Assembly: GCA_900317515.1 (NCBI GenBank)
Contig: ONHA01000005.1
Span: 30,782 to 94,781, forward strand
DNA length: 64,000 nt
Direction of reading: 5' to 3'
Source: an uncultured Eubacteriales bacterium
GTDB lineage: Bacteria; Bacillota; Clostridia; Lachnospirales; Lachnospiraceae
Part shown: piece by piece, positions 1 through 64,000 of the stretch
Numbering within the stretch: position 1 is the stretch's first letter
Layout of the letters: each line of letters starts with the position of its first letter
The notes under the pieces: generated by a model
Told to the model about the DNA's origin: nothing
The model's input: only the letters and a program-made list of their open reading frames with translations
Database searches by the model: none
Translations under genes and position numbers: made by a program

Positions 1-297
1 GACCTGGCCTACCTCACGCTGGAGACCAATGAGATCTGCCTGGATATCTTCGAAAATGAAGACAAGTCCCGCATCTCCGAGGCCGAGGAGGCCGAGCAGG
101 CGGTCGACGATTTCCAGCGTCTCATCATCAACAACCATGCGGACCGCCTGATGGCGAACAAGTGCCAGCCGATGGCCGGCATCGTCTTCACGGACATCTG
201 CACGGACCTCGAGCGTGTGTCCGACCACGCGCTGGACGTCGCGTTCACGATCATGAACGACGAGTCGGTCGGCTATGCGGAGAAGGACGCGGGCTGA
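1..297 (+). CDS. Na/Pi cotransporter family protein, C-terminal PhoU-like domain (5' truncated by window)
   Basis: Frame 1 is open from the first base to TGA at 295-297, giving the last 98 residues of a longer protein. The helical segment with NHADRLMANKCQP followed by FTDICTDLERVSDHALDVA matches the PhoU-like cytoplasmic tail of NptA-type Na/phosphate cotransporters, where a conserved (D/E)LERVxDHA helix is typical. The membrane part would lie upstream of the window. A stand-alone PhoU is the alternative, but the tail wording fits cotransporters better. The gene ends at a shared bidirectional terminator. Confidence 0.7.
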   Translation, partial: DLAYLTLETNEICLDIFENEDKSRISEAEEAEQAVDDFQRLIINNHADRLMANKCQPMAGIVFTDICTDLERVSDHALDVAFTIMNDESVGYAEKDAG

Positions 298-321
298 TCA
301 CAGACTGTATTAAGAAAATAA

Positions 322-361
322 AAACCCCTGAAACCTGACAGAGACGGTTTCAGGGGTTTAT
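322..361. terminator. bidirectional terminator between convergent genes
   Basis: A perfect 14-bp stem (322-335 with 346-359) has A-rich sequence on its left and T-rich sequence on its right. It can therefore end the + strand cotransporter and the minus strand radical SAM gene, whose stop codon lies inside the stem. Confidence 0.9.
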
Positions 362-1228
362 TTCTTTGAGGACTTTGTTGAGCTCGGAGAGCACCTTCTT
401 CTTGTTGCCGCACCAGAGCGGGGCGATAAGGAGATTTTTGGGGCCGTCTCCGGTCAGGCGGTGGACGATGACATCGTCCGGGATCAGCGGCAGCAGTTTT
501 TTCAGGAGCTCCATGTAGGCCTCCATGGACATGACCGGAACCCGGCCGGCATAGTAGTCGTCGGCGAGGTCCGTATTTTTGAGGATCTGAAGGAGCTGGA
601 GCTTGATTCCCTTTGCGCCGGAAGAGACCACATGGCGGACGGTGGCAGCCATGTCCTCTTCGGTTTCACCGGTGAGGCCGAGAATGACATGCGTGATGAC
701 GGTGAGGCCGGCTTCCGTGAGCCGGCGCACGGCATCGTCGTAGACGGAAAGCGGGTAGCCGCGGCGGATATAGGCGGCGGTGCGCTCGTGGACGGTCTGG
801 AGACCCAGCTCGACCCAGACCGGTTTTATGCGGTTTAATTCGGCGAGCAGGTCCAACACATCATCAGAGAGGCAGTCCGGTCTGGTCGCCACGGAGAGGA
901 TCACGACATCGTCGGGTTCAATGGCTTCATGGAATATTTTTCTCAGGTAGGGAACCGGCGCGTACGTGTTCGTGAAGCTCTGGAAGTAGGCGATGTATCT
1001 GCCGTCCTTCACCTTGGAGGCGACCCGGGCCTTCGCTTCGAGAAGCTGGTCCGGGATCGGCTTCAGCCGGTCCGCGGAGAATTCGCCCGACCCTCCTGCC
1101 GAACAGAAGATGCAGCCGCGCGTGCCGAGAGTGCCGTCCCGGTTGGGACAGGTGACGTCGGCGGAGAGGGCGATGCGGTAGACTTTGCAGCCGTAGATTT
1201 CTTTAAGGTAGGTGCTTGCGGTTTTCAT
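350..1228 (-). CDS. TIGR01212 family radical SAM protein (YhcC/YtqA type)
   Basis: This 292-aa protein carries the unusual CX11CX2C cluster of the family (Cys27, Cys39, Cys42, around CPNRDGTLGTRGCIFC) instead of the usual CX3CX2C, close to the N-terminus. Downstream stretches such as YFQSFTNTY, SVATRPDCL, ELGLQT and the ITHVILGLTGE segment are characteristic of TIGR01212. The cluster should bind a 4Fe-4S centre and SAM; the substrate of the family is, to my knowledge, not settled. Length is normal (about 300 aa). The gene is monocistronic here, convergent with the cotransporter and divergent from the DUF1848 gene. No strong ribosome site is visible before the ATG. Confidence 0.88.
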   Translation of the reverse strand: MKTASTYLKEIYGCKVYRIALSADVTCPNRDGTLGTRGCIFCSAGGSGEFSADRLKPIPDQLLEAKARVASKVKDGRYIAYFQSFTNTYAPVPYLRKIFHEAIEPDDVVILSVATRPDCLSDDVLDLLAELNRIKPVWVELGLQTVHERTAAYIRRGYPLSVYDDAVRRLTEAGLTVITHVILGLTGETEEDMAATVRHVVSSGAKGIKLQLLQILKNTDLADDYYAGRVPVMSMEAYMELLKKLLPLIPDDVIVHRLTGDGPKNLLIAPLWCGNKKKVLSELNKVLKEINP

Positions 1229-1309
1229 GTCATTACGATAACATAGATTGCAGTAACGGGCAAGAAGGAGAAAATGGCCTGATCGTCAGGACATTGAGGA
1301 ACACAGAGG

Positions 1310-2254
1310 ATGATCATCAACACGGGACAAAGGACAGACATACCGGCATTCTACGCGGACTGGTTCGCCAACCGGCTCCGCGAGGGGTTCGTGTGCGTCC
1401 GAAACCCCTTCAACCCGCAGCAGGTGAGCCGCTATAAGCTTGATCCCGCGGTGGTCGACGTCATCGGGTTCTGCTCGAAGAATCCGGAGCCGATGTTTAA
1501 ATACATGGATCTTCTTGCCGGGTACGGCCAGTTCTGGTATGTGACCATGACGCCCTACGGGCGGGACATTGAGCCGAATGTTCCGGACAAGCACCACCTC
1601 CTTGAGGTTTTCCGGGAGCTTTCGGAGATGGTCGGAATTGATTCGATTGGGTGGCGGTATGATCCGATTTTTATTTCCGATCGCTATACGAAGGAATATC
1701 ACATAAAGGCTTTCAGGACCATGGCGGAGGCCCTCGCCGGGAAGACCCGGATCGCGGTCATCAGCTTCATTGACCTTTACGACAAGGTGAAGCGGAACTT
1801 CCCGGAGGCGGAGAGAGTCGCCCGGGAAGACCGGATCGCGCTCGGACGGGAGATCATCAATATCGCGTCGGCCTGCGGGATGACCGTGCGTCCCTGCGCG
1901 GAAGGCGATGAGCTTGCCCCCTACGGGGCGGACTGCGGTGGATGCATGACGATCCCGGATTATGAGCGGTCAATCGGAGCGAAGCTGATCGTGCCGAAGC
2001 GGAAGCCGGCCCGGGAGGCGTGCGCCTGCTATCTCGCCGCCGACATCGGGGCCTATGACACCTGCCGGCACCTCTGCCGCTACTGCTATGCGAATGCGAG
2101 CCGGGAGGCGGTCGCGCGGAACACGAGACTGCACGATCCGGCGTCTCCGTTCCTCATCGGAAACTATCGGGAGGACGACCGGGTGCATGACGTGCCGCAG
2201 GAGTCCTGGGCGGACAGGCAGATGAGGCTCCTGTTGGACAACCCGGATCTCTAA
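1310..2254 (+). CDS. DUF1848 family protein
   Basis: A 314-aa protein of the DUF1848 type. It has the N-terminal pattern DIPAFYADWFANRLREG, the central WYVTMTPYG and GWRYDPIF stretches, and a cysteine-rich C-terminus with CACYLAADIG followed by CRHLCRYCYAN, a CX3CX2C arrangement like a radical SAM or Fe-S site but placed at the end of the chain. The fold is probably a TIM barrel carrying an Fe-S cluster; no reaction is established that I know of. GAGG lies about 12 bases before the ATG. The promoter of the next gene sits at its 3' end. Confidence 0.85.
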   Translation: MIINTGQRTDIPAFYADWFANRLREGFVCVRNPFNPQQVSRYKLDPAVVDVIGFCSKNPEPMFKYMDLLAGYGQFWYVTMTPYGRDIEPNVPDKHHLLEVFRELSEMVGIDSIGWRYDPIFISDRYTKEYHIKAFRTMAEALAGKTRIAVISFIDLYDKVKRNFPEAERVAREDRIALGREIINIASACGMTVRPCAEGDELAPYGADCGGCMTIPDYERSIGAKLIVPKRKPAREACACYLAADIGAYDTCRHLCRYCYANASREAVARNTRLHDPASPFLIGNYREDDRVHDVPQESWADRQMRLLLDNPDL

Positions 2255-2263
2255 TGGTATACT
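2234..2263 (+). promoter_or_regulatory. promoter of the deaminase-SLOG gene
   Basis: TTGGAC (2234-2239), an 18-base spacer, then an extended -10 TG-G-TATACT (2255-2263), overlapping the 3' end of the DUF1848 gene. Transcription would start near 2270, beyond the ATG at 2265, which supports initiation of the next gene at ATG 2289 behind GGAGGGG. Confidence 0.55.
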
Positions 2264-2288
2264 TATGAAAAAGTCAGTGGGAGGGGCC

Positions 2289-4748
2289 ATGGAATACTTC
2301 GGACGTCTGTATCTCGACAAGGAAAAGGATATCATCGTGGAGCTCTTTATGGAGGGGGAGACCATGCACTATGTGCTGAAAACCCCCAACCACGGCACCG
2401 GGAATCTGATCACCAACCTCGCGGAGATGTGCGGGCTCCCGCTCAGCCTCGATGAGGACGGGATGAAGATCATCCGCGGGACCCTGCCCTGCTATGTGAC
2501 GGCGGAGAATAGGAAGGTTTTCATTTTCCGGCTCAGGGACACCAAGGTCGCCAACATCTACCCGGACGGGACGATCGAGCGCAAGGCCTCGATCCCCGCG
2601 ATCTCGAAGACCCTCATGAGCCAGACCAAGGATTACCGGCTTGATTTCAAGAAGACGGTGGTGAAGACCTACATCCTCCGGGAGTGCAAGTTCCGCACGG
2701 ACCTGCACACCCACATGAATGCGAACCTCGACCCGGACATCCTGATCGCGCTCGGGATCCGGCACCAGATCCGCTATCCCCTCTATTACGTCAAGAAGCT
2801 GAAGCTTCTTATCACCAAGGCCCAGGAAGAGGCGCTGACCGCGCAGCGGTCGCGCATCAAAAAGCGCTTTGAGGGCTCCAAGCTTACGGGCAAATACCTG
2901 ACCCGAAGGATCGATGACAACACATTCATCAACTTCGCGGACCTTATCCTGAACAATCCGGAACATGCAGAGCACAATATCCCGAAGATCCGCGCCTCCC
3001 TGGCCGTCATGAAGGACGGGCAGGCGGTTTTCACCAACCTCGAGAAAGTCTATCTCTACCGCTACGTGTTCACCAAGGGCACGGAGTCTGATGAAAAAAT
3101 CCCGCTTCGGAACATTGAAAAGATCCCGGACCCGGACATCGCCCGGGTGCTCAGGCAGATGCTCGCGGACGCGGAGACGGAGGCCTACGGGCGGAATACG
3201 ATTTTCCAGGACAAGCTTCTCTGGATCGCGCGGAGCTATGCGGCGAAAGGGATCTGCTATGCGGAGATCGCCGACACGACGCTGGTGAAGCCCGACGGCG
3301 CGGCGGAGATGCTCCGGCAGGCGCACGAGGTCCTGCCGGCGGCGGAGAAGGAGACCGGCGTGCTCATACGGTTCCTCGCGGCGATCCGGCGGATCCCGCT
3401 CACGATCGTGCGGGATCAGGTGGATGCGTTCGATTATGCCCGGGAGAACTTAAGGGCCCTTAAGGCGGTGAGCGCGGACCCCTATGTGGCAGGGAGCGAC
3501 ATCATCGGAGAGGAGATCAATGATATCCGGGACATGCAGCCGGTCATCCGGGAGATCGTCAGGATCGCAGCCGACGAGCCAGGCTTTGTGGTCAGGATCC
3601 ACGCCGGTGAAAACGACAGTCTCCGCGACAACGTCATGAACAGTATCCTCTGTGTCCGGGAATCTCTGATGCCCGGGCAGAAAATGCCCCGTATGCGCAT
3701 CGGACACGGCCTCTACACCGCGAATTTAAGCTCCGTCAAGGGCGGGCAGCTGATCGAGGCACTCCGCGAGGCCGGGGCGGTCCTCGAATTCCAGATCACG
3801 TCCAATGTCCGCCTGAACAACCTTAGCGCGGTTGACCGGCATCCGCTCAAAAAATATCTTGCGGCGGGCATTCCCTGCGTGCAGGGTACCGACGGCGGCG
3901 CCCTCTACGGAACCGACTCGATCGACGAGCAGCTCTCCCTTGTGAAGATGCTGGACCTCTCCCACGAGGAGCTTATCAGGATGCGGCAGGCGGAGGACGA
4001 GGTCCTTGATGCATCGCTCGCTGATTTTGCGGAGAAAAAAGACCGCTTTAAGAAGCTCTGCGGGGAGATGAGCCCGAAAGAGTACATCAATAAGAAGCTT
4101 TCCGAGATCGATCCGCATGAGGAGAAGCTCTTCGGCGGGGAGCCCCGCTTCCCGGCGGAGGAGCTCCTGACCGGCAGAATCCGGGAACTTCCTCAGGGCA
4201 AGATCCCGATCGTCATCGTGGGAGGCAGTTTCAACAACGACTGGCACAGGACCCGGATGCGCAAAGAGTACCGGGAGCTCCTTGATACCCTGTTTGAAAG
4301 GCTGGATCCTGAGAAGATATGCTTCGTGATCGGCCACCGCATGTGCGGGTATGAGAAATACACGGCGGAGAAGGCCGGCGGGAAGTTTGAGGTGTTTGCG
4401 TTTGTGCCGGCCGTCCTCACGGAAAAGGGCGCGGAGGAGATCAGAAAGAGCGGGGTCTCTGTCAGGGTCTCGATCGAGCCGGAAGGGCTGGGCGTCTACA
4501 AGAGCTTTGCGTATGAAATTTTCAAGAGGAGATGGTCCGTACTGCTGGCTCTGGACGGAAATTCCGCCTGCGCGAACATGATCCAGGAGGCCAAAAACAG
4601 CCGCTATAAGGGGCGCAACTATGTGAGCGGCCATTCGCGGAGGCTTGCGGCCAAGGCGAGGAGTCTCGGGGGCTACATCACGTGTCTCACGGGCGGGCCG
4701 GAGGATGCGGAGAGGATCATGCGAGATATCCGGAAAAAGACAGAGTGA
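2289..4748 (+). CDS. adenosine deaminase-like protein fused to a C-terminal SLOG-like domain
   Basis: An 819-aa protein read from ATG 2289 (the in-frame ATG at 2265 lies before the likely transcription start). The amidohydrolase metal and catalytic set is complete: His140-x-His142 (DLHTHMN), His438 with Glu441 (HAGE), His473 (IGHG) and Asp535 (GTDGG). This predicts a working adenosine/AMP-type deaminase, but the chain is more than twice the length of a housekeeping ADA, with about 130 extra N-terminal residues and large insertions. Residues from about 639 resemble the SLOG/YspA-like Rossmann fold: IVIVGGSFN strand-turn, IGHRMCGYEKYTAEKA helix, and LALDGNSACANMIQEAKN, recalling the GxGT..M signature. 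SLOG folds bind nucleotide-derived ligands in several systems. The size recalls RdrB of RADAR, but no RdrA ATPase is adjacent. Substrate and role are unknown. Confidence 0.75.
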   Translation: MEYFGRLYLDKEKDIIVELFMEGETMHYVLKTPNHGTGNLITNLAEMCGLPLSLDEDGMKIIRGTLPCYVTAENRKVFIFRLRDTKVANIYPDGTIERKASIPAISKTLMSQTKDYRLDFKKTVVKTYILRECKFRTDLHTHMNANLDPDILIALGIRHQIRYPLYYVKKLKLLITKAQEEALTAQRSRIKKRFEGSKLTGKYLTRRIDDNTFINFADLILNNPEHAEHNIPKIRASLAVMKDGQAVFTNLEKVYLYRYVFTKGTESDEKIPLRNIEKIPDPDIARVLRQMLADAETEAYGRNTIFQDKLLWIARSYAAKGICYAEIADTTLVKPDGAAEMLRQAHEVLPAAEKETGVLIRFLAAIRRIPLTIVRDQVDAFDYARENLRALKAVSADPYVAGSDIIGEEINDIRDMQPVIREIVRIAADEPGFVVRIHAGENDSLRDNVMNSILCVRESLMPGQKMPRMRIGHGLYTANLSSVKGGQLIEALREAGAVLEFQITSNVRLNNLSAVDRHPLKKYLAAGIPCVQGTDGGALYGTDSIDEQLSLVKMLDLSHEELIRMRQAEDEVLDASLADFAEKKDRFKKLCGEMSPKEYINKKLSEIDPHEEKLFGGEPRFPAEELLTGRIRELPQGKIPIVIVGGSFNNDWHRTRMRKEYRELLDTLFERLDPEKICFVIGHRMCGYEKYTAEKAGGKFEVFAFVPAVLTEKGAEEIRKSGVSVRVSIEPEGLGVYKSFAYEIFKRRWSVLLALDGNSACANMIQEAKNSRYKGRNYVSGHSRRLAAKARSLGGYITCLTGGPEDAERIMRDIRKKTE

Positions 4749-4765
4749 GGCATGCACTGAAGGGA

Positions 4766-4945
4766 GATATTGCCTGCGCACCGCCTGCGCCCTTCGGGCT
4801 TGCGGCGGCGCTCCCAAAAAACTCGCACTTTCCTGCATCGCTTCGCGCTGCAAGTGCTCGTTTTTTGTTAGCGTCTCTCATGCCCGTGCAGCCGGGCTCG
4901 CGCAAGCGCGGCCGGCATGCACGGGCATGGAGACCAGGCAATATC
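4766..4945. repeat. 180-bp palindromic intergenic element with 11-bp terminal inverted repeats
   Basis: The 314-base gap before clpB holds a nested palindrome. The outer arms GATATTGCCTG (4766-4776) and CAGGCAATATC (4935-4945) are perfect 11-bp inverted repeats. Inside are CATGCCCGTGCA (4879-4890) and TGCACGGGCATG (4918-4929), also perfect, and an imperfect arm pair around 4814-4830 and 4852-4867 (AAAAAACTCGCACTT against AAGTGCTCGTTTTTT). The layout suggests a MITE/REP-like non-autonomous repeat or a large structured RNA. No credible coding region is present. It ends just before the CIRCE operator. Confidence 0.6.
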
Positions 4946-4952
4946 AAAAACA

Positions 4953-4979
4953 TCAGCACTCACCTCTTGACAGTGCTAA
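4953..4979 (+). promoter_or_regulatory. CIRCE operator (HrcA binding site)
   Basis: TCAGCACTC (4953-4961), exactly nine bases, then CAGTGCTAA (4971-4979). Against the CIRCE consensus TTAGCACTC-N9-GAGTGCTAA it matches 8 of 9 positions in each arm apart from a degenerate outer base. It overlaps the clpB -35 box, so bound HrcA should block transcription and heat shock should relieve it. Confidence 0.88.
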
Positions 4980-4995
4980 CAATTTCTGCTATAGT
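4967..4995 (+). promoter_or_regulatory. clpB promoter
   Basis: TTGACA (4967-4972), 17-base spacer, TATAGT (4990-4995) preceded by TGC (extended -10). It is a near-consensus vegetative promoter with the right arm of CIRCE starting inside its -35. Confidence 0.88.
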
Positions 4996-4999
4996 GAGG

Positions 5000-5023
5000 T
5001 CGGAACGGAGAGATCCGTTCCGA
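5000..5023 (+). other. 5'-terminal stem-loop of the clpB mRNA
   Basis: A perfect 10-bp inverted repeat, TCGGAACGGA (5000-5009) and TCCGTTCCGA (5014-5023), with a 4-base loop. It starts at or within a few bases of the predicted transcription start. Such 5' stems often protect mRNA from degradation; that role is inferred. Confidence 0.6.
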
Positions 5024-5062
5024 TCTTTAGGTTTGAAATGAACAGCCGGAAGGAGGTTTACG

Positions 5063-7663
5063 ATGAACATTCAGAAATTTACACAGAAATCCATTGAGGC
5101 CATCCAGAACCTTGAAAAGACTGCGTATGATTTCGGCAACCAGGAGGTCACCCAGGAGCACCTTCTGTACTGCCTGATAAAGCAGGAGGACTCGCTCATC
5201 CTGAAGCTCGTAGAGAAGATGGGGATCGATCCGAAACAGTTTGCAAACGCCGTGACATCTGCCGTGGATGCGCAGGTCAAGGTGAACGGCGGCCAGCCCT
5301 ACATCGGGGCCGACCTCAACAAGTGCCTGATCAAGGCCGAGGATGAGGCGAAGGCGATGGGAGACGAGTATGTATCGGTCGAGCATATTTTCCTCTCCAT
5401 TCTCAAAAATGCAAGCCGCTCCATGAAGCAGCTGCTGTCCCGCTTCGGGATCGACAGGGATTCATTTTTAAAAGCGCTTCAGAGCGTGCGCGGCAACCAG
5501 AAGGTCACGACCGACAACCCGGAGGCGACCTACGACACCCTGAACAAGTACGGGACCGACCTCGTGGAGAAGGCAAGGCAGCAGAAGCTGGACCCGGTCA
5601 TCGGGCGTGACGACGAGATCCGCCAGGCGATCCTGATCCTGTCGAGAAAATCAAAAAACAACCCTGTCCTGATCGGTGAGCCCGGCGTCGGCAAGACCGC
5701 CGCGGTCGAGGGCCTGGCCCAGAGAATCGTTGCGGGGGATGTGCCGGACAATCTGAAGGACAAGCATATTTTTGCCCTGGACATGGGCGCGCTGGTCGCC
5801 GGCGCGAAATACAGGGGCGAGTTCGAGGAGCGTCTCAAGGCGGTCCTTGAGGAGGTCAGAAGCTCGGAAGGCGAGATCATCCTCTTTATCGACGAGCTGC
5901 ACCTGATTGTCGGCGCGGGCAAGACCGAAGGCGCGATGGACGCCGGCAACATGCTGAAGCCCATGCTGGCCCGCGGCGAGCTGCACTGCATCGGCGCGAC
6001 GACTCTGGACGAATACCGCAAGTACATCGAGAAGGACAAAGCTCTGGAGCGCCGGTTCCAGCCGGTCATGGTCGACGAGCCGACGCTCGAGGAGACGATC
6101 TCGATCCTTCGAGGCCTCAAGGAGCGCTACGAGGTCTACCACGGTGTCAAGATCACGGACTCCGCGCTGGTCTCGGCGGCAGCCCTTTCCCAGCGCTACA
6201 TCACCGACCGGTTCCTGCCGGACAAGGCGATCGACCTTGTGGACGAGGCCTGTGCGCTCATCAAGACGGAGCTCAACTCGCTTCCGACAGAGCTCGACGA
6301 GCAGCAGCGCAAGATCATGCAGATGGAGATCGAGGAGGCGGCCTTAAAGAAGGAGACCGACGCGCTGAGCCGTGAGCGCCTCGCAGACCTGCAGAAGGAT
6401 CTCGCGGAGCTCCGGGACACTTTCAATGCGCAGAAGGTCCAGTGGGAAAATGAAAAGAAGGACGTCGAGGGTCTCAAGGCCTACCGCGAGCAGATCGAAG
6501 CCCTGAACAACGAGATCGCGATCGCGGAGCGCAGCTACGACCTCAACAAGGCGGCCCAGCTCAAGTACGGCGAGCTGCCCAAGGTGCAGAAAGCCCTCGA
6601 GGAGGCGGAAGCCCGCGTGAAGGACAAGGACCTCTCGATGGTGCACGAGGAGGTGACGGACGACGAGATCGGCCGGATCGTCTCCAAGTGGACCGGCATC
6701 CCGGTCGCAAAGCTCACAGAGGGCGAGAGGGAGAAAGTCCTTCATCTGCCGGATGAGCTCCACAAGCGGGTGATCGGCCAGGATGTGGCGGTGCAGAAGG
6801 TCGCGGACGCGATCCTGCGCTCCAAGGCCGGCATCAAGGACCCGAAGCGGCCGATCGGTTCCTTCCTGTTCCTCGGACCGACCGGTGTCGGCAAGACGGA
6901 GCTGGCCAGAACGCTGGCGGCCAACCTCTTCGACGACGAGAACAACATGGTGCGTATCGACATGAGCGAGTACATGGAGAAATACTCCGTCTCGCGTCTC
7001 ATCGGAGCACCTCCCGGATACGTCGGCTACGACGAGGGCGGCCAGCTGACCGAGGCGGTCAGGAGAAAACCGTTCTCGGTTGTCCTCTTCGACGAGATCG
7101 AGAAGGCTCACCCGGACGTCTTCAACGTGCTCCTGCAGGTGCTCGATGACGGCCGCATCACGGACAGCCAGGGACGTACCGTGGACTTCAAGAACACGAT
7201 CATCATCCTGACCTCGAACCTGGGCAGCCAGTACCTGCTCGACGGGATCGATGAGAACGGCGAGATCAGCCGCTACGCGGAGGATATGGTGACGAATGAG
7301 CTGCGGGCGCATTTCCGTCCCGAGTTCCTGAACCGGCTCGATGAGACGATCATGTTCAAGCCGCTCACGAAGGAGAACATCGGCGGCATCGTCGATCTCA
7401 TGATGGCAAGTCTCAATGCCCGTCTTGCAGACCGGCAGCTGCACATCTCGCTCACGGATGAGGCAAAGGCTTACTGCATCGACAAGGGCTACGACCCGGT
7501 GTTCGGCGCGAGACCCTTAAAGCGGTATCTCCAGCAGAACGTCGAGACGCTGGCGGCCCGGATCATCCTCGGAAATGAAGTGCACGAGGGCTCCACGATC
7601 ATGATCGAGAAGAAGGGAGACGGCCTCTCCGGTTATGTGGTGGAGGCGCCCAGGGTGGTTTGA
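5063..7663 (+). CDS. clpB: ATP-dependent disaggregase ClpB
   Basis: Hsp100 chaperone that, with DnaK, pulls proteins out of aggregates in the cytoplasm. The 866 residues show the Clp N-terminal repeat domain (1-145), a first AAA+ domain with Walker A GEPGVGKT near 205-212 and Walker B ILFIDELH near 272, a middle coiled-coil domain (about 405-525, rich in Glu/Lys/Ala), and a second AAA+ domain with GPTGVGKT near 605-612 and [13 protein letters not shown]. Length and the long middle domain identify ClpB rather than ClpC or ClpA. GGAGG lies 9 bases before the ATG. Regulation by HrcA through CIRCE is visible upstream, and an intrinsic terminator follows, so the gene is monocistronic. Confidence 0.98.
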
Positions 7664-7672
7664 GAAAAATGA

Positions 7673-7712
7673 AAAAAACAGGTATTTGCTGAAGGCAAAT
7701 GCCTGTTTTTTT
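7673..7712 (+). terminator. clpB terminator
   Basis: A 17-bp stem (7673-7689 with 7695-7711, one G-U pair) and a 5-base loop, closing with a run of T. Confidence 0.92.
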
Positions 7713-7720
7713 GCTATACT
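7712..7720 (+). promoter_or_regulatory. extended -10 promoter of the M15 peptidase gene
   Basis: TGCTATACT directly follows the T-tract of the clpB terminator. There is no good -35, because that position falls inside the terminator stem, so recognition would rest on the extended -10. Confidence 0.5.
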
Positions 7721-7756
7721 GGAAAAAATCCTTATGATTTCCAGGGAGACGAGAAT

Positions 7757-9412
7757 ATGAAATCAAAACTGTATCTCACGCTGACCGCGGTCTTTATGCT
7801 TCTCCTGCTCGGCCGCCCCCGGGCGGTCCTTGCCGACGGCCTGCCGGCCTCCGGCACCTACGTGATCCGGTCGTCGGTCTCGGAAAATAAAGTCCTCGAC
7901 ATTGCCGGGGCTTCCCAAAAAAGCGGGGGAAACCTTCAGCTCTACGAGGGAAACGGCAGCGCAGCCCAGCAATTTACCCTGACAAGGCTCGCCGACGGGT
8001 CCTACGAGGTCTCGCCGGTATGCTCCGGGCTCGCGCTCGACGTCGAGGGAGCGAGGTCGGCAAACGGGACCAACGTCCGCCAGTACACTCCGAACGGAAC
8101 CAGGGCCCAGAGATGGAAACTCACGGATGCCGGGGACGGAACGGTGAGCTTCTCGCCCGCCTGCGCACCGGGGACCTGCCTTGACATCGCCGGAGCCTCC
8201 ATGAAGAACGGCACCAACGTCCGGCTCTACGCCTCCAACGGGACAGCCGCGCAGAGATTCCGGCTCGAAGAGGTTGATTCGGAGCGGGTGGCCCCGGAGG
8301 GCACCTTTACGTTTGTATCGGCTCTTAATTCTGTGAAAGTGATCGATGTCTACGGCGGGCTGACCCGAAACGGAGCAAACGTACAGCTCTATTCTTCAAA
8401 CGGGACCGCGGCCCAGCAGTACTCCCTGACCTATCTCGGGGAAGGCTGGTACAAGATCCTCAACGTGAAAGCCGGGAAAGCTCTGGATATCGCGGGAGGC
8501 TCAAGAAAGAGCGGAACCAACATCCAGCTTTACACCGACAACGGGACAAATGCCCAGAAATGGCGGTTTGAAGAATACGGGGACGGGACATTCAGCATCG
8601 TCTCCGCACTCGGAAATGCTGTCGATATCGCCGGGGCAAGCCAGAAAAACGGCACGAACATCCGGACATACACGCCGAACGGGACGGCGGCGCAGAGGTT
8701 TTCATTTTCACCTGTCGTGCCGGTAAACCCGGTGCTCGGGGCCGACACAGTCCTTTCCTATGCGGCCGGAACCGTGCTCGAGGAGTCTCAGATCGACTGG
8801 AACAACGTATCCTCCTACTTCCGGATCAGCGGGATCAGCGCGGGCGACGCCGTCTACAACCGGATCATCGGAAAATCCTACCGGGACAACCCGGATATCG
8901 GGCTTTCAGACCTCCGGTATCTTAAGATGCTGCATTTTAACTATAACGGGAAAGTCCAGGTGGGAGAGATGATCACCAATCAGGCGATCGCGGCGGAGGC
9001 CCTCGACGTCTTCTACAATCTCTTTAAGAGCCGCTACCAGATCAACTCGATGTATCTGGTCGACCGCTACTGGACCGGGGACGGCGTGACGACCGACCTG
9101 GCCTCCGTCCGGGCAGACAATACAAGCTGCTTCAATTACCGAAAGGCCTCCGATGCGGACAACCTCTCGCGGCACGCGTTCGGGATGGCGATCGACTTAA
9201 ACCCGTTTGAGAACCCCTACGTGTATGTCTATCCGGACGGGCGGCACGTGAGCGAACCGGCCGAGGCCCAGGATTACGCGGTCAACCGGTCAGCCGGAAG
9301 GCCCCATGTGATCACGGGCTCGGATCTTGCGGTGCAGCTCTTTAAGTCCCACGGGTTCTCCTGGGGCGGCGACTGGGGAGGCCCGTATGATTATCAGCAT
9401 TTTGTGAAGTGA
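7757..9412 (+). CDS. secreted M15-family peptidase with ricin-type beta-trefoil repeats
   Basis: A 551-aa exported protein. The signal peptide (1-26, MKSKLYL...AVLA) is followed by six Q-x-[FWY] repeats (AAQQFTL, RAQRWKL, AAQRFRL, AAQQYSL, NAQKWRF, AAQRFSF) at about 45-residue spacing between residues 30 and 325. That is two ricin-B-like beta-trefoil lectin domains, each repeat carrying a LDIAG(A/G)S-K-GTN block. The C-terminal third is a VanY-like M15 carboxypeptidase: SRHAFGMAIDLNPF gives the metal ligands His473 and Asp480, and DYQHF gives His548. Lectin repeats probably hold the enzyme on glycan while it trims peptidoglycan peptides, although the exact bond is not shown. GGGAG precedes the ATG; it stands alone between terminators. 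Confidence 0.88.
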   Translation: MKSKLYLTLTAVFMLLLLGRPRAVLADGLPASGTYVIRSSVSENKVLDIAGASQKSGGNLQLYEGNGSAAQQFTLTRLADGSYEVSPVCSGLALDVEGARSANGTNVRQYTPNGTRAQRWKLTDAGDGTVSFSPACAPGTCLDIAGASMKNGTNVRLYASNGTAAQRFRLEEVDSERVAPEGTFTFVSALNSVKVIDVYGGLTRNGANVQLYSSNGTAAQQYSLTYLGEGWYKILNVKAGKALDIAGGSRKSGTNIQLYTDNGTNAQKWRFEEYGDGTFSIVSALGNAVDIAGASQKNGTNIRTYTPNGTAAQRFSFSPVVPVNPVLGADTVLSYAAGTVLEESQIDWNNVSSYFRISGISAGDAVYNRIIGKSYRDNPDIGLSDLRYLKMLHFNYNGKVQVGEMITNQAIAAEALDVFYNLFKSRYQINSMYLVDRYWTGDGVTTDLASVRADNTSCFNYRKASDADNLSRHAFGMAIDLNPFENPYVYVYPDGRHVSEPAEAQDYAVNRSAGRPHVITGSDLAVQLFKSHGFSWGGDWGGPYDYQHFVK

Positions 9413-9455
9413 GGGAGGTATCAGGCACCATCATTCGCAGCAGTCCCCGGAAACA

Positions 9456-9486
9456 AAAAAACAGAGGCAATATGCCTCTGTTTTTT
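9456..9486. terminator. bidirectional terminator
   Basis: A 14-bp perfect stem (9456-9469 with 9473-9486) with A-run left and T-run right, shared by the M15 gene and the convergent PRPP synthetase operon. Confidence 0.93.
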
Positions 9487-9493
9487 GCTGCCA

Positions 9494-10744
9494 TTATATT
9501 TTTTCCCCGCGTCTGTGCTTCTCCAGCACCTTCTGGATCCGGTCGACCGGGTCTAAAAGATTGGAGAGCGAGCCGTCGTGGTTCATCGTATCGATGATGA
9601 GGGCCAGGAACTTGCTCATGTCGCAGCCGCGGTAGTAGGGGCGCTCAAAGAGCTCCGGCCGCTGGTAGATCAGGTTTGTTGTGATCAGGTAGTCGAATGT
9701 GTGCTTCTGCCATTCCTCGGCGCCTGCAAGCTCCTCTTCGGAGAGCCCGGAGGCCGGCTCGGCGTAGGCCTCGTCGAACGGCTCAAGGCCCGCGGTAAAG
9801 ATTCCGAAGGCTGCGCAGATGAAGATGCGCCTTGCGCCGCGTTCCTTGAGCATGCGGGCGGTCTTGATGACCGTGCTGCCGGAGGAGACCATGTCATCGA
9901 CGATGATGATGTCCTTCCCGGTCACATCGGAGCCGAGGAAGGAGTAGTCGATGATCGGATGCTTTCCGCCGACCGTCACCGTGTAGTCATAGACCTTGTA
10001 GAACATGCCCATGTTGACGCCGAGCACGTTGGCGAGGTAGACAGCGCGGCGCATGCCGTTCTTGTCCGGGCTCACGACCATGAGATGGTCGTCATCGACC
10101 ACAAGGTCCGGGGCGGCGCGGAGGATCGCCTTGATGAACTGGTAGGCCGGGCTCATCGACTCAAAACCGGTGAGCGGAACCGCATTCTGCACACGGGGGT
10201 CGTGGGCCTCGAAGGTGATGACATTTTCAACGCCGAGCGCCATGAGCTCCTGGAGGGCATGGGCGGCATCCAGGGATTCACGGACGGAACGCACCTCGAC
10301 GCGGCCCTCGTAGAGGTAGGGCATGATCACGTTGATGCGGTGAGCTTTGGTGCCGATCGCACCGATCACACGCTTTAAGTCCTGGAAATGGTCGTCCGGG
10401 GACATGACATTTTCAAAACGGTTGATCCTGTATTTGATCGAATAGTTGCAGACGTCGACCAGTATGTAGAGGTCGTCGCCGCGGATCGACTGCTTGATCG
10501 ATCCCTTGGCCTCGCCGGACCCGAAACGGGGCGTCGACGCCTCGATGATGAAGGAGTCTCTGGCGTAGCCGTGGTCTGCGGACGCCTCTCCGTTTGCAAC
10601 GAGCCCCTTGCGCCATGCGACAAGATAATCGTTGATCTTGCTCCCGATCTCGCGGGTGCTGGCAAGAGGGACGATTCCGAGCCGCCATTCGGGGGTCTCC
10701 TGGGTTACGGGTTTAACCTGGGTATCATCTGCATTATTGATCAT
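9494..10744 (-). CDS. divergent ribose-phosphate pyrophosphokinase
   Basis: Predicted PRPP synthetase, making 5-phosphoribosyl diphosphate from ribose 5-phosphate and ATP. The 416 residues hold the PRPP-binding loop DIIIVDDMVSSGST and the HDPRVQNAVP segment that corresponds to HAPQIQGFF of classical enzymes. It is about 100 residues longer than bacterial Prs. MPYLYEGRV replaces the usual YARQDRK ATP loop, and the IIDKRR motif is absent. This matches a second, longer Prs class that I recall from Clostridia, but loss of these loops leaves catalytic properties open. Its ATG overlaps the stop of the dnaC-like gene (ATGA), so it is translationally coupled as the last gene of a dnaD-dnaC-prs operon. 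Confidence 0.8.
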   Translation of the reverse strand: MINNADDTQVKPVTQETPEWRLGIVPLASTREIGSKINDYLVAWRKGLVANGEASADHGYARDSFIIEASTPRFGSGEAKGSIKQSIRGDDLYILVDVCNYSIKYRINRFENVMSPDDHFQDLKRVIGAIGTKAHRINVIMPYLYEGRVEVRSVRESLDAAHALQELMALGVENVITFEAHDPRVQNAVPLTGFESMSPAYQFIKAILRAAPDLVVDDDHLMVVSPDKNGMRRAVYLANVLGVNMGMFYKVYDYTVTVGGKHPIIDYSFLGSDVTGKDIIIVDDMVSSGSTVIKTARMLKERGARRIFICAAFGIFTAGLEPFDEAYAEPASGLSEEELAGAEEWQKHTFDYLITTNLIYQRPELFERPYYRGCDMSKFLALIIDTMNHDGSLSNLLDPVDRIQKVLEKHRRGEKI

Positions 10745-11733
10745 GTGCGTCCTCCATTGGCTTTTTTCTGCATGCGTATGTCCTGTCCGATCAGCTTGAC
10801 AATCGTGTAGCTGCTCGTGATTCTTGAAAAAATGCGCTCCGTGTACATCTCCGCAAACTGGTCCAGCATGAGGTTGGTGGAAATAATCGTGGACCTGCTG
10901 CTTATGATCCGCTCGTTGATGATGTAGAAGAGCTGCGGCAGGGAAAATGAATTGACCGTCTCCGTCCCGAGATCGTCGATCGTCAGGCAGTCACACTCGC
11001 AGATCGCGCGGGCACTGTCGGAGTTCCGCCCGTTTCTCTCAAACGCCGCATCCGCAAGCAGATCAAAGAGATCCTTGGCGGAGAAGTAGAGGGCCGAGCA
11101 GGACCGGTTCAGGACCTCGGCGGCGATGCAGTGGGAGAGGAAGGTCTTTCCGACACCGGCATTGCCGTAGAGAAAGAGGTTGTTGCCGGGCTTTCCGATG
11201 TTGTCCGGGAAGCGCATTGCGGCTGCAAGAGCTGCCCTTGCAAGCTCAAGAGAACTTTTCCCGGTTGAGGGATCTATTATATCATCCGAGTAGTAGCTAA
11301 GAGAAAAATGACCGAAATTCTCTTCCTTTAAAATATCGCCGAGCCGGTAATCCCGGTAGAGGAGCTCGTCGGCCGCTTTCTTAAAGCAGGAGCAGCGGAC
11401 TCCGTCCACATATCCGGTGTCGCGGCAGAGCGGGCAGTCGTACTGCATCTCAAGGTAATCCGCCGGGTAACCGTGGGAGAGAAGCGCGGCTTCCCTCTTT
11501 CGGGAAATGAGCTGCATATCCCTGCGGTAGGCGGTGAGATCCGCCGAAGGATCGGCGATCCGGAGTCTGGCTGCCTTGAGGCTCAGTCGTCCGGCTTCCG
11601 CGTCCAGCTCCTTTATGACGGGGACGGCCTTCCCGATCTCCTCCTCGCGGGCGAGGAGCTCATGGCGGTGCATTTCCCGTATCTCGTCGTAGCGGCGCAT
11701 GACCGCGTCATACTGCGCATTGGTAAGAGGCAT
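10741..11733 (-). CDS. DnaC/DnaI-like AAA+ helicase loader
   Basis: ATPase expected to load the replicative helicase at origins or restart forks. The 330-aa protein has an N-terminal helical part, a cysteine cluster CPLCRDTGY...CSC near residues 100-117 as in DnaI-type loaders, Walker A GNAGVGKT near 190, and Walker B CLTIDDLGTE, followed by a sensor region with IISTN. It follows a DnaD-domain gene by 17 bases, the usual pairing for Clostridial primosome genes. Phage or transposon IstB-like ATPases are the nearest alternative, but the cysteine cluster and neighbour favour a helicase loader. Confidence 0.85.
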   Translation of the reverse strand: MPLTNAQYDAVMRRYDEIREMHRHELLAREEEIGKAVPVIKELDAEAGRLSLKAARLRIADPSADLTAYRRDMQLISRKREAALLSHGYPADYLEMQYDCPLCRDTGYVDGVRCSCFKKAADELLYRDYRLGDILKEENFGHFSLSYYSDDIIDPSTGKSSLELARAALAAAMRFPDNIGKPGNNLFLYGNAGVGKTFLSHCIAAEVLNRSCSALYFSAKDLFDLLADAAFERNGRNSDSARAICECDCLTIDDLGTETVNSFSLPQLFYIINERIISSRSTIISTNLMLDQFAEMYTERIFSRITSSYTIVKLIGQDIRMQKKANGGRT

Positions 11734-11750
11734 GTGTCTTTCCTTTATCT

Positions 11751-12827
11751 TCAGCTCTCGTCTGTGTCTGCATTTCCGAGAAGCTGGGCTTCAAGTTTCC
11801 TGTAATCGTAGGAGCGCTGCTCAAAATTGTAGAAATTGCCGGCAGGCTTTTTCCGGGGCCTCTGGGCAGCAGGCGTGTTTTCATTTTTCTTTCTGTCCGA
11901 TGATGCCTCGCGAAGGCTGTCCAGGCGGGCGATCTCCTCGAGCGTCTTTGCACCGTCACGATGCCAGCCGGCGATGATCCCGTCCGTGTAGGTCAGCGAC
12001 GGCGAAGAAGTGCGGAGCACGGCCCGGCGGCATGCCTCGAGGACCACCTCCTCCGGGAACTCCCAGGTCTTCATCCACTTGTCGATCATCGTGATGTCGG
12101 CGGTCGTGAGCGCGCGGTTCGTGATGCCGAGCGCCTTTAAGACTGCATAGTACTCGCGGCGGTTGTTCGTGACGAAATCCCGGGCGGCCTCCACCGAGCG
12201 GATCCCCTCCGCGTCCCAGGCGAGGGCGACCTTCTCGATGTAGCGGATGCTCTTGTGGCCGCGGCTGATGCAGTGCTCGAGCAGGAAGTCGATGAGGTCC
12301 GGCGGAAAATGAAGACCGTCGTAGAAATAGAGGAGCTTTTCAAGCTCGGTCTTCGTGAGCGGCCGGCCCATGTACTGCTCGGCGATGAAGAGAAACTCCT
12401 GCACATCCTCTTTCGACGAGAGCTCGCCGATGCGGCTCCTTGTGAGAGAGCCGGAAGGATTGGCCTCACCGGGCTTTATCTCGGTCTCCGCAGGCATCGC
12501 CTCTTCTTTGCGCGGTGCACAGGCTGCCGGCCCGCAGAAATTCACGATCGTGATCCTTCCCGGCATACCGTCCTCACGGTAGTCGATCTGAAGGACGCCC
12601 GCCTCGTTCCAGTAGCGGAGAGCGCGCAGCACGTCGGTCTCCGTGCAGTTCATCCGGTCCGCGATCGCGGAGAGCGAGAGAGAAGTGCCGGCGCCCGATG
12701 AGCGCAGCAAATAGAGGTAGATCTTCACGAACTCCCCATTGGCTTTCGGCATATATTCATCAAGAAATATATTGGCAAGCACCGTCACATCCTGCGGCCA
12801 GCATGCCTGAACGGAAAATGTTTCCAT
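11751..12827 (-). CDS. DnaD domain protein (replication initiation)
   Basis: Primosome protein of the DnaB/DnaD family, which remodels DNA and recruits the helicase loader. The 358-aa sequence has an N-terminal winged-helix part (about 20-100, IADRMNCTETDVLRALRYWNEAG) and two DnaD-type helical modules, about 130-215 (RPLTKTELEKLLYFYDG..., DLIDFLLEHCISRG, KSIRYIEKVALAW) and about 220-295 (ITNRALTTADITMIDKW..., EEVVLEACRRAV, SLTYTDGIIAGWH). The C-terminus is charged and likely flexible. First gene of the minus-strand operon; GAGG lies just before the ATG. The spacer upstream holds several DnaA-box-like sites. Confidence 0.88.
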   Translation of the reverse strand: METFSVQACWPQDVTVLANIFLDEYMPKANGEFVKIYLYLLRSSGAGTSLSLSAIADRMNCTETDVLRALRYWNEAGVLQIDYREDGMPGRITIVNFCGPAACAPRKEEAMPAETEIKPGEANPSGSLTRSRIGELSSKEDVQEFLFIAEQYMGRPLTKTELEKLLYFYDGLHFPPDLIDFLLEHCISRGHKSIRYIEKVALAWDAEGIRSVEAARDFVTNNRREYYAVLKALGITNRALTTADITMIDKWMKTWEFPEEVVLEACRRAVLRTSSPSLTYTDGIIAGWHRDGAKTLEEIARLDSLREASSDRKKNENTPAAQRPRKKPAGNFYNFEQRSYDYRKLEAQLLGNADTDES

Positions 12828-12897
12828 AAGATCCTCACTTCATTTACGCGGCTTTGCCGCATCAATCCATTGTATCTTATCATATTCCGGCCGGGAT

Positions 12898-12975
12898 GCA
12901 TCCACAAAATAATCCACGATGCCGTCGTGGTTATGCACATTCGGGCATTGTGGATATTGGGGATTTCGTGGACAG
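12898..12975. promoter_or_regulatory. cluster of DnaA-box-like sites
   Basis: In the 151-base gap between murC and dnaD lies one exact TTATNCACA box (TTATGCACA, 12931-12939). Near matches are GCATCCACA (12898-12906), TAATCCACG (12910-12918), TGTGGATAT read on the minus strand (12949-12957) and CGTGGACAG read on the minus strand (12967-12975). A further TTATCAACA lies at about 13028 inside murC. A small palindrome CCACGA-N5-TCGTGG (12914-12930) sits in the middle. DnaA control of the dnaD operon is the natural reading; this is inference. Confidence 0.5.
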
Positions 12976-12978
12976 ATT

Positions 12979-14355
12979 TTAAGAAAGCAAGGCGGGACCG
13001 ATGTTTGTGACATCGCCCGCACCCATAGTTATCAACAAATCATTGTCGACACAGGATTTTCGTACAAATTGCTCAATTTTTTCGAAACTGTCGAAGTAGT
13101 ATGCATCGGTGCCCAGCTTCGCGATCGCATCGGCCACATCTTTGGAGGAAATGCCGTAGATATCGTCCTCCCTGGCCGCATAGATGTCCGCAAGGATCAC
13201 GTGGTCCGCATGGGAGAGAGCCTCCGCAAATTCCGGCAGAAGGGCCTTGGTGCGGGTGTAGGTGTGGGGCTGGAAGATCACCCAGAGCTCCCGGTGGGGG
13301 TAAGCCTTGGCCGCCCGGATCGTGGCAGCGATCTCTGTCGGGTGGTGGGCATAGTCATCGATAACGGTGGTGCCGTTCATTTTTCCCTTGATCTCGAAAC
13401 GGCGGTCGACGCCGGAGAAACCGAGGAGACCCTGCGCGATGGTCTCCGGGGAGAGGCCCAGGACACGGCCCATCGCGATGGAAGAGAGCGCGTTCGAGAC
13501 ATTGTGGATGCCGGGGACACGGAGCGTGAAGGTGCCGAGCGTCTCACCGAACTCGGTGCAGGTGAACGTGGCGCAGCCCAGATCATCGAAGGTGATGTCG
13601 GAAGCCATGTAATCGGCAATCGAATTAAGGCCGGTCGTAAGGATCCGGCAGGTGACACCCTTTATGATCTCCGAAAACTTCTGCGTATCCCGGTTTACGA
13701 TGAGGACCCCGTCCGGGGCGGTGTTTTTCGCAAAACGGTTGAAGGAAGACGCGATATCGTCAAGGTCCTTGAAGAAATCCAGATGGTCGGCGTCCACGTT
13801 CAGAATGACGCTGATCCGCGGGCGGAGCTCAAGGAAGCTGTTTGTGTACTCGCAGGCCTCCGCGAGGAAGTTCTCGGTCTTGCCGACGCGGATGTTGCCC
13901 CCGATCGAGGGCAGGATGCCGCCGACGGAGACCGTCGGGTCGAGCCCGCCGGCGAGCATGATCATGGCGTCCATGCCGGTCGTCGTGGTCTTGCCGTGGG
14001 TGCCGGCGACCGCGACGGAGACAGGGTAGTTGTCCATGACCTCGCCGAGAAGCTCCGCCCGGGTGAGGAGCGGAAGACCTGCCTCCTTCGCTGCGCGAAG
14101 CTCCGGGTTATTGTCATGAATGGCGGCCGTGTAGACGACGGCGTCGATGCCGGGGGTGATATTTTCCGCCTTCTGGCCGATCGCGATGTCCGCTCCGAGT
14201 GAGCGGAGACGGGCGATAAGAGGGGAGTCACCGGCGTCCGAACCGGATACGGTGAAGCCCGCGCCGAGAAGAACCTCCGCAAGGCCGCTCATGCTGATGC
14301 CGCCTATGCCGATGAAATGAATATGTTCCGGTTTATCGAAATCAATGCGATACAT
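12979..14355 (-). CDS. murC: UDP-N-acetylmuramate--L-alanine ligase
   Basis: Cytoplasmic ATP-dependent ligase adding L-Ala to UDP-MurNAc, the first peptide step of peptidoglycan synthesis. The 458 residues are full length: N-terminal UDP-binding HFIGIGGISMSGLA (about 13-26), the ATP loop VAGTHGKTTTTG near 112, DYAHHPTEI in the centre, and the C-terminal QPHTYTRTKAL segment. AAAGGAG lies 10 bases before the ATG. It has its own promoter and is separated from dnaD by the DnaA-box spacer, so it is probably a separate transcription unit reading in the same direction. Confidence 0.98.
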   Translation of the reverse strand: MYRIDFDKPEHIHFIGIGGISMSGLAEVLLGAGFTVSGSDAGDSPLIARLRSLGADIAIGQKAENITPGIDAVVYTAAIHDNNPELRAAKEAGLPLLTRAELLGEVMDNYPVSVAVAGTHGKTTTTGMDAMIMLAGGLDPTVSVGGILPSIGGNIRVGKTENFLAEACEYTNSFLELRPRISVILNVDADHLDFFKDLDDIASSFNRFAKNTAPDGVLIVNRDTQKFSEIIKGVTCRILTTGLNSIADYMASDITFDDLGCATFTCTEFGETLGTFTLRVPGIHNVSNALSSIAMGRVLGLSPETIAQGLLGFSGVDRRFEIKGKMNGTTVIDDYAHHPTEIAATIRAAKAYPHRELWVIFQPHTYTRTKALLPEFAEALSHADHVILADIYAAREDDIYGISSKDVADAIAKLGTDAYYFDSFEKIEQFVRKSCVDNDLLITMGAGDVTNIGPALLS

Positions 14356-14423
14356 TTAGAACGCTCCTTTATATATAGGAAAGAAAGCAGACGCTTCCGA
14401 AATATTCCCGTAGTATAAACACC

Positions 14424-14452
14424 ATTATAGGACGCTGCGCTATAAAAAGCAA
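14424..14452 (-). promoter_or_regulatory. murC promoter
   Basis: On the minus strand, TTGCTT (14452-14447), 17-base spacer, TATAAT (14429-14424), about 65 bases before the transcribed ATG. Confidence 0.65.
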
Positions 14453-14522
14453 ATGAAAATGGGCTTTTTTGGAAAGCCGGTAAAAAATTCAAAAGTTGTT
14501 TCGAGAAAAATACAATTTCTGG

Positions 14523-14550
14523 TTGCGAATAACAATTCTTGTGCTATAAT
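14523..14550 (+). promoter_or_regulatory. spoVG promoter
   Basis: TTGCGA (14523-14528), 16-base spacer, extended -10 TGCTATAAT ending at 14550. The mRNA would carry a leader of about 205 bases, unusually long for spoVG. It has an AT-rich first half and GGGAAAGGGG as ribosome site. I see no clear riboswitch or terminator in that leader. A sigma-H site, as in Bacillus, is not evident. Confidence 0.7.
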
Positions 14551-14761
14551 GCAAATACGTGAAATTTTACATCTTGGTTTCTTAAGCAAGACCGGGCTTA
14601 CAGGTCTTGAAAGCACATTGATAATTTTATTGTTGTGTTGTCAGATGCAGAGTGCAAATCTCATATGCATATTCTGCAAAAGACCAGTTGGCCGCTGTCG
14701 GAGAGAGGAAGTGAATAGATTCCTGCGTTGACAAATTTGTGGATACGGGAAAGGGGTAGTT

Positions 14762-15064
14762 ATGAATATCACAGATGTCAGAGTCAGAAAAGTAACAAAA
14801 GACGGGAAAATGAAGGCGGTTATTTCGATCACGATCGATGACGAGTTTGTCGTTCACGACATCAAGGTCATCGAAGGTGAGAAAGGTCTCTTCATTGCGA
14901 TGCCGAGCCGCAAAGCTGCCGATGGGGAATACAGAGATATTGCCCATCCGATCAACTCAGCGACGAGAAATGAGATCCAGAGCATCATCTTAAGAAAATA
15001 CGAGGAGATGATTGCCCAGGAAGAAGCAGAAGCAGAGATTGCTTCCGAGGAGGATTATATCTGA
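14762..15064 (+). CDS. spoVG: septation/regulatory protein SpoVG
   Basis: Small conserved nucleic-acid-binding regulator first known from spore cortex formation and asymmetric septation. The 100 residues carry the family core [10 protein letters not shown], the [22 protein letters not shown] stretch and the signature [10 protein letters not shown] followed by DIAHPI. Length matches the family (about 85-100). The tail is acidic. It is monocistronic, and an IS element has landed 72 bases downstream, removing or replacing whatever 3' end it had; the IS-borne hairpin at 15168 can now terminate its transcript. Confidence 0.96.
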
Positions 15065-15167
15065 CGATAATTCCTCATAGTTTTAATCGACCCCATGTTG
15101 CTCAAATCCGACTGCTAGAATATTATGTGTGAAAATAAAGGGGCTGTAAAAAAACTCCCCTAAAAAG

Positions 15168-15202
15168 AAAAACCTCAGAGGTTAAAACCTCTGAGGTTTT
15201 TT
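15168..15202. terminator. IS left-end insulating terminator
   Basis: A 16-bp stem (15168-15183 with 15187-15202) with A-run before and T-run after. It sits between the left inverted repeat and the transposase promoter, so it blocks read-through from spoVG. Confidence 0.9.
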
Positions 15203-15204
15203 GG

Positions 15205-15210
15205 TATAAT
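15205..15210 (+). promoter_or_regulatory. transposase -10 box
   Basis: TATAAT begins three bases after the terminator T-run and ends only five bases before the transposase ATG, so the mRNA would start at or next to the start codon (leaderless). Confidence 0.6.
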
Positions 15211-15215
15211 AAGTT

Positions 15216-16802
15216 ATGCGACTAACAAATAATACCAAAATCAATTATACAACACGTCAGCTGAAATTACCATTAAATATTGAAAAGCTGATCGATATTT
15301 CTGATCCGGTATATACTTTCTGTGAAGTGATGGATCACATCGACCTATCAGGATATTTTGTAGAGAAGGGATACAAAACAGGTCGCCCCGGATGTGATAA
15401 GCTGAAACTCCTCAAAGTTGTACTTTTTTCTTTCATGGAGCACGGTATCTGTTCCCTGCGCAGGATCGAGAAGCTGTGCCGGAACGATATCCGGTATATC
15501 TACCTCCTAGATGACATGGAGGCTCCTTCCTTTGCGACCTTCGGGAACTTCATCCGTGAGGAACTGACGGATCCCATCGAGGACATCTTCCTGAAAATAA
15601 ATGAATACATCTTCGCGGAAGACCACGTCGACCTCGACCATGCGTACATTGACGGGACCAAGATCGAGGCCAACGCGAACCGCTACACCTGGGTCTGGAA
15701 GAAGTCCTGCGAAAAGAACCGCGGGAAGGTCTTCGCGAAGATATCCGGGCTGATCGATTCCATCAACAGCGACTTACTGGGATTCCAGGGGCTGAAGCTG
15801 GAGAAACGCGATGAATACGCGGTCGAATACGTGGAGAAGATGCTGGAAGGCCTCCGGACGGCCTGCGGCCTGAATCCCGCAACATTTGTCCACGGAAGCG
15901 GCCACCGCAAGAGCAGGGAGCAGCGGCAGTATGAGGAACTGTCTGCCTGCCTTGACCGCCTGAAGACATACGCGGAAAGGATCTCGATATGCGGCGAGGG
16001 CAGGAACAGTTACTCAAAGACGGATCATGACGCGACGTTCATGCGCCTGAAACGGGACTATATGGGGAATGACCAGCTTCTCCCGGCTTACAACCTGCAG
16101 GCTGCTGTCTGTGACGAGTACATCGCGGCCCTGGACGTAAAGGCCTACGCATCCGATATGGACTGTTTCGTCCCGCTCATGGAGAAGTTCAACCGGATCT
16201 ATGGGCATTATCCGAAGTATCCGGTCGCGGATGCCGGTTACGGTTCCTACAACAACTACCTCTATTGTGAAGAGCATGGGATGGAGAAATACATGAAATT
16301 CACCATGTTCGAAAAGGAGACAAAGAATAAACGTTATCAATCTGACCCGTACCGGGCAGTGAATTTCAGGAAAAACGGGGAAGGCGATCCGGTCTGCCCG
16401 AATGGGAGAAGGTTCATTTTCAAATATAACAAGCATGTACGAAACAACAGGTACGGCCGCACAGAGGAGATCTATGAATGCGAGGATTGCCGTGGGTGTA
16501 CCCACAGGCAAGACTGCTGCCCGAAAACATCGAGCAACCGGACGATCCGGATGAACAGGGAACTGACGGCGATCCACCGGGAGGTGCTTGAGAACCTGGA
16601 GTCCGTCCACGGCGCTCTGCTGCGGATGAACCGCAGCATCCAGGCGGAGGGTGTTTTCGGGATCATCAAGTGGGACCGGTCCTATAAAAGGCTCTTCAGG
16701 AGAGGGGCAAAAGCTGTAAATCTGGAGCTTACCCTGATTTCCTGCGGTTTTAACATTTATAAATACCACAACAAGAAGCATAAAAATGAAGAGACAGCAT
16801 AA
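15216..16802 (+). CDS. IS1182 family transposase
   Basis: A 528-aa DDE transposase. It has the N-terminal DUF772-type domain (LIDISDPVYTFCEVMDHIDL..., LLKVVLFSFMEHGICSLRRIEKLCRND), the first Asp in HAYIDGTKIEANANRYTW near 147, the second in PVADAGYGSYNNY near 338, and Glu in QAEGVFGIIKWDRSYKRLFRRG near 478. A zinc-finger-like cysteine group (YECEDCRGCTHRQDCC) precedes the Glu. There is no ribosome site before the ATG, in keeping with a leaderless transcript. The frame is uninterrupted. Codon use is close to that of the neighbours, with a more AT-rich 5' end. Confidence 0.95.
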   Translation: MRLTNNTKINYTTRQLKLPLNIEKLIDISDPVYTFCEVMDHIDLSGYFVEKGYKTGRPGCDKLKLLKVVLFSFMEHGICSLRRIEKLCRNDIRYIYLLDDMEAPSFATFGNFIREELTDPIEDIFLKINEYIFAEDHVDLDHAYIDGTKIEANANRYTWVWKKSCEKNRGKVFAKISGLIDSINSDLLGFQGLKLEKRDEYAVEYVEKMLEGLRTACGLNPATFVHGSGHRKSREQRQYEELSACLDRLKTYAERISICGEGRNSYSKTDHDATFMRLKRDYMGNDQLLPAYNLQAAVCDEYIAALDVKAYASDMDCFVPLMEKFNRIYGHYPKYPVADAGYGSYNNYLYCEEHGMEKYMKFTMFEKETKNKRYQSDPYRAVNFRKNGEGDPVCPNGRRFIFKYNKHVRNNRYGRTEEIYECEDCRGCTHRQDCCPKTSSNRTIRMNRELTAIHREVLENLESVHGALLRMNRSIQAEGVFGIIKWDRSYKRLFRRGAKAVNLELTLISCGFNIYKYHNKKHKNEETA

Positions 16803-16897
16803 ATGAGATGGTTATCCACAATGGCCCTGGTTTAGTGTGCTCATTTTTTGGCTAAACAGAGTACACTTCTGACAATTACGATGGGTAAGCAAAAAGC

Positions 16898-16930
16898 AGC
16901 CGGCTTTGCGTTTCTGCAAAGCCGGCTGAC
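16898..16930 (+). terminator. IS right-end terminator
   Basis: A 12-bp perfect stem (16898-16909 with 16916-16927), followed by CTGACTTTTAC. It lies between the transposase stop and the right inverted repeat. The remaining 177 bases to the next gene hold AT-rich flank and a promoter. Confidence 0.75.
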
Positions 16931-17103
16931 TTTTACTCATGGGCTTTTTTTACAGCCCCTTTGTTTTTGTGCACTCTGAATGAAAAGACCTCCCCTGCGC
17001 CGTGAATTTTTATGGTCTCATTACGGAAAATATAAAAAATATATGAAATATTACACAAATGTTACAGATTTTGAAAAAATCACTTCATTTTCTTAATAAA
17101 GCA

Positions 17104-17112
17104 TGTTATAAT
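17104..17112 (+). promoter_or_regulatory. extended -10 promoter of the 3D-domain gene
   Basis: TGTTATAAT at 17104-17112 with no clear -35; GGAGAG follows at 17125-17130. The position decides that translation starts at ATG 17140, not at the in-frame ATG 17059 upstream. Confidence 0.6.
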
Positions 17113-17139
17113 CTGTTGCGGAAAGGAGAGGTACTCTTT

Positions 17140-18528
17140 ATGTTTTTTAAAAAACTGATATGTACACTTCTGGCCGCAGCGGTTATCACGGGTTCGGCTT
17201 TTCCGGTTTTCGGAGCGTCGGAAGGCACCGATGAGATCGCGGAGGCAGAAGTCAGGATCGCAGCCGCGGAGGCTGAGATCGCCGAGGCAGAGAGCGAAAA
17301 GGAAGCCGCTCAGTCAGATGCCCAGGCGACAGCAGACCGTATCAGCGTCCTTAAAAACGAACAGACCGCTCTGCAGGCTTATCTGGACCAGCTTAACGCG
17401 GAACTGGTTGCACTCGATCAGTCACTCACCAAGATTGAGAGCGAGATGGAAACCAAGGAAACCGAGATCGAGATGAGCAAGGCCGCCGTTGAGCGCGCCA
17501 GGATCGAGGAGCAGAACCAGTACGAGGAGATGAAGAAGCGCATCCAGTATATGTACGAGCGCAGTTCTTCCGATTATCTCGTTTCTCTCTTGAATTCCGG
17601 CACGGTGAGAGAGTTCCTGAACCGGGCGGATCATTTCCAGGAGGTCAACAACTATGACCGCGGCCGCCTGGCGGATTATCAGGAAGCCAGACAGATCGTC
17701 ATGAGACAGCAGGAGGCGCTCGAGAAGGAGGAAGCCAGCCTGGAGGTCCTGAAGTCCGAGTATGAGACGAAGCAGGCCGAGGTTGAGAACCTTGCGAGCA
17801 CGACCGGCGCGAAGATCACCGAGTTCACGCAGAATATTTCAAATGAAGAACTCACGCTCTCGAATCTTCAGCAGAAAATCACATCCCAGACTTCACTGCT
17901 CGAGAATCTGACCGAAAAGCTTGCCGACGCAAAGGCACGCAAGGAAGAGGAAGAGCGCAAGGCAGCCGAGGCAGCCCGCCTCGCGGCGGAGAAGGCAGCC
18001 GAGGAGGCCCGCCTCGCAGCGGAGAGGGAAGCTGAGGAAGCCCGTCTTGCAGCAGAGAAAGTGGAAGCCGAGAAGAAAGCCGCCGAGGTCGCAAAGGCCG
18101 CCGAGGAGGCGAAGGCTCAGAAGGAGCAGGAGGAAGCCCTCGTAAGGATCGAGGAAGCCCAGAAAGCGGCGAGCGCCAGGATCGAGGCTGTTGAGCGCGA
18201 TGCAGGTTCCTCTTCGGACTACACCGTAAAGCTCCGCGACGATCAGCTCTCTTACCTCGGAACCTTCAAGCTGACAGCCTACTGCCCGTGCGCGCAGTGC
18301 TGCGGCTGGGAGAACGGCCCCACGGCGAGCGGCGTCTATCCGACGGCGGAGCACACGGTCGCGATGGCCGGCGTTCCCTTCGGAACCAAGCTGCTCATCA
18401 ACGGCAGGATCTACACGGTTGAGGATCTCGGCACTCCGTACGGACATGCGGACATTTTCATGAATTCTCACGGAACATGCCTGCAGTTCGGCGTCGGCTA
18501 TGCGGAAGTCTACCAGGTATTCGAATAA
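17140..18528 (+). CDS. secreted coiled-coil protein with C-terminal 3D domain
   Basis: A 462-residue exported wall protein. Signal peptide 1-26 (MFFKKLICTLLAAAV...VFGA) is followed by a long coiled coil (30-360) of PcsB/CwlO type containing the MKKRIQYMYE block, then an Ala-Glu-Lys repeat of the EEARLAAE kind near 275-330. The last 90 residues are a 3D domain: TAYCPCAQCCGW, GPTASGVYPT, VEDLGTPYGHADIFM. The domain is named for three Asp residues; the first, usually in VAVDP, is missing here (VAMAGVPFG), while the Asp residues in VEDLG and ADIF remain. Related domains are found in lytic transglycosylase-like MltA folds and Sps/YuiC-type proteins. Probably a peptidoglycan hydrolase or its regulator; activity uncertain because of the missing Asp. 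Confidence 0.85.
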   Translation: MFFKKLICTLLAAAVITGSAFPVFGASEGTDEIAEAEVRIAAAEAEIAEAESEKEAAQSDAQATADRISVLKNEQTALQAYLDQLNAELVALDQSLTKIESEMETKETEIEMSKAAVERARIEEQNQYEEMKKRIQYMYERSSSDYLVSLLNSGTVREFLNRADHFQEVNNYDRGRLADYQEARQIVMRQQEALEKEEASLEVLKSEYETKQAEVENLASTTGAKITEFTQNISNEELTLSNLQQKITSQTSLLENLTEKLADAKARKEEEERKAAEAARLAAEKAAEEARLAAEREAEEARLAAEKVEAEKKAAEVAKAAEEAKAQKEQEEALVRIEEAQKAASARIEAVERDAGSSSDYTVKLRDDQLSYLGTFKLTAYCPCAQCCGWENGPTASGVYPTAEHTVAMAGVPFGTKLLINGRIYTVEDLGTPYGHADIFMNSHGTCLQFGVGYAEVYQVFE

Positions 18529-18544
18529 AATATGTGCATTTCGG

Positions 18545-18573
18545 AGAGACCGGCATGTGTTCGGTCTCTTTTG
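18545..18573 (+). terminator. terminator after the 3D-domain gene
   Basis: An 8-bp stem AGAGACCG (18545-18552) with CGGTCTCT (18562-18569), then TTTTG. Confidence 0.8.
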
Positions 18574-18598
18574 CTGTGAAAAATTTTTAATTTTGTGC

Positions 18599-18627
18599 TT
18601 GATTAGCGGGCGGGAGCGTGCTATACT
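18599..18627 (+). promoter_or_regulatory. tRNA-Val promoter
   Basis: TTGATT (18599-18604), 17-base spacer, extended -10 TGCTATACT ending 18627. The expected start point is 18634-18635, the first base of the mature tRNA. Confidence 0.75.
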
Positions 18628-18634
18628 TCCTCTT

Positions 18635-18706
18635 GGACGATTAGCTCAATGGGAGAGCACTCGCTTCACGTGTGAGGGGTTACAGGTTCGAGCCCTGCAT
18701 CGTCCA
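18635..18706 (+). tRNA. tRNA-Val (anticodon CAC)
   Basis: Full cloverleaf: acceptor GGACGAT (18635-18641) pairs with ATCGTCC (18699-18705); D arm GCTC/GAGC; anticodon stem CTCGC/GTGAG with loop TTCACGT, giving CAC at 18667-18669, which reads GUG; T arm with TTCGAGC loop (one A-C mismatch at the outer T-stem pair). The discriminator is A18706. CCA is not encoded (CTA follows), so it must be added. There is almost no 5' leader, and a short hairpin terminator lies 5 bases downstream. Confidence 0.95.
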
Positions 18707-18710
18707 CTAG

Positions 18711-18742
18711 GGCGCCGGTTGTTACGATCGGCGCCATTTCTT
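18711..18742 (+). terminator. tRNA terminator
   Basis: GGCGCCG (18711-18717) pairs with CGGCGCC (18729-18735), then ATTTCTTT. It separates the tRNA from rpiB, although some read-through into rpiB is likely because I see no separate rpiB promoter in the 30 bases left. Confidence 0.65.
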
Positions 18743-18771
18743 TAAGTGATAAAGGACGGAGGGAACGTGTT

Positions 18772-19239
18772 ATGAAGATCGGTTTTGCAAGCGACCATGC
18801 CGGAATCGAGCTGAAGCTGGCGCTGATGGAACATCTTACGGCGCAGGGGCATACCTGCACGGACTACGGGAACTATGACCCGAATGACCGAAACGATGAT
18901 TATCCGGTCTACGGACGCAAGGCGGCGGAAGCCGTGATGCGCGGCGAGGCGGATAAAGGCGTCATCATCTGCGGGACCGGCGTAGGCATCTCCCTGGCCG
19001 CCAACAAGGTTCCGGGAATCCGGGCCGTCGTCTGCAGCGAGCCCTACAGCGCAAAGATGGCGCGCGCCCACAACAACGCGAACATGCTCGCTCTCGGAGC
19101 CCGCGTCGTGGGCCGTGAGCTGGCCAAGATGATCGCTGATACTTTCTTTACGACCGAGTTCGAGGGCGGAAGACATGCACGCCGGGTCGATATGATCACG
19201 GAGATCGAATCAGATTATCGGGGAATTTCCAAAGACTGA
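18772..19239 (+). CDS. rpiB: ribose 5-phosphate isomerase B
   Basis: Interconverts ribose 5-phosphate and ribulose 5-phosphate in the non-oxidative pentose phosphate pathway. The 155-aa RpiB/LacAB-family chain shows the start KIGFASDHAG (phosphate site Asp8-His9), the Cys-containing active-site loop VIICGTGVGISLAANK, and SEPYSAKMARAHNNANMLALGARV. Normal family length is about 145-155. Ribosome site GGACGGAGGGAACG precedes the ATG. A strong terminator follows. The product feeds PRPP synthesis, and a PRPP synthetase lies 8 kb upstream, though not linked. Confidence 0.97.
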   Translation: MKIGFASDHAGIELKLALMEHLTAQGHTCTDYGNYDPNDRNDDYPVYGRKAAEAVMRGEADKGVIICGTGVGISLAANKVPGIRAVVCSEPYSAKMARAHNNANMLALGARVVGRELAKMIADTFFTTEFEGGRHARRVDMITEIESDYRGISKD

Positions 19240-19267
19240 GACAGTGAAGAGAGGAACGACAAATAAG

Positions 19268-19305
19268 AGGAAGTGTAGCCCGGGACGGTACACTTCCTTT
19301 TTTTT
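19268..19305 (+). terminator. rpiB terminator
   Basis: A 10-bp perfect stem AGGAAGTGTA (19268-19277) with TACACTTCCT (19289-19298), followed by eight T. Confidence 0.93.
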
Positions 19306-19379
19306 GGAGATTTAATTATATCTCTCCGGGTCTTATAATCGAAAAGTATTATGAAGAATTTTATCCAGGGAGGTTTTGT

Positions 19380-20906
19380 ATGGCACAATTGGTTCACTCC
19401 GCCCAGAGAGCCGCCTACAACGTGGCGATCCGGCAGGCGATAAAATATGTAAAAAAAGACGGCGCAGACAAATACGAGCAGATCGGCAAGCTGATCGATC
19501 TCGTGGAGAGGCTCACAGGCAGCAATTACCCGCCGGAAGGGTATGCGAAGGCGAGGCAGCTGCTCGCGAACCCGGATGAAAAATGGGCCCGCTTCCTGGC
19601 CCGCTCGCTCGACGAGCTCGATGACAACGTGATTGCGACGACGCTCTTAAACCTCGGCTTTGAAACCTTTATCGAGGGCACAAAGCAGATCCGCGAGAAC
19701 CGCAAAAAATACGACTGCAACATCCCGTGGCTGATCCTCTTTGACCCGACTTCCGCCTGCAACCTGAGATGCACCGGCTGCTGGGCCGCGGAGTACGGGC
19801 ACAAGCTGAATCTCACCTATGACGAGATGTCGAAGCTCGTTTCGGAGGGCAAGGAGCTCGGAACCCACCTCTTCCTTCTGACCGGCGGCGAGCCGATGGT
19901 CAGAAAGAAAGATATTCTCCGTCTCGCGGAGGAGCACAACGACTGCATGTATCACATCTTCACGAACGGCACCCTCATCGACGAGGAGTTCTGCCGCGAG
20001 GCGCAGAGACTCGGCAATATCGCCTTCGGCATCTCCCTCGAGGGCTTCGAAGAGGTAAATGACGGCCGCCGCGGCGCCGGCGTCTTCGACAAGGTCATGA
20101 AGGCGTTCGATCTCTTAAAGCAGTACGGCCTGCTCTTCGGCGTTTCGATCTGCTACACGAGAGCCAACATCGCGACGATCACGTCGGATGAGTATCTCGA
20201 CATGATCATCGAGAAGGGCTGCCGCTACGCGTGGTACTTCCACTACATGCCGGTCGGCAACGATGCGGATGAGAACCTTCTCCCGACGATGGACCAGAGA
20301 GTCTACATGCTGCACAGGGTCCGTGAGATCCGTCACGACAAGATGCTGTTTGCATTTGACTTCCAGAATGACGGCGAGTTTGTCGGCGGCTGCATCGCCG
20401 GCGGCAGAAACTACATCCATGTCAACTCGAACGGGGATGTGGAGCCGTGCGTGTTCATTCATTTTTCAAATGCCAACATCAGGGAGAAGAGCCTCCTTGA
20501 GTGCCTGAAGCAGCCGCTCTTTGAGGAGTACCGGAACAGGCAGCCGTTCAACAAAAACCTCCTTCGGCCCTGCCCGATGCTCGAAAACCCGGAGATACTT
20601 CAGGCGATGGTCAAACGCGCGGGAGCGCACTCGACCGACCTCACCTCGCCGGAGTCCGCGGCGCACCTCTGCGAAAAGTGCGAGCACTATGCCGAGGAGT
20701 GGGCGCCGATCGCGGATGCGATCTGGGCTGAGAAGCCCCATCCTGAGCACAAGTACGAGAATTTCAAGAACTGGCACCCGAAGGATGACCCGGCGGACTG
20801 GTACTCCAACAAGGACAGCATGACCGATTACGAGTACGAGGATGACCGGCAGATGGCGATCGAGATCGCGGAGAGAAAGGCGGCAAAAAAGGCGGCCTGC
20901 GAATAA
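19380..20906 (+). CDS. radical SAM/SPASM-like protein
   Basis: A 508-aa radical SAM enzyme. Residues 1-115 form an N-terminal helical extension; the cluster-binding CNLRCTGC follows at about 126-133 in DPTSACNLRCTGCWAAEYG. The SAM-binding GGEP lies in FLLTGGEPMVRKKDI. The central barrel continues with FTNGTLIDEEFC and GISLEGFEEVNDGRRG. The C-terminus has further cysteines (GGCIAGG...VEPCVFIHFSN, LLRPCPML, LCEKCEHYAEEW), suggesting an auxiliary SPASM-like cluster. Such proteins occur singly in Clostridia; no peptide precursor or partner gene is adjacent, so the substrate is unknown. TATAAT (19334-19339) and GGGAGG precede the ATG. It is flanked by terminators, so monocistronic. Confidence 0.85.
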   Translation: MAQLVHSAQRAAYNVAIRQAIKYVKKDGADKYEQIGKLIDLVERLTGSNYPPEGYAKARQLLANPDEKWARFLARSLDELDDNVIATTLLNLGFETFIEGTKQIRENRKKYDCNIPWLILFDPTSACNLRCTGCWAAEYGHKLNLTYDEMSKLVSEGKELGTHLFLLTGGEPMVRKKDILRLAEEHNDCMYHIFTNGTLIDEEFCREAQRLGNIAFGISLEGFEEVNDGRRGAGVFDKVMKAFDLLKQYGLLFGVSICYTRANIATITSDEYLDMIIEKGCRYAWYFHYMPVGNDADENLLPTMDQRVYMLHRVREIRHDKMLFAFDFQNDGEFVGGCIAGGRNYIHVNSNGDVEPCVFIHFSNANIREKSLLECLKQPLFEEYRNRQPFNKNLLRPCPMLENPEILQAMVKRAGAHSTDLTSPESAAHLCEKCEHYAEEWAPIADAIWAEKPHPEHKYENFKNWHPKDDPADWYSNKDSMTDYEYEDDRQMAIEIAERKAAKKAACE

Positions 20907-20924
20907 AGAAAGGTATGAAGACAT

Positions 20925-20960
20925 GGGGACGGATCCCGCAAAAAGGGTCCGTCCCCTTTA
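20925..20960 (+). terminator. terminator after the radical SAM gene
   Basis: A 12-bp stem (20925-20936 with 20945-20956, one mismatch), then TTTATAATT. Confidence 0.85.
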
Positions 20961-20998
20961 TAATTGTAATAAAGCTGTAACATTTCATTGAGAAACCT

Positions 20999-21026
20999 TG
21001 ATTTTGCGCCCTCACTGTGCTATATT
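20999..21026 (+). promoter_or_regulatory. promoter of the NlpC/P60 gene
   Basis: TTGATT (20999-21004), 16-base spacer, extended -10 TGCTATATT ending 21026. The roughly 80-base leader contains a small hairpin GGCGGA/TCCGCC (21083-21097) just before the CGGAGGAAG ribosome site. Confidence 0.65.
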
Positions 21027-21113
21027 ACAAATCGTGGGAGTTTTTTACAAAAGTGTTACAAGTTGTAAGGGGAACGTAAGAGGGCGGATTTTCCGCCTTT
21101 CGGAGGAAGTTTT

Positions 21114-22631
21114 ATGAAGAAAAGAATCATCAGTCTGCTCCTTACAGCCGTCATGGCGGTAAGCCTTACGGTGCCGGCTCTGGCGGACGAGGAGTCCGAG
21201 CTTCAGAGCAAGGTGGCGGCCGCGGAGGCTGAGCTTGCCGGCAAGGAAGCCGAACTTGAGGATCTTAGGATTCAGCAGGAGCAGATACAGTCGCAGATAT
21301 CCGCGGCGAACAGCGACATCGTGGATCTGATGATCCAGATCGACCAGGCCGGCCGGGACATCACGGCGACGGAGCAGAACATTGCAGACAAGACTGCCGA
21401 GATCGCGGAGACCCAGAAGTCTCTTGAGGAGGCGGAAGCGCGCAGGGCCCGCCAGTACGCGGACATGAAGAAGCGCATCCAGTACATCTACGAGAACGGC
21501 GGCAACATCGGCTGGGCTTCGGTGCTCCTCAACGCAAAGGATTTCACCTCGTTCATGAACAAGGCGGAATACGCGAGCGAGCTTCACGAGGCCGACCGCG
21601 CGGCCCTTGCGGCATTCGCGCAGACGGTCAGCGACATCGCAAACTTTAAGAGTGCGCTGGAGCAGCAGAAGGCGGAACTTCTGGACCAGAAGAACAATCT
21701 CGAACTCATGAAGTCCTCTCTGGAGGCGCAGAAGGCAGAGCTTGACCGCCAGATCGCGGCCCTTGAGGCGGACAATGAAAACCATGAGAGCCTGATCGCG
21801 GAGGCCCGTGAGCAGGCGGCGGCGATCAGCGAGCTCATTGAGCAGCAGAACGCGCGTCTCTCCGAGATCGAGGCGGAGAAGCAGGCGGCGGCAGCGGCGG
21901 CAGCGGAAGCGGCGGCGGCAGCCCGTGCGGCCCGTGAGGCGGCGGCTTCGGCCGATGCAGCCCAGGCGGCGGCGCTGGCGCAGCAGGCAAAGGCGGCAGC
22001 CGAGGAGGCCAAGTCCCGCTCGTCGGCAAGCGCCGAAGCTGCAAGAGCGGCCGAGGAAGCTATAGCGGCGGCGAATTCCGCGGCAGCGGCGGCTGAGGAA
22101 GCGAAGGCAGCCGAGGAGCGCGCGGCAGCGGAGGCAGAGGCCCAGAGACGGGCAGCGGAAGCGGCGGCAGCAGAAGAAGCGGCCCGCCAGGCCGAGGAAG
22201 CCCGCCAGGCGGAAGCCGCAAGAAAGTCCGCGGCAGCGGCGGCTGAGGCGGCAGCGGCCGCACCGAGCTCTTCGAATGCATCCGGCGATGCGATCGTCGC
22301 CTATGCGGACCAGTTTATCGGCTGTCCGTACGTCTGGGGCGGCTCTTCGCTCACGAACGGCTGCGACTGCTCCCACTTTGTGTGGCTGGTCCTGCAGAAC
22401 ATGGGCGTCTACAACGGCGGTTACGCAACCTCCGGCGGCTGGGCAGGACTTGGCAATCCGGTTCCGGGCCTCGGAGCGGCGCAGGCGGGCGACGTCATCG
22501 TCTACTCCGGCCACGTCGCGATCTATGACGGCCACGGCGGGATCGTCGAGGCCAAGGGCGCCGCATGGGGCATCTGCCATGACCGCTCGGCGGATTACAA
22601 GCCGATCGTGGCGATCAGACGCTTTATCTGA
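21114..22631 (+). CDS. secreted coiled-coil NlpC/P60 peptidoglycan endopeptidase (PcsB/CwlO type)
   Basis: A 505-aa wall hydrolase predicted to cut peptide cross-bridges outside the cell. Signal peptide 1-24 (MKKRIISLL...PALA); coiled-coil domain about 25-250 with the PcsB-type block MKKRIQYIYE; an Ala-rich, Glu/Arg low-complexity linker (about 255-385) built from AAAEEA-like repeats; and a C-terminal NlpC/P60 domain from about 390. Catalytic Cys419 lies in GCDCSHFVW and His467 in SGHVAIYDG, with His474 following as likely third residue. In PcsB and CwlO the coiled coil is the regulatory arm, activated by FtsEX; no ftsEX is in this window. Related in its N-terminal half to the 3D-domain protein at 17140. 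Confidence 0.92.
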   Translation: MKKRIISLLLTAVMAVSLTVPALADEESELQSKVAAAEAELAGKEAELEDLRIQQEQIQSQISAANSDIVDLMIQIDQAGRDITATEQNIADKTAEIAETQKSLEEAEARRARQYADMKKRIQYIYENGGNIGWASVLLNAKDFTSFMNKAEYASELHEADRAALAAFAQTVSDIANFKSALEQQKAELLDQKNNLELMKSSLEAQKAELDRQIAALEADNENHESLIAEAREQAAAISELIEQQNARLSEIEAEKQAAAAAAAEAAAAARAAREAAASADAAQAAALAQQAKAAAEEAKSRSSASAEAARAAEEAIAAANSAAAAAEEAKAAEERAAAEAEAQRRAAEAAAAEEAARQAEEARQAEAARKSAAAAAEAAAAAPSSSNASGDAIVAYADQFIGCPYVWGGSSLTNGCDCSHFVWLVLQNMGVYNGGYATSGGWAGLGNPVPGLGAAQAGDVIVYSGHVAIYDGHGGIVEAKGAAWGICHDRSADYKPIVAIRRFI

Positions 22632-22692
22632 AGCGGAAATGGTCTGACCGGGATGTTTCTTCTTGCGTGAGAGAGCAAATAAGGGTATTATT

Positions 22693-22724
22693 ATAAGCGG
22701 GCGAGAAGCCCGCTTATATTTACT
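22693..22724 (+). terminator. terminator after the NlpC/P60 gene
   Basis: A 10-bp perfect stem (22693-22702 with 22708-22717), then ATTTACTTT. Confidence 0.88.
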
Positions 22725-22771
22725 TTAAGCGGCGGTGCGCACGGACCGTCGGTTTACATAAGGAGTTTGCC

Positions 22772-23851
22772 ATGACCAGGAAACAGCTTTTTGAACTGAG
22801 GCGGAAACGAAAGAGAAAACAGCAGATCAGGCGTCTTGCCATCGGCCTCGCCGTCCTCGCGGTGCTGGTCGTCGCGGTTCTGGTTTTCATTTTCAGGAAG
22901 CCGGCAAAACCGGCGGAGGAGTCTGCCGAGCCGGCGGAGCCGGTCATCTCGGCGGACGTCCCGGGCGATACGGCCATCCGCATGACGATCCCCAACTCGG
23001 CTACCGGAAAGGTCGGCTGGAACGTCAACGAGAAGGGCTGGTGGTACATGAACCCGGACGACACCCAGTACGTGAGCGGCTGGAAGACGATCGACGGGCA
23101 GAGATACTACTTCTGCGACAACGGCTATCTGGCCTCGGGCTGGGTCAACACCGGGGATGAGAAGGACTCCTGGTTTGACGTCGCGGGGATCCTGGATCCG
23201 ACCGCGGTGCAGAAATACTGCGCGCTGACCTTCGACGACGGTCCCTCCCAGAACACGGGCTCGATCCTCAATGCGCTGGAGCAGTATGGGGCGAAGGCGA
23301 CATTTTTCGTGGTGGGCACCCAGGCCGAAGCCTATCCGGCGGAGCTTCGAAGCGAATACACGGAAGGATTCGAGATTGGCAATCACACCTACGACAATGC
23401 GGCCCTCACGGCCCTCTCCGCATCGGAGATCGCCGAGGAGATGCGGAAAAATGATGAGACGATATCCGGGATCATCAACTTCACGCCGGCCCTCATGCGG
23501 CCCTCGACGGAGGCCGTCAACGAGACGGTGATCGCCGCCGCGGGCAAGCCGGTCATCATGTGGGATGTCGAGACCCATGACTGGGAGACCCAGAACGCGG
23601 ACTCGACGGTGGCAGCAGCGCTGGAAAATGTCCGGGACGGCTCGATCATCCGCATCCACGATCTCTACGACTCGTCCGTGGACGCCGTGTGGCAGCTGGT
23701 GCCCCGGCTGCAGGATCAGGGCTACAAGCTGGTCACGGTCTCGGAGCTGGCCAGAGTCTACGGGTATGAGCTCAAGGCGGGAAATGTGTATTATCATTTT
23801 TATCCCGAGGAGTCCCCAAGCGAGGAAGTGCGGGCGGCACATGCGGGATGA
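22772..23851 (+). CDS. membrane-anchored NodB-type polysaccharide deacetylase-like protein with wall-binding repeats
   Basis: A 359-aa type II membrane protein: basic N-terminus, one TM segment (about 23-45, LAIGLAVLAVLVVAVLVFIF), a Pro/Glu linker, two choline/glucan-binding-like repeats (about 78-135, GWWYMNPDDT...SGWKTIDGQRYYF, GYLASGWV) and a NodB domain (148-345). Motif 1 TFDDG (Asp155-Asp156) is intact and the later IIRIHDLY His is present. In motif 2 the expected H-T-x-x-H reads His205-TYD-Asn209, so one metal ligand is replaced, and motif 3 reads RPSTE instead of RPPYG. It may be a low-activity or non-catalytic wall protein, or use altered metal binding. AAGGAG precedes the ATG. Confidence 0.82.
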   Translation: MTRKQLFELRRKRKRKQQIRRLAIGLAVLAVLVVAVLVFIFRKPAKPAEESAEPAEPVISADVPGDTAIRMTIPNSATGKVGWNVNEKGWWYMNPDDTQYVSGWKTIDGQRYYFCDNGYLASGWVNTGDEKDSWFDVAGILDPTAVQKYCALTFDDGPSQNTGSILNALEQYGAKATFFVVGTQAEAYPAELRSEYTEGFEIGNHTYDNAALTALSASEIAEEMRKNDETISGIINFTPALMRPSTEAVNETVIAAAGKPVIMWDVETHDWETQNADSTVAAALENVRDGSIIRIHDLYDSSVDAVWQLVPRLQDQGYKLVTVSELARVYGYELKAGNVYYHFYPEESPSEEVRAAHAG

Positions 23852-23867
23852 GCAGCTGCGATATAAG

Positions 23868-23897
23868 AAAAACGGCCCATTCGGGGCCGTTTTTTTG
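23868..23897 (+). terminator. terminator after the NodB gene
   Basis: AAAAACGGCCC (from 23868) pairs with GGGCCGTTTTTTT (23884-23896). Confidence 0.93.
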
Positions 23898-23909
23898 CTA
23901 ATTATTACA

Positions 23910-23938
23910 TTTACACGGAAATGGGTTTGTGCTATAGT
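23910..23938 (+). promoter_or_regulatory. typA promoter
   Basis: TTTACA (23910-23915), 17-base spacer, extended -10 TGCTATAGT ending at 23938. Confidence 0.8.
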
Positions 23939-23977
23939 TTAGCTTTGTAAAATGAAGGGATTTCAGCAGGAGAATAT

Positions 23978-25810
23978 ATGAGCATCATCAAGAGAGAAAA
24001 CATCAGAAATGTAGCGATCATTGCACATGTCGACCACGGCAAGACGACCCTCGTGGACGGTCTGCTCCGCCAGAGCGGTGTGTTCCGCGAGAACCAGGAA
24101 GTCAGGGAACGCGTCATGGATTCCGGCGCGATCGAGCGGGAGAGAGGCATCACGATCCTCTCCAAGAACACGGCCGTCATGTACAAGGACGTGAAGATCA
24201 ATATCATCGACACACCGGGGCATGCGGACTTCGGCGGAGAGGTCGAGCGTGTCCTCAAAATGGTCAACGGCGTCATACTGCTGGTTGACGCATTTGAGGG
24301 AACCATGCCGCAGACCAAGTTCGTCCTGAAGAAGGCGCTGGACCTGGATCTCCCGGTGATCGTCTGCATCAACAAGATCGACCGGCCGGAGGCACGTCCG
24401 GAGGAGGTCGTCGACGAGGTGCTGGAGCTCCTCATGGACCTCGACGCCTCAGACGAGCAGCTCGAGTGCCCGTTCCTCTACGCATCCGCGCGTGAGGGCA
24501 CCTGCGTGCGTGACCTCGGGGATGAGGCGAAGGACCTCTCGCCGCTTTTTGAGACCATCATCGATTACATTCCGGCACCGGAGGGCGATCCGGAGAGGGG
24601 GACGCAGGTTCTCATTTCCACGATCGACTACAACGAGTATGTCGGACGCATCGGCATCGGCAAGGTCGACAACGGCTCGATCGCGGTCGGCCAGGAGATC
24701 GTCAGGGTGAACTATCACGACCCGTCGATCCACGAGAAGACCAGGATCACCAAGCTCTACGAGTTCGACGGCCTTAAGAAGGTGGACGTCGCGCGGGCAG
24801 AGGTCGGCGCAATCGTCGCCATCTCCGGCATCGGCGACCTGCAGATCGGCGACACGATCTGCGTTCCGGGCGACGAGCGGCCGATCCCGTTCCAGAAGAT
24901 CTCGGAGCCGACGATCGCGATGAATTTCGTGGTCAACGACAGCCCGTTTGCGGGCCAGGAGGGCACCTACTGCACCTCGAGACAGGTCAGAGAGAGACTG
25001 TTCCGCGAGCTCAACACGGACGTTTCGCTGCGCGTCGAGGACACGGAGAGCACGGATACCTTCCGGGTCTCCGGCAGAGGCGAGCTGCATCTCTCGGTCC
25101 TCATCGAGACCATGCGCCGCGAGGGCTATGAATTTGCGGTTTCCAAGGCTGAGGTCATCATGAAGACCGACGACAAGGGACATAAGCTCGAGCCGATCGA
25201 GAGCTGCTACGTCAATGTGCCGCAGGACTTCTCCGGCACGGTGATCAGCATGCTCTCCGAGAGGAAGGGCGAGCTGGTCGGCATGAGCACCTTAAGCGAC
25301 GGGTCTGTGCGTCTTGAATTTTCCATCCCGGCACGCGGCCTTATCGGCGTGCACGGCAGCTTCCTGACCGCGACCAAGGGTACGGGCGTCATGAACTCCG
25401 TATTCGACAAATACGCCCCCTACAAGGGTGAGATCTCCTTCCGCAAGAACGGTTCCCTCATCGCGTTTGAGAGCGGCGAGGCGGTCACCTACGGCCTCTT
25501 TGCGGCCCAGGAGCGCGGCGCGCTCTTCATCGGACCCAACACCAAGGTCTACGCGGGCATGGTCGTCGGCGAGAGCGCAAAGCCCGAGGACATCGAGATC
25601 AATGTCTGCAAGACCAAGCACCTGACCAACACGCGTTCCTCCAACGCGGACGAGGCGCTGACGCTGACCCCGCCGAGGATCCTGTCGCTGGAGCAGGCGC
25701 TCGACTACATCGATGCCGACGAGTATCTGGAGGTCACCCCGAAGTCCCTCCGGATCCGGAAGAGGATCCTGGATTCCAGACTCCGCAAGCGCGCGAACAT
25801 GCAAAGGTAA
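23978..25810 (+). CDS. typA: ribosome-associated GTPase TypA/BipA
   Basis: Translational GTPase that binds the ribosome and assists large-subunit assembly or stress translation. The 610 residues show G1 [10 protein letters not shown], switch region RERGITI, G3 [12 protein letters not shown]4 [10 protein letters not shown], then elongation-factor-like beta-barrel and G'/V-type domains and the TypA C-terminal domain ending with [10 protein letters not shown]. Full length. Ribosome site CAGGAG precedes the ATG. ybaK follows after 4 bases, so the two are one operon, possibly continuing into dapB. Confidence 0.98.
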
Positions 25811-25814
25811 GGCC

Positions 25815-26297
25815 ATGGCGAAGGAAAAAGCGGTCAAGACCAATGCGATGCGCATGCTTGATAAAATGAAAATCCCCTACGAAGTCCTCACGGTGGACCT
25901 GCCGGAGTTCGTGGACGGCGTCACGATGGCGGCCCTCGAGGGCGTTCCGGTGGAAGAGTCCTTCAAGACTCTGGTCATGCAGGGAAAGAGCCGGGAATAT
26001 TACGTGTTCGTCCTGCCGGCCGAGAAGGAAGTGGACTTAAAGAGCGCTGCCAGGGCGGTCGGAGAGAAGAGCGTAGAGATGATCCCGGTGAAGGACATCA
26101 CGAAGGTGACCGGCTATGTCCGGGGCGGCTGCAGCCCGCTGGGGATGAAGAAGAAATTTGTGACGGTTCTCGCCGAGGAGGCGCTCGCCTTTGAGGCGAT
26201 CTACGTGAGCGGGGGCAGGATCGGCACATCGATCCACCTGAAGACGGAGGATCTCATGCGGGCGGCTGAGGCGGCACCCGCGAAGTTTACGGTATAA
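25815..26297 (+). CDS. ybaK: Cys-tRNA(Pro)/Cys-tRNA(Cys) deacylase YbaK/EbsC family
   Basis: Trans-editing enzyme hydrolysing misacylated Cys-tRNA(Pro). The 160-aa chain starts at ATG 25815, because upstream in-frame codons lie inside typA. It shows the YbaK fold: NAMRMLDKMKIPYEVLTVD, VFVLPAEKEVDLKSAARAVGEKSV with the conserved Lys and Ala-Gly-type loop, TGYVRGGCSPLGMKKKF (the GG-SP-G signature) and the C-terminal SGGRIGTSIHL. Length is typical. Its ribosome site is weak and overlaps the typA end, suggesting coupling. Confidence 0.95.
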   Translation: MAKEKAVKTNAMRMLDKMKIPYEVLTVDLPEFVDGVTMAALEGVPVEESFKTLVMQGKSREYYVFVLPAEKEVDLKSAARAVGEKSVEMIPVKDITKVTGYVRGGCSPLGMKKKFVTVLAEEALAFEAIYVSGGRIGTSIHLKTEDLMRAAEAAPAKFTV

Positions 26298-26333
26298 ACG
26301 GCCGGGATGCGGCCGGAAGAGAGGAGGTTTCTT

Positions 26334-27089
26334 ATGATAAAAGTTATTCTGCACGGTGCCTCGGGGCACATGGGAAAAGTCGTGACGGACATGATCGCGG
26401 CGGATGCGGATGTGGTGATCGTCGCGGGAATCGACGCGGTAGACCGAGGCGACAGGGATTACCCGGTTTACACGAACCCGGCGGACTGCCAGGAAGAGGC
26501 GGATGCGGTCATCGATTTTTCGACGGCGAAGGCGGTCGATGCGCTGCTTGACTTCTGCGTGGCAAGGAACCTTCCGCTCGTCCTCTGCACGACGGGCCTC
26601 ACGGAAGAACAGGTCGGGAAGGTGAACACTGCCTCCGAAAAGATCGCCATCCTTCGGTCGGGCAACATGTCCCTCGGCGTGAACCTTCTCTTAAAGCTCT
26701 TAAAGCAGGCGGCAGCTGCTCTTTCCCCGAACGGGTATGACGCGGAGATCGTCGAGATGCATCACCGCCGCAAGATCGATGCCCCGAGCGGCACGGCTCT
26801 TATGCTGGCCGACGCCGTCAATGAAGGTGCCGGGGACGGTTATCACTACACCTACGGCCGCAGCGAGCGTCACGAGAAGCGCGACCCGAAGGAGATCGGC
26901 ATCTCCTCGGTCCGCGGCGGGACGATCGTCGGCGTGCACGACGTCATTTTCGCCGGCGAGGACGAGGTGATCGAGTTCACCCACACGGCTTACTCCCGGG
27001 CGATCTTCGCCAAGGGCGCGGTCCAGGCGGCGAAATTCCTGGCCGGAAAGACCGCGGGCATGTACGACATGTCCGATGTAATCGGTTGA
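26334..27089 (+). CDS. dapB: 4-hydroxy-tetrahydrodipicolinate reductase
   Basis: NAD(P)H-dependent reductase of the lysine/diaminopimelate pathway, supplying DAP for peptidoglycan and dipicolinate in spores. The 251 residues begin at ATG 26334 behind GAGGAGG. Visible are the dinucleotide loop GASGHMGK, LCTTGLTEEQ, and the catalytic signature EMHHRRKIDAPSGTA, in which His-His-x-x-Lys supplies substrate contacts. Length is slightly below E. coli DapB (273), as usual for Firmicutes. dapA is not adjacent. A short terminator separates it from hisA. Confidence 0.97.
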   Translation: MIKVILHGASGHMGKVVTDMIAADADVVIVAGIDAVDRGDRDYPVYTNPADCQEEADAVIDFSTAKAVDALLDFCVARNLPLVLCTTGLTEEQVGKVNTASEKIAILRSGNMSLGVNLLLKLLKQAAAALSPNGYDAEIVEMHHRRKIDAPSGTALMLADAVNEGAGDGYHYTYGRSERHEKRDPKEIGISSVRGGTIVGVHDVIFAGEDEVIEFTHTAYSRAIFAKGAVQAAKFLAGKTAGMYDMSDVIG

Positions 27090-27100
27090 GTTTGGTATAC

Positions 27101-27125
27101 GGGGCTGCCTTGCAGTCCCATTTTT
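27101..27125 (+). terminator. dapB terminator
   Basis: GGGGCTGC (27101-27108) pairs with GCAGTCCC (27112-27119) through one G-U and a 3-base loop, then ATTTTT. Confidence 0.7.
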
Positions 27126-27146
27126 CATAAGAGTAAGGAGAACAGT

Positions 27147-27935
27147 ATGCAGTTTCGGCCCTGTATCGATATCCACAACGGAAAGGTAAAGCAGATCGTC
27201 GGCGGTTCTCTCTCGGACGAGGGAGATTTCGCGAAGGAGAACTTTGTCTCGGAGAGGCCTTCCTCCTACTATGCGGAGCTCTTCCGGGCGGACGGCCTCA
27301 CGGGGGGCCACGTGATCCTCCTGAACGGGAAGAGCTCGCCGTTTTACGAGGCGACCCTTAAGGCGGCGCGGGAGGCGCTCGGAGCCTACCCGGGCGGACT
27401 CATGGTCGGCGGCGGGATCACCGCGGAAAATGCCAAAGAGTGGCTCGATGCCGGCGCCTCACACGTGATCGTGACCTCCTATGTGTTCCGGGACGGCAGG
27501 ATCGACATGGAGAATCTTCAGAGCCTCGTCAAAAGCGCCGGCCGCCGGCATGTCGTCCTTGACCTCTCCTGCAAAAAGAGGGACGGGCAGTACTATATCT
27601 GCACGGACCGGTGGCAGAAGTTTACGGACACGGCCCTGACAGGAAGCCTCCTTTTTGAGCTCTCCTCCTATTCGGATGAGTTTCTGATCCACGGGATCGA
27701 CGTGGAGGGAAAGGGCTCCGGGTTTGACAGGGAGCTGGTGAGTCTCCTTGCGGAGTTCGCCGCGGAAAATGAAACCCCCGTCACCTACGCCGGCGGCATA
27801 CGCGGCATGGACTCGCTCAGAGAACTCCGGGAGCTCGGTAAGAACAGGATCCACGCGACGGTGGGGTCCGCACTCGACATCTACGGGGGGACCATGTCCT
27901 ACGCCGAGGCGGTCCGGTTCTGCGGCGACAGGTAA
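27147..27935 (+). CDS. hisA: ProFAR isomerase, eukaryotic type HisA
   Basis: Fourth step of histidine synthesis, an Amadori rearrangement on a TIM barrel. The 262-aa sequence is of the fungal/plant (yeast HIS6) type rather than the usual bacterial one: CIDIHNGKVKQIVGG, NFVSERPSSYYAELF, LMVGGGI, HVIVTSYVF, VVLDLSCKK, DRWQKFTD, EFLIHGIDVEGKG and YAGGIRGMDSL all follow the yeast protein closely as I remember it. Asp8 and the Asp in HGIDVEG are the expected catalytic acids. It stands outside any his operon. AAGGAG precedes the ATG. Confidence 0.93.
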   Translation: MQFRPCIDIHNGKVKQIVGGSLSDEGDFAKENFVSERPSSYYAELFRADGLTGGHVILLNGKSSPFYEATLKAAREALGAYPGGLMVGGGITAENAKEWLDAGASHVIVTSYVFRDGRIDMENLQSLVKSAGRRHVVLDLSCKKRDGQYYICTDRWQKFTDTALTGSLLFELSSYSDEFLIHGIDVEGKGSGFDRELVSLLAEFAAENETPVTYAGGIRGMDSLRELRELGKNRIHATVGSALDIYGGTMSYAEAVRFCGDR

Positions 27936-28003
27936 AAACAGCTTGTACTGATTGCTTCATAATTACACAATTTTTTAAAAATTATATTAAATTTTCTAAA
28001 TCC

Positions 28004-28032
28004 TTGCATTTTTCCGCTGAAAAAGTTATAAT
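28004..28032 (+). promoter_or_regulatory. hpf promoter
   Basis: TTGCAT (28004-28009), 17-base spacer, TATAAT (28027-28032). It has the same -35, spacer and -10 as the ribosomal S10 promoter at 47714. Confidence 0.88.
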
Positions 28033-28089
28033 AAAGGCAGGCGGAAGGGTTTCATTTTCCGCCGAGTAAATCGCAAAGGATGTGACAAT

Positions 28090-28620
28090 ATGAAGTTTGT
28101 GATCAGCGGAAAAAACCTTGAAGTGACCGACAACCTCCGGCAGATGGTCGAGAAAAAGCTCGGCAAGCTGGACCGCTACTTCTCCCCGGACACCACCTGC
28201 ACGGTGACGCTCTCGGTCGAGAAAGACAGGCAGAAGGTGGAAGTCACCGTACCTGTCAAGGGCAGCATCATCCGTTCCGAGCAGGTCAGCAATGATATGT
28301 ATGTATCCATTGACCTGGTCGAGGAGGTGATCGAGAGACAGCTCAAGAAGTACAAGAATAAGATCATCGACAAGCATCAGAACGGCGGCGATTTCGCTCA
28401 GTCCTACATCGAGGATGTCTACGAGGTCGACGATGAGGAGATCCGCATCATCCGCACCAAGAAGTTCGAGATCAAGCCGATGTATCCGGAAGATGCCTGC
28501 GTGCAGATGGAGCTCCTGGGCCACAACTTCTTCGTCTTCAACAACGCGGAGACGGGCGAGACCAACGTGGTTTACAAGAGAAAGGGCGGCACGTACGGCC
28601 TGATCGAGCCGGAGGATTAA
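28090..28620 (+). CDS. hpf: long-form ribosome hibernation promoting factor
   Basis: Binds the 30S decoding centre and joins 70S ribosomes into inactive 100S dimers in stationary phase. The 176 residues comprise the S30AE domain (1-100: KFVISGKNLEVTDNLRQMVEKKLGKLDRYF...) and the C-terminal dimerisation domain (about 118-176: IIRTKKFEIKPMYPEDACVQMELLGHNFFVF), marking the long form typical of Firmicutes. Monocistronic, with its own strong promoter and terminator, next to secA as in many Firmicutes. Confidence 0.97.
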   Translation: MKFVISGKNLEVTDNLRQMVEKKLGKLDRYFSPDTTCTVTLSVEKDRQKVEVTVPVKGSIIRSEQVSNDMYVSIDLVEEVIERQLKKYKNKIIDKHQNGGDFAQSYIEDVYEVDDEEIRIIRTKKFEIKPMYPEDACVQMELLGHNFFVFNNAETGETNVVYKRKGGTYGLIEPED

Positions 28621-28638
28621 ATAAATAAAGCGACAGGA

Positions 28639-28670
28639 ACCCGCTGCTTTACAGGCAGCGGGTTTCTTTT
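28639..28670 (+). terminator. hpf terminator
   Basis: ACCCGCTGC (28639-28647) pairs with GCAGCGGGT (28655-28663), then TTCTTTTG. Confidence 0.93.
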
Positions 28671-28697
28671 GTTTATAAAAGAGTCATAAAAGAGGCA

Positions 28698-28726
28698 TTG
28701 AGAATTGACCGATAAAGTGTTATGAT
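28698..28726 (+). promoter_or_regulatory. secA promoter
   Basis: TTGAGA (28698-28703), 17-base spacer, extended -10 TGTTATGAT ending 28726. Confidence 0.72.
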
Positions 28727-28768
28727 GATAAGCGACTGCATTTTAATTTGTTACAAGGAGAACCATAC

Positions 28769-31360
<2,592 letters not shown>

Positions 31361-31416
31361 AGACGGTTTTAGCTGGGGAGCATGAGCTGTCTTCATTTTA
31401 ATGAGGGGTATAAATA

Positions 31417-31971
31417 ATGAAAATACTGATTGTCTACGCAACGAGGGGAGGGGCGGCAGAACATTCCGCGTCTCTCCTTGCCGCGCATTTTGATAACCCG
31501 GATGTGAAGAATCTGCGGGATGAGTCCCCGGATCCGTCCGGGTATGATTTTATCATTTTCGGCAGCGGGATCCGGTTCGGGAACATCTACAGGGAGCTCT
31601 CGGACTGGCTGGACCGCTTCTGGGAGGTTCTCCGGCGGAAGCCCAAGGCGGTTTTCATCTGCAACGTGTTCGAGGAGGAGGCCGAGGAGATCATAAAGAA
31701 GAACTTCTCGCTGCGCCTTCGCAACAGCTCGGTCGCGGTGGACTCCCTGGGAGGAGAGTACGATCCGACGAAGCTTTCGAGGGCGGACCGGATGCTGGCC
31801 TACGCGATGAAGCGGGAGCTCTTATCGCCGGGATTTCTTGAAATGAAGCCCTGCATCCTGACCTGGCGGGTGGACCGGTTCCTTCAGGATATCGATGATT
31901 ATCTGGAGCTCGGAAGCTCGAACAGTGTGAGGCCGGGCAGTGTGGCTGCGATCGGAGAGGGCGCGCAGTGA
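31417..31971 (+). CDS. flavodoxin domain protein (HemG-like)
   Basis: A 184-aa protein with a flavodoxin fold: N-terminal FMN phosphate loop KILIVYATRGGAAEH, then DFIIFGSGIRFGNIYRELSDWLDRFW, the second flavin loop, and AVFICNVFEEEAEEI. The pattern resembles menaquinone-dependent protoporphyrinogen oxidase (HemG/flavodoxin_5) proteins, but many such genes in anaerobes have no link to haem. No haem gene is near. The ribosome site GAGGGG is 11 bases before the ATG. A bidirectional terminator follows. Confidence 0.75.
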   Translation: MKILIVYATRGGAAEHSASLLAAHFDNPDVKNLRDESPDPSGYDFIIFGSGIRFGNIYRELSDWLDRFWEVLRRKPKAVFICNVFEEEAEEIIKKNFSLRLRNSSVAVDSLGGEYDPTKLSRADRMLAYAMKRELLSPGFLEMKPCILTWRVDRFLQDIDDYLELGSSNSVRPGSVAAIGEGAQ

Positions 31972-32003
31972 AACACGTGGTGAAACCACATATCGTAAAG
32001 CAC

Positions 32004-32036
32004 AAAAAAAGGGCCGCCCGCAGGCGGCCCTCTCTT
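32004..32036. terminator. bidirectional terminator
   Basis: GGGCCGCC (32011-32018) pairs with GGCGGCCC (32023-32030), with seven A before and TCTCTT after; shared by the flavodoxin gene and the convergent S1-domain gene. Confidence 0.9.
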
Positions 32037-32055
32037 CATTCAAAGCATTATCCGA

Positions 32056-33012
32056 TCAGTCGAGCTTGATCCCCTTGAGCAGGGAGCCGAGGTTCGTGGT
32101 CAGCTTCTCAGCCTTCGGGATCACGACCTTCTCCTCGACGACCTTCTCGACCTCTTCCTTCTCCTCAGCTGCGCGCTGGGACAGGGAGATGCGGCCCTTC
32201 TCAACCTTGGTGACCTTGACCTTGACGGTGTCACCGACAGAGAGGACGTCAGCCGGAGTCTTCAGGCGCTTGCCGCCGGAAGAGATCTGGGAGATGTGAA
32301 GCAGGCCGTCGATGCCCTCGCCGAGGTTGACGAACGCGCCGTAGCTCTGGATGGAGGCGACCTTGCCCTCGGTCACGAGACCGACCTTGATATTGTTGAT
32401 CATCTCGGCCTTCTTCGCGTTCTTCATGTCGCGAAGGATCTCACGGGAGGAGAGGACCAGCTTGCGGCCTTCCTTCTCAGCCTGGATGATGCGGACCGGA
32501 ATGGTCTTGCCGACATAGGCTGTCAGATCCTCGACATAGTCGAGAGCGACCTTGGAAGCCGGGACAAATGCGCGGATCCCGTGGAGATAGCCGACGACGC
32601 CGCCCTTGACGGCTTCCTTGACGACGAGCTCGGTGGCTGTCTTGGATTCCATCATGTTCTTTAAGTCATCCCATGCGAGCTCTTCCATGGCCTCGCGGCG
32701 GGAGAGCAGCAGGTTGCCCTTGCCGTCATCGAGACGAAGGACTTTCGCCTTGATCTCGTCGCCGGGATGTACATTTTCCTTAACCGAGAAAGAAGGGTCA
32801 CTGGAATAATCCAGCGGACGGATGATTCCCTCTGCCGCATAGGCAAGATCTACCGTCACCTCCTGGTCGGTCACGCCGACAACGGTTCCGTCGATGATGT
32901 CGCCGACTTCGATCTTTCTCATCGAAGCATCAAGCGCATCGCTCATCGTGTCCATCGACTCGGCCGCCGGTGCTGTTTCTTCAGTTGCTTTGGTTACAAT
33001 GTTTTCGTCCAT
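32056..33012 (-). CDS. S1 RNA-binding domain protein (ribosomal protein S1-like)
   Basis: A 318-aa protein with an acidic 34-residue lead and three S1 domains, about 36-106 (VGDIIDGTVVGVTDQEVTVDLAY), 122-190 (GGVVGYLHGIRAFVPASKVAL) and 206-280 (GLVTEGKVASIQSYGAFVNLGEGIDGLLHISQIS). Domain 3 is the most canonical. It corresponds to the short S1-like proteins of Firmicutes (YpfD type), which bind mRNA or ribosomes. Not fused to ispH, as in some Clostridia. GGAGAGGGG lies 5 bases before the ATG. I found no convincing promoter in the roughly 100-base divergent spacer on this strand. Confidence 0.85.
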   Translation of the reverse strand: MDENIVTKATEETAPAAESMDTMSDALDASMRKIEVGDIIDGTVVGVTDQEVTVDLAYAAEGIIRPLDYSSDPSFSVKENVHPGDEIKAKVLRLDDGKGNLLLSRREAMEELAWDDLKNMMESKTATELVVKEAVKGGVVGYLHGIRAFVPASKVALDYVEDLTAYVGKTIPVRIIQAEKEGRKLVLSSREILRDMKNAKKAEMINNIKVGLVTEGKVASIQSYGAFVNLGEGIDGLLHISQISSGGKRLKTPADVLSVGDTVKVKVTKVEKGRISLSQRAAEEKEEVEKVVEEKVVIPKAEKLTTNLGSLLKGIKLD

Positions 33013-33121
33013 GTTCCCCTCTCCTTATTACGTAAGTACGGTAGTTGCGGATTGCCCGCTCCCTATAGTGTACCATATTTTTTAAAGATGTGAGTAACTA
33101 TTTTTCTTTTTTTTAATTTTG

Positions 33122-33130
33122 TGTTATGAT
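33122..33130 (+). promoter_or_regulatory. extended -10 promoter of the DMT transporter pair
   Basis: TGTTATGAT at 33122-33130 with only a T-rich stretch at the -35 position. Confidence 0.5.
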
Positions 33131-33164
33131 AGTAGGGTAAAAATCGAGGAAAGGGTGGTTTATC

Positions 33165-33554
33165 ATGGAAAATGAAACCCGAAAGGCACCTGCGAAGGGC
33201 AAAAAGATCACGTTGGTCTCCCTCGCGGTGATCCAGGCAGGCGTCATCGTCTACACGATGTCGGGAATCTGCTCAAAAATGACATCAAATTACAAACCGT
33301 TTTCTTTTATGTGGCTTTTGTGGATCGGACTTGAAGTCTGTGCTCTGGGGGTATATGCTATATTCTGGCAGCAGATCATCAAGCGCTTCGATCTCTCGGT
33401 GGCATACGCAAACCGCGCGTTCGCGATCTTCTGGTCCATGCTGTGGGCAATGCTGCTGTTTAAGGAAAAAATCACACCGGCAAATACACTGGGCGTGCTG
33501 ATCATCTTTGCCGGGATCATGCTTGTGAACAGCGAGGCCGGCCATGAGTCTTAA
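33165..33554 (+). CDS. small DMT-superfamily transporter subunit A
   Basis: A 129-aa membrane protein with a charged N-terminal tail (1-14) and four TM helices (about 16-38, 45-68, 78-97, 104-122). The pattern AYANRAFAIFWSMLWAMLLFKEKITPANTLGVLIIFAGIMLVN is the half-repeat of EamA/SMR-type (ArnE/F-like) transporters. Its end overlaps the next gene by 11 bases, so two dissimilar subunits are made together, like heterodimeric SMR pairs. Substrate unknown; lipid-linked sugars or small polar metabolites are possible by family. Confidence 0.78.
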   Translation: MENETRKAPAKGKKITLVSLAVIQAGVIVYTMSGICSKMTSNYKPFSFMWLLWIGLEVCALGVYAIFWQQIIKRFDLSVAYANRAFAIFWSMLWAMLLFKEKITPANTLGVLIIFAGIMLVNSEAGHES

Positions 33555-33966
33555 CCCGTGGATCCTGCTCATCGCGCTCTCCGCAACGGTGGCATCCTTC
33601 GCCCAGGTGCTGCTCAAGAAAAGCGCGGGAGAAAAGCATGACAACTTTATCAGGGAGTATCTGAACTGGAAGGTCATCTGCGGCTACGGACTGATGTTCG
33701 TGGGCATGTTCCTCACGATCATCGCCTACGGAAAAGGCGTGGAGTACAAGGAAGGCCCGATCATGGAGTCGGTCGGCAATATCTGGGTCGTCCTGCTCTC
33801 GTTTTTCTTCTTCCGTGAGCCGATCACGAAGAAGAAAGTCCTCGGCAACATCCTGATCCTCATCGGCATCGCCTGCTTCTACTGGAGCTGGGATAAGGTG
33901 TCGCCGGCTCTTTCATTTCTCACGACAGACTGGGGAACGATCTTTACTTCTCTTCTCGGAGGCTGA
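33544..33966 (+). CDS. small DMT-superfamily transporter subunit B
   Basis: A 140-aa partner of the preceding subunit, with four TM helices (about 5-25, 47-68, 80-97, 102-122) and a C-terminal Trp/Leu-rich tail. It has the second half-repeat features ASFAQVLLKKSAG, PIMESVGNIWVVLLSFFFFREPITKKKVLGNILILIGI. The 11-base overlap and inverse charge at the ends suggest opposite membrane topology to subunit A and an obligate heterodimer. It ends 3 bases before the xpaC-like gene, so translation may be coupled. Confidence 0.78.
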   Translation: MSLNPWILLIALSATVASFAQVLLKKSAGEKHDNFIREYLNWKVICGYGLMFVGMFLTIIAYGKGVEYKEGPIMESVGNIWVVLLSFFFFREPITKKKVLGNILILIGIACFYWSWDKVSPALSFLTTDWGTIFTSLLGG

Positions 33967-33968
33967 TT

Positions 33969-35636
33969 ATGGCGAATTCAAATGATTTTATCGGAAGCGT
34001 CAACGAAATGCTGGACATCGTCGACCGCGCGGTCAGCACCGGCGATTTCTCGAACCTCTCAGGCCAGATGAAGGAGGCCGCAAAACCCTTCACGGACTGC
34101 ATCAGCGGCGTCAACTGGAACGATGAGGAGTTCCTTCGACGCAACGCGCAGAACGCGGCCCGGCGGAAGCGCTACACCAGCGCCTCCCAGATGGACGGCG
34201 TCGGCTCCCGATCCTACAACGGCGGGCATATGAGCGGCCGGGGGAATGCATTTTACGGGAACTATACTTCGGGAAGGACCTACGGGCAGAACCGGCAGCA
34301 GAAATACGACCCGAACGCTTATGCTCGCAGGCAGAATGCCGAGATGCGCCGGGCCAGCCAGGTGAACCCCGGTGCCGAAAATGAATACTTCGGCGCCGTA
34401 AACGGCACCATCAAGTCGAGCCTCATGAAGTGGTTCGGTCTCGCCGGCACGATCTGGTTCGGTTTCCTGTCGGTCATATTTGCGGCCATGGCTGCATCCG
34501 GAGAGCTCGTCGGCCCCGCGCTCGTGTTTATGGCCGTCAATCTGGCAATCACGTTCGGGCTCGGCGTGGTCTTCAACAAGGGCCGCAAGCGCGTAAAGAG
34601 CGTGAAGCATTTCTCGAATTACCGGAAGGTGCTCGAAAAAAATAAATATGCGTCCGTACGTGACCTTGCGCGCTCTGTCGGCCAGTCCGAGGACGCTACG
34701 GTGAAGGAGCTTGACCAGCTGACCACCCTGGGAAAATTCAAACAGGGCCATTTCGACGAGCAGAAGAAGACGTTTATCGCCTCCGATGACCTCTATGCCC
34801 AGTACCTGGCGACCGAGCAGAACGCCCGGGAGCTCCGCCGGCAGGAGAGAGCAAAGCAGAACAGGTCCGATGCGATCCCGGAGGATGTGCAGGAAGTCCT
34901 CGACAAGGGCGAAAACTACATCAACCGGATCCGCGAGGCCAACGACAATATCCCCGGGGAGGACGTCTCCAACAAGCTCTTCGAGATGGAGAAGATCGTC
35001 ACCCGTATCTTTGCCGAGGTCAGAAAGAATCCGGGACTGGCGGAGAAGCTCTCCATGTTCATGGATTACTATCTGCCGACCACGATGAAGCTTCTGACCG
35101 CCTACGAGCGGCTTGATGCCCAGGAGATCCAGGGCGAGAACGTGAAATCCGCGAAGCGCGAGATCGAGGGCTCTCTCGACACGGTCAACGAGGCCTTTGA
35201 GAAGCTTCTGGACAGCTTCTTTGCGGACACGGCCATGGATGTCGCGACCGATATCGAGGTCATGAAGTCCATGATGAAGCAGGACGGGCTGACGGAAGAC
35301 AACTTCTCCTCCATGAGAAGGAAGACGGGCTGGGCGGATATCGCCGGCGACCCGACGCTTCGGGAGAAGGAAGACGCGGCCCTCGGTCGGAAGCGCCCGG
35401 AGATGCAGGCGGACAAACCGGCGAAGAAAGCCCAGGTGAATGCCCCGGCGGAGCCGGAGCTTGAGGCGGTGAAGCCGGTGGAGAGCGTCGAGGTCCCGGA
35501 AGAGCCGGAGCAGGTGCTGAGACCCGATCCGATCAGCATGGTCCATACGGACTACGAGATCGAGCCTGAATCCGATCCCGAAATGGAAGACGAAGAAGGC
35601 GGGATCAAGCTTGTATTTGGGAACGATATCGAGTAA
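33969..35636 (+). CDS. xpaC: XpaC family protein (5-bromo-4-chloroindolyl phosphate hydrolysis protein)
   Basis: A 555-aa membrane protein. The first 140 residues are polar and probably disordered (Gly/Arg/Tyr-rich); two TM helices lie at about 155-205 (WFGLAGTIWFGFLSVIFAAMAA, ALVFMAVNLAITFGLGVVF). A winged-helix-like segment follows (YRKVLEKNKYASVRDLARSVGQSEDATVKEL), then the XpaC helical domain with KLFEMEKIVTRIFAEV, YYLPTTMKLLTAYERL and a Pro/Glu-rich acidic tail. XpaC genes typically sit beside telA/yaaN, as here. Despite the name, a direct enzymatic role is unproven. It is much longer than B. subtilis XpaC (about 200 aa) through its N- and C-terminal extensions. Confidence 0.85.
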   Translation: MANSNDFIGSVNEMLDIVDRAVSTGDFSNLSGQMKEAAKPFTDCISGVNWNDEEFLRRNAQNAARRKRYTSASQMDGVGSRSYNGGHMSGRGNAFYGNYTSGRTYGQNRQQKYDPNAYARRQNAEMRRASQVNPGAENEYFGAVNGTIKSSLMKWFGLAGTIWFGFLSVIFAAMAASGELVGPALVFMAVNLAITFGLGVVFNKGRKRVKSVKHFSNYRKVLEKNKYASVRDLARSVGQSEDATVKELDQLTTLGKFKQGHFDEQKKTFIASDDLYAQYLATEQNARELRRQERAKQNRSDAIPEDVQEVLDKGENYINRIREANDNIPGEDVSNKLFEMEKIVTRIFAEVRKNPGLAEKLSMFMDYYLPTTMKLLTAYERLDAQEIQGENVKSAKREIEGSLDTVNEAFEKLLDSFFADTAMDVATDIEVMKSMMKQDGLTEDNFSSMRRKTGWADIAGDPTLREKEDAALGRKRPEMQADKPAKKAQVNAPAEPELEAVKPVESVEVPEEPEQVLRPDPISMVHTDYEIEPESDPEMEDEEGGIKLVFGNDIE

Positions 35637-35734
35637 AATAGATGTATAGCATCCGCAGGAAAGCTTAAAATGCCGGAAGATGAGATATATCCCTCCGGCA
35701 GCAGATAGTTGATTTTTTAAGGAGGACAGGCAAA

Positions 35735-36961
35735 ATGGATGAAATGAACCTTGAGAACACCCTTGCAACCGAAGCCGCAGCTCTTGACACGGCGGCCGGT
35801 GCGGCAGCGCTCGACGCCGAGCTGAAAGAGTCCGCTATGCCGGCTCTTGTCTTCGGAGCTGAGGAGGAGCCCGAAGCTCCGGTCGCCCAGATGGTCGATG
35901 AGCAGAAGAAAGTCGAGCCGATCGACGACAGCATGCTCTCCGAGGCGGAGAGAAAGCAGGTGGATGCATTTTCCAAGCAGATCAACCTCGGCGACACGAA
36001 CTCGATCCTGCAGTACGGCGGCGGCGTCCAGAAGAAGATGTCCGAGTTCTCGGACACGGCCCTCGCAACGGTCCGCACACGCGACCTGGGCGAAGTCGGT
36101 GAGATGCTCTCTGGCGTCATCGGCAATCTGAAGGAGTTTGATCCGAACGAGGAGGATGAGAAAGGCTTCCTGGGCTTCTTCAAGAAGCAGAAGAGGAAAG
36201 TCGAGGATCTCAAGGTTGAATACGACAAGGCCAACACCAACGTCGAGAAGGTTGCCAAGGCCCTCCAGGCACATCAGGTCACTCTGATGAAGGACGTCGC
36301 AACCCTCGACAAGATGTACGAGAAGAACCTTACCTATTATAAGGAACTCACGATGTACATCATCGCCGGCAAGAAGCGCATCCAGAGCTTCAAGGACAAC
36401 GAGCTGGCCGTCGCCCGCGCAAAGGCGGAGAGATCCTCCCTGCCGGAGGATGCCCAGTACGTCAAGGATCTTGAGGATCAGCTGAACCGCTTCGAGAAGA
36501 AGATCCATGACCTTGAGCTCACCCGCATGATTGCGATCCAGACGGCTCCGCAGATCCGCCTGATCCAGAGCTCCGACACGATGATGGTCGAGAAGATCCA
36601 GTCCACGCTGGTCAACACGATCCCGCTGTGGAAGAACCAGATGGTTCTGGCCCTCGGCATCGAGGATTCCACCAAGGCCGCCAAGGCCGAGGCAGCGGTC
36701 ACCGAGATGACCAACAAGCTCCTCAATGCGAACGCCGAGAAGCTCAAGACCGCCACGATCGAGACCGCTCAGGCGTCCGAGAGAGGCATCGTCGATCTCG
36801 AGACTCTGAAGAAGACCAATGAATCCCTGATCCAGACGCTCGACGAGGTCAGCCGCATCCAGACCGAGGGCCGTGAAAAGAGAGCCCAGGCGGAGGCCGA
36901 ACTTGCCGTTCTCGAGAAGGAACTCAAGGAAAAACTGCTCGCTGTCGGCAAAAAAGGCTGA
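35735..36961 (+). CDS. telA: toxic anion resistance protein TelA/YaaN family
   Basis: A 408-aa soluble, highly helical protein of the TelA family, named from tellurite resistance but probably a general envelope-stress partner of XpaC. An acidic N-terminal tail (1-60) leads to the core: ILQYGGGVQKKMSEFSDTALATVRTRDLGEVGEML, then long coiled coils with LTYYKELTMYIIAGKKRI, TRMIAIQTAPQIRLIQSSDT and VNTIPLWKNQMVLAL, all family hallmarks. AAGGAGGACAGG precedes the ATG. A 98-base spacer separates it from xpaC, with no terminator, so co-transcription is likely. Confidence 0.93.
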   Translation: MDEMNLENTLATEAAALDTAAGAAALDAELKESAMPALVFGAEEEPEAPVAQMVDEQKKVEPIDDSMLSEAERKQVDAFSKQINLGDTNSILQYGGGVQKKMSEFSDTALATVRTRDLGEVGEMLSGVIGNLKEFDPNEEDEKGFLGFFKKQKRKVEDLKVEYDKANTNVEKVAKALQAHQVTLMKDVATLDKMYEKNLTYYKELTMYIIAGKKRIQSFKDNELAVARAKAERSSLPEDAQYVKDLEDQLNRFEKKIHDLELTRMIAIQTAPQIRLIQSSDTMMVEKIQSTLVNTIPLWKNQMVLALGIEDSTKAAKAEAAVTEMTNKLLNANAEKLKTATIETAQASERGIVDLETLKKTNESLIQTLDEVSRIQTEGREKRAQAEAELAVLEKELKEKLLAVGKKG

Positions 36962-36979
36962 GCGATTTTCATTTCCCAC

Positions 36980-37008
36980 TTGATTTTATGCCCTAAACAG
37001 GCGATAAT
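36980..37008 (+). promoter_or_regulatory. possible valS promoter upstream of a hairpin
   Basis: TTGATT (36980-36985), 17-base spacer, GATAAT (37003-37008). The predicted start, near 37015, falls just before a strong terminator-like hairpin. Confidence 0.5.
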
Positions 37009-37020
37009 ATGTTTTCAGGT

Positions 37021-37055
37021 TGGCCGCCCGCCAAATGCCGGGCGGCCATTTTAGA
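37021..37055 (+). terminator. terminator-like hairpin between telA and valS
   Basis: TGGCCGCCCG (37021-37030) pairs perfectly with CGGGCGGCCA (37039-37048), then TTTTAGATATTGATTTTT. It can end telA transcripts, but it also lies in the leader of any valS transcript started at the upstream promoter. Confidence 0.82.
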
Positions 37056-37087
37056 TATTGATTTTTAGACGGAAGGAAACAAACGTT

Positions 37088-39748
37088 ATGAGAAAGGAAC
37101 TCGAAAAGACCTACGATCCGAAGGGACTTGAGGACCGGCTGTACGAGAAGTGGATGAAGGGCGGGTATTTCCATGCGGAAGTGAACCCGGACAGGAAACC
37201 GTTCACGATCGTCATGCCGCCGCCAAACATTACCGGCCAGCTTCACATGGGCCACGCACTCGACAACACGATGCAGGACATCCTGATCCGCTGGAAGAGA
37301 ATGCAGGGCTATGAGGCCCTCTGGCAGCCGGGCACGGACCACGCCGCGATCGCGACGGAGGTCAAGGTAACCGAGCACCTGAAGGAGATGGGCATCGACA
37401 AGGCTGAGATCGGCCGCGAAGAGTTCCTGAAATACTGCTGGGAGTGGCGAGAGGAGTACGGCGGCCGCATCGTGAAGCAGCTTCGGAAGCTCGGCTCCTC
37501 GGCCGACTGGGACCGCGAGCGCTTCACCATGGACGAGGGCTGCTCCGACGCGGTTCTCGAGGTGTTTGAGCGTCTTTATAAGAAGGGCTACATCTACAAG
37601 GGATCCAGAATCGTCAACTGGTGCCCGGTCTGCGGGACCACGATCTCGGACGCCGAGGTTGAGCATGTGGACCAGCAGGGCTTCTTCTGGCACATCAATT
37701 ACCCGGTCGTGGGTGAGCCGGGCCGCTTCGTCGAGATTGCGACGACCCGTCCGGAGACCCTGCTCGGCGATACCGCCGTGGCGGTGAACCCGAACGATGA
37801 GAGATATAAGGATATCGTCGGCAAGATGCTCGAGCTCCCGCTGACCGACCGGCAGATTCCGGTGATCGCGGACGAGTACGTCGACATGGAGTTCGGGACC
37901 GGCTGCGTGAAGATCACGCCGGCTCACGACCCCAACGACTTTGAGGTCGGACGCCGCCACAACCTTGAGGAGATCAATATCCTGAACGATGACGGCACGG
38001 TCAACGAGCTCGGCGGCAAGTACGCCGGCATGGACCGCTACGTTGCAAGAAAAGCCATGGTTGAGGACCTCGAAAAGATGGGGCTTCTGGTCAAGGTCGT
38101 GCCCCACACCCATGCAGTCGGCACTCATGACCGCTGCCACACCACGGTCGAGCCGATGGTCAAGCAGCAGTGGTTCGTCGCGATGGAGGAGATGGCGAAG
38201 CCGGCCATCGAGGCCCTGAAAAACGGCGACCTCACCTTCGTGCCGGAGCGCTTCGACAAGATTTACCTGCACTGGCTTGAGAATATCCGCGACTGGTGCA
38301 TTTCCCGCCAGCTCTGGTGGGGCCACCGGATCCCGGCTTACTACTGCGGCGACTGCAAGAAGACGATCATCTCGAAGAAAGCCCCGACGGTCTGCCCGGA
38401 CTGCGGCAAGAACCATCTCACCCAGGATCCGGATACGCTCGACACATGGTTCTCCTCCGCCCTCTGGCCGTTCTCGACGCTCGGCTGGCCGGAAGAGACA
38501 CCCGAATACAAATATTTCTATCCGACGGACGTGCTGGTGACCGGCTACGATATCATTTTCTTCTGGGTCATCCGCATGATGTTCTCCGGACTTGAGCAGA
38601 CCGGCAGGAGCCCGTTCCACCATGTCCTGATCCACGGACTGGTCCGCGACTCCCAGGGCCGCAAGATGTCCAAGTCCCTGGGCAACGGCATCGATCCGCT
38701 CGAGGTCATCGACAAGTACGGCGCCGATGCGCTCCGCCTGACCCTCATGACCGGCAATGCACCGGGCAACGACATGCGCTTCTACTGGGAGCAGGTCGAG
38801 GCAAGCCGCAACTTCGCGAACAAGATCTGGAACGCGAGCCGCTTCATCATGATGAACCTGCCGGAGGAGGAGATCAAGGAGCCGACCATGACGGAGCTTC
38901 TGCCGGCCGACAAGTGGATCCTCTCCCGGATCAACACGGTCGCGAAGGAAGTCACGGAAAATATGGACCGCTACGAGCTTGGCATCGCCGTGCAGAAGAT
39001 CCACGATTTCCTGTGGGACGAGTTCTGCGACTGGTATATCGAGATCGCGAAGCTCCGCTTTGCGAACGCGCCGAAGGACGGCCCGGACACATCCGTGAAC
39101 GCGGCCCACTGGACGCTCAGAACGGTCCTCACGGAAGCTCTGAAGCTCCTGCATCCGTTCATGCCGTTCATCACGGAGGAGATCTACTGCACGCTCCTTC
39201 CGGAGGAGGAGACGATCATGACGACCGAGTGGCCGGTCTACCGTGATGACCGGAATTTCCCGCAGGCCGAGGCGCTCATCAATACCTACATCGAGCTTGT
39301 CCGCGGCATCCGCAACATCCGCATGGAGATGAATGTTCCGAACGGCACGAAGACTGATCTCTACCTGGTCGGCAAGGATGAGGCAGGCGTTAAGTCTCTC
39401 CGGACGCTCACCAGGACGATCCCGGGCATGGAGCGCATGGTGTTCGCGAAGAACATCGAGGTGAGGGAGGACAAGGCCGGCATCGGCGACGATGCGGTCA
39501 CGGTCGTGCTCTCGAACGCAACCGCCTACATCCCGCTCGACGAGCTCGTCGACAAGGAGAAGGAGATTGCCCGTCTGACCGCTGAAAATGCAAAGATGGA
39601 CAAGGAGATCGCGCGTGCGGAAGGCATGCTTAAGAACCCGAATTTTGTGAACAAGGCTCCGGCGGCCAAGGTCGAGGCGGAGAGAGCAAAACTCGAAAAG
39701 TATAAGGCAATGAAGCAGCAGATCGAGGAACAGCTTAAGAGATATTGA
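37088..39748 (+). CDS. valS: valyl-tRNA synthetase
   Basis: Class I synthetase charging tRNA-Val. The 886-aa chain starts at ATG 37088 behind GAAGGAAAC. It shows PPPNITGQLHMGHA (HIGH signature as HMGH), the CP1 editing domain with EIATTRPETLLGDTAVAVNP, zinc-like cysteines (CGDCKKT...CPDC), the KMSKS loop as RKMSKSLGNG near 524-533, the anticodon-binding helical domain, and the C-terminal valine-specific coiled coil (about 820-886) ending AMKQQIEEQLKRY. Full length. A T-box leader, common for Firmicute valS, does not fit in the short leader here. A tRNA-Val lies at 18635. Confidence 0.98.
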   Translation: MRKELEKTYDPKGLEDRLYEKWMKGGYFHAEVNPDRKPFTIVMPPPNITGQLHMGHALDNTMQDILIRWKRMQGYEALWQPGTDHAAIATEVKVTEHLKEMGIDKAEIGREEFLKYCWEWREEYGGRIVKQLRKLGSSADWDRERFTMDEGCSDAVLEVFERLYKKGYIYKGSRIVNWCPVCGTTISDAEVEHVDQQGFFWHINYPVVGEPGRFVEIATTRPETLLGDTAVAVNPNDERYKDIVGKMLELPLTDRQIPVIADEYVDMEFGTGCVKITPAHDPNDFEVGRRHNLEEINILNDDGTVNELGGKYAGMDRYVARKAMVEDLEKMGLLVKVVPHTHAVGTHDRCHTTVEPMVKQQWFVAMEEMAKPAIEALKNGDLTFVPERFDKIYLHWLENIRDWCISRQLWWGHRIPAYYCGDCKKTIISKKAPTVCPDCGKNHLTQDPDTLDTWFSSALWPFSTLGWPEETPEYKYFYPTDVLVTGYDIIFFWVIRMMFSGLEQTGRSPFHHVLIHGLVRDSQGRKMSKSLGNGIDPLEVIDKYGADALRLTLMTGNAPGNDMRFYWEQVEASRNFANKIWNASRFIMMNLPEEEIKEPTMTELLPADKWILSRINTVAKEVTENMDRYELGIAVQKIHDFLWDEFCDWYIEIAKLRFANAPKDGPDTSVNAAHWTLRTVLTEALKLLHPFMPFITEEIYCTLLPEEETIMTTEWPVYRDDRNFPQAEALINTYIELVRGIRNIRMEMNVPNGTKTDLYLVGKDEAGVKSLRTLTRTIPGMERMVFAKNIEVREDKAGIGDDAVTVVLSNATAYIPLDELVDKEKEIARLTAENAKMDKEIARAEGMLKNPNFVNKAPAAKVEAERAKLEKYKAMKQQIEEQLKRY

Positions 39749-39758
39749 AAATGAAGGG

Positions 39759-39791
39759 CTGCCGCATAGGATGTGCGGCAGTCTCTTTTTT
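39759..39791 (+). terminator. valS terminator
   Basis: CTGCCGCA (39759-39766) pairs with TGCGGCAG (39774-39781), then TCTCTTTTTT. It lies only 12 bases before the folC ATG, so folC may depend on read-through or its own weak promoter. Confidence 0.87.
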
Positions 39792-39802
39792 AGGAGGAGA
39801 CC

Positions 39803-41143
39803 ATGAATTACGCGGAAAGCTGCGCTTATATAGACGGTCTTACAAAATTTACGGCGAAGCATTCGCTCGCCCACACGAGGGAGTGTCTTGCGCTTCTTGA
39901 CAACCCGGACCGGAGCTTTAAGATCGTCCACATCGCCGGCACGAACGGCAAGGGCTCGACCGCGTCCTATCTCGAGTCGATCCTAAGGTCGGCCGGCATC
40001 CGCACCGGACTGTTTACCTCCCCGCATCTCGTGGATATGCGGGAGCGCTTCCGCGTGGACGGTGAGATCGTCTCTAAGGAGGCGTTCCTTGCGGCCTTTG
40101 AGGCGGCGCGAAAAGCTGTCTCTTCGATGCCGGACCATCCCTCCTATTTTGAGTTCATCTATCTCATCGGGTGCCTCATCTTTAAAAATGCCGGCGTTAC
40201 TACCGCCGTCATGGAGACGGGCCTCGGCGGCCGGCTCGATGCGACGAACACCTGCGAGAACCCGGTGCTCACGATCATCACGTCGGTGAGCTTTGACCAT
40301 ATGCAGTATCTCGGGAATACGCTGTACGAGATCGCAGGAGAGAAGGCCGGGATCATAAAGCAGGGGGTGCCTGTCATTTTCCTCGCGGCGAAGGAAGAGT
40401 GCGCCGGGCGGATCCTTGAGGAGGCAGCTCTCAGGAATGCTCCGGCTTTGGCCCTGATCCCGCCGGCTGCGGAGGAGGGCGTCGAAAAACTGCTCTCCGG
40501 GGGAGAAGCCCTCACATATAAAACTAAAATTTTAAAGAACTTGGCTCCTTTCATTGATTTTTCGCTTATCAGCAGTTATGATAAAAAGGCGTGTGACATG
40601 AGAATCCGCGCAGCGGCTGCCTATCAGGCGGAAAATGCCTCACTGGCGGTTCTCGGAGCCGCGGAACTTATCCGTGCCGGCTTTGCAATCACGGAGGAAA
40701 ACATCCGCGACGGCCTCCTTTCCGCCCGCTGGGAAGGCCGCATGGAGGAAGCGCTCCCGGGCGTCTACCTCGACGGGGCCCACAACGAGGACGGCATCAG
40801 CCGCTTTATCGAGGCGGCGAAGGCGGTCTTAAGAGGAAAAAAGGCAACGCTCCTTTTCGCGGCGGTCTCGGACAAGGATTACACGGCCATGGTGCGGGAG
40901 CTTGCCGAAGACCTTGCACCGGAGTGCGTGATCACGACCGAAGTGCCGGGGGCGAGGCGGGAGTCTGCATCTCATTTTGAAGAGCTCTTCAGAGAGAACG
41001 GGTTTGAGCGGGTCGTGACCGTGCCGGACCCTGCGGAGGCGTTTAAATATGCGATGAGCCAGAGAGGCGACGGCGTCCTTTTCGTCTGCGGAAGCCTTTA
41101 TCTCATCGGACTTATAAAGAGGATGATCCATGATCAATTTTGA
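39803..41143 (+). CDS. folC: bifunctional folylpolyglutamate synthase/dihydrofolate synthase
   Basis: Adds glutamate to folates (and to dihydropteroate) using ATP; a Mur-ligase superfamily enzyme. The 446 residues show HIAGTNGKGSTASYLESIL (P-loop at about 45-53), LFTSPHLVDMRERFRVDG (folate/omega loop), METGLGGRLDATN, SFDHMQYLGNTLYEIAGEKAGIIK, and C-terminal YLDGAHNEDGISRF. TAGGAGGAG precedes the ATG. Its 3' end overlaps a 51-codon ORF by 14 bases, starting a chain of tightly packed genes to the crh-like gene. Confidence 0.97.
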   Translation: MNYAESCAYIDGLTKFTAKHSLAHTRECLALLDNPDRSFKIVHIAGTNGKGSTASYLESILRSAGIRTGLFTSPHLVDMRERFRVDGEIVSKEAFLAAFEAARKAVSSMPDHPSYFEFIYLIGCLIFKNAGVTTAVMETGLGGRLDATNTCENPVLTIITSVSFDHMQYLGNTLYEIAGEKAGIIKQGVPVIFLAAKEECAGRILEEAALRNAPALALIPPAAEEGVEKLLSGGEALTYKTKILKNLAPFIDFSLISSYDKKACDMRIRAAAAYQAENASLAVLGAAELIRAGFAITEENIRDGLLSARWEGRMEEALPGVYLDGAHNEDGISRFIEAAKAVLRGKKATLLFAAVSDKDYTAMVRELAEDLAPECVITTEVPGARRESASHFEELFRENGFERVVTVPDPAEAFKYAMSQRGDGVLFVCGSLYLIGLIKRMIHDQF

Positions 41144-41285
41144 TGAAGAACTGAAGAAATTCAAGCCCAGCCTCGACGTCGATGAGGCGGAAGGGGCAAT
41201 CTATTCGCGCGACATCACCGATGTGATTGATATCCTTAAGGATATGATGAACGAGACCCAGGGCGGAAAGAGGAAGAACGAATGA
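41130..41285 (+). CDS. 51-aa protein of unknown function between folC and the TPR gene
   Basis: ATG 41130 opens inside the folC stop region (14-base overlap, behind AAGAGGATG) and ends with TGA 41283-41285, overlapping the next ATG as ATGA. The protein begins MINFDEELKKFKPSLDVDE, is strongly acidic (many Asp/Glu) with an amphipathic helix DVIDILKDMMNE, and ends in a basic GGKRKNE tail. Position, ribosome spacing and double translational coupling argue that it is a real gene rather than chance. I do not recognise the family; no membrane segment or cysteine is present. Confidence 0.7.
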   Translation: MINFDEELKKFKPSLDVDEAEGAIYSRDITDVIDILKDMMNETQGGKRKNE

Positions 41286-42760
41286 AATGCATGTACTGCG
41301 GGGCAGAGCTCTCCGATTCCGCGTACTGCCCGGTCTGCGGCCGGGATATCTCCGTGCAGCGGCAGGCGATCGTTCTGTCCGGGATCTACTATAATGAGGG
41401 GCTTGAGAAGGCCGAGGTGCGGGATCTGTCCGGCGCCATTTTGCTGCTCAGGCAGAGCCTCAAATTCAACAAGGAAAATATTCAGGCGAGAAACCTTCTG
41501 GGACTCGTCTATTTTGAGATGGGCGAGGCGGTTTCCGCCCTGTCCGAATGGGTCATCTCGCGGAATCTGAAGCCCGACCACAACCTCGCGACCCGCTACA
41601 TCTCCGAGATCGAGCGGGACGGCGCGAAGTTCGACGTGATTCGGCACACGATCAAAAAGTACAACGGGGCGCTGGCCAACTGCCGCTCCGGCAACGAGGA
41701 TGTGGCGGAGATCCAGCTTAAGAAGCTGCTGGCCCAGAACCCCAAGCTGATTAAGGGCTACCACCTGCTGGCGCTTCTCTACATGAAGCACGGCGAGTGG
41801 GAGAAGGCCAGAAAGCTCCTCAAAAAGGCGATCCGCATCGACCGGACCAACACGACGACCCTGCGTTTCCTCCGGGAGATCGACCGGGAGACGGGCGTTG
41901 TGACAAAGCTTGAGCCGCGGTTTTCATTTTTCGGAGGACAGGAGAGCGGCGAGGACCATCCCCAGATCAGGAAGAACCGCAAGGAGAGGAAGGCCATCCA
42001 GATCCGGGAGACCCCGCTCGCGGTGACCGCCTTCTCGATGGTCGCGGGCTTCCTCGTCGGGGCGGCCGCCATCTGGTTCCTGTTCGTGCCGGTCAGAACC
42101 GCCCAGATCCAGCAGGAGGCCAACCGCAAGGTGATCGAGTATTCGACCGACATGGCGGAAAATGAAGAGCAGATGCAGATCATGCAGAGCGAACTTGAGG
42201 CCTCCCGCGAGGCGGTCGCCAACGTTAATGACGAGATCGCGGCGGCCGGCGTGAAGGCGGCGGCCTACGAGAACCTCGCCAAGGCGGTGAACGCCTACAA
42301 CAACAATGAGTTTGACCAGGCGATGAACGCGCTTCAGGCGGTGGACCTCTCCCAGCTTTCGATCGAGGCACGGTCGATCTGCGCGGAGCTCGGCGGGACC
42401 ACGATGGCCTCGATGCTGCAGAATTTCCGGGCATCCGGCCTCATGGCCTTCAACAACGGCAATTACGAGGAGGCCGTGAAGGCCCTCGAGAAAGCCAAGG
42501 CGATCGAAGACGAAGACTACGACGTGCTTCTCTACCTCGGCCACTCCTACCGCATGATGGGAGATACGGTGAGTGCGGATGAGAATTACAAGCGCATCAT
42601 AACCCTCTGGCCGGACACGAACCGCTCGGCGACGGCCGTTGAGTTTGTGACGGACTACTCGGATATATTCCAGAGCCAGGAACCGGCAGCGGCAGATAAC
42701 GCGGCGGCAGCCGCACCGGCGGCGCCCGAGAATGCGGCGCCCGAAAACCCCGCACCCTAA
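41282..42760 (+). CDS. zinc-ribbon, TPR, single-TM protein
   Basis: A 492-aa protein with an N-terminal zinc ribbon (Cys3, Cys6 and Cys17, Cys20 in CMYCGAELSDSAYCPVCG) and cytoplasmic TPR-like helices (about 35-215: IYYNEGLEKAEVRDLSGAILLLRQSL, NLLGLVYFEMGE, YHLLALLYMKHGEWEKARKLLKKAI). One TM helix follows (about 246-268), then an external coiled coil (about 275-330), more TPR-like repeats (FDQAMNALQAVD, NYEEAVKALEKA, YDVLLYLGHSYRMMGD) and an Ala/Pro/Asn tail. The topology suggests a scaffold linking cytoplasm and wall, consistent with murB next to it, but function is unknown. Start coupled to the 51-aa ORF. Confidence 0.8.
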   Translation: MKCMYCGAELSDSAYCPVCGRDISVQRQAIVLSGIYYNEGLEKAEVRDLSGAILLLRQSLKFNKENIQARNLLGLVYFEMGEAVSALSEWVISRNLKPDHNLATRYISEIERDGAKFDVIRHTIKKYNGALANCRSGNEDVAEIQLKKLLAQNPKLIKGYHLLALLYMKHGEWEKARKLLKKAIRIDRTNTTTLRFLREIDRETGVVTKLEPRFSFFGGQESGEDHPQIRKNRKERKAIQIRETPLAVTAFSMVAGFLVGAAAIWFLFVPVRTAQIQQEANRKVIEYSTDMAENEEQMQIMQSELEASREAVANVNDEIAAAGVKAAAYENLAKAVNAYNNNEFDQAMNALQAVDLSQLSIEARSICAELGGTTMASMLQNFRASGLMAFNNGNYEEAVKALEKAKAIEDEDYDVLLYLGHSYRMMGDTVSADENYKRIITLWPDTNRSATAVEFVTDYSDIFQSQEPAAADNAAAAAPAAPENAAPENPAP

Positions 42761-42789
42761 GACACTCTCAGAACGGCGGAGCTAACACT

Positions 42790-43731
42790 ATGCTGATACG
42801 TGAACTTGAGCGAATACTCGGAAAAGACAATATACTGATAAATGAACCCCTCTCCCGCCACACATCCTTCCGGATCGGCGGGCCGGCACAGCGCTTTCTC
42901 ATGCCCGCGGGGGCGGAGGAAGTCAGGGAGGCGGTCCGGCTCCTTAAGGAGGCGGAGGAACCGTTCTTCGTCATGGGAAACGGCACGAACCTGCTGGTCT
43001 CGGATGAGGGCTATAACGGCACGGTGATCGCGCTGGGGAAAAACATGGCCGATATCCGGGCGAAGGGACATACGATCACGGCGGATGCCGGCGCACTTCT
43101 CTCGAAGATCGCGGCGGAGGCGCTTAAGGAATCTCTCACCGGATTTGAATTTGCGGCCGGCATACCCGGATCTCTGGGCGGAGCCTGCGTGATGAACGCC
43201 GGCGCCTACGGCGGGGAGATGAAGGATGTCCTTGTATCCTGCGAGATCCTCACGAAAGAGGGGGATATCCGGACGGTTTCCGGGCCGGAGCTCGGCCTTT
43301 CCTACCGCCATTCCGCGCTTATGGAGCGCGGCGATCTGGTGCTCTCCGCGTCTCTCTCGCTTGAAGAGGGCATTGCCGAGGAGATCCGGGCACGCATGGA
43401 GGATCTCAAAAAGAGGCGGCAGGACAAGCAGCCCCTCGAGCTTCCCAGCGCGGGCAGCACGTTCAAGAGGCCGGAAGGCTATTTTGCCGGCAAGCTGATC
43501 ATGGATGCGGGGCTGCGCGGTGCCCGGGAGGGCGGCGCCTGCGTATCCGAAAAGCACTGCGGCTTTGTCGTAAATGATAAAGGCGCAACGGCCGAAGACG
43601 TGGTCCGGCTCATGAACCGGGTCAGACGGACGGTCTACGAGCAGTTCGGCGTCGTGCTTGAGCCGGAGGTGAGGATGCTGGGAGAGTTTCATTTTACGGA
43701 AAATGAAAACCCCTGGGAGGACCCGGCATGA
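42790..43731 (+). CDS. murB: UDP-N-acetylenolpyruvoylglucosamine reductase
   Basis: FAD/NADPH enzyme making UDP-MurNAc. The 313 residues show the FAD-binding start HTSFRIGGPAQRF, VMGNGTNLLVSDEG, the FAAGIPGSLGGACVMNAGAYGGEM block, and the catalytic serine region LPSAGSTFKRPEGYFAGKLI with GGACVSEKHCGFVVN, marking type II MurB of Firmicutes. Its stop overlaps the rapZ ATG (ATGA). The last 20 codons contain an inverted pair of the GAAAATGAA motif. First enzyme of the murB-rapZ-whiA-crh cluster. Confidence 0.97.
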   Translation: MLIRELERILGKDNILINEPLSRHTSFRIGGPAQRFLMPAGAEEVREAVRLLKEAEEPFFVMGNGTNLLVSDEGYNGTVIALGKNMADIRAKGHTITADAGALLSKIAAEALKESLTGFEFAAGIPGSLGGACVMNAGAYGGEMKDVLVSCEILTKEGDIRTVSGPELGLSYRHSALMERGDLVLSASLSLEEGIAEEIRARMEDLKKRRQDKQPLELPSAGSTFKRPEGYFAGKLIMDAGLRGAREGGACVSEKHCGFVVNDKGATAEDVVRLMNRVRRTVYEQFGVVLEPEVRMLGEFHFTENENPWEDPA

Positions 43732-44630
43732 GATTTGTGATTGTTACGGGCATGTCCGGAGCGGGCAAGGTGACCGCGCTCCGCTTCCTCGAGGACGCCG
43801 GCTTCTACTGCGTGGACAACCTGCCCCTGCCGCTCATCGTCCCGATCGCCCAGCTCTCGGTGGACGGCCGCTCCTCGGAGCTCTCCAAGATCGCCGTCGG
43901 CATCGATGTCCGAAGCGGCGCGCTCAGCTTTGAGAATGCGGAGACTGTGATCGGAGAACTTGAAAAAATCGGGGTCAAGGCGGAGATCATCTACATGGAC
44001 GCCTCGGACGAGGTGCTGATCGCCCGCTATAAGGAGACCCGCCGGGCCCATCCGATCGCCGGACCGGAAGGGAAGGTCGAGGACGGGATCCGCCTCGAGC
44101 GCGAGAAGACGGCATTTTTAAGGAAGAGGGCGGATTACATTTTCGATACCTCTCAGCTCTTAACGCGGGAGCTCAAGGAGGAGATCAACCGGATCTTCCG
44201 GGAAGGCGGGACCTTCAAGAACATCTATGTCTCGATCCGGTCCTTCGGCTTTAAGTACGGGATCCCCTCCGATTCGGACCTGGTTTTCGACGTCCGCTTC
44301 CTGAAGAACCCCTATTACGACGTGAATCTTCGAAAGTTTACCGGACTCGATCCGGAGATACGGTCCTTCGTGGAGGCCTGCCCGGAGAGCGGCGTCTTCC
44401 TCGATAAGCTGGAGGACATGCTGGAGTTCCTGATCCCCAATTATGTCAAGGAGGGGAAGAACCAGCTGGTGGTCTCCATCGGCTGCACGGGAGGCCGGCA
44501 CCGGTCGGTCGCGCTCGCGGAGGCGATCTACGAGCGGCTCAAGGGCAGCACGGATTACGGACTCAAGGTGGAGCATCGTGACATGGACCGGGACCTGGTG
44601 CGGAAACGGACCGACTATGAGGTGAAATAA
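43728..44630 (+). CDS. rapZ: RNase adapter RapZ/YvcJ family nucleotide-binding protein
   Basis: P-loop protein, in E. coli the adapter guiding RNase E to GlmZ, in Bacillus YvcJ with GTPase/ATPase activity. The 300 residues have Walker A GMSGAGKVTAL (8-18), FYCVDNLPLPL, FLDASDEVLIARYKETRRAHP in the YMDASDEVL form, DTSQLLTRELKEEI, and the C-terminal domain with VSIGCTGGRHRSVALAE. The residue after the Walker Lys is Val15, where Ser/Thr is usual, although Thr16 follows. Overlaps murB by 4 bases and whiA by 1 base. Confidence 0.95.
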   Translation: MRFVIVTGMSGAGKVTALRFLEDAGFYCVDNLPLPLIVPIAQLSVDGRSSELSKIAVGIDVRSGALSFENAETVIGELEKIGVKAEIIYMDASDEVLIARYKETRRAHPIAGPEGKVEDGIRLEREKTAFLRKRADYIFDTSQLLTRELKEEINRIFREGGTFKNIYVSIRSFGFKYGIPSDSDLVFDVRFLKNPYYDVNLRKFTGLDPEIRSFVEACPESGVFLDKLEDMLEFLIPNYVKEGKNQLVVSIGCTGGRHRSVALAEAIYERLKGSTDYGLKVEHRDMDRDLVRKRTDYEVK

Positions 44631-45544
44631 TGTCGTTCTCGGGTGATGTGAAAAAGGAACTGATCGTCGTTATGCCGAAGCGCACCGCCTTATCCCGCGC
44701 CGAGCTCTGCGGCATCGCGGCGGTTCTGGCCGGGGATTCGGAGGACGGCCGCTGCCTGATTTACTCGGATAGTGAGGAATTGCAAAGAAAATTCTTTACT
44801 TTATTCCAAAAAACCTTTAATATAAGAAACTGTGAGACAGTAATGCTTACGGAAGGGCGCCGAAGCTGCTTTGCGGTGGAGGCCGACGGAGAGGCCGGAG
44901 GGCTGGTCGCACGGGCGGAGGCGGAATTTTCCGCGGAAGCCGGTGAGGAGGCGCTCAAAGCATTCCTTCGGGGGGCATTTCTCGGTACGGGGTCGCTCTC
45001 CAATCCGAAGCGCTACTATCATCTTGAGATCGTCTGCCGGACGGCGGAAGCCGCCGGGAAGGTGTTCGCGGTCATGAAAGCTCTGGGGCTTCCCGCGAGA
45101 CTTACGGAGCGGAAAGGCGCGTTCGTGGCCTACGTCAAGGAGGCGGAGAGCATTGCTCTTGCACTGGGACTCATGGGAGCCGCGAAGGCCCTCATGGAGT
45201 TCGAAAATGTAAGGATCGTGCGGGAAATGCGGGGCACCATCAACCGGAAGGTGAACTGCGAAGCCGCCAACATCCGAAAGACGATTGAAATGTCCCTGCG
45301 CCAGCGCGAGGACTGCGAATACCTGAAGGATATGGGAGCGCTCGGAACGCTGAAGAAGCAGCTCCGGGAGATGGCGGAAGTCAGGCTCGCAAATCCGGAT
45401 GAAACCACGCTGGAGGAACTCGGCAGACTTCTTGACCCGCCGATCGGCAAATCGGGCGTCAATCACCGCCTTATGAAGCTGCATGAAGCGGCGGAGGCGC
45501 TCAGGGAAAAAGAGAAGAGTATAATTCAGGCGGAAGGCCTGTGA
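44630..45544 (+). CDS. whiA: DNA-binding protein WhiA
   Basis: Sporulation/cell division regulator with a degenerate LAGLIDADG homing-endonuclease fold and C-terminal helix-turn-helix. The 304 residues begin SFSGDVKKEL; the LAGLIDADG-like parts are ELCGIAAVLAG and FLRGAFLGTGSLSNP; then NRKVNCEAANIRKTI and the HTH part ANPDETTLEELGRLLDPPIGKSGVNHRLMKL. Full length. Start overlaps the rapZ stop (TAATG). yvcK, usual between rapZ and whiA, is absent. A stretch near 44760-44840 is more AT-rich than the rest. Confidence 0.96.
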   Translation: MSFSGDVKKELIVVMPKRTALSRAELCGIAAVLAGDSEDGRCLIYSDSEELQRKFFTLFQKTFNIRNCETVMLTEGRRSCFAVEADGEAGGLVARAEAEFSAEAGEEALKAFLRGAFLGTGSLSNPKRYYHLEIVCRTAEAAGKVFAVMKALGLPARLTERKGAFVAYVKEAESIALALGLMGAAKALMEFENVRIVREMRGTINRKVNCEAANIRKTIEMSLRQREDCEYLKDMGALGTLKKQLREMAEVRLANPDETTLEELGRLLDPPIGKSGVNHRLMKLHEAAEALREKEKSIIQAEGL

Positions 45545-45556
45545 GGAGGATATTAT

Positions 45557-45814
45557 ATGAAAAAAAAGGACATTACGATTCAGGTAGACGGCAGTACCGA
45601 GACCCGGCCGGTCGCTCTTCTTGTACAGGTGGCAAGCCAGTTCAGAAGTGACATCTACATTGAATCGGGCAACAAGCGCGTCAATGCCAAGAGCATCATG
45701 GGCATGATGACGATGGGGCTCGAATCCGGCGAAGAAGTGACAGTTTCCGTGAACGGTGAGGACGAAGATGAGGCGCTGGAGCAGATCGAAGCATATCTGA
45801 CCAGAGTGAACTGA
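45557..45814 (+). CDS. Crh-like HPr-family regulatory protein
   Basis: An 85-aa HPr fold. The PTS phosphocarrier histidine at position 15 is Glu15 (in STETRPVALL), while the regulatory serine is kept at exactly position 46 in NAKSIMGMMTMG. In Bacillus Crh, position 15 is Gln and Ser46 is phosphorylated by HPr kinase to act with CcpA; Crh is also encoded right after whiA (yvcL). By sequence and place this is a Crh-type catabolite regulator that cannot carry phosphate for sugar transport. GAGGATAT precedes the ATG, and a terminator ends the operon. Confidence 0.85.
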   Translation: MKKKDITIQVDGSTETRPVALLVQVASQFRSDIYIESGNKRVNAKSIMGMMTMGLESGEEVTVSVNGEDEDEALEQIEAYLTRVN

Positions 45815-45819
45815 ACCGC

Positions 45820-45852
45820 AAAAAAAGGACTGCCGCCGGGCAGTCCTTTTTT
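45820..45852. terminator. bidirectional terminator
   Basis: AAAAAAGGACTGCC (from 45821) pairs with GGCAGTCCTTTTTT (45839-45852); shared by the crh-like and GNAT genes. Confidence 0.93.
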
Positions 45853-45860
45853 GTGTCTTA

Positions 45861-46625
45861 TCAGTCGTACTTTACGCGGAACCAGTCCACGTGGGAATCG
45901 GTGAAGCCGAGCTTGCGGTAGAGGTTCCTTGCGGGCATGTTGCCGGCGACGACCTGGAGATAAGCCCGGGTAGCTCCCGCTTTGCGGCCTTCCGCAAGGA
46001 TGCGCTTTACGATCGCGGCGGCAATGCCTCTCTGCCGGAGATCCTCGCGGACATGGATCGCATAGACGCCGATGTAGTCCCGGTCGAGGATGCCGAGGCC
46101 GGTCGCACCGCAGGAGCCGTCCGGCAGGCGGAGGGAGACCGCGACCTCATCCATGGGGATGGCGGCGTACATGTCCGGGACGATGGACAGGTGGACCGGA
46201 TCGGTTGTGTTTTTAAGCGTAAAGAGCCCCTCGATCCACTTCGCGTTCACCCGGCTTTCGACGGTGAGGCGGGGGAGGGTTTCATTTTCAGAAGGAACGG
46301 GACGGCTGATGTCCGCCGTCATGTTGTAGACCCGGTGCTCGATCCTGTAGCCGCGCGATTCGAGGAGCCCGTCCAGAGCCGGATCCGTGACGGGCGTGAT
46401 CTTGAAAATGCAGGGCGTCTTCCAGCGGCGGTAAATGCGCTCGCAGTAGGGGATCTTCTCCTCAAGCGGCAGGATGGAAGCGCCGATCTGCTCCACGCAG
46501 TTGGTTCTGTGGGTGTAGAACGCGGAGTAGCGCATGATCCACCCGTCGTAGAAGAGCATCTGAAAGGACGGCCAGGCGTTCAGTGATAAATCTTCAATGG
46601 TTTTAATATCTGTGTACATGTGCAT
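45861..46625 (-). CDS. GNAT family N-acetyltransferase
   Basis: A 254-aa acyl-CoA transferase. The N-terminal half (1-130, with SLNAWPSFQMLFYDGWIMRYS) is typical of a family in which a divergent GNAT-like domain precedes the active one. The C-terminal half has the acetyl-CoA loop VREDLRQRGIAAAIVKRIL (Q/R-x-x-G-x-A) and LQVVAGNMPARNLYRKLGF. Substrate unknown. The start is uncertain: ATG at 46625 (MHMYTD) or 46619, with longer readings possible to 46655; no ribosome site is clear. Convergent with the crh operon. Confidence 0.82.
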   Translation of the reverse strand: MHMYTDIKTIEDLSLNAWPSFQMLFYDGWIMRYSAFYTHRTNCVEQIGASILPLEEKIPYCERIYRRWKTPCIFKITPVTDPALDGLLESRGYRIEHRVYNMTADISRPVPSENETLPRLTVESRVNAKWIEGLFTLKNTTDPVHLSIVPDMYAAIPMDEVAVSLRLPDGSCGATGLGILDRDYIGVYAIHVREDLRQRGIAAAIVKRILAEGRKAGATRAYLQVVAGNMPARNLYRKLGFTDSHVDWFRVKYD

Positions 46626-46730
46626 AATTATATAGGAAACAAATTTGAAAGGCAAGAGGCGAAAAGTATGTACACAGACCCAAAAAAATGGTAAGATAAA
46701 AAGGAGTTTAAATAAAAAGGGGAGAAGGCT

Positions 46731-47666
46731 ATGTCGAAATTTTTAAAGGCAATCGTCAACATATTTCTTATAGCGGCAATTCTTACGGCGGTGGCAATCC
46801 TTGTTCCGCCGGTTCTCGGCATCACGACGACGATCATCGACTCGAGAGAGATGGAAACAAACCTGCCTCTCGGCTCGATCACCTATTCCGAGGATGTCGA
46901 GGTAAAGAGCATCAAGGCAGGCGATGAGGTCCTGAAGGAGGACGCGAACTCGACCTTCGCGTATGTCGTCGTCGAGGGCAATGCCGAGACGGGCAAGTTC
47001 ACCGTGCTCGACGCATCCGACAAGGAAGGCCCGACGACGGAAGTCACGATCAGGAACTACGTCTCCCGCGTGTTCATCACCGTACCTTTCATCGGCTACA
47101 TCATCGTTGCCATGCAGAGTACCGAGGGGATGATCATCGTCGGCCTCATCGTTCTCTTCGTAATCATTCTCTTCATACTCTCGGAGCTCTGGAAGAAGCA
47201 CGACTCCGAGGAAGACGAGGATGAGGACGGCGACGACGAAAACGACTTCGTCTACGAGGATACGGCCGAAAAGGTAAAGAAGGCGCTTGACTCCACGGCG
47301 GAGGATGTGGCGCTCTACGGACACCTGGACGACGAGGAGACGAGACGCGACATCGAGCGCCTCGCGGAGGAGCCGACGAAGCGGTTCGAGGAGCCCGCTG
47401 AGGAGCTGCCGGTTCCGGGCGGAAAGACGGCCGAGTTTGAAGGCCGGACACATGCCGAGGATGCTGCGGCGCCGGAAGAAGCTGCGCAGGATGTGCCGGA
47501 AGAGGAGCCGGAAGAGCTCCCGGCGGACGGCGACCGGATCATGCCGGTGGAGCGGCTTACGCTGGAGGAGATCGTCGAGCAGGTGAAGAGAAGCGGCGCG
47601 GAGCCGACGGTCCGCAGAGACCCGGTCACAGGCATCGACGTCGTGGATCTGTCGGAAGTTCTCTGA
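46731..47666 (+). CDS. signal peptidase I-like (SipW-type) membrane protein lacking the catalytic serine
   Basis: A 311-aa protein with an N-terminal TM (about 8-30) followed by SREMETNLPLGSI, aligning with the SGSMEPTLPVG catalytic box of SipW-type signal peptidases, but Glu40 stands where the nucleophile Ser should be. The fold continues with VKSIKAGDEVL (KVGDII-like), TTEVTIRNYVSRVFITVPFIGYIIVAMQSTEG and a second TM (about 135-155), as in the SipW family. The cytoplasmic tail (160-311) is very acidic (EEDEDEDGDDEN) and Glu/Pro-rich, ending with PVTGIDVVDLSEVL. Probably a non-catalytic relative; role unknown. Ribosome site GGGGAGAAGG. Confidence 0.72.
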   Translation: MSKFLKAIVNIFLIAAILTAVAILVPPVLGITTTIIDSREMETNLPLGSITYSEDVEVKSIKAGDEVLKEDANSTFAYVVVEGNAETGKFTVLDASDKEGPTTEVTIRNYVSRVFITVPFIGYIIVAMQSTEGMIIVGLIVLFVIILFILSELWKKHDSEEDEDEDGDDENDFVYEDTAEKVKKALDSTAEDVALYGHLDDEETRRDIERLAEEPTKRFEEPAEELPVPGGKTAEFEGRTHAEDAAAPEEAAQDVPEEEPEELPADGDRIMPVERLTLEEIVEQVKRSGAEPTVRRDPVTGIDVVDLSEVL

Positions 47667-47705
47667 TGCATCTTGCACGCGAAAAAAAACATACGGATTA
47701 TGAAA

Positions 47706-47734
47706 AAAAGTCCTTGCATTTGCAGGGACTTTTC
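47706..47734 (+). terminator. terminator overlapping the S10 promoter
   Basis: AAAGTCCTTGCA (47707-47718) pairs with TGCAGGGACTTT (47721-47732, one G-U), then TTCTG. The hairpin holds the -35 of the next promoter in its stem. Confidence 0.75.
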
Positions 47735-47742
47735 TGTATAAT
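47714..47742 (+). promoter_or_regulatory. S10 (ribosomal protein operon) promoter
   Basis: TTGCAT (47714-47719), 17-base spacer, TATAAT (47737-47742); identical boxes and spacing to the hpf promoter. Confidence 0.88.
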
Positions 47743-47748
47743 ATCAAA

Positions 47749-47974
47749 CGCTGTGACATGATAGCTGTGAAGCGTGAAGTTGCTGCACATTCGATGCAGG
47801 TTCTCCGTGGAGCGAATGTCATGTAAAGATACTGGCGACAAGTCACTGTGCAGAAATGTCCGCCATAGAGGCGGAAACAAACGTGTGGATTCGAGAAAAA
47901 AAGAAACACACGGGAATGTGTACAGTCACTGCTTGTCGTACTCGTCCAAAGTGCGAAAAGGAGGGACTTTTTTT
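47749..47974 (+). ncRNA. structured 5' leader of the S10 operon
   Basis: The roughly 225-base leader folds into two nested domains by eye. Domain 1 is closed by TGACAT (47754-47759) with ATGTCA (47816-47821) and contains a CTGCA/TGCAG hairpin. Domain 2 is closed by CGACAAG (47836-47842) with CTTGTCG (47932-47938) and contains TCCGCC/GGCGGA (47859-47875) and GTGTG/CACAC (47883-47911). A ribosome site GGAGG (47960) follows. An autoregulatory site for an operon protein such as L4 is plausible; not proven. Confidence 0.55.
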
Positions 47975-48292
47975 ATGGCAACTCAGGTTATGAGAATCAC
48001 TCTCAAGGCGTACGATCATACCTTAGTGGATGCATCGGCCGCAAAGATCATCGACACGGTGAAGAAGAGCGGTGCTACCGTGAGCGGACCCGTCCCGCTT
48101 CCTACTAAAAAGGAAGTGGTCACGATCCTTCGTGCGGTACACAAGTACAAGGACTCCCGTGAGCAGTTCGAGCAGAGAACTCACAAGAGACTGATCGACA
48201 TCATCGCTCCGACTCAGAAGGTCGTTGATTCCTTGAGCCACCTCGAAATGCCTGCAGGCGTCTACATCGACATCAAGATGAAGACGAGGTAA
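47975..48292 (+). CDS. rpsJ: 30S ribosomal protein S10
   Basis: 105-aa 30S head protein (also transcription antitermination factor NusE). It starts at ATG 47975 ([19 protein letters not shown]) behind GGAGG; an earlier in-frame codon lies inside the leader and has no ribosome site. It contains the [33 protein letters not shown] block with the antitermination loop and ends IDIKMKTR. First gene of the S10 operon. Confidence 0.98.
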
Positions 48293-48345
48293 CAACACAT
48301 TAGTATGATTGCGTGCAAGTGCAATCCGCTGTAAGGAGGAAGAAA

Positions 48346-48978
48346 ATGAAAAAAGCAATACTTGCGACAAAAGTCGGCATGACTCAGGTCTTTGCTGACG
48401 ACGGTGCTGTCACACCGGTGACGGTCCTTCAGGCCGGCCCGTGCGTGGTCACACAGATCAAGACGGTTGAGAAGGACGGCTATGAAGCAGTTCAGGTCGG
48501 CTTCGGCGATATCCGTGAGAAGCTTGTCACCAAGGGTGTCAAGGGCGTCTACGAGAAGGCCGGCGTTTCCGTCAGAAGATTCATGAAAGAGTTCCGCTTC
48601 GAGAATGCCGCTGACTACAAGGTCGGCGATGAGATCAAGGCTGACATCTTCGCAGCCGGCGATCATATCGATGCCACGGCTGTTTCGAAGGGCAAAGGCT
48701 TCCAGAGCGCGATCAAGCGTTTCGGCCAGCACAGAGGCCCGATGAAGCACGGTTCCAAGTTCCATCGCCATGCAGGCTCCAACGGCTCATCCTCCGATCC
48801 GAGCCGCGTATTCAAGGGCAAAGGCATGCCGGGACAGATGGGCAGCAAGCGCATCACGATCCAGAACCTCGAGATCGTCCGCGTCGATGCGGATAAGAAT
48901 CTCATCCTTGTGAAGGGCGCGGTTCCGGGACCGAAGAAGTGCCTCGTCACGATCAGAGAAACAGTTAAGTGCAAGTAA
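48346..48978 (+). CDS. rplC: 50S ribosomal protein L3
   Basis: 210-aa 50S protein near the peptidyl transferase centre. It starts at ATG 48346 ([16 protein letters not shown]) behind AAGGAGGAAG. It contains the long central loop ISKGKGFQ...[18 protein letters not shown] in the [19 protein letters not shown] form and ends [11 protein letters not shown]. The start codon lies inside a GAAAATGAA motif. Confidence 0.98.
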
Positions 48979-49008
48979 CACTTCAGTCAGATAGGAGGAC
49001 GATGTAAG

Positions 49009-49629
49009 ATGGCTAACGTATCTATTTATAATATGGATGGCCAGGAAGTCGGGACAATGGAAGTGGCAGACAGCGTATTTGCCGCTCCGGTCAAGGAAAA
49101 CCTGGTACATCTTGCGGTTGTGCAGCATCTGGCGGCGCTCCGTCAGGGCACACAGAAGGCCAAGACTCGCTCTGAAGTTTCCGGCGGCGGAAGAAAGCCC
49201 TGGAGACAGAAGGGAACAGGACATGCGAGACAGGGTTCGACGAGATCTCCGCAGTGGACACACGGCGGCGTGGTGTTCGCACCGGTCCCGAGAAGCTACA
49301 AGATCAGCATGAACAGCAAGGAGAGAAAGGCGGCTCTCAAGTCCGTTCTCACCACCAAGCTTGCTGACGGCAACATGATCGTTGTGGACAAGCTCGCATT
49401 TGAAGCACCGAAGACCAAGGAATTCGCAAAGGTCATGAAGAACCTCGGCGCTGACAAGGCTTACGTTGTAACGGCAGGAAGCGACAAGAACCTTTTCCTT
49501 TCCGCCCGCAACATGCAGGAAGTCAAGATCACGAACGCCGGCGCGCTCTGCACCTATGATATCCTTAAGTACAACAAGCTGGTCCTGACCCAGGATGCAG
49601 TGAAGGCGATCGAGGAGGTATTTGCATAA
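49009..49629 (+). CDS. rplD: 50S ribosomal protein L4
   Basis: 206-aa protein with the exit-tunnel extension [19 protein letters not shown]. It is a likely autoregulator of the operon through the leader, as in other bacteria (there by a different RNA). Its stop overlaps the rplW ATG by one base (TAATG). Confidence 0.97.
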
Positions 49630-49928
49630 TGGCAGATCTGAAATATTATGACGTTATCTTAAAGCCGGTCGTCACTGAGAAATCCATGAACGAGATGGCT
49701 GACAAGAAGTACACGTTCTACGTTCATACGGATGCTACCAAGACTCAGGTCAAGGAAGCCGTCGAGAAGATGTTCGAGGGCACCAAGGTCAAGAAGGTCA
49801 ACACCATGAACCTTGAGGGTAAGACCAGACGCCGCGGCATGACCTTCGGCAAGACGGCTGCGAAGAAGAAAGCAATCGTTTACCTGACCGAGGACAGCAA
49901 GGAAATCGAGCTTTTCGGAACTCTTTGA
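49629..49928 (+). CDS. rplW: 50S ribosomal protein L23
   Basis: 99-aa protein at the tunnel exit, the docking site of trigger factor and SRP. It shows [24 protein letters not shown] and [20 protein letters not shown]. Coupled to rplD by a one-base overlap. A 110-base spacer with a tandem repeat follows before rplB, unusually long for this operon. Confidence 0.97.
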
Positions 49929-49976
49929 TGAGTGCATGAAAGGCCGCGGCAGAAGTTCATTTTCGAAACATGCCGC

Positions 49977-50017
49977 TTAACTATACGCGCTGTGAATTAA
50001 CTATACGGCGCGTGATA
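49977..50017 (+). repeat. tandem 20/21-bp imperfect repeat in the rplW-rplB spacer
   Basis: TTAACTATACGCGC-TGTGAA (49977-49996) is followed at once by TTAACTATACGGCGCGTGATA (49997-50017): 11 identical bases, then a one-base shift. CTATAC in each copy also resembles a -10 box. The spacer also holds one GAAAATGAA motif (49956-49964, minus strand). Confidence 0.65.
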
Positions 50018-50038
50018 TAAAAGAAGGAGATTACTAAA

Positions 50039-50887
50039 ATGGCTATTAAAACCTATAAGCCGTATACCCCGTCAAGACGTCACATGACGGGCTCCGCTTT
50101 CTCCGAGATCACTGCGAAGAAACCGGAAAAGTCCCTCACCGAGTCTCTTAAGAAGACCGCGGGCCGCAACAACCAGGGCAAGATCACAAGCCGCTTCCGT
50201 GGGGGCGGAGAGAGACGCAGATACAGAATCATCGATTTCAAGCGCAACGCGAAGGACGGTATCCCGGCAGTCGTCAAGACGATCGAGTACGATCCGAACC
50301 GCACCGCGAACATCGCTCTGATCTGCTACGCAGACGGCGAGAAGGCTTACATCCTCGCTCCGGAAGGCCTCAAGGTCGGCATGAAGCTCATGAGCGGCCC
50401 GGAAGCCGAAATTCATGTCGGCAACTGCCTCCCGCTTTCCGTTATCCCGGTCGGTACTATGGTTCACAACGTTGAGCTCTTCCCGGGCAAGGGCGGCCAG
50501 ATGGTCCGCGCAGCCGGCAACGCAGCTCAGCTCATGGCTAAGGAAGGCAAGTATGCAACCCTTCGTCTTCCGTCCGGCGAGATGAGAATGGTTCCGATCG
50601 AGTGCCGCGCAACCATCGGTGTCGTAGGCAACGGCGAGCACAACCTGATCAACATCGGTAAGGCAGGCCGCAAGAGACACATGGGCATCCGTCCGCACAA
50701 CAGAGGTTCCGTCATGAACCCGAATGACCATCCGCACGGCGGTGGTGAGGGCAGAGCTCCGGTCGGTCGTCCGGGTCCGTCCACACCGTGGGGCAAGCCG
50801 GCTCTTGGTTACAAGACCAGGAAGCATAAGAAACAGTCGAACAAGCTGATCGTAAGAAGAAGAAACGGCAAAGGTTCTTCTAAGTAA
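50039..50887 (+). CDS. rplB: 50S ribosomal protein L2
   Basis: 282-aa protein needed for peptidyl transferase and subunit joining. It starts [17 protein letters not shown]; the conserved C-terminal core holds [31 protein letters not shown], including the essential His. AAGGAG precedes the ATG. Slightly longer than E. coli L2 (273). Confidence 0.98.
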
Positions 50888-50900
50888 GGAGGTATAGGAT

Positions 50901-51176
50901 ATGGCACGTTCATTAAAGAAAGGCCCGTTCGCTGATGCGCATCTTCTTAAGAAGGTCGATGCACTGAACGCATCCGGTGACAAGGCTGTTATCAAGACAT
51001 GGTCACGCCGTTCCACGATCTTCCCGAGCTTTGTGGGACATACATTTGCCGTACATGACGGCAGAAAGCATGTTCCGGTCTATGTGACGGAAGATATGGT
51101 CGGCCACAAGCTCGGCGAATTTGTCGCAACCCGCACATATCGCGGCCACGGCAATACCGAGAAGAAGTCCAGGTAA
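50901..51176 (+). CDS. rpsS: 30S ribosomal protein S19
   Basis: 91-aa head protein, partner of S13. Begins [19 protein letters not shown] and has [28 protein letters not shown]. Preceded by TAAGGAGG overlapping the rplB stop. Confidence 0.98.
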
Positions 51177-51205
51177 GCGCCGGGCAGATCGAAAGGAGAA
51201 TATTC

Positions 51206-51595
51206 ATGGCTAAAGGACATAGATCCCAAATCAAACGGGAGAGAAATGAAGTAAACAGAGAGAAAAGGCCGTCCGCAAAGGTCTCCTATGCCAGGATGTC
51301 TGTTCAGAAGGCCTGCTTCGTTCTCGATGCGATCCGCGGCAAGGATGTAGAGACTGCACTCGGCATCCTTACCTACAGCCCGCGGTATGCCTCAAGCGTC
51401 ATCAAGAAGCTGCTTGAGTCCGCAATCGCCAATGCCGAGAACAACAACGGCATGAACCGCGCGAACCTTTATGTTGCGGAATGCTACGCGGGAAGCGCAC
51501 CGACAATGAAGAGAATCCAGCCGAGGGCCCAGGGCCGCGCTTACAGAATCCTGAAGCGCAACAGCCACATCACCGTAGTGCTGGATGAGAAATAA
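51206..51595 (+). CDS. rplV: 50S ribosomal protein L22
   Basis: 129-aa tunnel protein. The beta-hairpin macrolide-site loop reads [18 protein letters not shown], with no obvious resistance change. The N-terminus [19 protein letters not shown] is a short Clostridial extension. Confidence 0.98.
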
Positions 51596-51606
51596 GGAGG
51601 GGCAAT

Positions 51607-52263
51607 ATGGGACAGAAAGTCAATCCGCACGGCCTTAGAGTCGGAATCATCAAGGATTGGAATTCCAAATGGTATGCTGACAAGGATTTTGCAGCTAATC
51701 TTGCCGAGGACCACAAGATCCGTGTGTTCTTAAAGAAGCGCCTTTACAGCGCCGGCATTTCTGATATCATGATCGAGCGCGCTTCTGACCGCGTCAAGAT
51801 CTCCATCCAGACCGCTAAGCCGGGTATCGTCATCGGCAAGGGCGGCGCTGAGATCGAGAAGCTTCGCGCAGAGCTCTCCAAGATGCTCGGCCGCCGCGTC
51901 ATCCTTGACATCAAGGAGATCAAGCAGGCCGACTGCGATGCTCAGCTTGTTGCCGAGAACATCGCTCTTCAGCTCGAGAACCGTATCTCTTTCCGCCGTG
52001 CAATGAAGTCCACGATGCAGAGAACCATGCGCGCAGGCGCAAAGGGCATCAAGACGAGCGTCTCCGGCCGTCTCGGCGGCGCAGACATCGCGCGTAAAGA
52101 GACTTACAGCGAAGGCACCATCCCGCTTCAGACACTTCGTGCAGACATCGATTACGGCTTTGCAGAAGCTGACACGACCTACGGTAAGGTCGGCGTCAAG
52201 GCGTGGATCTACAAAGGTGAAGTACTTCCGAAGAAGGCTAAAAAGGAAGGGAGTGATCAGTAA
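51607..52263 (+). CDS. rpsC: 30S ribosomal protein S3
   Basis: 218-aa mRNA-entry protein with KH domain ([17 protein letters not shown], the GxxG loop as GKGG) and C-terminal [14 protein letters not shown] in [13 protein letters not shown] form. Begins [18 protein letters not shown]. Its stop overlaps the rplP start (TAATG). Confidence 0.98.
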
Positions 52264-52724
52264 TGTTAATGCCGAAGAGAGTTAAGCGGAGAAAGCAGTT
52301 CCGCGGTTCCATGAGAGGTAAGCCGACCAGAGGAACACGCGTGACACGCGGCGAGTTCGCACTTGTCGCAAGCGAACCGTGCTGGATCAAATCCAACCAG
52401 ATCGAGGCAGCCCGTGTTGCCCTTACCCGTTACCTGAAGCGTGGCGGAAAAGTCTGGATCGATATTTTCCCGGATAAGCCGGTAACGGCAAAGCCCGCTG
52501 AGACCCGTATGGGTTCCGGTAAAGGTTCTGTCGAGTACTGGGTAGCTGTTGTCAAGCCGGGCCGTGTCCTCTTTGAGGTCGCTGGCGTTCCCGAAGCTGA
52601 TGCCCGTGAGGCTCTTCGCCTTGCCATGCACAAGCTTCCGTGCACCTGCAAGATTTATTCCCGTGAGCAGGTCAACGGTGTGGAAGAGGCTGCAACCAAT
52701 GCAGAAGGCGGTGATCAGGAATGA
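52263..52724 (+). CDS. rplP: 50S ribosomal protein L16
   Basis: 153-aa protein at the A-site/peptidyl transferase region: [63 protein letters not shown]. It is about 10-15 residues longer than usual owing to an Asn/Glu-rich tail. Both ends overlap neighbours (TAATG with rpsC, ATGA with rpmC). Confidence 0.98.
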
Positions 52725-52927
52725 AAAGTACGAAATATTTAGAGTCTCTGCGCGGTAAGAGCGCTGCAGAGCTGAACGAGGAACTGGTATCGGCGAAGAA
52801 AGAGCTGTTCAACCTGAGATTCCAGAACGCTACGAATCAGCTGGACAATACTGCAAGAGTCGGTGAGGTCCGCAAGAACATCGCCAGGATCCAGACCGTG
52901 ATTGCCGAGAAGGCTAAGGAGGCTTAA
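52721..52927 (+). CDS. rpmC: 50S ribosomal protein L29
   Basis: 68-aa helical hairpin protein at the tunnel exit. Contains [26 protein letters not shown] and [15 protein letters not shown]. Translationally coupled to rplP by ATGA; two bases separate it from rpsQ. Confidence 0.97.
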
Positions 52928-52929
52928 TA

Positions 52930-53187
52930 ATGGAAGAAAGAAACCTCAGAAAAACACGCGTCGGCAAAGTCGTCAGCAATAAGATGGACAAGACGATCGT
53001 CGTTGCAATCGAGGACCGTGTCCGTCATCCGCTTTACAAGAAGATCGTTAACAAGACCTATAAGCTGAAAGCTCATGATGAGAACAATGAGTGCAGCATC
53101 GGCGATACCGTAAGGGTTATGGAGACAAGACCTCTCTCCAAGGATAAGAGATGGAGACTTGTCGAGATCGTCGAGAAGGTTAAGTAA
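52930..53187 (+). CDS. rpsQ: 30S ribosomal protein S17
   Basis: 85-aa OB-fold primary 16S-binding protein: [58 protein letters not shown]. Confidence 0.98.
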
Positions 53188-53221
53188 GCTGCCCGGCGTG
53201 AGCAAATAGGAGGATACAAGT

Positions 53222-53590
53222 ATGATTCAACAGGAAAGCAGACTGAGAGTCGCTGATAATACCGGAGCGAAGGAAATTCTGTGTATCCGTGTCATGGGCG
53301 GCTCTACCAGAAGATATGCCCATATCGGCGATGTTATCGTTGCTACGGTTAAAGATGCAACACCCGGCGGCGTTGTGAAAAAAGGTGATGTGGTCAAGGC
53401 TGTTGTCGTCCGTACGGTCGACGGCTCCCGCCGCAAGGATGGTTCCTACATCCGCTTTGACGAGAATGCTGCTGTTATCATCAAGGATGACAAGACACCG
53501 AGAGGAACACGTATTTTCGGACCCGTTGCCCGTGAGCTCAGAGAGAAGCAGTTCATGAAGATCGTTTCTCTTGCTCCGGAAGTACTGTAA
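53222..53590 (+). CDS. rplN: 50S ribosomal protein L14
   Basis: 122-aa intersubunit bridge protein: [63 protein letters not shown] precedes the ATG. Confidence 0.98.
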
Positions 53591-53602
53591 GGGGGTAAAG
53601 GA

Positions 53603-53914
53603 ATGGCTACACTTAAGATTAAGAAGGGCGATACCGTCCGCGTCATCGCCGGCAAGGATAAAGACAAGGAAGGCAAGGTCCTCTCTGTCAATGCCAAGAA
53701 CAGCACGATCGTGGTCGAGGGCGTCAACATGATCACCAAGCACGAGAAGCCGTCGGCAGCAAACCAGAACGGCGGTATCGTGAACCGTGAGGCGCCGATC
53801 AGCATTTCGAATGTCATGTACCTTCACAAAGGCCAGCCGACCAGAATCGGTTTCCGCTTTGAAAATGATAAGAAGGTCCGCTTCGCCAAGAAAACCGGCG
53901 AGACAATCGGCTGA
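53603..53914 (+). CDS. rplX: 50S ribosomal protein L24
   Basis: 103-aa assembly-initiator with N-terminal KOW motif ([20 protein letters not shown]) and [14 protein letters not shown]. Preceded by GGGGGTAAAGG. Confidence 0.98.
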
Positions 53915-53931
53915 GGAAGGAGGAACAGGTT

Positions 53932-54471
53932 TTGAGCAGACTTAAAGAACAGTACGAAAATGAAATCGTACCGGCACTCAAAAAGAAATTTGAGTATAAG
54001 AATCCGATGGAAGTTCCGAAGCTCGTAAAGATTGTCGTCAACATGGGTGTTGGCGAGGCCAAGGAAAACGTCAAGCTCCTTGATGCTGCTGTTGCAGACA
54101 TGGAGACCATCACCGGCCAGAAGGCAATCCGCACCAAGGCTAAGAAGTCCATCGCGAACTTCAAGCTTCGTGAAGGCATGCCGATCGGCTGCAAAGTCAC
54201 ACTCCGCGGCGAGCGTATGTATGAGTTCGCTGACCGTCTTATCAATCTCTCTCTTCCGCGTGTCCGCGACTTCCGCGGCGTGAACCCGAATGCTTTTGAC
54301 GGCCGCGGCAACTATGCCCTCGCTGTCAAAGAGCAGCTCATCTTCCCGGAAATCGAGTATGATAAGATCGACAAGGTAAGGGGCATGGATATCATCTTCG
54401 TCACGACTGCAAAGACGGACGAAGAGGCCCGCGAACTGCTGAGACTGTTCAATATGCCGTTCGCTAAGTAA
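53932..54471 (+). CDS. rplE: 50S ribosomal protein L5
   Basis: 179-aa 5S rRNA-binding protein: [67 protein letters not shown]. It initiates at TTG 53932 behind GGAAGGAGG (no in-frame ATG fits the N-terminus [13 protein letters not shown]), a rare start codon for a core ribosomal gene. Confidence 0.97.
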
Positions 54472-54484
54472 AGGAGATAAGATC

Positions 54485-54670
54485 GTGGCAAAGAAATCAA
54501 TGAAATTGAAACAGGCCAAGAAGCCGAAGTTCTCCACAAGAGAGTATACACGCTGCAGTATCTGCGGTCGTCCGCATTCTGTTCTTTCTAAGTACGGCAT
54601 CTGCCGTATCTGCTTCCGCGAATTAGCTTACAAGGGCGAGATTCCGGGCGTTAAGAAAGCATCGTGGTAA
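54485..54670 (+). CDS. rpsZ: 30S ribosomal protein S14 type Z (zinc-binding)
   Basis: 61-aa short S14 with two CXXC pairs ([10 protein letters not shown] and CRICFRELA) binding zinc. It starts at GTG 54485 behind AAAGGAG. A zinc-free long paralogue, if any, is not in this window. Confidence 0.97.
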
Positions 54671-54700
54671 AGAACTTTAGAAAGAAAGGAGCGTCATTAA

Positions 54701-55105
54701 ATGACTACGACGAATGATCCGATCGCGGATATGCTCACCAGAATCCGCAATGCGAATATCAGGAAGCACGACACTGTTGACGTACCGGCTTCCAAGATGA
54801 AGATTGCTATCGCTGACATCCTGGTCGACGAAGGCTACATCGCAAAGTACGATCTTGTCGGCGAGGGCGTGGAGAAGACGATCCATGTCACCTTAAAGTA
54901 CGGCAAGAATAAGAATGAAAAGGTCATCAGCGGCTTAAAGAGAATCTCCAGACCGGGCCTCCGCATCTATGCGGGCGCTGAGGAGCTTCCGAAGGTCCTG
55001 GGCGGCCTCGGCATCGCCATCATTTCCACCAACAAGGGTGTCATGACCGACAAGGCTGCAAGACAGCAGAACGTCGGCGGCGAGGTTCTTGCATTTATCT
55101 GGTAA
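54701..55105 (+). CDS. rpsH: 30S ribosomal protein S8
   Basis: 134-aa 16S-binding protein: [77 protein letters not shown]. In E. coli S8 represses the spc operon; whether it does so here is unknown. Confidence 0.98.
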
Positions 55106-55249
55106 AAAGTGCTCAGACGGCCTTGCCGGATGGATGGTCCGGCAGCGCCGAGTGCTTTGGGATTCATTTCCCATATATTCCGCATAAAGCGGAACGAACT
55201 GAAAACAGGGACTTATGTCCCCGAAAATCTAAGTTTAGGAGGAAACATC
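55106..55249 (+). other. structured spacer before rplF
   Basis: 144 bases with three consecutive hairpins: TGCCGGA/TCCGGCA near 55124-55145, TTCCGC/GCGGAA near 55178-55195, and GGGAC/GTCCC near 55208-55222, then TTAGGAGG. None has a T-run, so these are not obvious terminators. No promoter is clear; regulation or mRNA processing is possible. Confidence 0.5.
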
Positions 55250-55789
55250 ATGTCACGTATCGGCAGACTTCCGGTTGTGATTCCGGCAGGCGTAACTGCA
55301 GAAGTCACAGCGGACAACACAGTGACCGTGAAGGGACCCAAGGGTCAGATCACCAAGACCTTTGCTCCGGAAATCGGTATCGAAGTTAAAGACAACGAGA
55401 TTCATGTAACCCGTCCGAACGACCAGAAGAAGGAGAAATCCCTCCACGGTCTGACCCGCGCACTTATCCACAACATGGTGGTCGGTGTCACGGAAGGCTT
55501 CACCAAGACTCTTGAGATCAACGGTGTCGGCTACAGAGCTCAGAAGCAGGGCAACAAGCTTGTCCTCTCCCTCGGCTACAGCCACCCGGTGGAAATGATC
55601 GATCCGGAAGGCATCGAGTCCACCGTCGAGAACAACAAGATCATCATCAAGGGCATCAGCAAGGAAGCCGTTGGACAGTATGCGGCAAACATTCGCGTAA
55701 AGAGACCGCCGGAACCGTATAAGGGCAAGGGCATCAAGTACAGCGATGAAGTTATCCGCCGCAAGGTCGGTAAGACCGGTAAGAAATAA
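55250..55789 (+). CDS. rplF: 50S ribosomal protein L6
   Basis: 179-aa protein with two related alpha/beta domains: [47 protein letters not shown], and ending [21 protein letters not shown]. It starts at ATG 55250 behind TTAGGAGG; the frame is open further upstream, but that part lies in the hairpin spacer. Confidence 0.98.
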
Positions 55790-55808
55790 AGAAAGGAGAG
55801 TGTGAGAG

Positions 55809-56177
55809 ATGATTACAAAGCCATCTAGAGCCGCGATTCGTGAGAAGAAGCACATGAGAATGCGCGGACATATTTCCGGAACGGCTGAGCGTCCGAGACT
55901 CGCAGTCTTCCGCAGCAACAAGCATATGTATGCCCAGATCATCGATGATGTTAAGGGTGTGACACTCGTTTCCGCTTCCACACTTCAGGCTGAGGTTAAG
56001 GAAGGCCTTGAGTACACGGATACCGTTGAAGCAGCAGCCAAGGTCGGCAAAGTGATCGGCGAGAAGGCTCTGAATGCCGGCATCAAGGAAGTCGTATTTG
56101 ACCGCGGCGGTTTTGTGTACCACGGAAAGATCAAGGCTCTTGCCGATGCAGCACGTGAAGCAGGGCTTGCATTCTAA
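55809..56177 (+). CDS. rplR: 50S ribosomal protein L18
   Basis: 122-aa 5S rRNA-binding protein: [82 protein letters not shown] precedes the ATG. Confidence 0.98.
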
Positions 56178-56194
56178 GAGGAAGGGGAATTTTC

Positions 56195-56713
56195 ATGAGA
56201 CAGAACGAAAATAAAAGAATGGATAAAGATGAGAACGGTCTCGAGGACAGAGTCGTTGCCATCAAGCGCGTAACGAAAGTCGTCAAGGGCGGCCGCAATA
56301 TGCGCTTCTCCGCACTCGTAGTTGTAGGCGACAAGAACGGCCATGTAGGCGCAGGCCTCGGCAAGGCAGCTGAAATTCCGGAAGCGATCCGCAAAGGAAA
56401 AGAAGATGCCGAGAAGCATATGATTTCGGTGGCGAGAACAGATTATAACAGCATCACCTTTGATAACCTCGGCAAGTTCGGCGGCGCTCAGGTTCTCCTG
56501 AAGAGAGCTCCGGAAGGTACCGGCGTTATCTCCGGCGGCGCTGCCCGTGCTGTTGTCGAGCTTGCCGGAATTCGTAACATCCGTACGAAATCCCTTGGCT
56601 CCAACAACAAGCAGAATGTCGTTTTCGCAACTCTTGCAGCCCTGAAGGGTCTTAAGACTCCGGAAGAGGTCGCTCGTCTCCGCGGCAAGTCCGTTGATGA
56701 GATCAAAGCGTAA
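56195..56713 (+). CDS. rpsE: 30S ribosomal protein S5
   Basis: 172-aa accuracy protein: [43 protein letters not shown] (double-stranded RNA-binding fold) and [19 protein letters not shown]. The spectinomycin-site loop looks wild type. GAGGAAGGGG precedes the ATG. Confidence 0.98.
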
Positions 56714-56727
56714 GGGAGGTCAACGAA

Positions 56728-56916
56728 ATGGCAGAAGAAAAGAAACTCAAAATTACACTCGTAAAGTCTACGATCGGAGCTGTTCCGAAGAATAAGAAGG
56801 TCATTGAGTCCATGGGCTTCAAGAAGCTGAACTCCAGCGTTATCCTTCCGGACAATGCAGCTACCCGCGGCCAGATCGCCAAGATCGGTTACCTGGTCAA
56901 AGTAGAAGAAGTTTGA
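56728..56916 (+). CDS. rpmD: 50S ribosomal protein L30
   Basis: 62-aa protein: KLKITLVKSTIGAVPKNKKVIESMGFKKL and GQIAKIGYLVKVEEV. GGGAGG precedes the ATG. Confidence 0.97.
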   Translation: MAEEKKLKITLVKSTIGAVPKNKKVIESMGFKKLNSSVILPDNAATRGQIAKIGYLVKVEEV

Positions 56917-56931
56917 TAGGAGGTGCCAGTA

Positions 56932-57372
56932 ATGGATTTATCGACATTAAAACCGGCTGCCGGTTCCAAGCATAACGATAATTTCCGCAGAGGCCGCGGC
57001 GAGAGCTCCGGCAACGGAAAGACGGCAGGCAAGGGACACAAGGGCCAGAAGGCTCGTTCCGGCGCACCGCGTATCGGTTTTGAAGGCGGCCAGATGCCTC
57101 TTTTCAGACGTCTTCCGAAGAGAGGATTCAACAACCGCAATTCCAAGGTATATGCATATGTCAACGTCGAAAGACTTGAGCAGTTCGAGGACGGCACGGT
57201 CGTAACGGCTGAGCTTCTCCTTGAGAACGGCATTGTGGCCAAGGTTATTGACGGCGTCAAGATTCTCGGCGGCGGTGAACTGACCAAGAAGCTTACCGTA
57301 AAGGTTGCTAAGGTCACCGAGAGTGCAAAGGCTAAAATTGAAGCGGCAGGCGGGACAGTCGAGGTGATCTGA
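56932..57372 (+). CDS. rplO: 50S ribosomal protein L15
   Basis: 146-aa protein with Gly/Arg-rich N-terminal extension: [53 protein letters not shown]. It starts at ATG 56932 behind AGGAGGTGCC; an in-frame GTG at 56923 lies inside the ribosome site and is unlikely. Overlaps secY by one base (TGATG). Confidence 0.98.
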
Positions 57373-58688
57373 TGTTTAAAAAGGTAATGGACATATTTAA
57401 AGTCAAGGATGTCCGGCACAGAATGCTCTACGTACTTCTGTGCCTGATCATAATCCGACTGGGATCCCAGATTCCGGTGCCGGGTGTGAACAGGAACTAT
57501 TTCTCGGAGTGGTTCGCGTCCCAGACAGGCGACGCCTTCAACTTCTTTGATGCGTTCACAGGCGGTTCTTTCTCGAGCATGTCGATCCTGGCACTGTCCA
57601 TCACACCGTACATCACTTCTTCGATTATTGTTCAGCTTTTGACGATTGCAATTCCTGCACTTGAAGAAATGCAGCGTGATGGTGAAGACGGCAGGAAGAA
57701 GCTTACAGCGATTACCCGTTACCTGACGGTCGGACTTTCACTGTTCGAATCGATCGCTATGACGGTCGGTTTCGGCAATAACGGTCTTATCCCGAATATG
57801 GATTTCGCGAAGGCAGTTGTTGTTATCGCTTCCCTGACAGCAGGTTCTTCATTCCTTATGTGGATCGGCGAGCAGATCATGGAAAAGGGTATCGGAAACG
57901 GCATCTCCATGGTGCTTCTCATCAATATCCTCTCCAGAGTGCCGTCTGATCTTGCAAGCCTTTACGAGCAGTTCGTAAAGGGCAAAACGATAGCCAGAGG
58001 GGCTCTCGCGGCAATTATCATCATCGCCATCATCCTTGTGATGGTCGTCATGGTCCTTCTTCTGAACGGTGCCATCCGGAGAATTCCGGTTCAGTACTCC
58101 AAGAAGACGGTCGGCCGCAGGGTTGTCGGCGGCCAGAGCACGCACATTCCGCTCAAGGTCAACACAGCCGGCGTCATCCCGGTTATCTTCGCTTCGTCGA
58201 TCATGTCCTTCCCGGGCATCATCGCCACGTTCATCGGCAAGAACAATGCCCAGGGCGTCGGCGGTACGATCCTCGGGATCCTGAGTTCCAACAACTGGTT
58301 CCAGTGGGCAAGACCGATCTACAACATCGGACTGATTCTCTATATTGTCCTCGTGATCTTCTTCGCGTACTTCTACACGTCGATCACCTTCAATCCGCTT
58401 GAGATTGCCGACAATATGAAGAAGCAGGGCGGATTTATCCCCGGTATTCGTCCGGGCCGTCCGACGTCCGACTACCTTACCAAGCTTCTGAACTATATCA
58501 TCTTCATCGGCGCGGTAGGGCTTGTGATCATCGCGATCATCCCGTTCTTCTTCAACGGCGTGTTCAGCGCCAGCGTCTCCTTCGGCGGAACGTCGATCAT
58601 CATTATCGTCGGCGTCATCCTTGAGACGGTCAAGCAGATCGAATCGATGATGGTTGTGAGAAATTACAGGGGATTTTTAAATTCGTAA
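57372..58688 (+). CDS. secY: preprotein translocase channel SecY
   Basis: 438-aa, ten-TM protein-conducting channel working with the SecA encoded at 28769. It shows RLGSQIPVPGVN, the plug and TM2 region, SIIVQLLTIAIPALEEMQRDGEDGRKKL, GNGISMVLLINI and the C-terminal cytoplasmic loop FNPLEIADNMKKQGGFIPGIRPGRPT. Coupled to rplO by a one-base overlap, as in most bacteria. A hairpin (58696-58729) without T-run follows the stop. Confidence 0.98.
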   Translation: MFKKVMDIFKVKDVRHRMLYVLLCLIIIRLGSQIPVPGVNRNYFSEWFASQTGDAFNFFDAFTGGSFSSMSILALSITPYITSSIIVQLLTIAIPALEEMQRDGEDGRKKLTAITRYLTVGLSLFESIAMTVGFGNNGLIPNMDFAKAVVVIASLTAGSSFLMWIGEQIMEKGIGNGISMVLLINILSRVPSDLASLYEQFVKGKTIARGALAAIIIIAIILVMVVMVLLLNGAIRRIPVQYSKKTVGRRVVGGQSTHIPLKVNTAGVIPVIFASSIMSFPGIIATFIGKNNAQGVGGTILGILSSNNWFQWARPIYNIGLILYIVLVIFFAYFYTSITFNPLEIADNMKKQGGFIPGIRPGRPTSDYLTKLLNYIIFIGAVGLVIIAIIPFFFNGVFSASVSFGGTSIIIIVGVILETVKQIESMMVVRNYRGFLNS

Positions 58689-58768
58689 CCTAAAGGGGGA
58701 CAGCCCGTGCATAATGCGGGGCGTCCCCATAGGTGTTTTAAGAGATTTTGATTGAGAGGAGGGTTAAA

Positions 58769-59413
58769 ATGAAGGTTATCATGTTAGGCGCCCCCGGAGC
58801 AGGAAAGGGCACACAGGCCAAGAGACTTGCTGCTGAGTACAATATCCCCCACATCTCGACGGGTGATATCTTCCGCGCAAACATCAAGGGCGGAACGGAG
58901 CTCGGCAAGAAGGCAAAGGGTTACATGGATGCAGGACAGCTTGTCCCGGACGAACTCGTCTGCGATCTCGTCGTTGACCGCATCAGCCAGGCTGACGCAA
59001 AGAACGGCTATGTCCTGGACGGTTTCCCGCGCACGATCCCGCAGGCCGAGGCTCTCGACGCAGCACTCGCCGCAAAGGGAGAGAACGTTGACTACGCCGT
59101 CAACATCGATGTTCCGGATGAGGCAATCATCGACAGAATGTCCGGCCGCCGCGCATGCGTAGGCTGCGGAGCTACCTACCACGTCATCTTCAACGCACCG
59201 AAGGTCGCCGATGTCTGCGATGTCTGCGGAGCGAAGCTGATCATCCGTGACGATGACAAGCCGGAGACCGTCAAGAACCGCTTAAGCGTTTATCACGCAC
59301 AGACCCAGCCTCTCATTGACTACTATGAGGCAAAGGGACTGGTCGTAAACATTGACGGAACCCAGGATATGGATGCAGTCTTTGCAGAGATTCTGGAGAA
59401 GATCGGTAAGTAA
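58769..59413 (+). CDS. adk: adenylate kinase
   Basis: Interconverts AMP + ATP and 2 ADP. 214 aa from ATG 58769 behind GAGAGGAGGG (a TTG 21 bases upstream is less likely). It shows the P-loop [12 protein letters not shown], the AMP-binding STGDIFR and [14 protein letters not shown], and a zinc-type LID domain with CVGCGATYH and CDVCG, the Gram-positive form. Overlaps map by one base. Confidence 0.98.
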
Positions 59414-60189
59414 TGCCTGTAAAGGTCAGAACAGAAGAACAAATTGAAAAAATGAGGATCTCGGGGCGGATGCTGGCTCAGGTTCACGAAGCCATGAGGC
59501 AGGTGATCCGCCCGGGCATCTCTACAGCGGAGATCAACGCTGTGGGAGAGGAGGAGATCCGAAGGCTCGGAGGAATCCCCAATTTCAAGAATTACCGGGG
59601 GTTTCCCGCGGCGGTCTGCATTTCCGTGAACGACGTGGTGGTCCACGGGATCCCTTCAGAGGAGATCATCCTTAAGGAGGGAGACATCGTATCGCTCGAT
59701 GCCGGACTTATCTACAAGGGCTGGCATTCGGACGCGGCGAGGACCTGGGGCGTCGGAACAATAAGCGCGGAGGCAGAGTCGCTCATAAAAGACACGCGGG
59801 AGAGCTTCTTTACGGGGATGCGGCTTGCAAAAGCGGGCAATCACCTCTACGATATCTCGGCGGCGATCGGCTGGTTTGCGGAGAGCCGCGGAAGAGGGAT
59901 CGTGAGAGAGCTCACCGGACACGGGATCGGGCCTCACCTTCATGAGAATCCGATGATCCCGAACTTTGAACAGAAGGGCAGAGGAATCCTGCTGGTGCCG
60001 GGCATGACCTTTGCCATCGAGCCCATGCTGACAGCGGGCGGTGAAGAAATTCGTCTCATGCCGGACGGCTGGACGATCAGAACAGAGGATGGAAGCCTGG
60101 CGGCACACTATGAAAACACCATCCTGATTACGAATGGAGAGCCGGAGATACTGACCGGTCAAGAAGGAGGATATCAAACATATGTCTAG
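59413..60189 (+). CDS. map: type I methionine aminopeptidase
   Basis: Removes initiator Met from nascent proteins. 258 aa of the short type Ia form: [22 protein letters not shown], metal ligands in [19 protein letters not shown] (two Asp), [17 protein letters not shown] (His), [11 protein letters not shown] (Glu) and HYENTILIT (Glu). Overlaps infA by 8 bases; the KOW-domain gene often found between map and infA is absent. Confidence 0.97.
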
Positions 60190-60400
60190 AGCTGATTCGA
60201 TTGAAGTGGAAGGGACGGTTATTGAAAAGCTCCCGAATGCCATGTTCCGTGTGGAACTTTCGAACAAGCATGTAGTCCTGGCACACATCAGCGGAAAGCT
60301 TCGCATGAATTTCATTCGAATCCTTCCGGGCGACAAGGTAACGATTGAGCTTTCGCCGTACGATCTTGACAAGGGACGCATCATCTGGCGCGACAAGTAA
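60182..60400 (+). CDS. infA: translation initiation factor IF-1
   Basis: 72-aa OB-fold factor blocking the A site: [61 protein letters not shown] in overlapping segments, all typical. Begins inside map behind AAGAAGGAGG. Confidence 0.98.
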
Positions 60401-60425
60401 AGAAAAAAGTTTTTAAAAATAATGC

Positions 60426-60454
60426 TTGCAAAAAGGCCCGCAGCGTAGTATCAT
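60426..60454 (+). promoter_or_regulatory. possible internal promoter before rpmJ, overlapping a hairpin
   Basis: TTGCAA (60426-60431), 17-base spacer, TATCAT (60449-60454). The -10 lies in the centre of a near-palindrome (CCGC...GTAGTAT-C-ATACTAT-GCGG, about 60438-60463), followed by ACTTTTG, which can also act as an infA terminator. Confidence 0.5.
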
Positions 60455-60530
60455 ACTATGCGGACTTTTGTGCGCCTTTGGCGCGGATTTTACATTCAAA
60501 GCAGAGTGATTTGCGGAAAGGAGGTTTATA

Positions 60531-60644
60531 ATGAAGGTTAGATCTTCCGTAAAACCTATTTGTGAGAAGTGCAAAGTCATCAAAAGAAAGGGTTCCATCA
60601 GAATTATCTGCGAGAATCCGAAGCACAAGCAGAAACAGGGCTGA
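60531..60644 (+). CDS. rpmJ: 50S ribosomal protein L36 (zinc type)
   Basis: 37 aa: [19 protein letters not shown] then [17 protein letters not shown], with the Cys-Cys-Cys-His zinc set (CX2C, C, H). AAAGGAGG precedes the ATG. Confidence 0.98.
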
Positions 60645-60859
60645 TTAAATTAGGTGAAAAAAGCTGTCCGGGGCGCGGCTGCACGGACACGGCTTTAACT
60701 ATATATCAGCTTACGAGCGGATATTAGTGCTTAATACCGGCGTGCGTTCATCTCGCGCGGCGGAAAGGTCATCCTGATTTTTGCGATGGCTGGGCAGTAG
60801 TCCCTGCCCCAGTTGAGAAACTAAGAAACAAAATTGAAACTGAAGTTTGGAGGAAAACA
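60645..60859 (+). other. 215-base structured spacer before rpsM
   Basis: No coding region. It contains several possible stems, among them GGGCAG/CTGCCC near 60792-60809 and CTGTCCGG-type pairing near 60663-60695, then TTTGGAGG. No terminator T-run and no clear promoter. It may be a leader for autoregulation of the alpha operon by S4 or S13; inference only. Confidence 0.4.
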
Positions 60860-61228
60860 ATGGCTCGTATAGCTGGAGTGGATTTACCAAGAGACAAGCG
60901 TGTCGAGATCGGTCTGACCTATATCTATGGTATCGGCAGATCTACATCGAACAAGATCCTTGCGGGTGCTAATGTCAACCCGGACACGCGCGTACGTGAC
61001 CTTACCGACGAGGAAGTCACACGCATCAAGGACGTTATGGAAGCTACATGCCTGGTGGAAGGTGATCTTCGCCGTGAAGTCGCCATGAACATCAAGCGTC
61101 TCACTGAGATCGGCTGCTACAGAGGCATCCGTCACAGAAAGGGCCTTCCGGTTCGCGGTCAGAACACCAAGAACAATGCCCGGACCCGCAAGGGACCGAA
61201 GCGCACAGTCGCTAACAAGAAGAAATAA
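60860..61228 (+). CDS. rpsM: 30S ribosomal protein S13
   Basis: 122-aa head protein: [29 protein letters not shown], helix-two-turn-helix region, and C-terminal [25 protein letters not shown] contacting tRNA. Confidence 0.98.
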
Positions 61229-61265
61229 TTTTCGGTAGTTTAGAAAGGAAAGTAGGTTAGTTTTT

Positions 61266-61670
61266 ATGGCAGGTAAAGCATCAGCTAAAAAGACGGCTTC
61301 CTCTAAGAGGAAGGTCAGGAAAAACGTTGAACATGGACAGGCTCACATTCAGTCATCCTTCAATAACACGATCGTTACTCTGACGGATGCGAACGGCAAT
61401 GCTCTTTCATGGGCTTCCGCCGGCGGCCTGGGATTCCGCGGTTCAAGGAAATCTACACCTTATGCTGCCCAGATGGCAGCAGAGACGGCAACAAAGGCAG
61501 CTCTTCCGCACGGTCTCAAGACTGTGGAAGTGTTCGTCAAGGGCCCGGGCTCGGGACGTGAGGCGGCTATCCGCGCACTCTCCGCATCCGGTCTTCAGGT
61601 TGTCAGTATCGAGGATGTAACTCCGGTACCGCACAATGGCTGCCGTCCGCCGAAGCGCAGAAGAGTATAA
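61266..61670 (+). CDS. rpsK: 30S ribosomal protein S11
   Basis: 134-aa platform protein: [43 protein letters not shown], and [17 protein letters not shown] at the end. N-terminal Lys/Ser-rich extension. Confidence 0.98.
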
Positions 61671-61740
61671 TTCCATTTCATTTATCAGCCGCATGGAAAT
61701 TGCGCATTAATTTCAGATCATTACGGAGGTCCTAAGCAAT

Positions 61741-62343
61741 ATGGCAGTAAACAGAGTACCTTATCTTAAGAGATGCAGATCGCTCGGTATGGAGCCGCAG
61801 TATCTCGGAATCGATAAGAAGTCTACACGTGAACTCAAGAGAAGCAATCGCAAGATGTCCGAATACGGACTGCAGCTTCGTGAGAAACAGAAAGCAAAAT
61901 TCATCTATGGCGTCCTTGAGAAGCCGTTCCGCAACTACTATGAGAAAGCGGTCCGCATGAAGGGCATGACCGGTGCAAACCTCATGACCATGCTTGAGCT
62001 TCGTCTGGACAACATCCTTTTCCGCGCCGGCTTCGCACGCACTCGCCGCGAGGCTCGTCAGATCGTCGATCACAAGCATGTTCTTGTGAACGGCTCCTGC
62101 GTCAACATTCCTTCCTATGAAGTGTCTGTCGGCGACAAGATCGAGATCAAGGAGAAGAAGCAGTCTTCCGCAAGATATAAGGCAGAAAACGGCATCCTTG
62201 CTGCTACAGCAGGCCGTGCAGTTCCGGAATGGCTTGATGTCGACGTCGAGCACATGGCCGCTACTGTCAAGGAAGCTCCGACGAGAGAGATGATCGATGT
62301 TCCGGTCAATGAGATGCTCATCGTCGAGTTGTATTCCAAGTAA
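61741..62343 (+). CDS. rpsD: 30S ribosomal protein S4
   Basis: 200-aa 16S-binding protein: MAVNRVPYLKRCRSLGM (only one N-terminal Cys, no zinc set; Clostridial form), KAKFIYGVLEKPFRNYYEKA, the S4 domain MLELRLDNILFRAGFARTRREARQIVDHKHVLVNG. ACGGAGGTCC precedes the ATG. Probable autoregulator. Confidence 0.98.
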   Translation: MAVNRVPYLKRCRSLGMEPQYLGIDKKSTRELKRSNRKMSEYGLQLREKQKAKFIYGVLEKPFRNYYEKAVRMKGMTGANLMTMLELRLDNILFRAGFARTRREARQIVDHKHVLVNGSCVNIPSYEVSVGDKIEIKEKKQSSARYKAENGILAATAGRAVPEWLDVDVEHMAATVKEAPTREMIDVPVNEMLIVELYSK

Positions 62344-62377
62344 TCATTAGACACGCGCCCAAAGGAGGGAAGACTTA

Positions 62378-63337
62378 GTGTTTGATTTTAACAAACCGAA
62401 GATTACAGTTGCAGAAGTTTCGGATGATAAGAAAGTTGGCAGATTTGTAGTCGAACCTCTTGAGAGAGGCTACGGAACGACACTCGGTAATTCTCTTAGA
62501 AGAATCATGCTTTCTTCGCTGCCCGGCGCAGCTGTCAGTCAGGTCAAGATCGAAGGTGTGCTCCATGAGTTCAGCCCGATCCCGGGTGTCAAGGAAGACG
62601 TTACGGAGATCATCCTTAACTTAAAGAGCCTTGCGATCCGGAACAATTCCGAGTCCGACGAGCCGAAGACCGCCTACATCGAGTATGAAGGCGAGGGCGT
62701 CGTCCGCGCATCGGATATCCAGGTTGACTCCGACATCGAGATCATGAACCCGGATCAGATCATCGCGACCATGAACGGCGGACCTGACAGCAAGCTGTAT
62801 ATGGAACTTACCATCACCAAAGGCCGCGGCTACGTGAGCGCTGAGAAGGGCAAGCAGGATGATATGCCGATCGGCGTGATTGCGGTTGACGCAATCTACA
62901 CCCCGATCGAACGCGTCAATATGACTGTGGAAAACACTCGCGTCGGACAGCAGACTGACTATGACAAGCTGACACTTGACGTCTGGACGAAGGGCACCCT
63001 GAATCCGGAAGAGGCAGTCAGCCTTGCAGCAAAGGTGCTCAGCGAGCATCTGAAGCTGTTCGTCGATCTGACAGAGGCAGCCATGACTGCCGAAGTCATG
63101 ATCGAGAAAGAGGACAACGAGAAGGAAAAGGTTCTCGAGATGAACATCGATGAACTCGAGCTTTCCGTCCGTTCCTACAACTGCCTGAAGAGAGCAGGCA
63201 TCAACACGGTTGAAGAACTGTGCAACAAGACTTCCGAGGATATGATGAAGGTCAGAAACCTTGGCCGCAAGTCCCTCGAGGAAGTTCTTGCGAAACTCAA
63301 AGAGCTCGGACTGCAGCTTCGCCCGAGCGAGGAATGA
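62378..63337 (+). CDS. rpoA: RNA polymerase alpha subunit
   Basis: 319 aa: N-terminal dimerisation domain ([24 protein letters not shown]) and C-terminal domain binding UP elements and activators ([22 protein letters not shown]..., [21 protein letters not shown]). It starts at GTG 62378 behind AAAGGAGGG. Confidence 0.98.
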
Positions 63338-63441
63338 TCCGAACGGGTTTCATTTCCGAAAAATATTAAAACAGCGGATGCCAGCGCCCGGCAGTAAGAC
63401 CGAAGAGCATGTCGGCAACGTTCCGCGATATGGAGGTAAAT

Positions 63442-63978
63442 ATGGCAGGATACAGAAAACTTGGAAAAACCGCTCCGCAGAGAAAGGCACTCCTTAGAAA
63501 CCAGGTCACCAATCTTCTCTACAACGGCAAGATCGTGACGACTGAGGCTCGTGCAAAGGAAGTCCGCAAGATCGCTGAAGGCTTCATCGCACTTGCAGTC
63601 AAGGAGAAGGACAACTTCGAGACCGTTACCGTTACCGTAAAGGTTCCGCGCAAGGATGCCAACGGCAAGCGCGTGAAAGAGGTTGTTGACGGCAAGAAGG
63701 TCACCGTATTCGACGAAGTTTCGAAAGAGGTCACGAAGGATGCTCCGTCCAGACTGAACGCAAGAAGAAAGATGCTCAGCTTCTTCTATCCGATCAAGGA
63801 GGTCCCGGCTGAAGGCAAGGGCCGCAAGAAGAACACGAAGCAGGTCGATCTTCCGAAGAAGCTCTTCGAAGAGGTCGCTCCGAAGTACGTGAACCGCAAC
63901 GGCGGTTACACCAGAATCGTCAAGATCGGCCAGAGAAAGGGCGATGCGGCGATGATGGTTCTTCTCGAGCTCGTATAA
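63442..63978 (+). CDS. rplQ: 50S ribosomal protein L17 with a long insert
   Basis: 178 aa against about 120 for typical L17. The N-terminal [45 protein letters not shown] (in segments) and C-terminal [38 protein letters not shown] are canonical. The extra 50-60 residues (about 60-125, [20 protein letters not shown]...[10 protein letters not shown]) split the middle, as I recall from other Lachnospiraceae. It starts at ATG 63442 behind TGGAGG. Last gene of the alpha operon; the 22 bases left in the window show nothing further. Confidence 0.95.
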
Positions 63979-64000
63979 TGTGGTTAAAGATACCCCGTCC

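What the first reader, a model, noticed from the sequence alone, without database searches (positions are those of the whole stretch)
52..53964. Overrepresented 9-mer GAAAATGAA: possible genome-wide DNA signal
I count 22 exact copies (14 forward, 8 reverse) in 64 kb. From base composition (about 21% each for A and T) a rough hand estimate is well below one. As internal control, GAAAATG occurs about 39 times on both strands and more than half continue with AA. In genes the motif is read as Glu-Asn-Glu, Phe-Ile-Phe, Phe-Ser-Phe-Ser, Leu-His-Phe and Gly-Lys-Met-Lys, and it also lies in spacers (17084, 28051, 49956) and over stop or start codons, so protein constraint does not explain it. It uses GAA and AAT where neighbouring genes prefer GAG and AAC. 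Length variants with 3 or 5 A also recur. Uptake-sequence-like, Chi-like, chromosome-organising or modification-site roles are all possible; the mixed strands fit an uptake or symmetric role better than Chi. It nearly vanishes after 54 kb, in highly expressed genes. The copy at the rplC start may be chance.
Basis: partly seen in the sequence, partly recalled or inferred. Interest (0 to 1): 0.75.

Follow-up and report, generated by a model that had tools for sequence, protein, structure and literature searches.

The report
Genus-wide DNA signal with species dialects
An unnamed gut or rumen bacterium and several of its relatives carry one short DNA word hundreds of times across the genome, spelled differently in different branches of the genus, much like the self-recognition tags that some unrelated bacteria use when taking up DNA; what reads it here is not known.

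Summary
GAAAATGAA occurs 22 times in the window (shuffles 0.82) and 788 times in the 2.72-Mb genome, against 10 for the reversed word. Synonymous-codon shuffling of sampled genes predicts 8 sense and 3 antisense copies; 70 and 42 are seen. Tripeptides it encodes are in excess too (ENE 64 against 27). It is the centre of a longer degenerate, non-palindromic motif, about T..GGAAAATGAAAaCC.C, randomly spaced and without replication polarity. Sites turn over between species while density stays similar.

One clade has TTGCAAATG up to 402 times against 7 for the control. Across 31 species on a SecA tree, dialect follows phylogeny (7 changes; 500 shuffles never below 8). This resembles the uptake-sequence dialects of two Gram-negative families. 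No reader protein was identified: the genome has ComEA, ComEC and Tad-type genes, but no type IV pilin was found. It works like an uptake-type self-recognition signal; membership is unproven.

The parts
52..60 (+). motif copy GAAAATGAA
2520..2528 (-). motif copy; continues AACC (extended consensus)
6446..6454 (+). motif copy
8701..8709 (-). motif copy; continues AACC (extended consensus)
10943..10951 (+). motif copy
12305..12313 (+). motif copy
14806..14814 (+). motif copy
16413..16421 (-). motif copy
22886..22894 (-). motif copy; continues AACC
27765..27773 (+). motif copy; the same word stands at this place in G032 and G037, not in G005 or G035
28051..28059 (-). motif copy between called genes; aligned copy in G032 and G005, not in G037 or G035
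30521..30529 (+). motif copy inside secA; Glu-Asn-Glu is found at this place in several relatives, so protein constraint may hold this one
33168..33176 (+). motif copy just after a start codon; kept in G037
34377..34385 (+). motif copy; aligned place in G037 reads GAGAACGCC
39747..39755 (+). motif copy over a gene end (ORF ends 39748)
42158..42166 (+). motif copy
43699..43707 (+). motif copy; continues AACCCC
46281..46289 (-). motif copy; continues ACCC
48342..48350 (+). motif copy near the start of an ORF (listed from 48313)
49956..49964 (-). motif copy between called genes
53956..53964 (+). last exact motif copy; aligned place in G035 reads GAAAACGAA

Best explanation
The 9-mer is the centre of a degenerate, non-palindromic DNA signal of about 14-18 bp, spread at random through the sampled chromosome on both strands. 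Its enrichment is driven at the DNA level, strongly enough to bend codon choice and even protein sequence. Different species of this Lachnospiraceae genus use different dialects around a common AAATG (shown). The best reading is a self-recognition signal of the DNA-uptake-sequence type: a sequence-specific DNA-binding step favours DNA from the same species, and repeated exchange of such DNA makes the word accumulate (inferred). The reader protein is unknown. Because this genome encodes ComEA, ComEC and a Tad-type ATPase with its platform protein, but no type IV pilin was found, the most likely uptake route is a Tad pilus feeding ComEA and ComEC, as in Micrococcus luteus (inferred).
For: Genome-wide excess 788 against 10. 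Top word at each length from 7 to 10 in the sample at order 2. Codon-permutation null exceeded about 9-fold sense and 14-fold antisense. Of ten tripeptides tested, the four that the motif can encode (ENE, FIF, FSF, FHF) are above every one of 15 shuffles and the other six are not. Extended motif. Gap lengths fit an exponential (578 gaps, CV 0.95, KS p 0.28); extended-motif sites lie 264 on the G-rich strand and 276 on the other. Density 0.85-0.92 per kb of gene at gene GC 0.54 and above, so observed/expected reaches 14 in GC-rich genes. Close opposed pairs outnumber same-strand pairs, 28 of 39 (p 0.009), as described for uptake sequences, though the total number of close pairs is what chance gives. 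Site turnover: 3 of 3 kept in G032 at 86% identity, 2 of 11 in G037 at 77%, where any 9-mer is kept at 14%, although G037 has 657 copies in 2.6 Mb. Dialects; they follow the SecA tree. Some close pairs of separate assemblies agree (G025/G017 351 and 402 TTGCAAATG; G000/G032 788 and 682 GAAAATGAA). ComEA and ComEC; T2SSE and T2SSF genes side by side. Precedents: dialects with a shared CTG core that follow phylogeny (PMC3630211, passages); Flp pili with comEA and comEC but no comG in M. luteus (PMC6370729, passages); Tad pili and DNA uptake (PMC8513845, abstract).
Against: No transformation or binding evidence for this genus was found or produced. No type IV pilin (N_methyl family) was found in G000, and its only T2SSE hit over the cut-off is CpaF-like, so the known receptor class is absent or missed. 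ComEC is in 38 of 42 genus genomes, including G027, a one-contig genome without the signal, and was not found in G005 (81% complete), which has it: gene presence does not track the motif. Unlike published uptake sequences, exact sites are not enriched in non-coding DNA (15 intergenic and 5 edge of 131, with 12.6% non-coding); extended sites are 95 of 599 between genes, about 3 times the simulated spacer background, against about 13 times in genes. The consensus is weak (131 perfect against 427 one-mismatch copies, 133 expected, summed). Samples of G021, G020, G017 and G027 show little or no AAATG word among the top ranks (G017 and G020 through small samples). G004 lacks the TTGCAAATG excess of its near relative G028 (42 against 198). 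GAAAATGCC is raised in GAAAATGAA genomes too (G032 222 against 13), so it is not a clean dialect.
Confidence: 0.45

Rival explanations
1. Binding site of a very abundant nucleoid-associated or chromosome-organising protein. Selection keeps its density, not its positions, and the protein's specificity has drifted between species, giving dialects.
For: Even density with random spacing and no polarity; turnover of positions at similar density; an AT-rich centre between GG and CC; no need for competence genes.
Against: Recalled, not tested: known sites of this kind are usually palindromic or clustered and seldom change proteins. Here protein sequence is altered and the word changes between sister clades.
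Confidence: 0.22
2. Recombination or repair signal like Chi, read by an AddAB-type nuclease-helicase, with species-specific variants.
For: Chi words are short, over-represented and differ between lineages (recalled). Exact words lie somewhat more often on the G-rich strand: 74 to 52 in G000 (p 0.06), GAAAATGAA 31 to 15 in G026 (p 0.03), TGAAAATG 31 to 14 in G015 (p 0.02); seven of the other nine words and genomes tested lean the same way without significance, one is level and one leans the other way. In G014 spacers 16 of 21 lie on the G-rich strand.
Against: The lean follows gene sense, not replication: in lagging-oriented genes of G000 13 sense against 9 antisense, extended motif 67 against 29; between genes 7 against 8, and 45 against 39. 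In relatives the lagging-gene counts are small: G026 6 to 2 and 5 to 6, G016 5 to 2, G014 9 to 2, G015 1 to 0, G025 0 to 2 (sense to antisense). Extended-motif sites overall 264 against 276. The degenerate 14-18 bp motif is unlike an exact 5-8-base Chi (recalled). AddAB itself was not searched.
Confidence: 0.12
3. A self-mark for another DNA transfer or defence step (phage-like packaging, DNA modification or nuclease exemption).
For: Any step that favours motif-bearing self DNA over long times would give the same pattern; the dialects would then mark self against neighbour species.
Against: No such gene was looked for; modification cannot be read from assembled sequence.
Confidence: 0.1
4. Compositional, codon-pair or mutational bias without function.
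For: GAAAATGAA is mildly above its reversed control in many of 75 genomes of other genera, at most about 6-fold (G080, 79 against 13).
Against: Codon permutation, sense, antisense and intergenic occurrence, altered protein sequence, extended consensus, restriction to the genus: GAAAATGAAAAC 122 against 0 here, at most 14 in 149 other genera of the family.
Confidence: 0.04

Closest known systems
DNA uptake sequence (DUS) dialects of Neisseriaceae (PMC3630211, passages read)
   Same: Short non-palindromic word at hundreds to thousands of copies; variants between species that share an invariant core (CTG there, AAATG here); distribution follows phylogeny; some family members lack it.
   Different: Different word and AT-rich here; a Gram-positive family; no type IV pilin found in this genome; no uptake experiment; consensus degenerate here.
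Uptake signal sequence (USS) of Pasteurellaceae (PMC1626085 passages; PMC2346458 first of three parts)
   Same: A 9-bp core is the commonest repeat in several genomes, in both orientations, randomly located, with subclade-specific types; one orientation is commoner in reading frames; some close opposed pairs.
   Different: USS prefer non-coding DNA, not seen here for exact copies. USS have an unusually strong consensus; here one-mismatch copies outnumber perfect ones.
Tad/Flp-pilus DNA uptake of Micrococcus luteus (PMC6370729, passages)
   Same: comEA, comEC and a Tad-type ATPase with platform gene, no classical competence pilin found.
   Different: No uptake sequence is mentioned for M. luteus in the passages read; the Tad set here was only partly seen, and Flp pilins were not searched for.
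Chi sites of RecBCD and AddAB (recalled)
   Same: Short over-represented words that differ between lineages.
   Different: No replication polarity beyond gene sense here; degenerate and longer.

Membership tests
DNA uptake sequence (DUS/USS) | Most over-represented short word family of the genome | tested here: met
   in the 16-17% of G000 sampled: top word at lengths 7-10, order 2; AAATG words hold ranks 1-3 of 26,044 8-mers at order 2. At length 11 another repeat, AGAACCGTCCC, is first
DNA uptake sequence (DUS/USS) | Both orientations about equal, random positions | tested here: met
   399/389 (contigs of arbitrary orientation); spacing and 264/276
DNA uptake sequence (DUS/USS) | Subclade-specific variants with a shared core, following phylogeny | tested here: met
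   cut-offs chosen after seeing the counts
DNA uptake sequence (DUS/USS) | Preference for non-coding DNA | tested here: not met
   15 intergenic + 5 edge of 131, 12.6% non-coding; extended motif 95 of 599 but less above background than in genes; described as a preference, not a rule, in PMC1626085
DNA uptake sequence (DUS/USS) | Some close, oppositely oriented pairs | tested here: inconclusive
   28 opposed against 11 same-strand pairs at 10-60 bp among 599 sites (p 0.009), but 39 pairs in all is the chance number, 39.7, and no spacing dominates
DNA uptake sequence (DUS/USS) | Strong consensus, perfect copies prevail | tested here: not met
   131 perfect, 427 one-mismatch (133 expected), summed
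DNA uptake sequence (DUS/USS) | Arises by substitution, not insertion of an element | tested here: inconclusive
   several ungapped alignments over sites, some gapped ones in poorly aligned stretches
DNA uptake sequence (DUS/USS) | Cognate receptor, a type IV minor pilin (ComP in Neisseriaceae) | tested here: not met
   no N_methyl match in G000, 94% complete; a short profile can miss pilins
DNA uptake sequence (DUS/USS) | Raises uptake or transformation of DNA | not testable with these tools
   needs an experiment
Chi site | Orientation bias relative to replication (recalled) | tested here: not met
   G000; leading strand inferred from GC skew only; relatives too few in lagging genes to tell
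Chi site | Attenuates RecBCD/AddAB | not testable with these tools
   needs an experiment
KOPS-like segregation signal (recalled) | Strong polarity toward the terminus | tested here: not met
Mobile repeat (REP, MITE) | Copies share sequence beyond the core | tested here: not met
   flanks of 131 sites differ only weakly from background beyond about -5 and +15

The most novel reading that the evidence does not exclude
A DNA-uptake self-recognition system in Gram-positive Clostridia, with species dialects that isolate neighbouring rumen and gut species genetically, read by a machinery other than the type IV minor pilins known so far, possibly Tad pili with ComEA and ComEC.
Probability: 0.33. Interest if true: 0.92.

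Novelty: new variant of a known kind. Interest (0 to 1): 0.78.

Why it matters
In the papers I looked into, sequence-tagged DNA uptake is documented in two Gram-negative families. The same kind of genomic signature, dialects included, in a Gram-positive gut and rumen genus would point to natural transformation where my searches found no report of it, would give a marker for who exchanges genes with whom, and would offer dialect pairs from which the reader protein can be found by co-variation. Either way the question becomes directly testable.

Tried and rejected
Compositional and codon explanations: rejected. Chi- or KOPS-like polarity: in G000 the mild lean follows gene sense. Mobile repeat: flanks not shared. 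A first motif model by expectation-maximisation with 39 columns drifted to general AT-richness and was thrown away; the 21-column model with an order-4 background and a fixed 450 sites was used, so its site number is set, not estimated. ComEC and T2SSE presence as correlates of the motif: neither separates motif-rich from motif-poor genomes. The density cut-offs for the tree labels (110 per Mb GAAAATGAA, 50 per Mb TTGCAAATG) were chosen after seeing the counts. Of 42 genus genomes 31 were placed on the tree (30 loci returned plus G032); the other 11, with partial or no full-length SecA match there, include motif-rich ones of both kinds (G009, G033, G034, G036; G003, G022).

Assumptions: genes were called by a simple codon-usage script, not by a published gene finder; leading strand was inferred from GC skew of mostly 20-kb stretches; samples of relatives range from 16 kb (G010) to 240 kb (G026). 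G002 (36 kb), G010 and the single locus of G011 were looked at and dropped: G002 and G011 showed no AAATG word on top, G010 a weak GGAAATGA (5 against 0.7).

Full report
What was checked. The window holds 22 exact GAAAATGAA, 14 forward and 8 reverse, where 100 dinucleotide shuffles give 0.82 on average. The window lies in a 2.72-Mb genome of 79 contigs (94% complete). That genome holds 399 + 389 = 788 copies, one per 3.45 kb, against 10 for the same word read backwards. The 16 nearest named SecA matches (80-88% identity) are unnamed Lachnospiraceae or Clostridia, mostly metagenome assemblies; their genomes have the same motif counts as genomes that the genome tool places in the window's genus (for example L001 and G005).

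Not composition, not codons. In 423,335 sampled bases of this genome there are 131 copies; Markov models of order 2, 3 and 4 expect 6.6, 12.1 and 23.0. Copies fall in genes in the sense direction (69), antisense (42), over gene edges (5) and between genes (15), in every reading frame that does not create a stop. Permuting synonymous codons inside each gene, 60 times, gives 8.1 sense and 3.0 antisense where 70 and 42 are seen. Glu-Asn-Glu is written GAA AAT GAA in 51 of 64 cases, although GAG is three times as common as GAA. The pressure reaches the protein level: ENE occurs 64 times against 27.1 on average (largest of 15 shuffles 38) when residues are shuffled within proteins, FIF 29 against 16.8 (24), FSF 30 against 15.3 (22), FHF 10 against 3.6 (8); DND, EQE, QNE, LIL, FVF and FTF show no excess.

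The real unit. A position model built from 450 sites reads about T..GGAAAATGAAAaCC.C: AAAT almost invariant, variation tolerated around it, and C or A at position 13. It is not palindromic. With this model 599 sites score 11 bits or more, against 171-191 in five codon-permuted versions, a control that leaves the spacers, with 95 of the sites, unpermuted. In simulated order-2 sequence, spacers give 19-39 such sites where 95 are seen, and coding DNA 39 where 504 are seen. Gaps between sites fit an exponential (578 gaps, CV 0.95, KS p 0.28) and sites lie 264 on the G-rich strand and 276 on the other. Pairs 10-60 bp apart are as many as chance gives (39 against 39.7), but 28 of the 39 are opposed (p 0.009). 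Exact words lean toward the G-rich strand (74 to 52, p 0.06), but this follows gene sense: in lagging-oriented genes sense still exceeds antisense (13 to 9; extended motif 67 to 29), and between genes there is no clear lean (7 to 8; 45 to 39). The same control in five relatives has few lagging genes and is indecisive. Density is flat (0.85-0.92 per kb) across genes of 54% GC and above, so the excess over expectation grows with GC.

Turnover. Of the window's sites that can be aligned, 3 of 3 are intact in G032 (86% identical over the aligned part), 2 of 11 in G037 (77%, where any 9-mer is intact at 14%), 2 of 8 in G005 and 1 of 7 in G035. Yet G037 has 657 copies in about 2.6 Mb. Density is maintained while positions change. 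The copy inside secA (30521) is an exception that may be held by the protein.

Dialects. Among 41 other genomes of the genus, GAAAATGAA ranges from 52 to 715 copies. Sampling showed that several genomes poorer in it over-use other words around AAATG: TTGCAAATG or TTTGCAAATG in G025 (TGCAAATG first of 14,271 8-mers), GAAAATGG in G014, TGAAAATG in G015, GGAAATGA in G026, GAAAATGC or GAAAATGCC in G012 (first at order 3, second at order 2), CAAATGCA in G006 (62 kb only; first at order 3; best AAATG word fifth at order 2). G027, complete in one contig, showed no such word in 140 kb, nor did G045 of another genus in 80 kb; G021 was weak; the G020 and G017 samples alone put no AAATG 8-mer in the top ten. 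Whole-genome counts of TTGCAAATG confirm the second dialect: G017 402 (reversed control 7), G001 361 (11), G025 351 (4), G003 256 (5), G020 229 (17), G028 198 (7), G022 160 (7), and only 28 (4) in the window's genome. GAAAATGCC is highest in G030, G023, G019 and G014 (313, 290, 271, 268; controls 48, 29, 17, 14), but also raised in GAAAATGAA-rich G032 (222; 13), so it is not a clean third dialect. On a SecA tree of 31 genus members and two outgroups, G001, G020, G025 and G017 form one clade (support 99/96) inside a wider group (94/92) that also holds the GAAAATGAA-rich G000/G032/G037, G005/G035 and G018. With three labels the tree needs 7 changes; 500 label shuffles need 12.35 on average and never fewer than 8. 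Cut-offs were set after seeing the data. Results that do not fit neatly: G004 has 42 TTGCAAATG although its near relative G028 has 198, and GAAAATGAA is also high in G016, G026 and G014, elsewhere on the tree. The correlation between the two densities over the 31 genomes is weak (Spearman -0.27, p 0.14).

Reach. The longer word GAAAATGAAAAC occurs 122 times here with 0 reversed, and at most 14 times in any of 149 other genera of the family. In the 75 other-genus genomes, GAAAATGAA exceeds its reversed control at most about 6-fold (G080, 79 to 13), against 11-fold or more in the rich members of the genus.

Machinery. The genome has ComEA (SLBB and helix-hairpin-helix domains, L206 4274-4867) and ComEC (L206 7903-10095) in one region, and a CpaF-like T2SSE ATPase followed by a T2SSF platform protein (L207). 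It has no N_methyl pilin match, while G026, G018 and G037 have matches over the cut-off (15 genomes searched). ComEC is in 38 of 42 genus genomes and a T2SSE match in 42 of 42 (39 over the family cut-off), so neither explains the motif's distribution. M. luteus, with comEA, comEC and Flp pili but no comG cluster, is a working precedent for such a set (PMC6370729, passages); Tad pili also serve DNA uptake in Liberibacter crescens (PMC8513845, abstract).

Judgement. Features shared with uptake sequences: most over-used word family, both orientations, random places, subclade dialects with a common core that follow phylogeny, and a hint of opposed pairing. Features not shared: non-coding preference of exact copies, a strong perfect consensus, and a type IV minor pilin. 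I therefore say that it works most like an uptake-type self-recognition signal and do not file it as a member. Steps shown: excess, DNA-level pressure, symmetry, turnover, dialects. Steps inferred: that exchange of tagged DNA drives it, and that a Tad, ComEA and ComEC route is involved.

Noticed in passing
L081:1053-1083, L085:529-619 and other stretches of the same genome: A second over-used word, AGAACCGTCCCC (11-mer AGAACCGTCCC 45 copies against 0.3 expected; 40 of 45 between genes), in the copies viewed often as tandem copies or as an inverted pair GGGGACGGTTCT...AGAACCGTCCCC; GAACCGTCCC is also over-used in G032. Looks like a small intergenic hairpin repeat.
   Followed up: partly
sampled genes of this genome (window and L081-L099): CACGATC in the sense direction is twice its synonymous-codon expectation (166 against 76, largest 105), with a weaker excess of its complement (91 against 61, largest 81).
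   Followed up: no
window 7757-9412: Protein with repeated ricin-type lectin domains and an M15-type D-Ala-D-Ala carboxypeptidase domain, perhaps a cell-wall enzyme with sugar-binding repeats.
   Followed up: no
L207:12992-14662: AAA-ATPase-like protein with a PD-(D/E)XK nuclease domain shortly after the Tad-type genes.
   Followed up: no
G016 samples (L132-L135, L011, L223-L229): GGGGTGCTGA 13 copies against 0.1 expected in 174 kb of G016, a further species-specific repeat of unknown kind.
   Followed up: no
TTGCAAATG hits in G018 and G027: Overlapping hits on both strands show that the word sometimes stands as the perfect palindrome CATTTGCAAATG; whether the palindrome or one half is the unit in the second dialect is open.
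   Followed up: no
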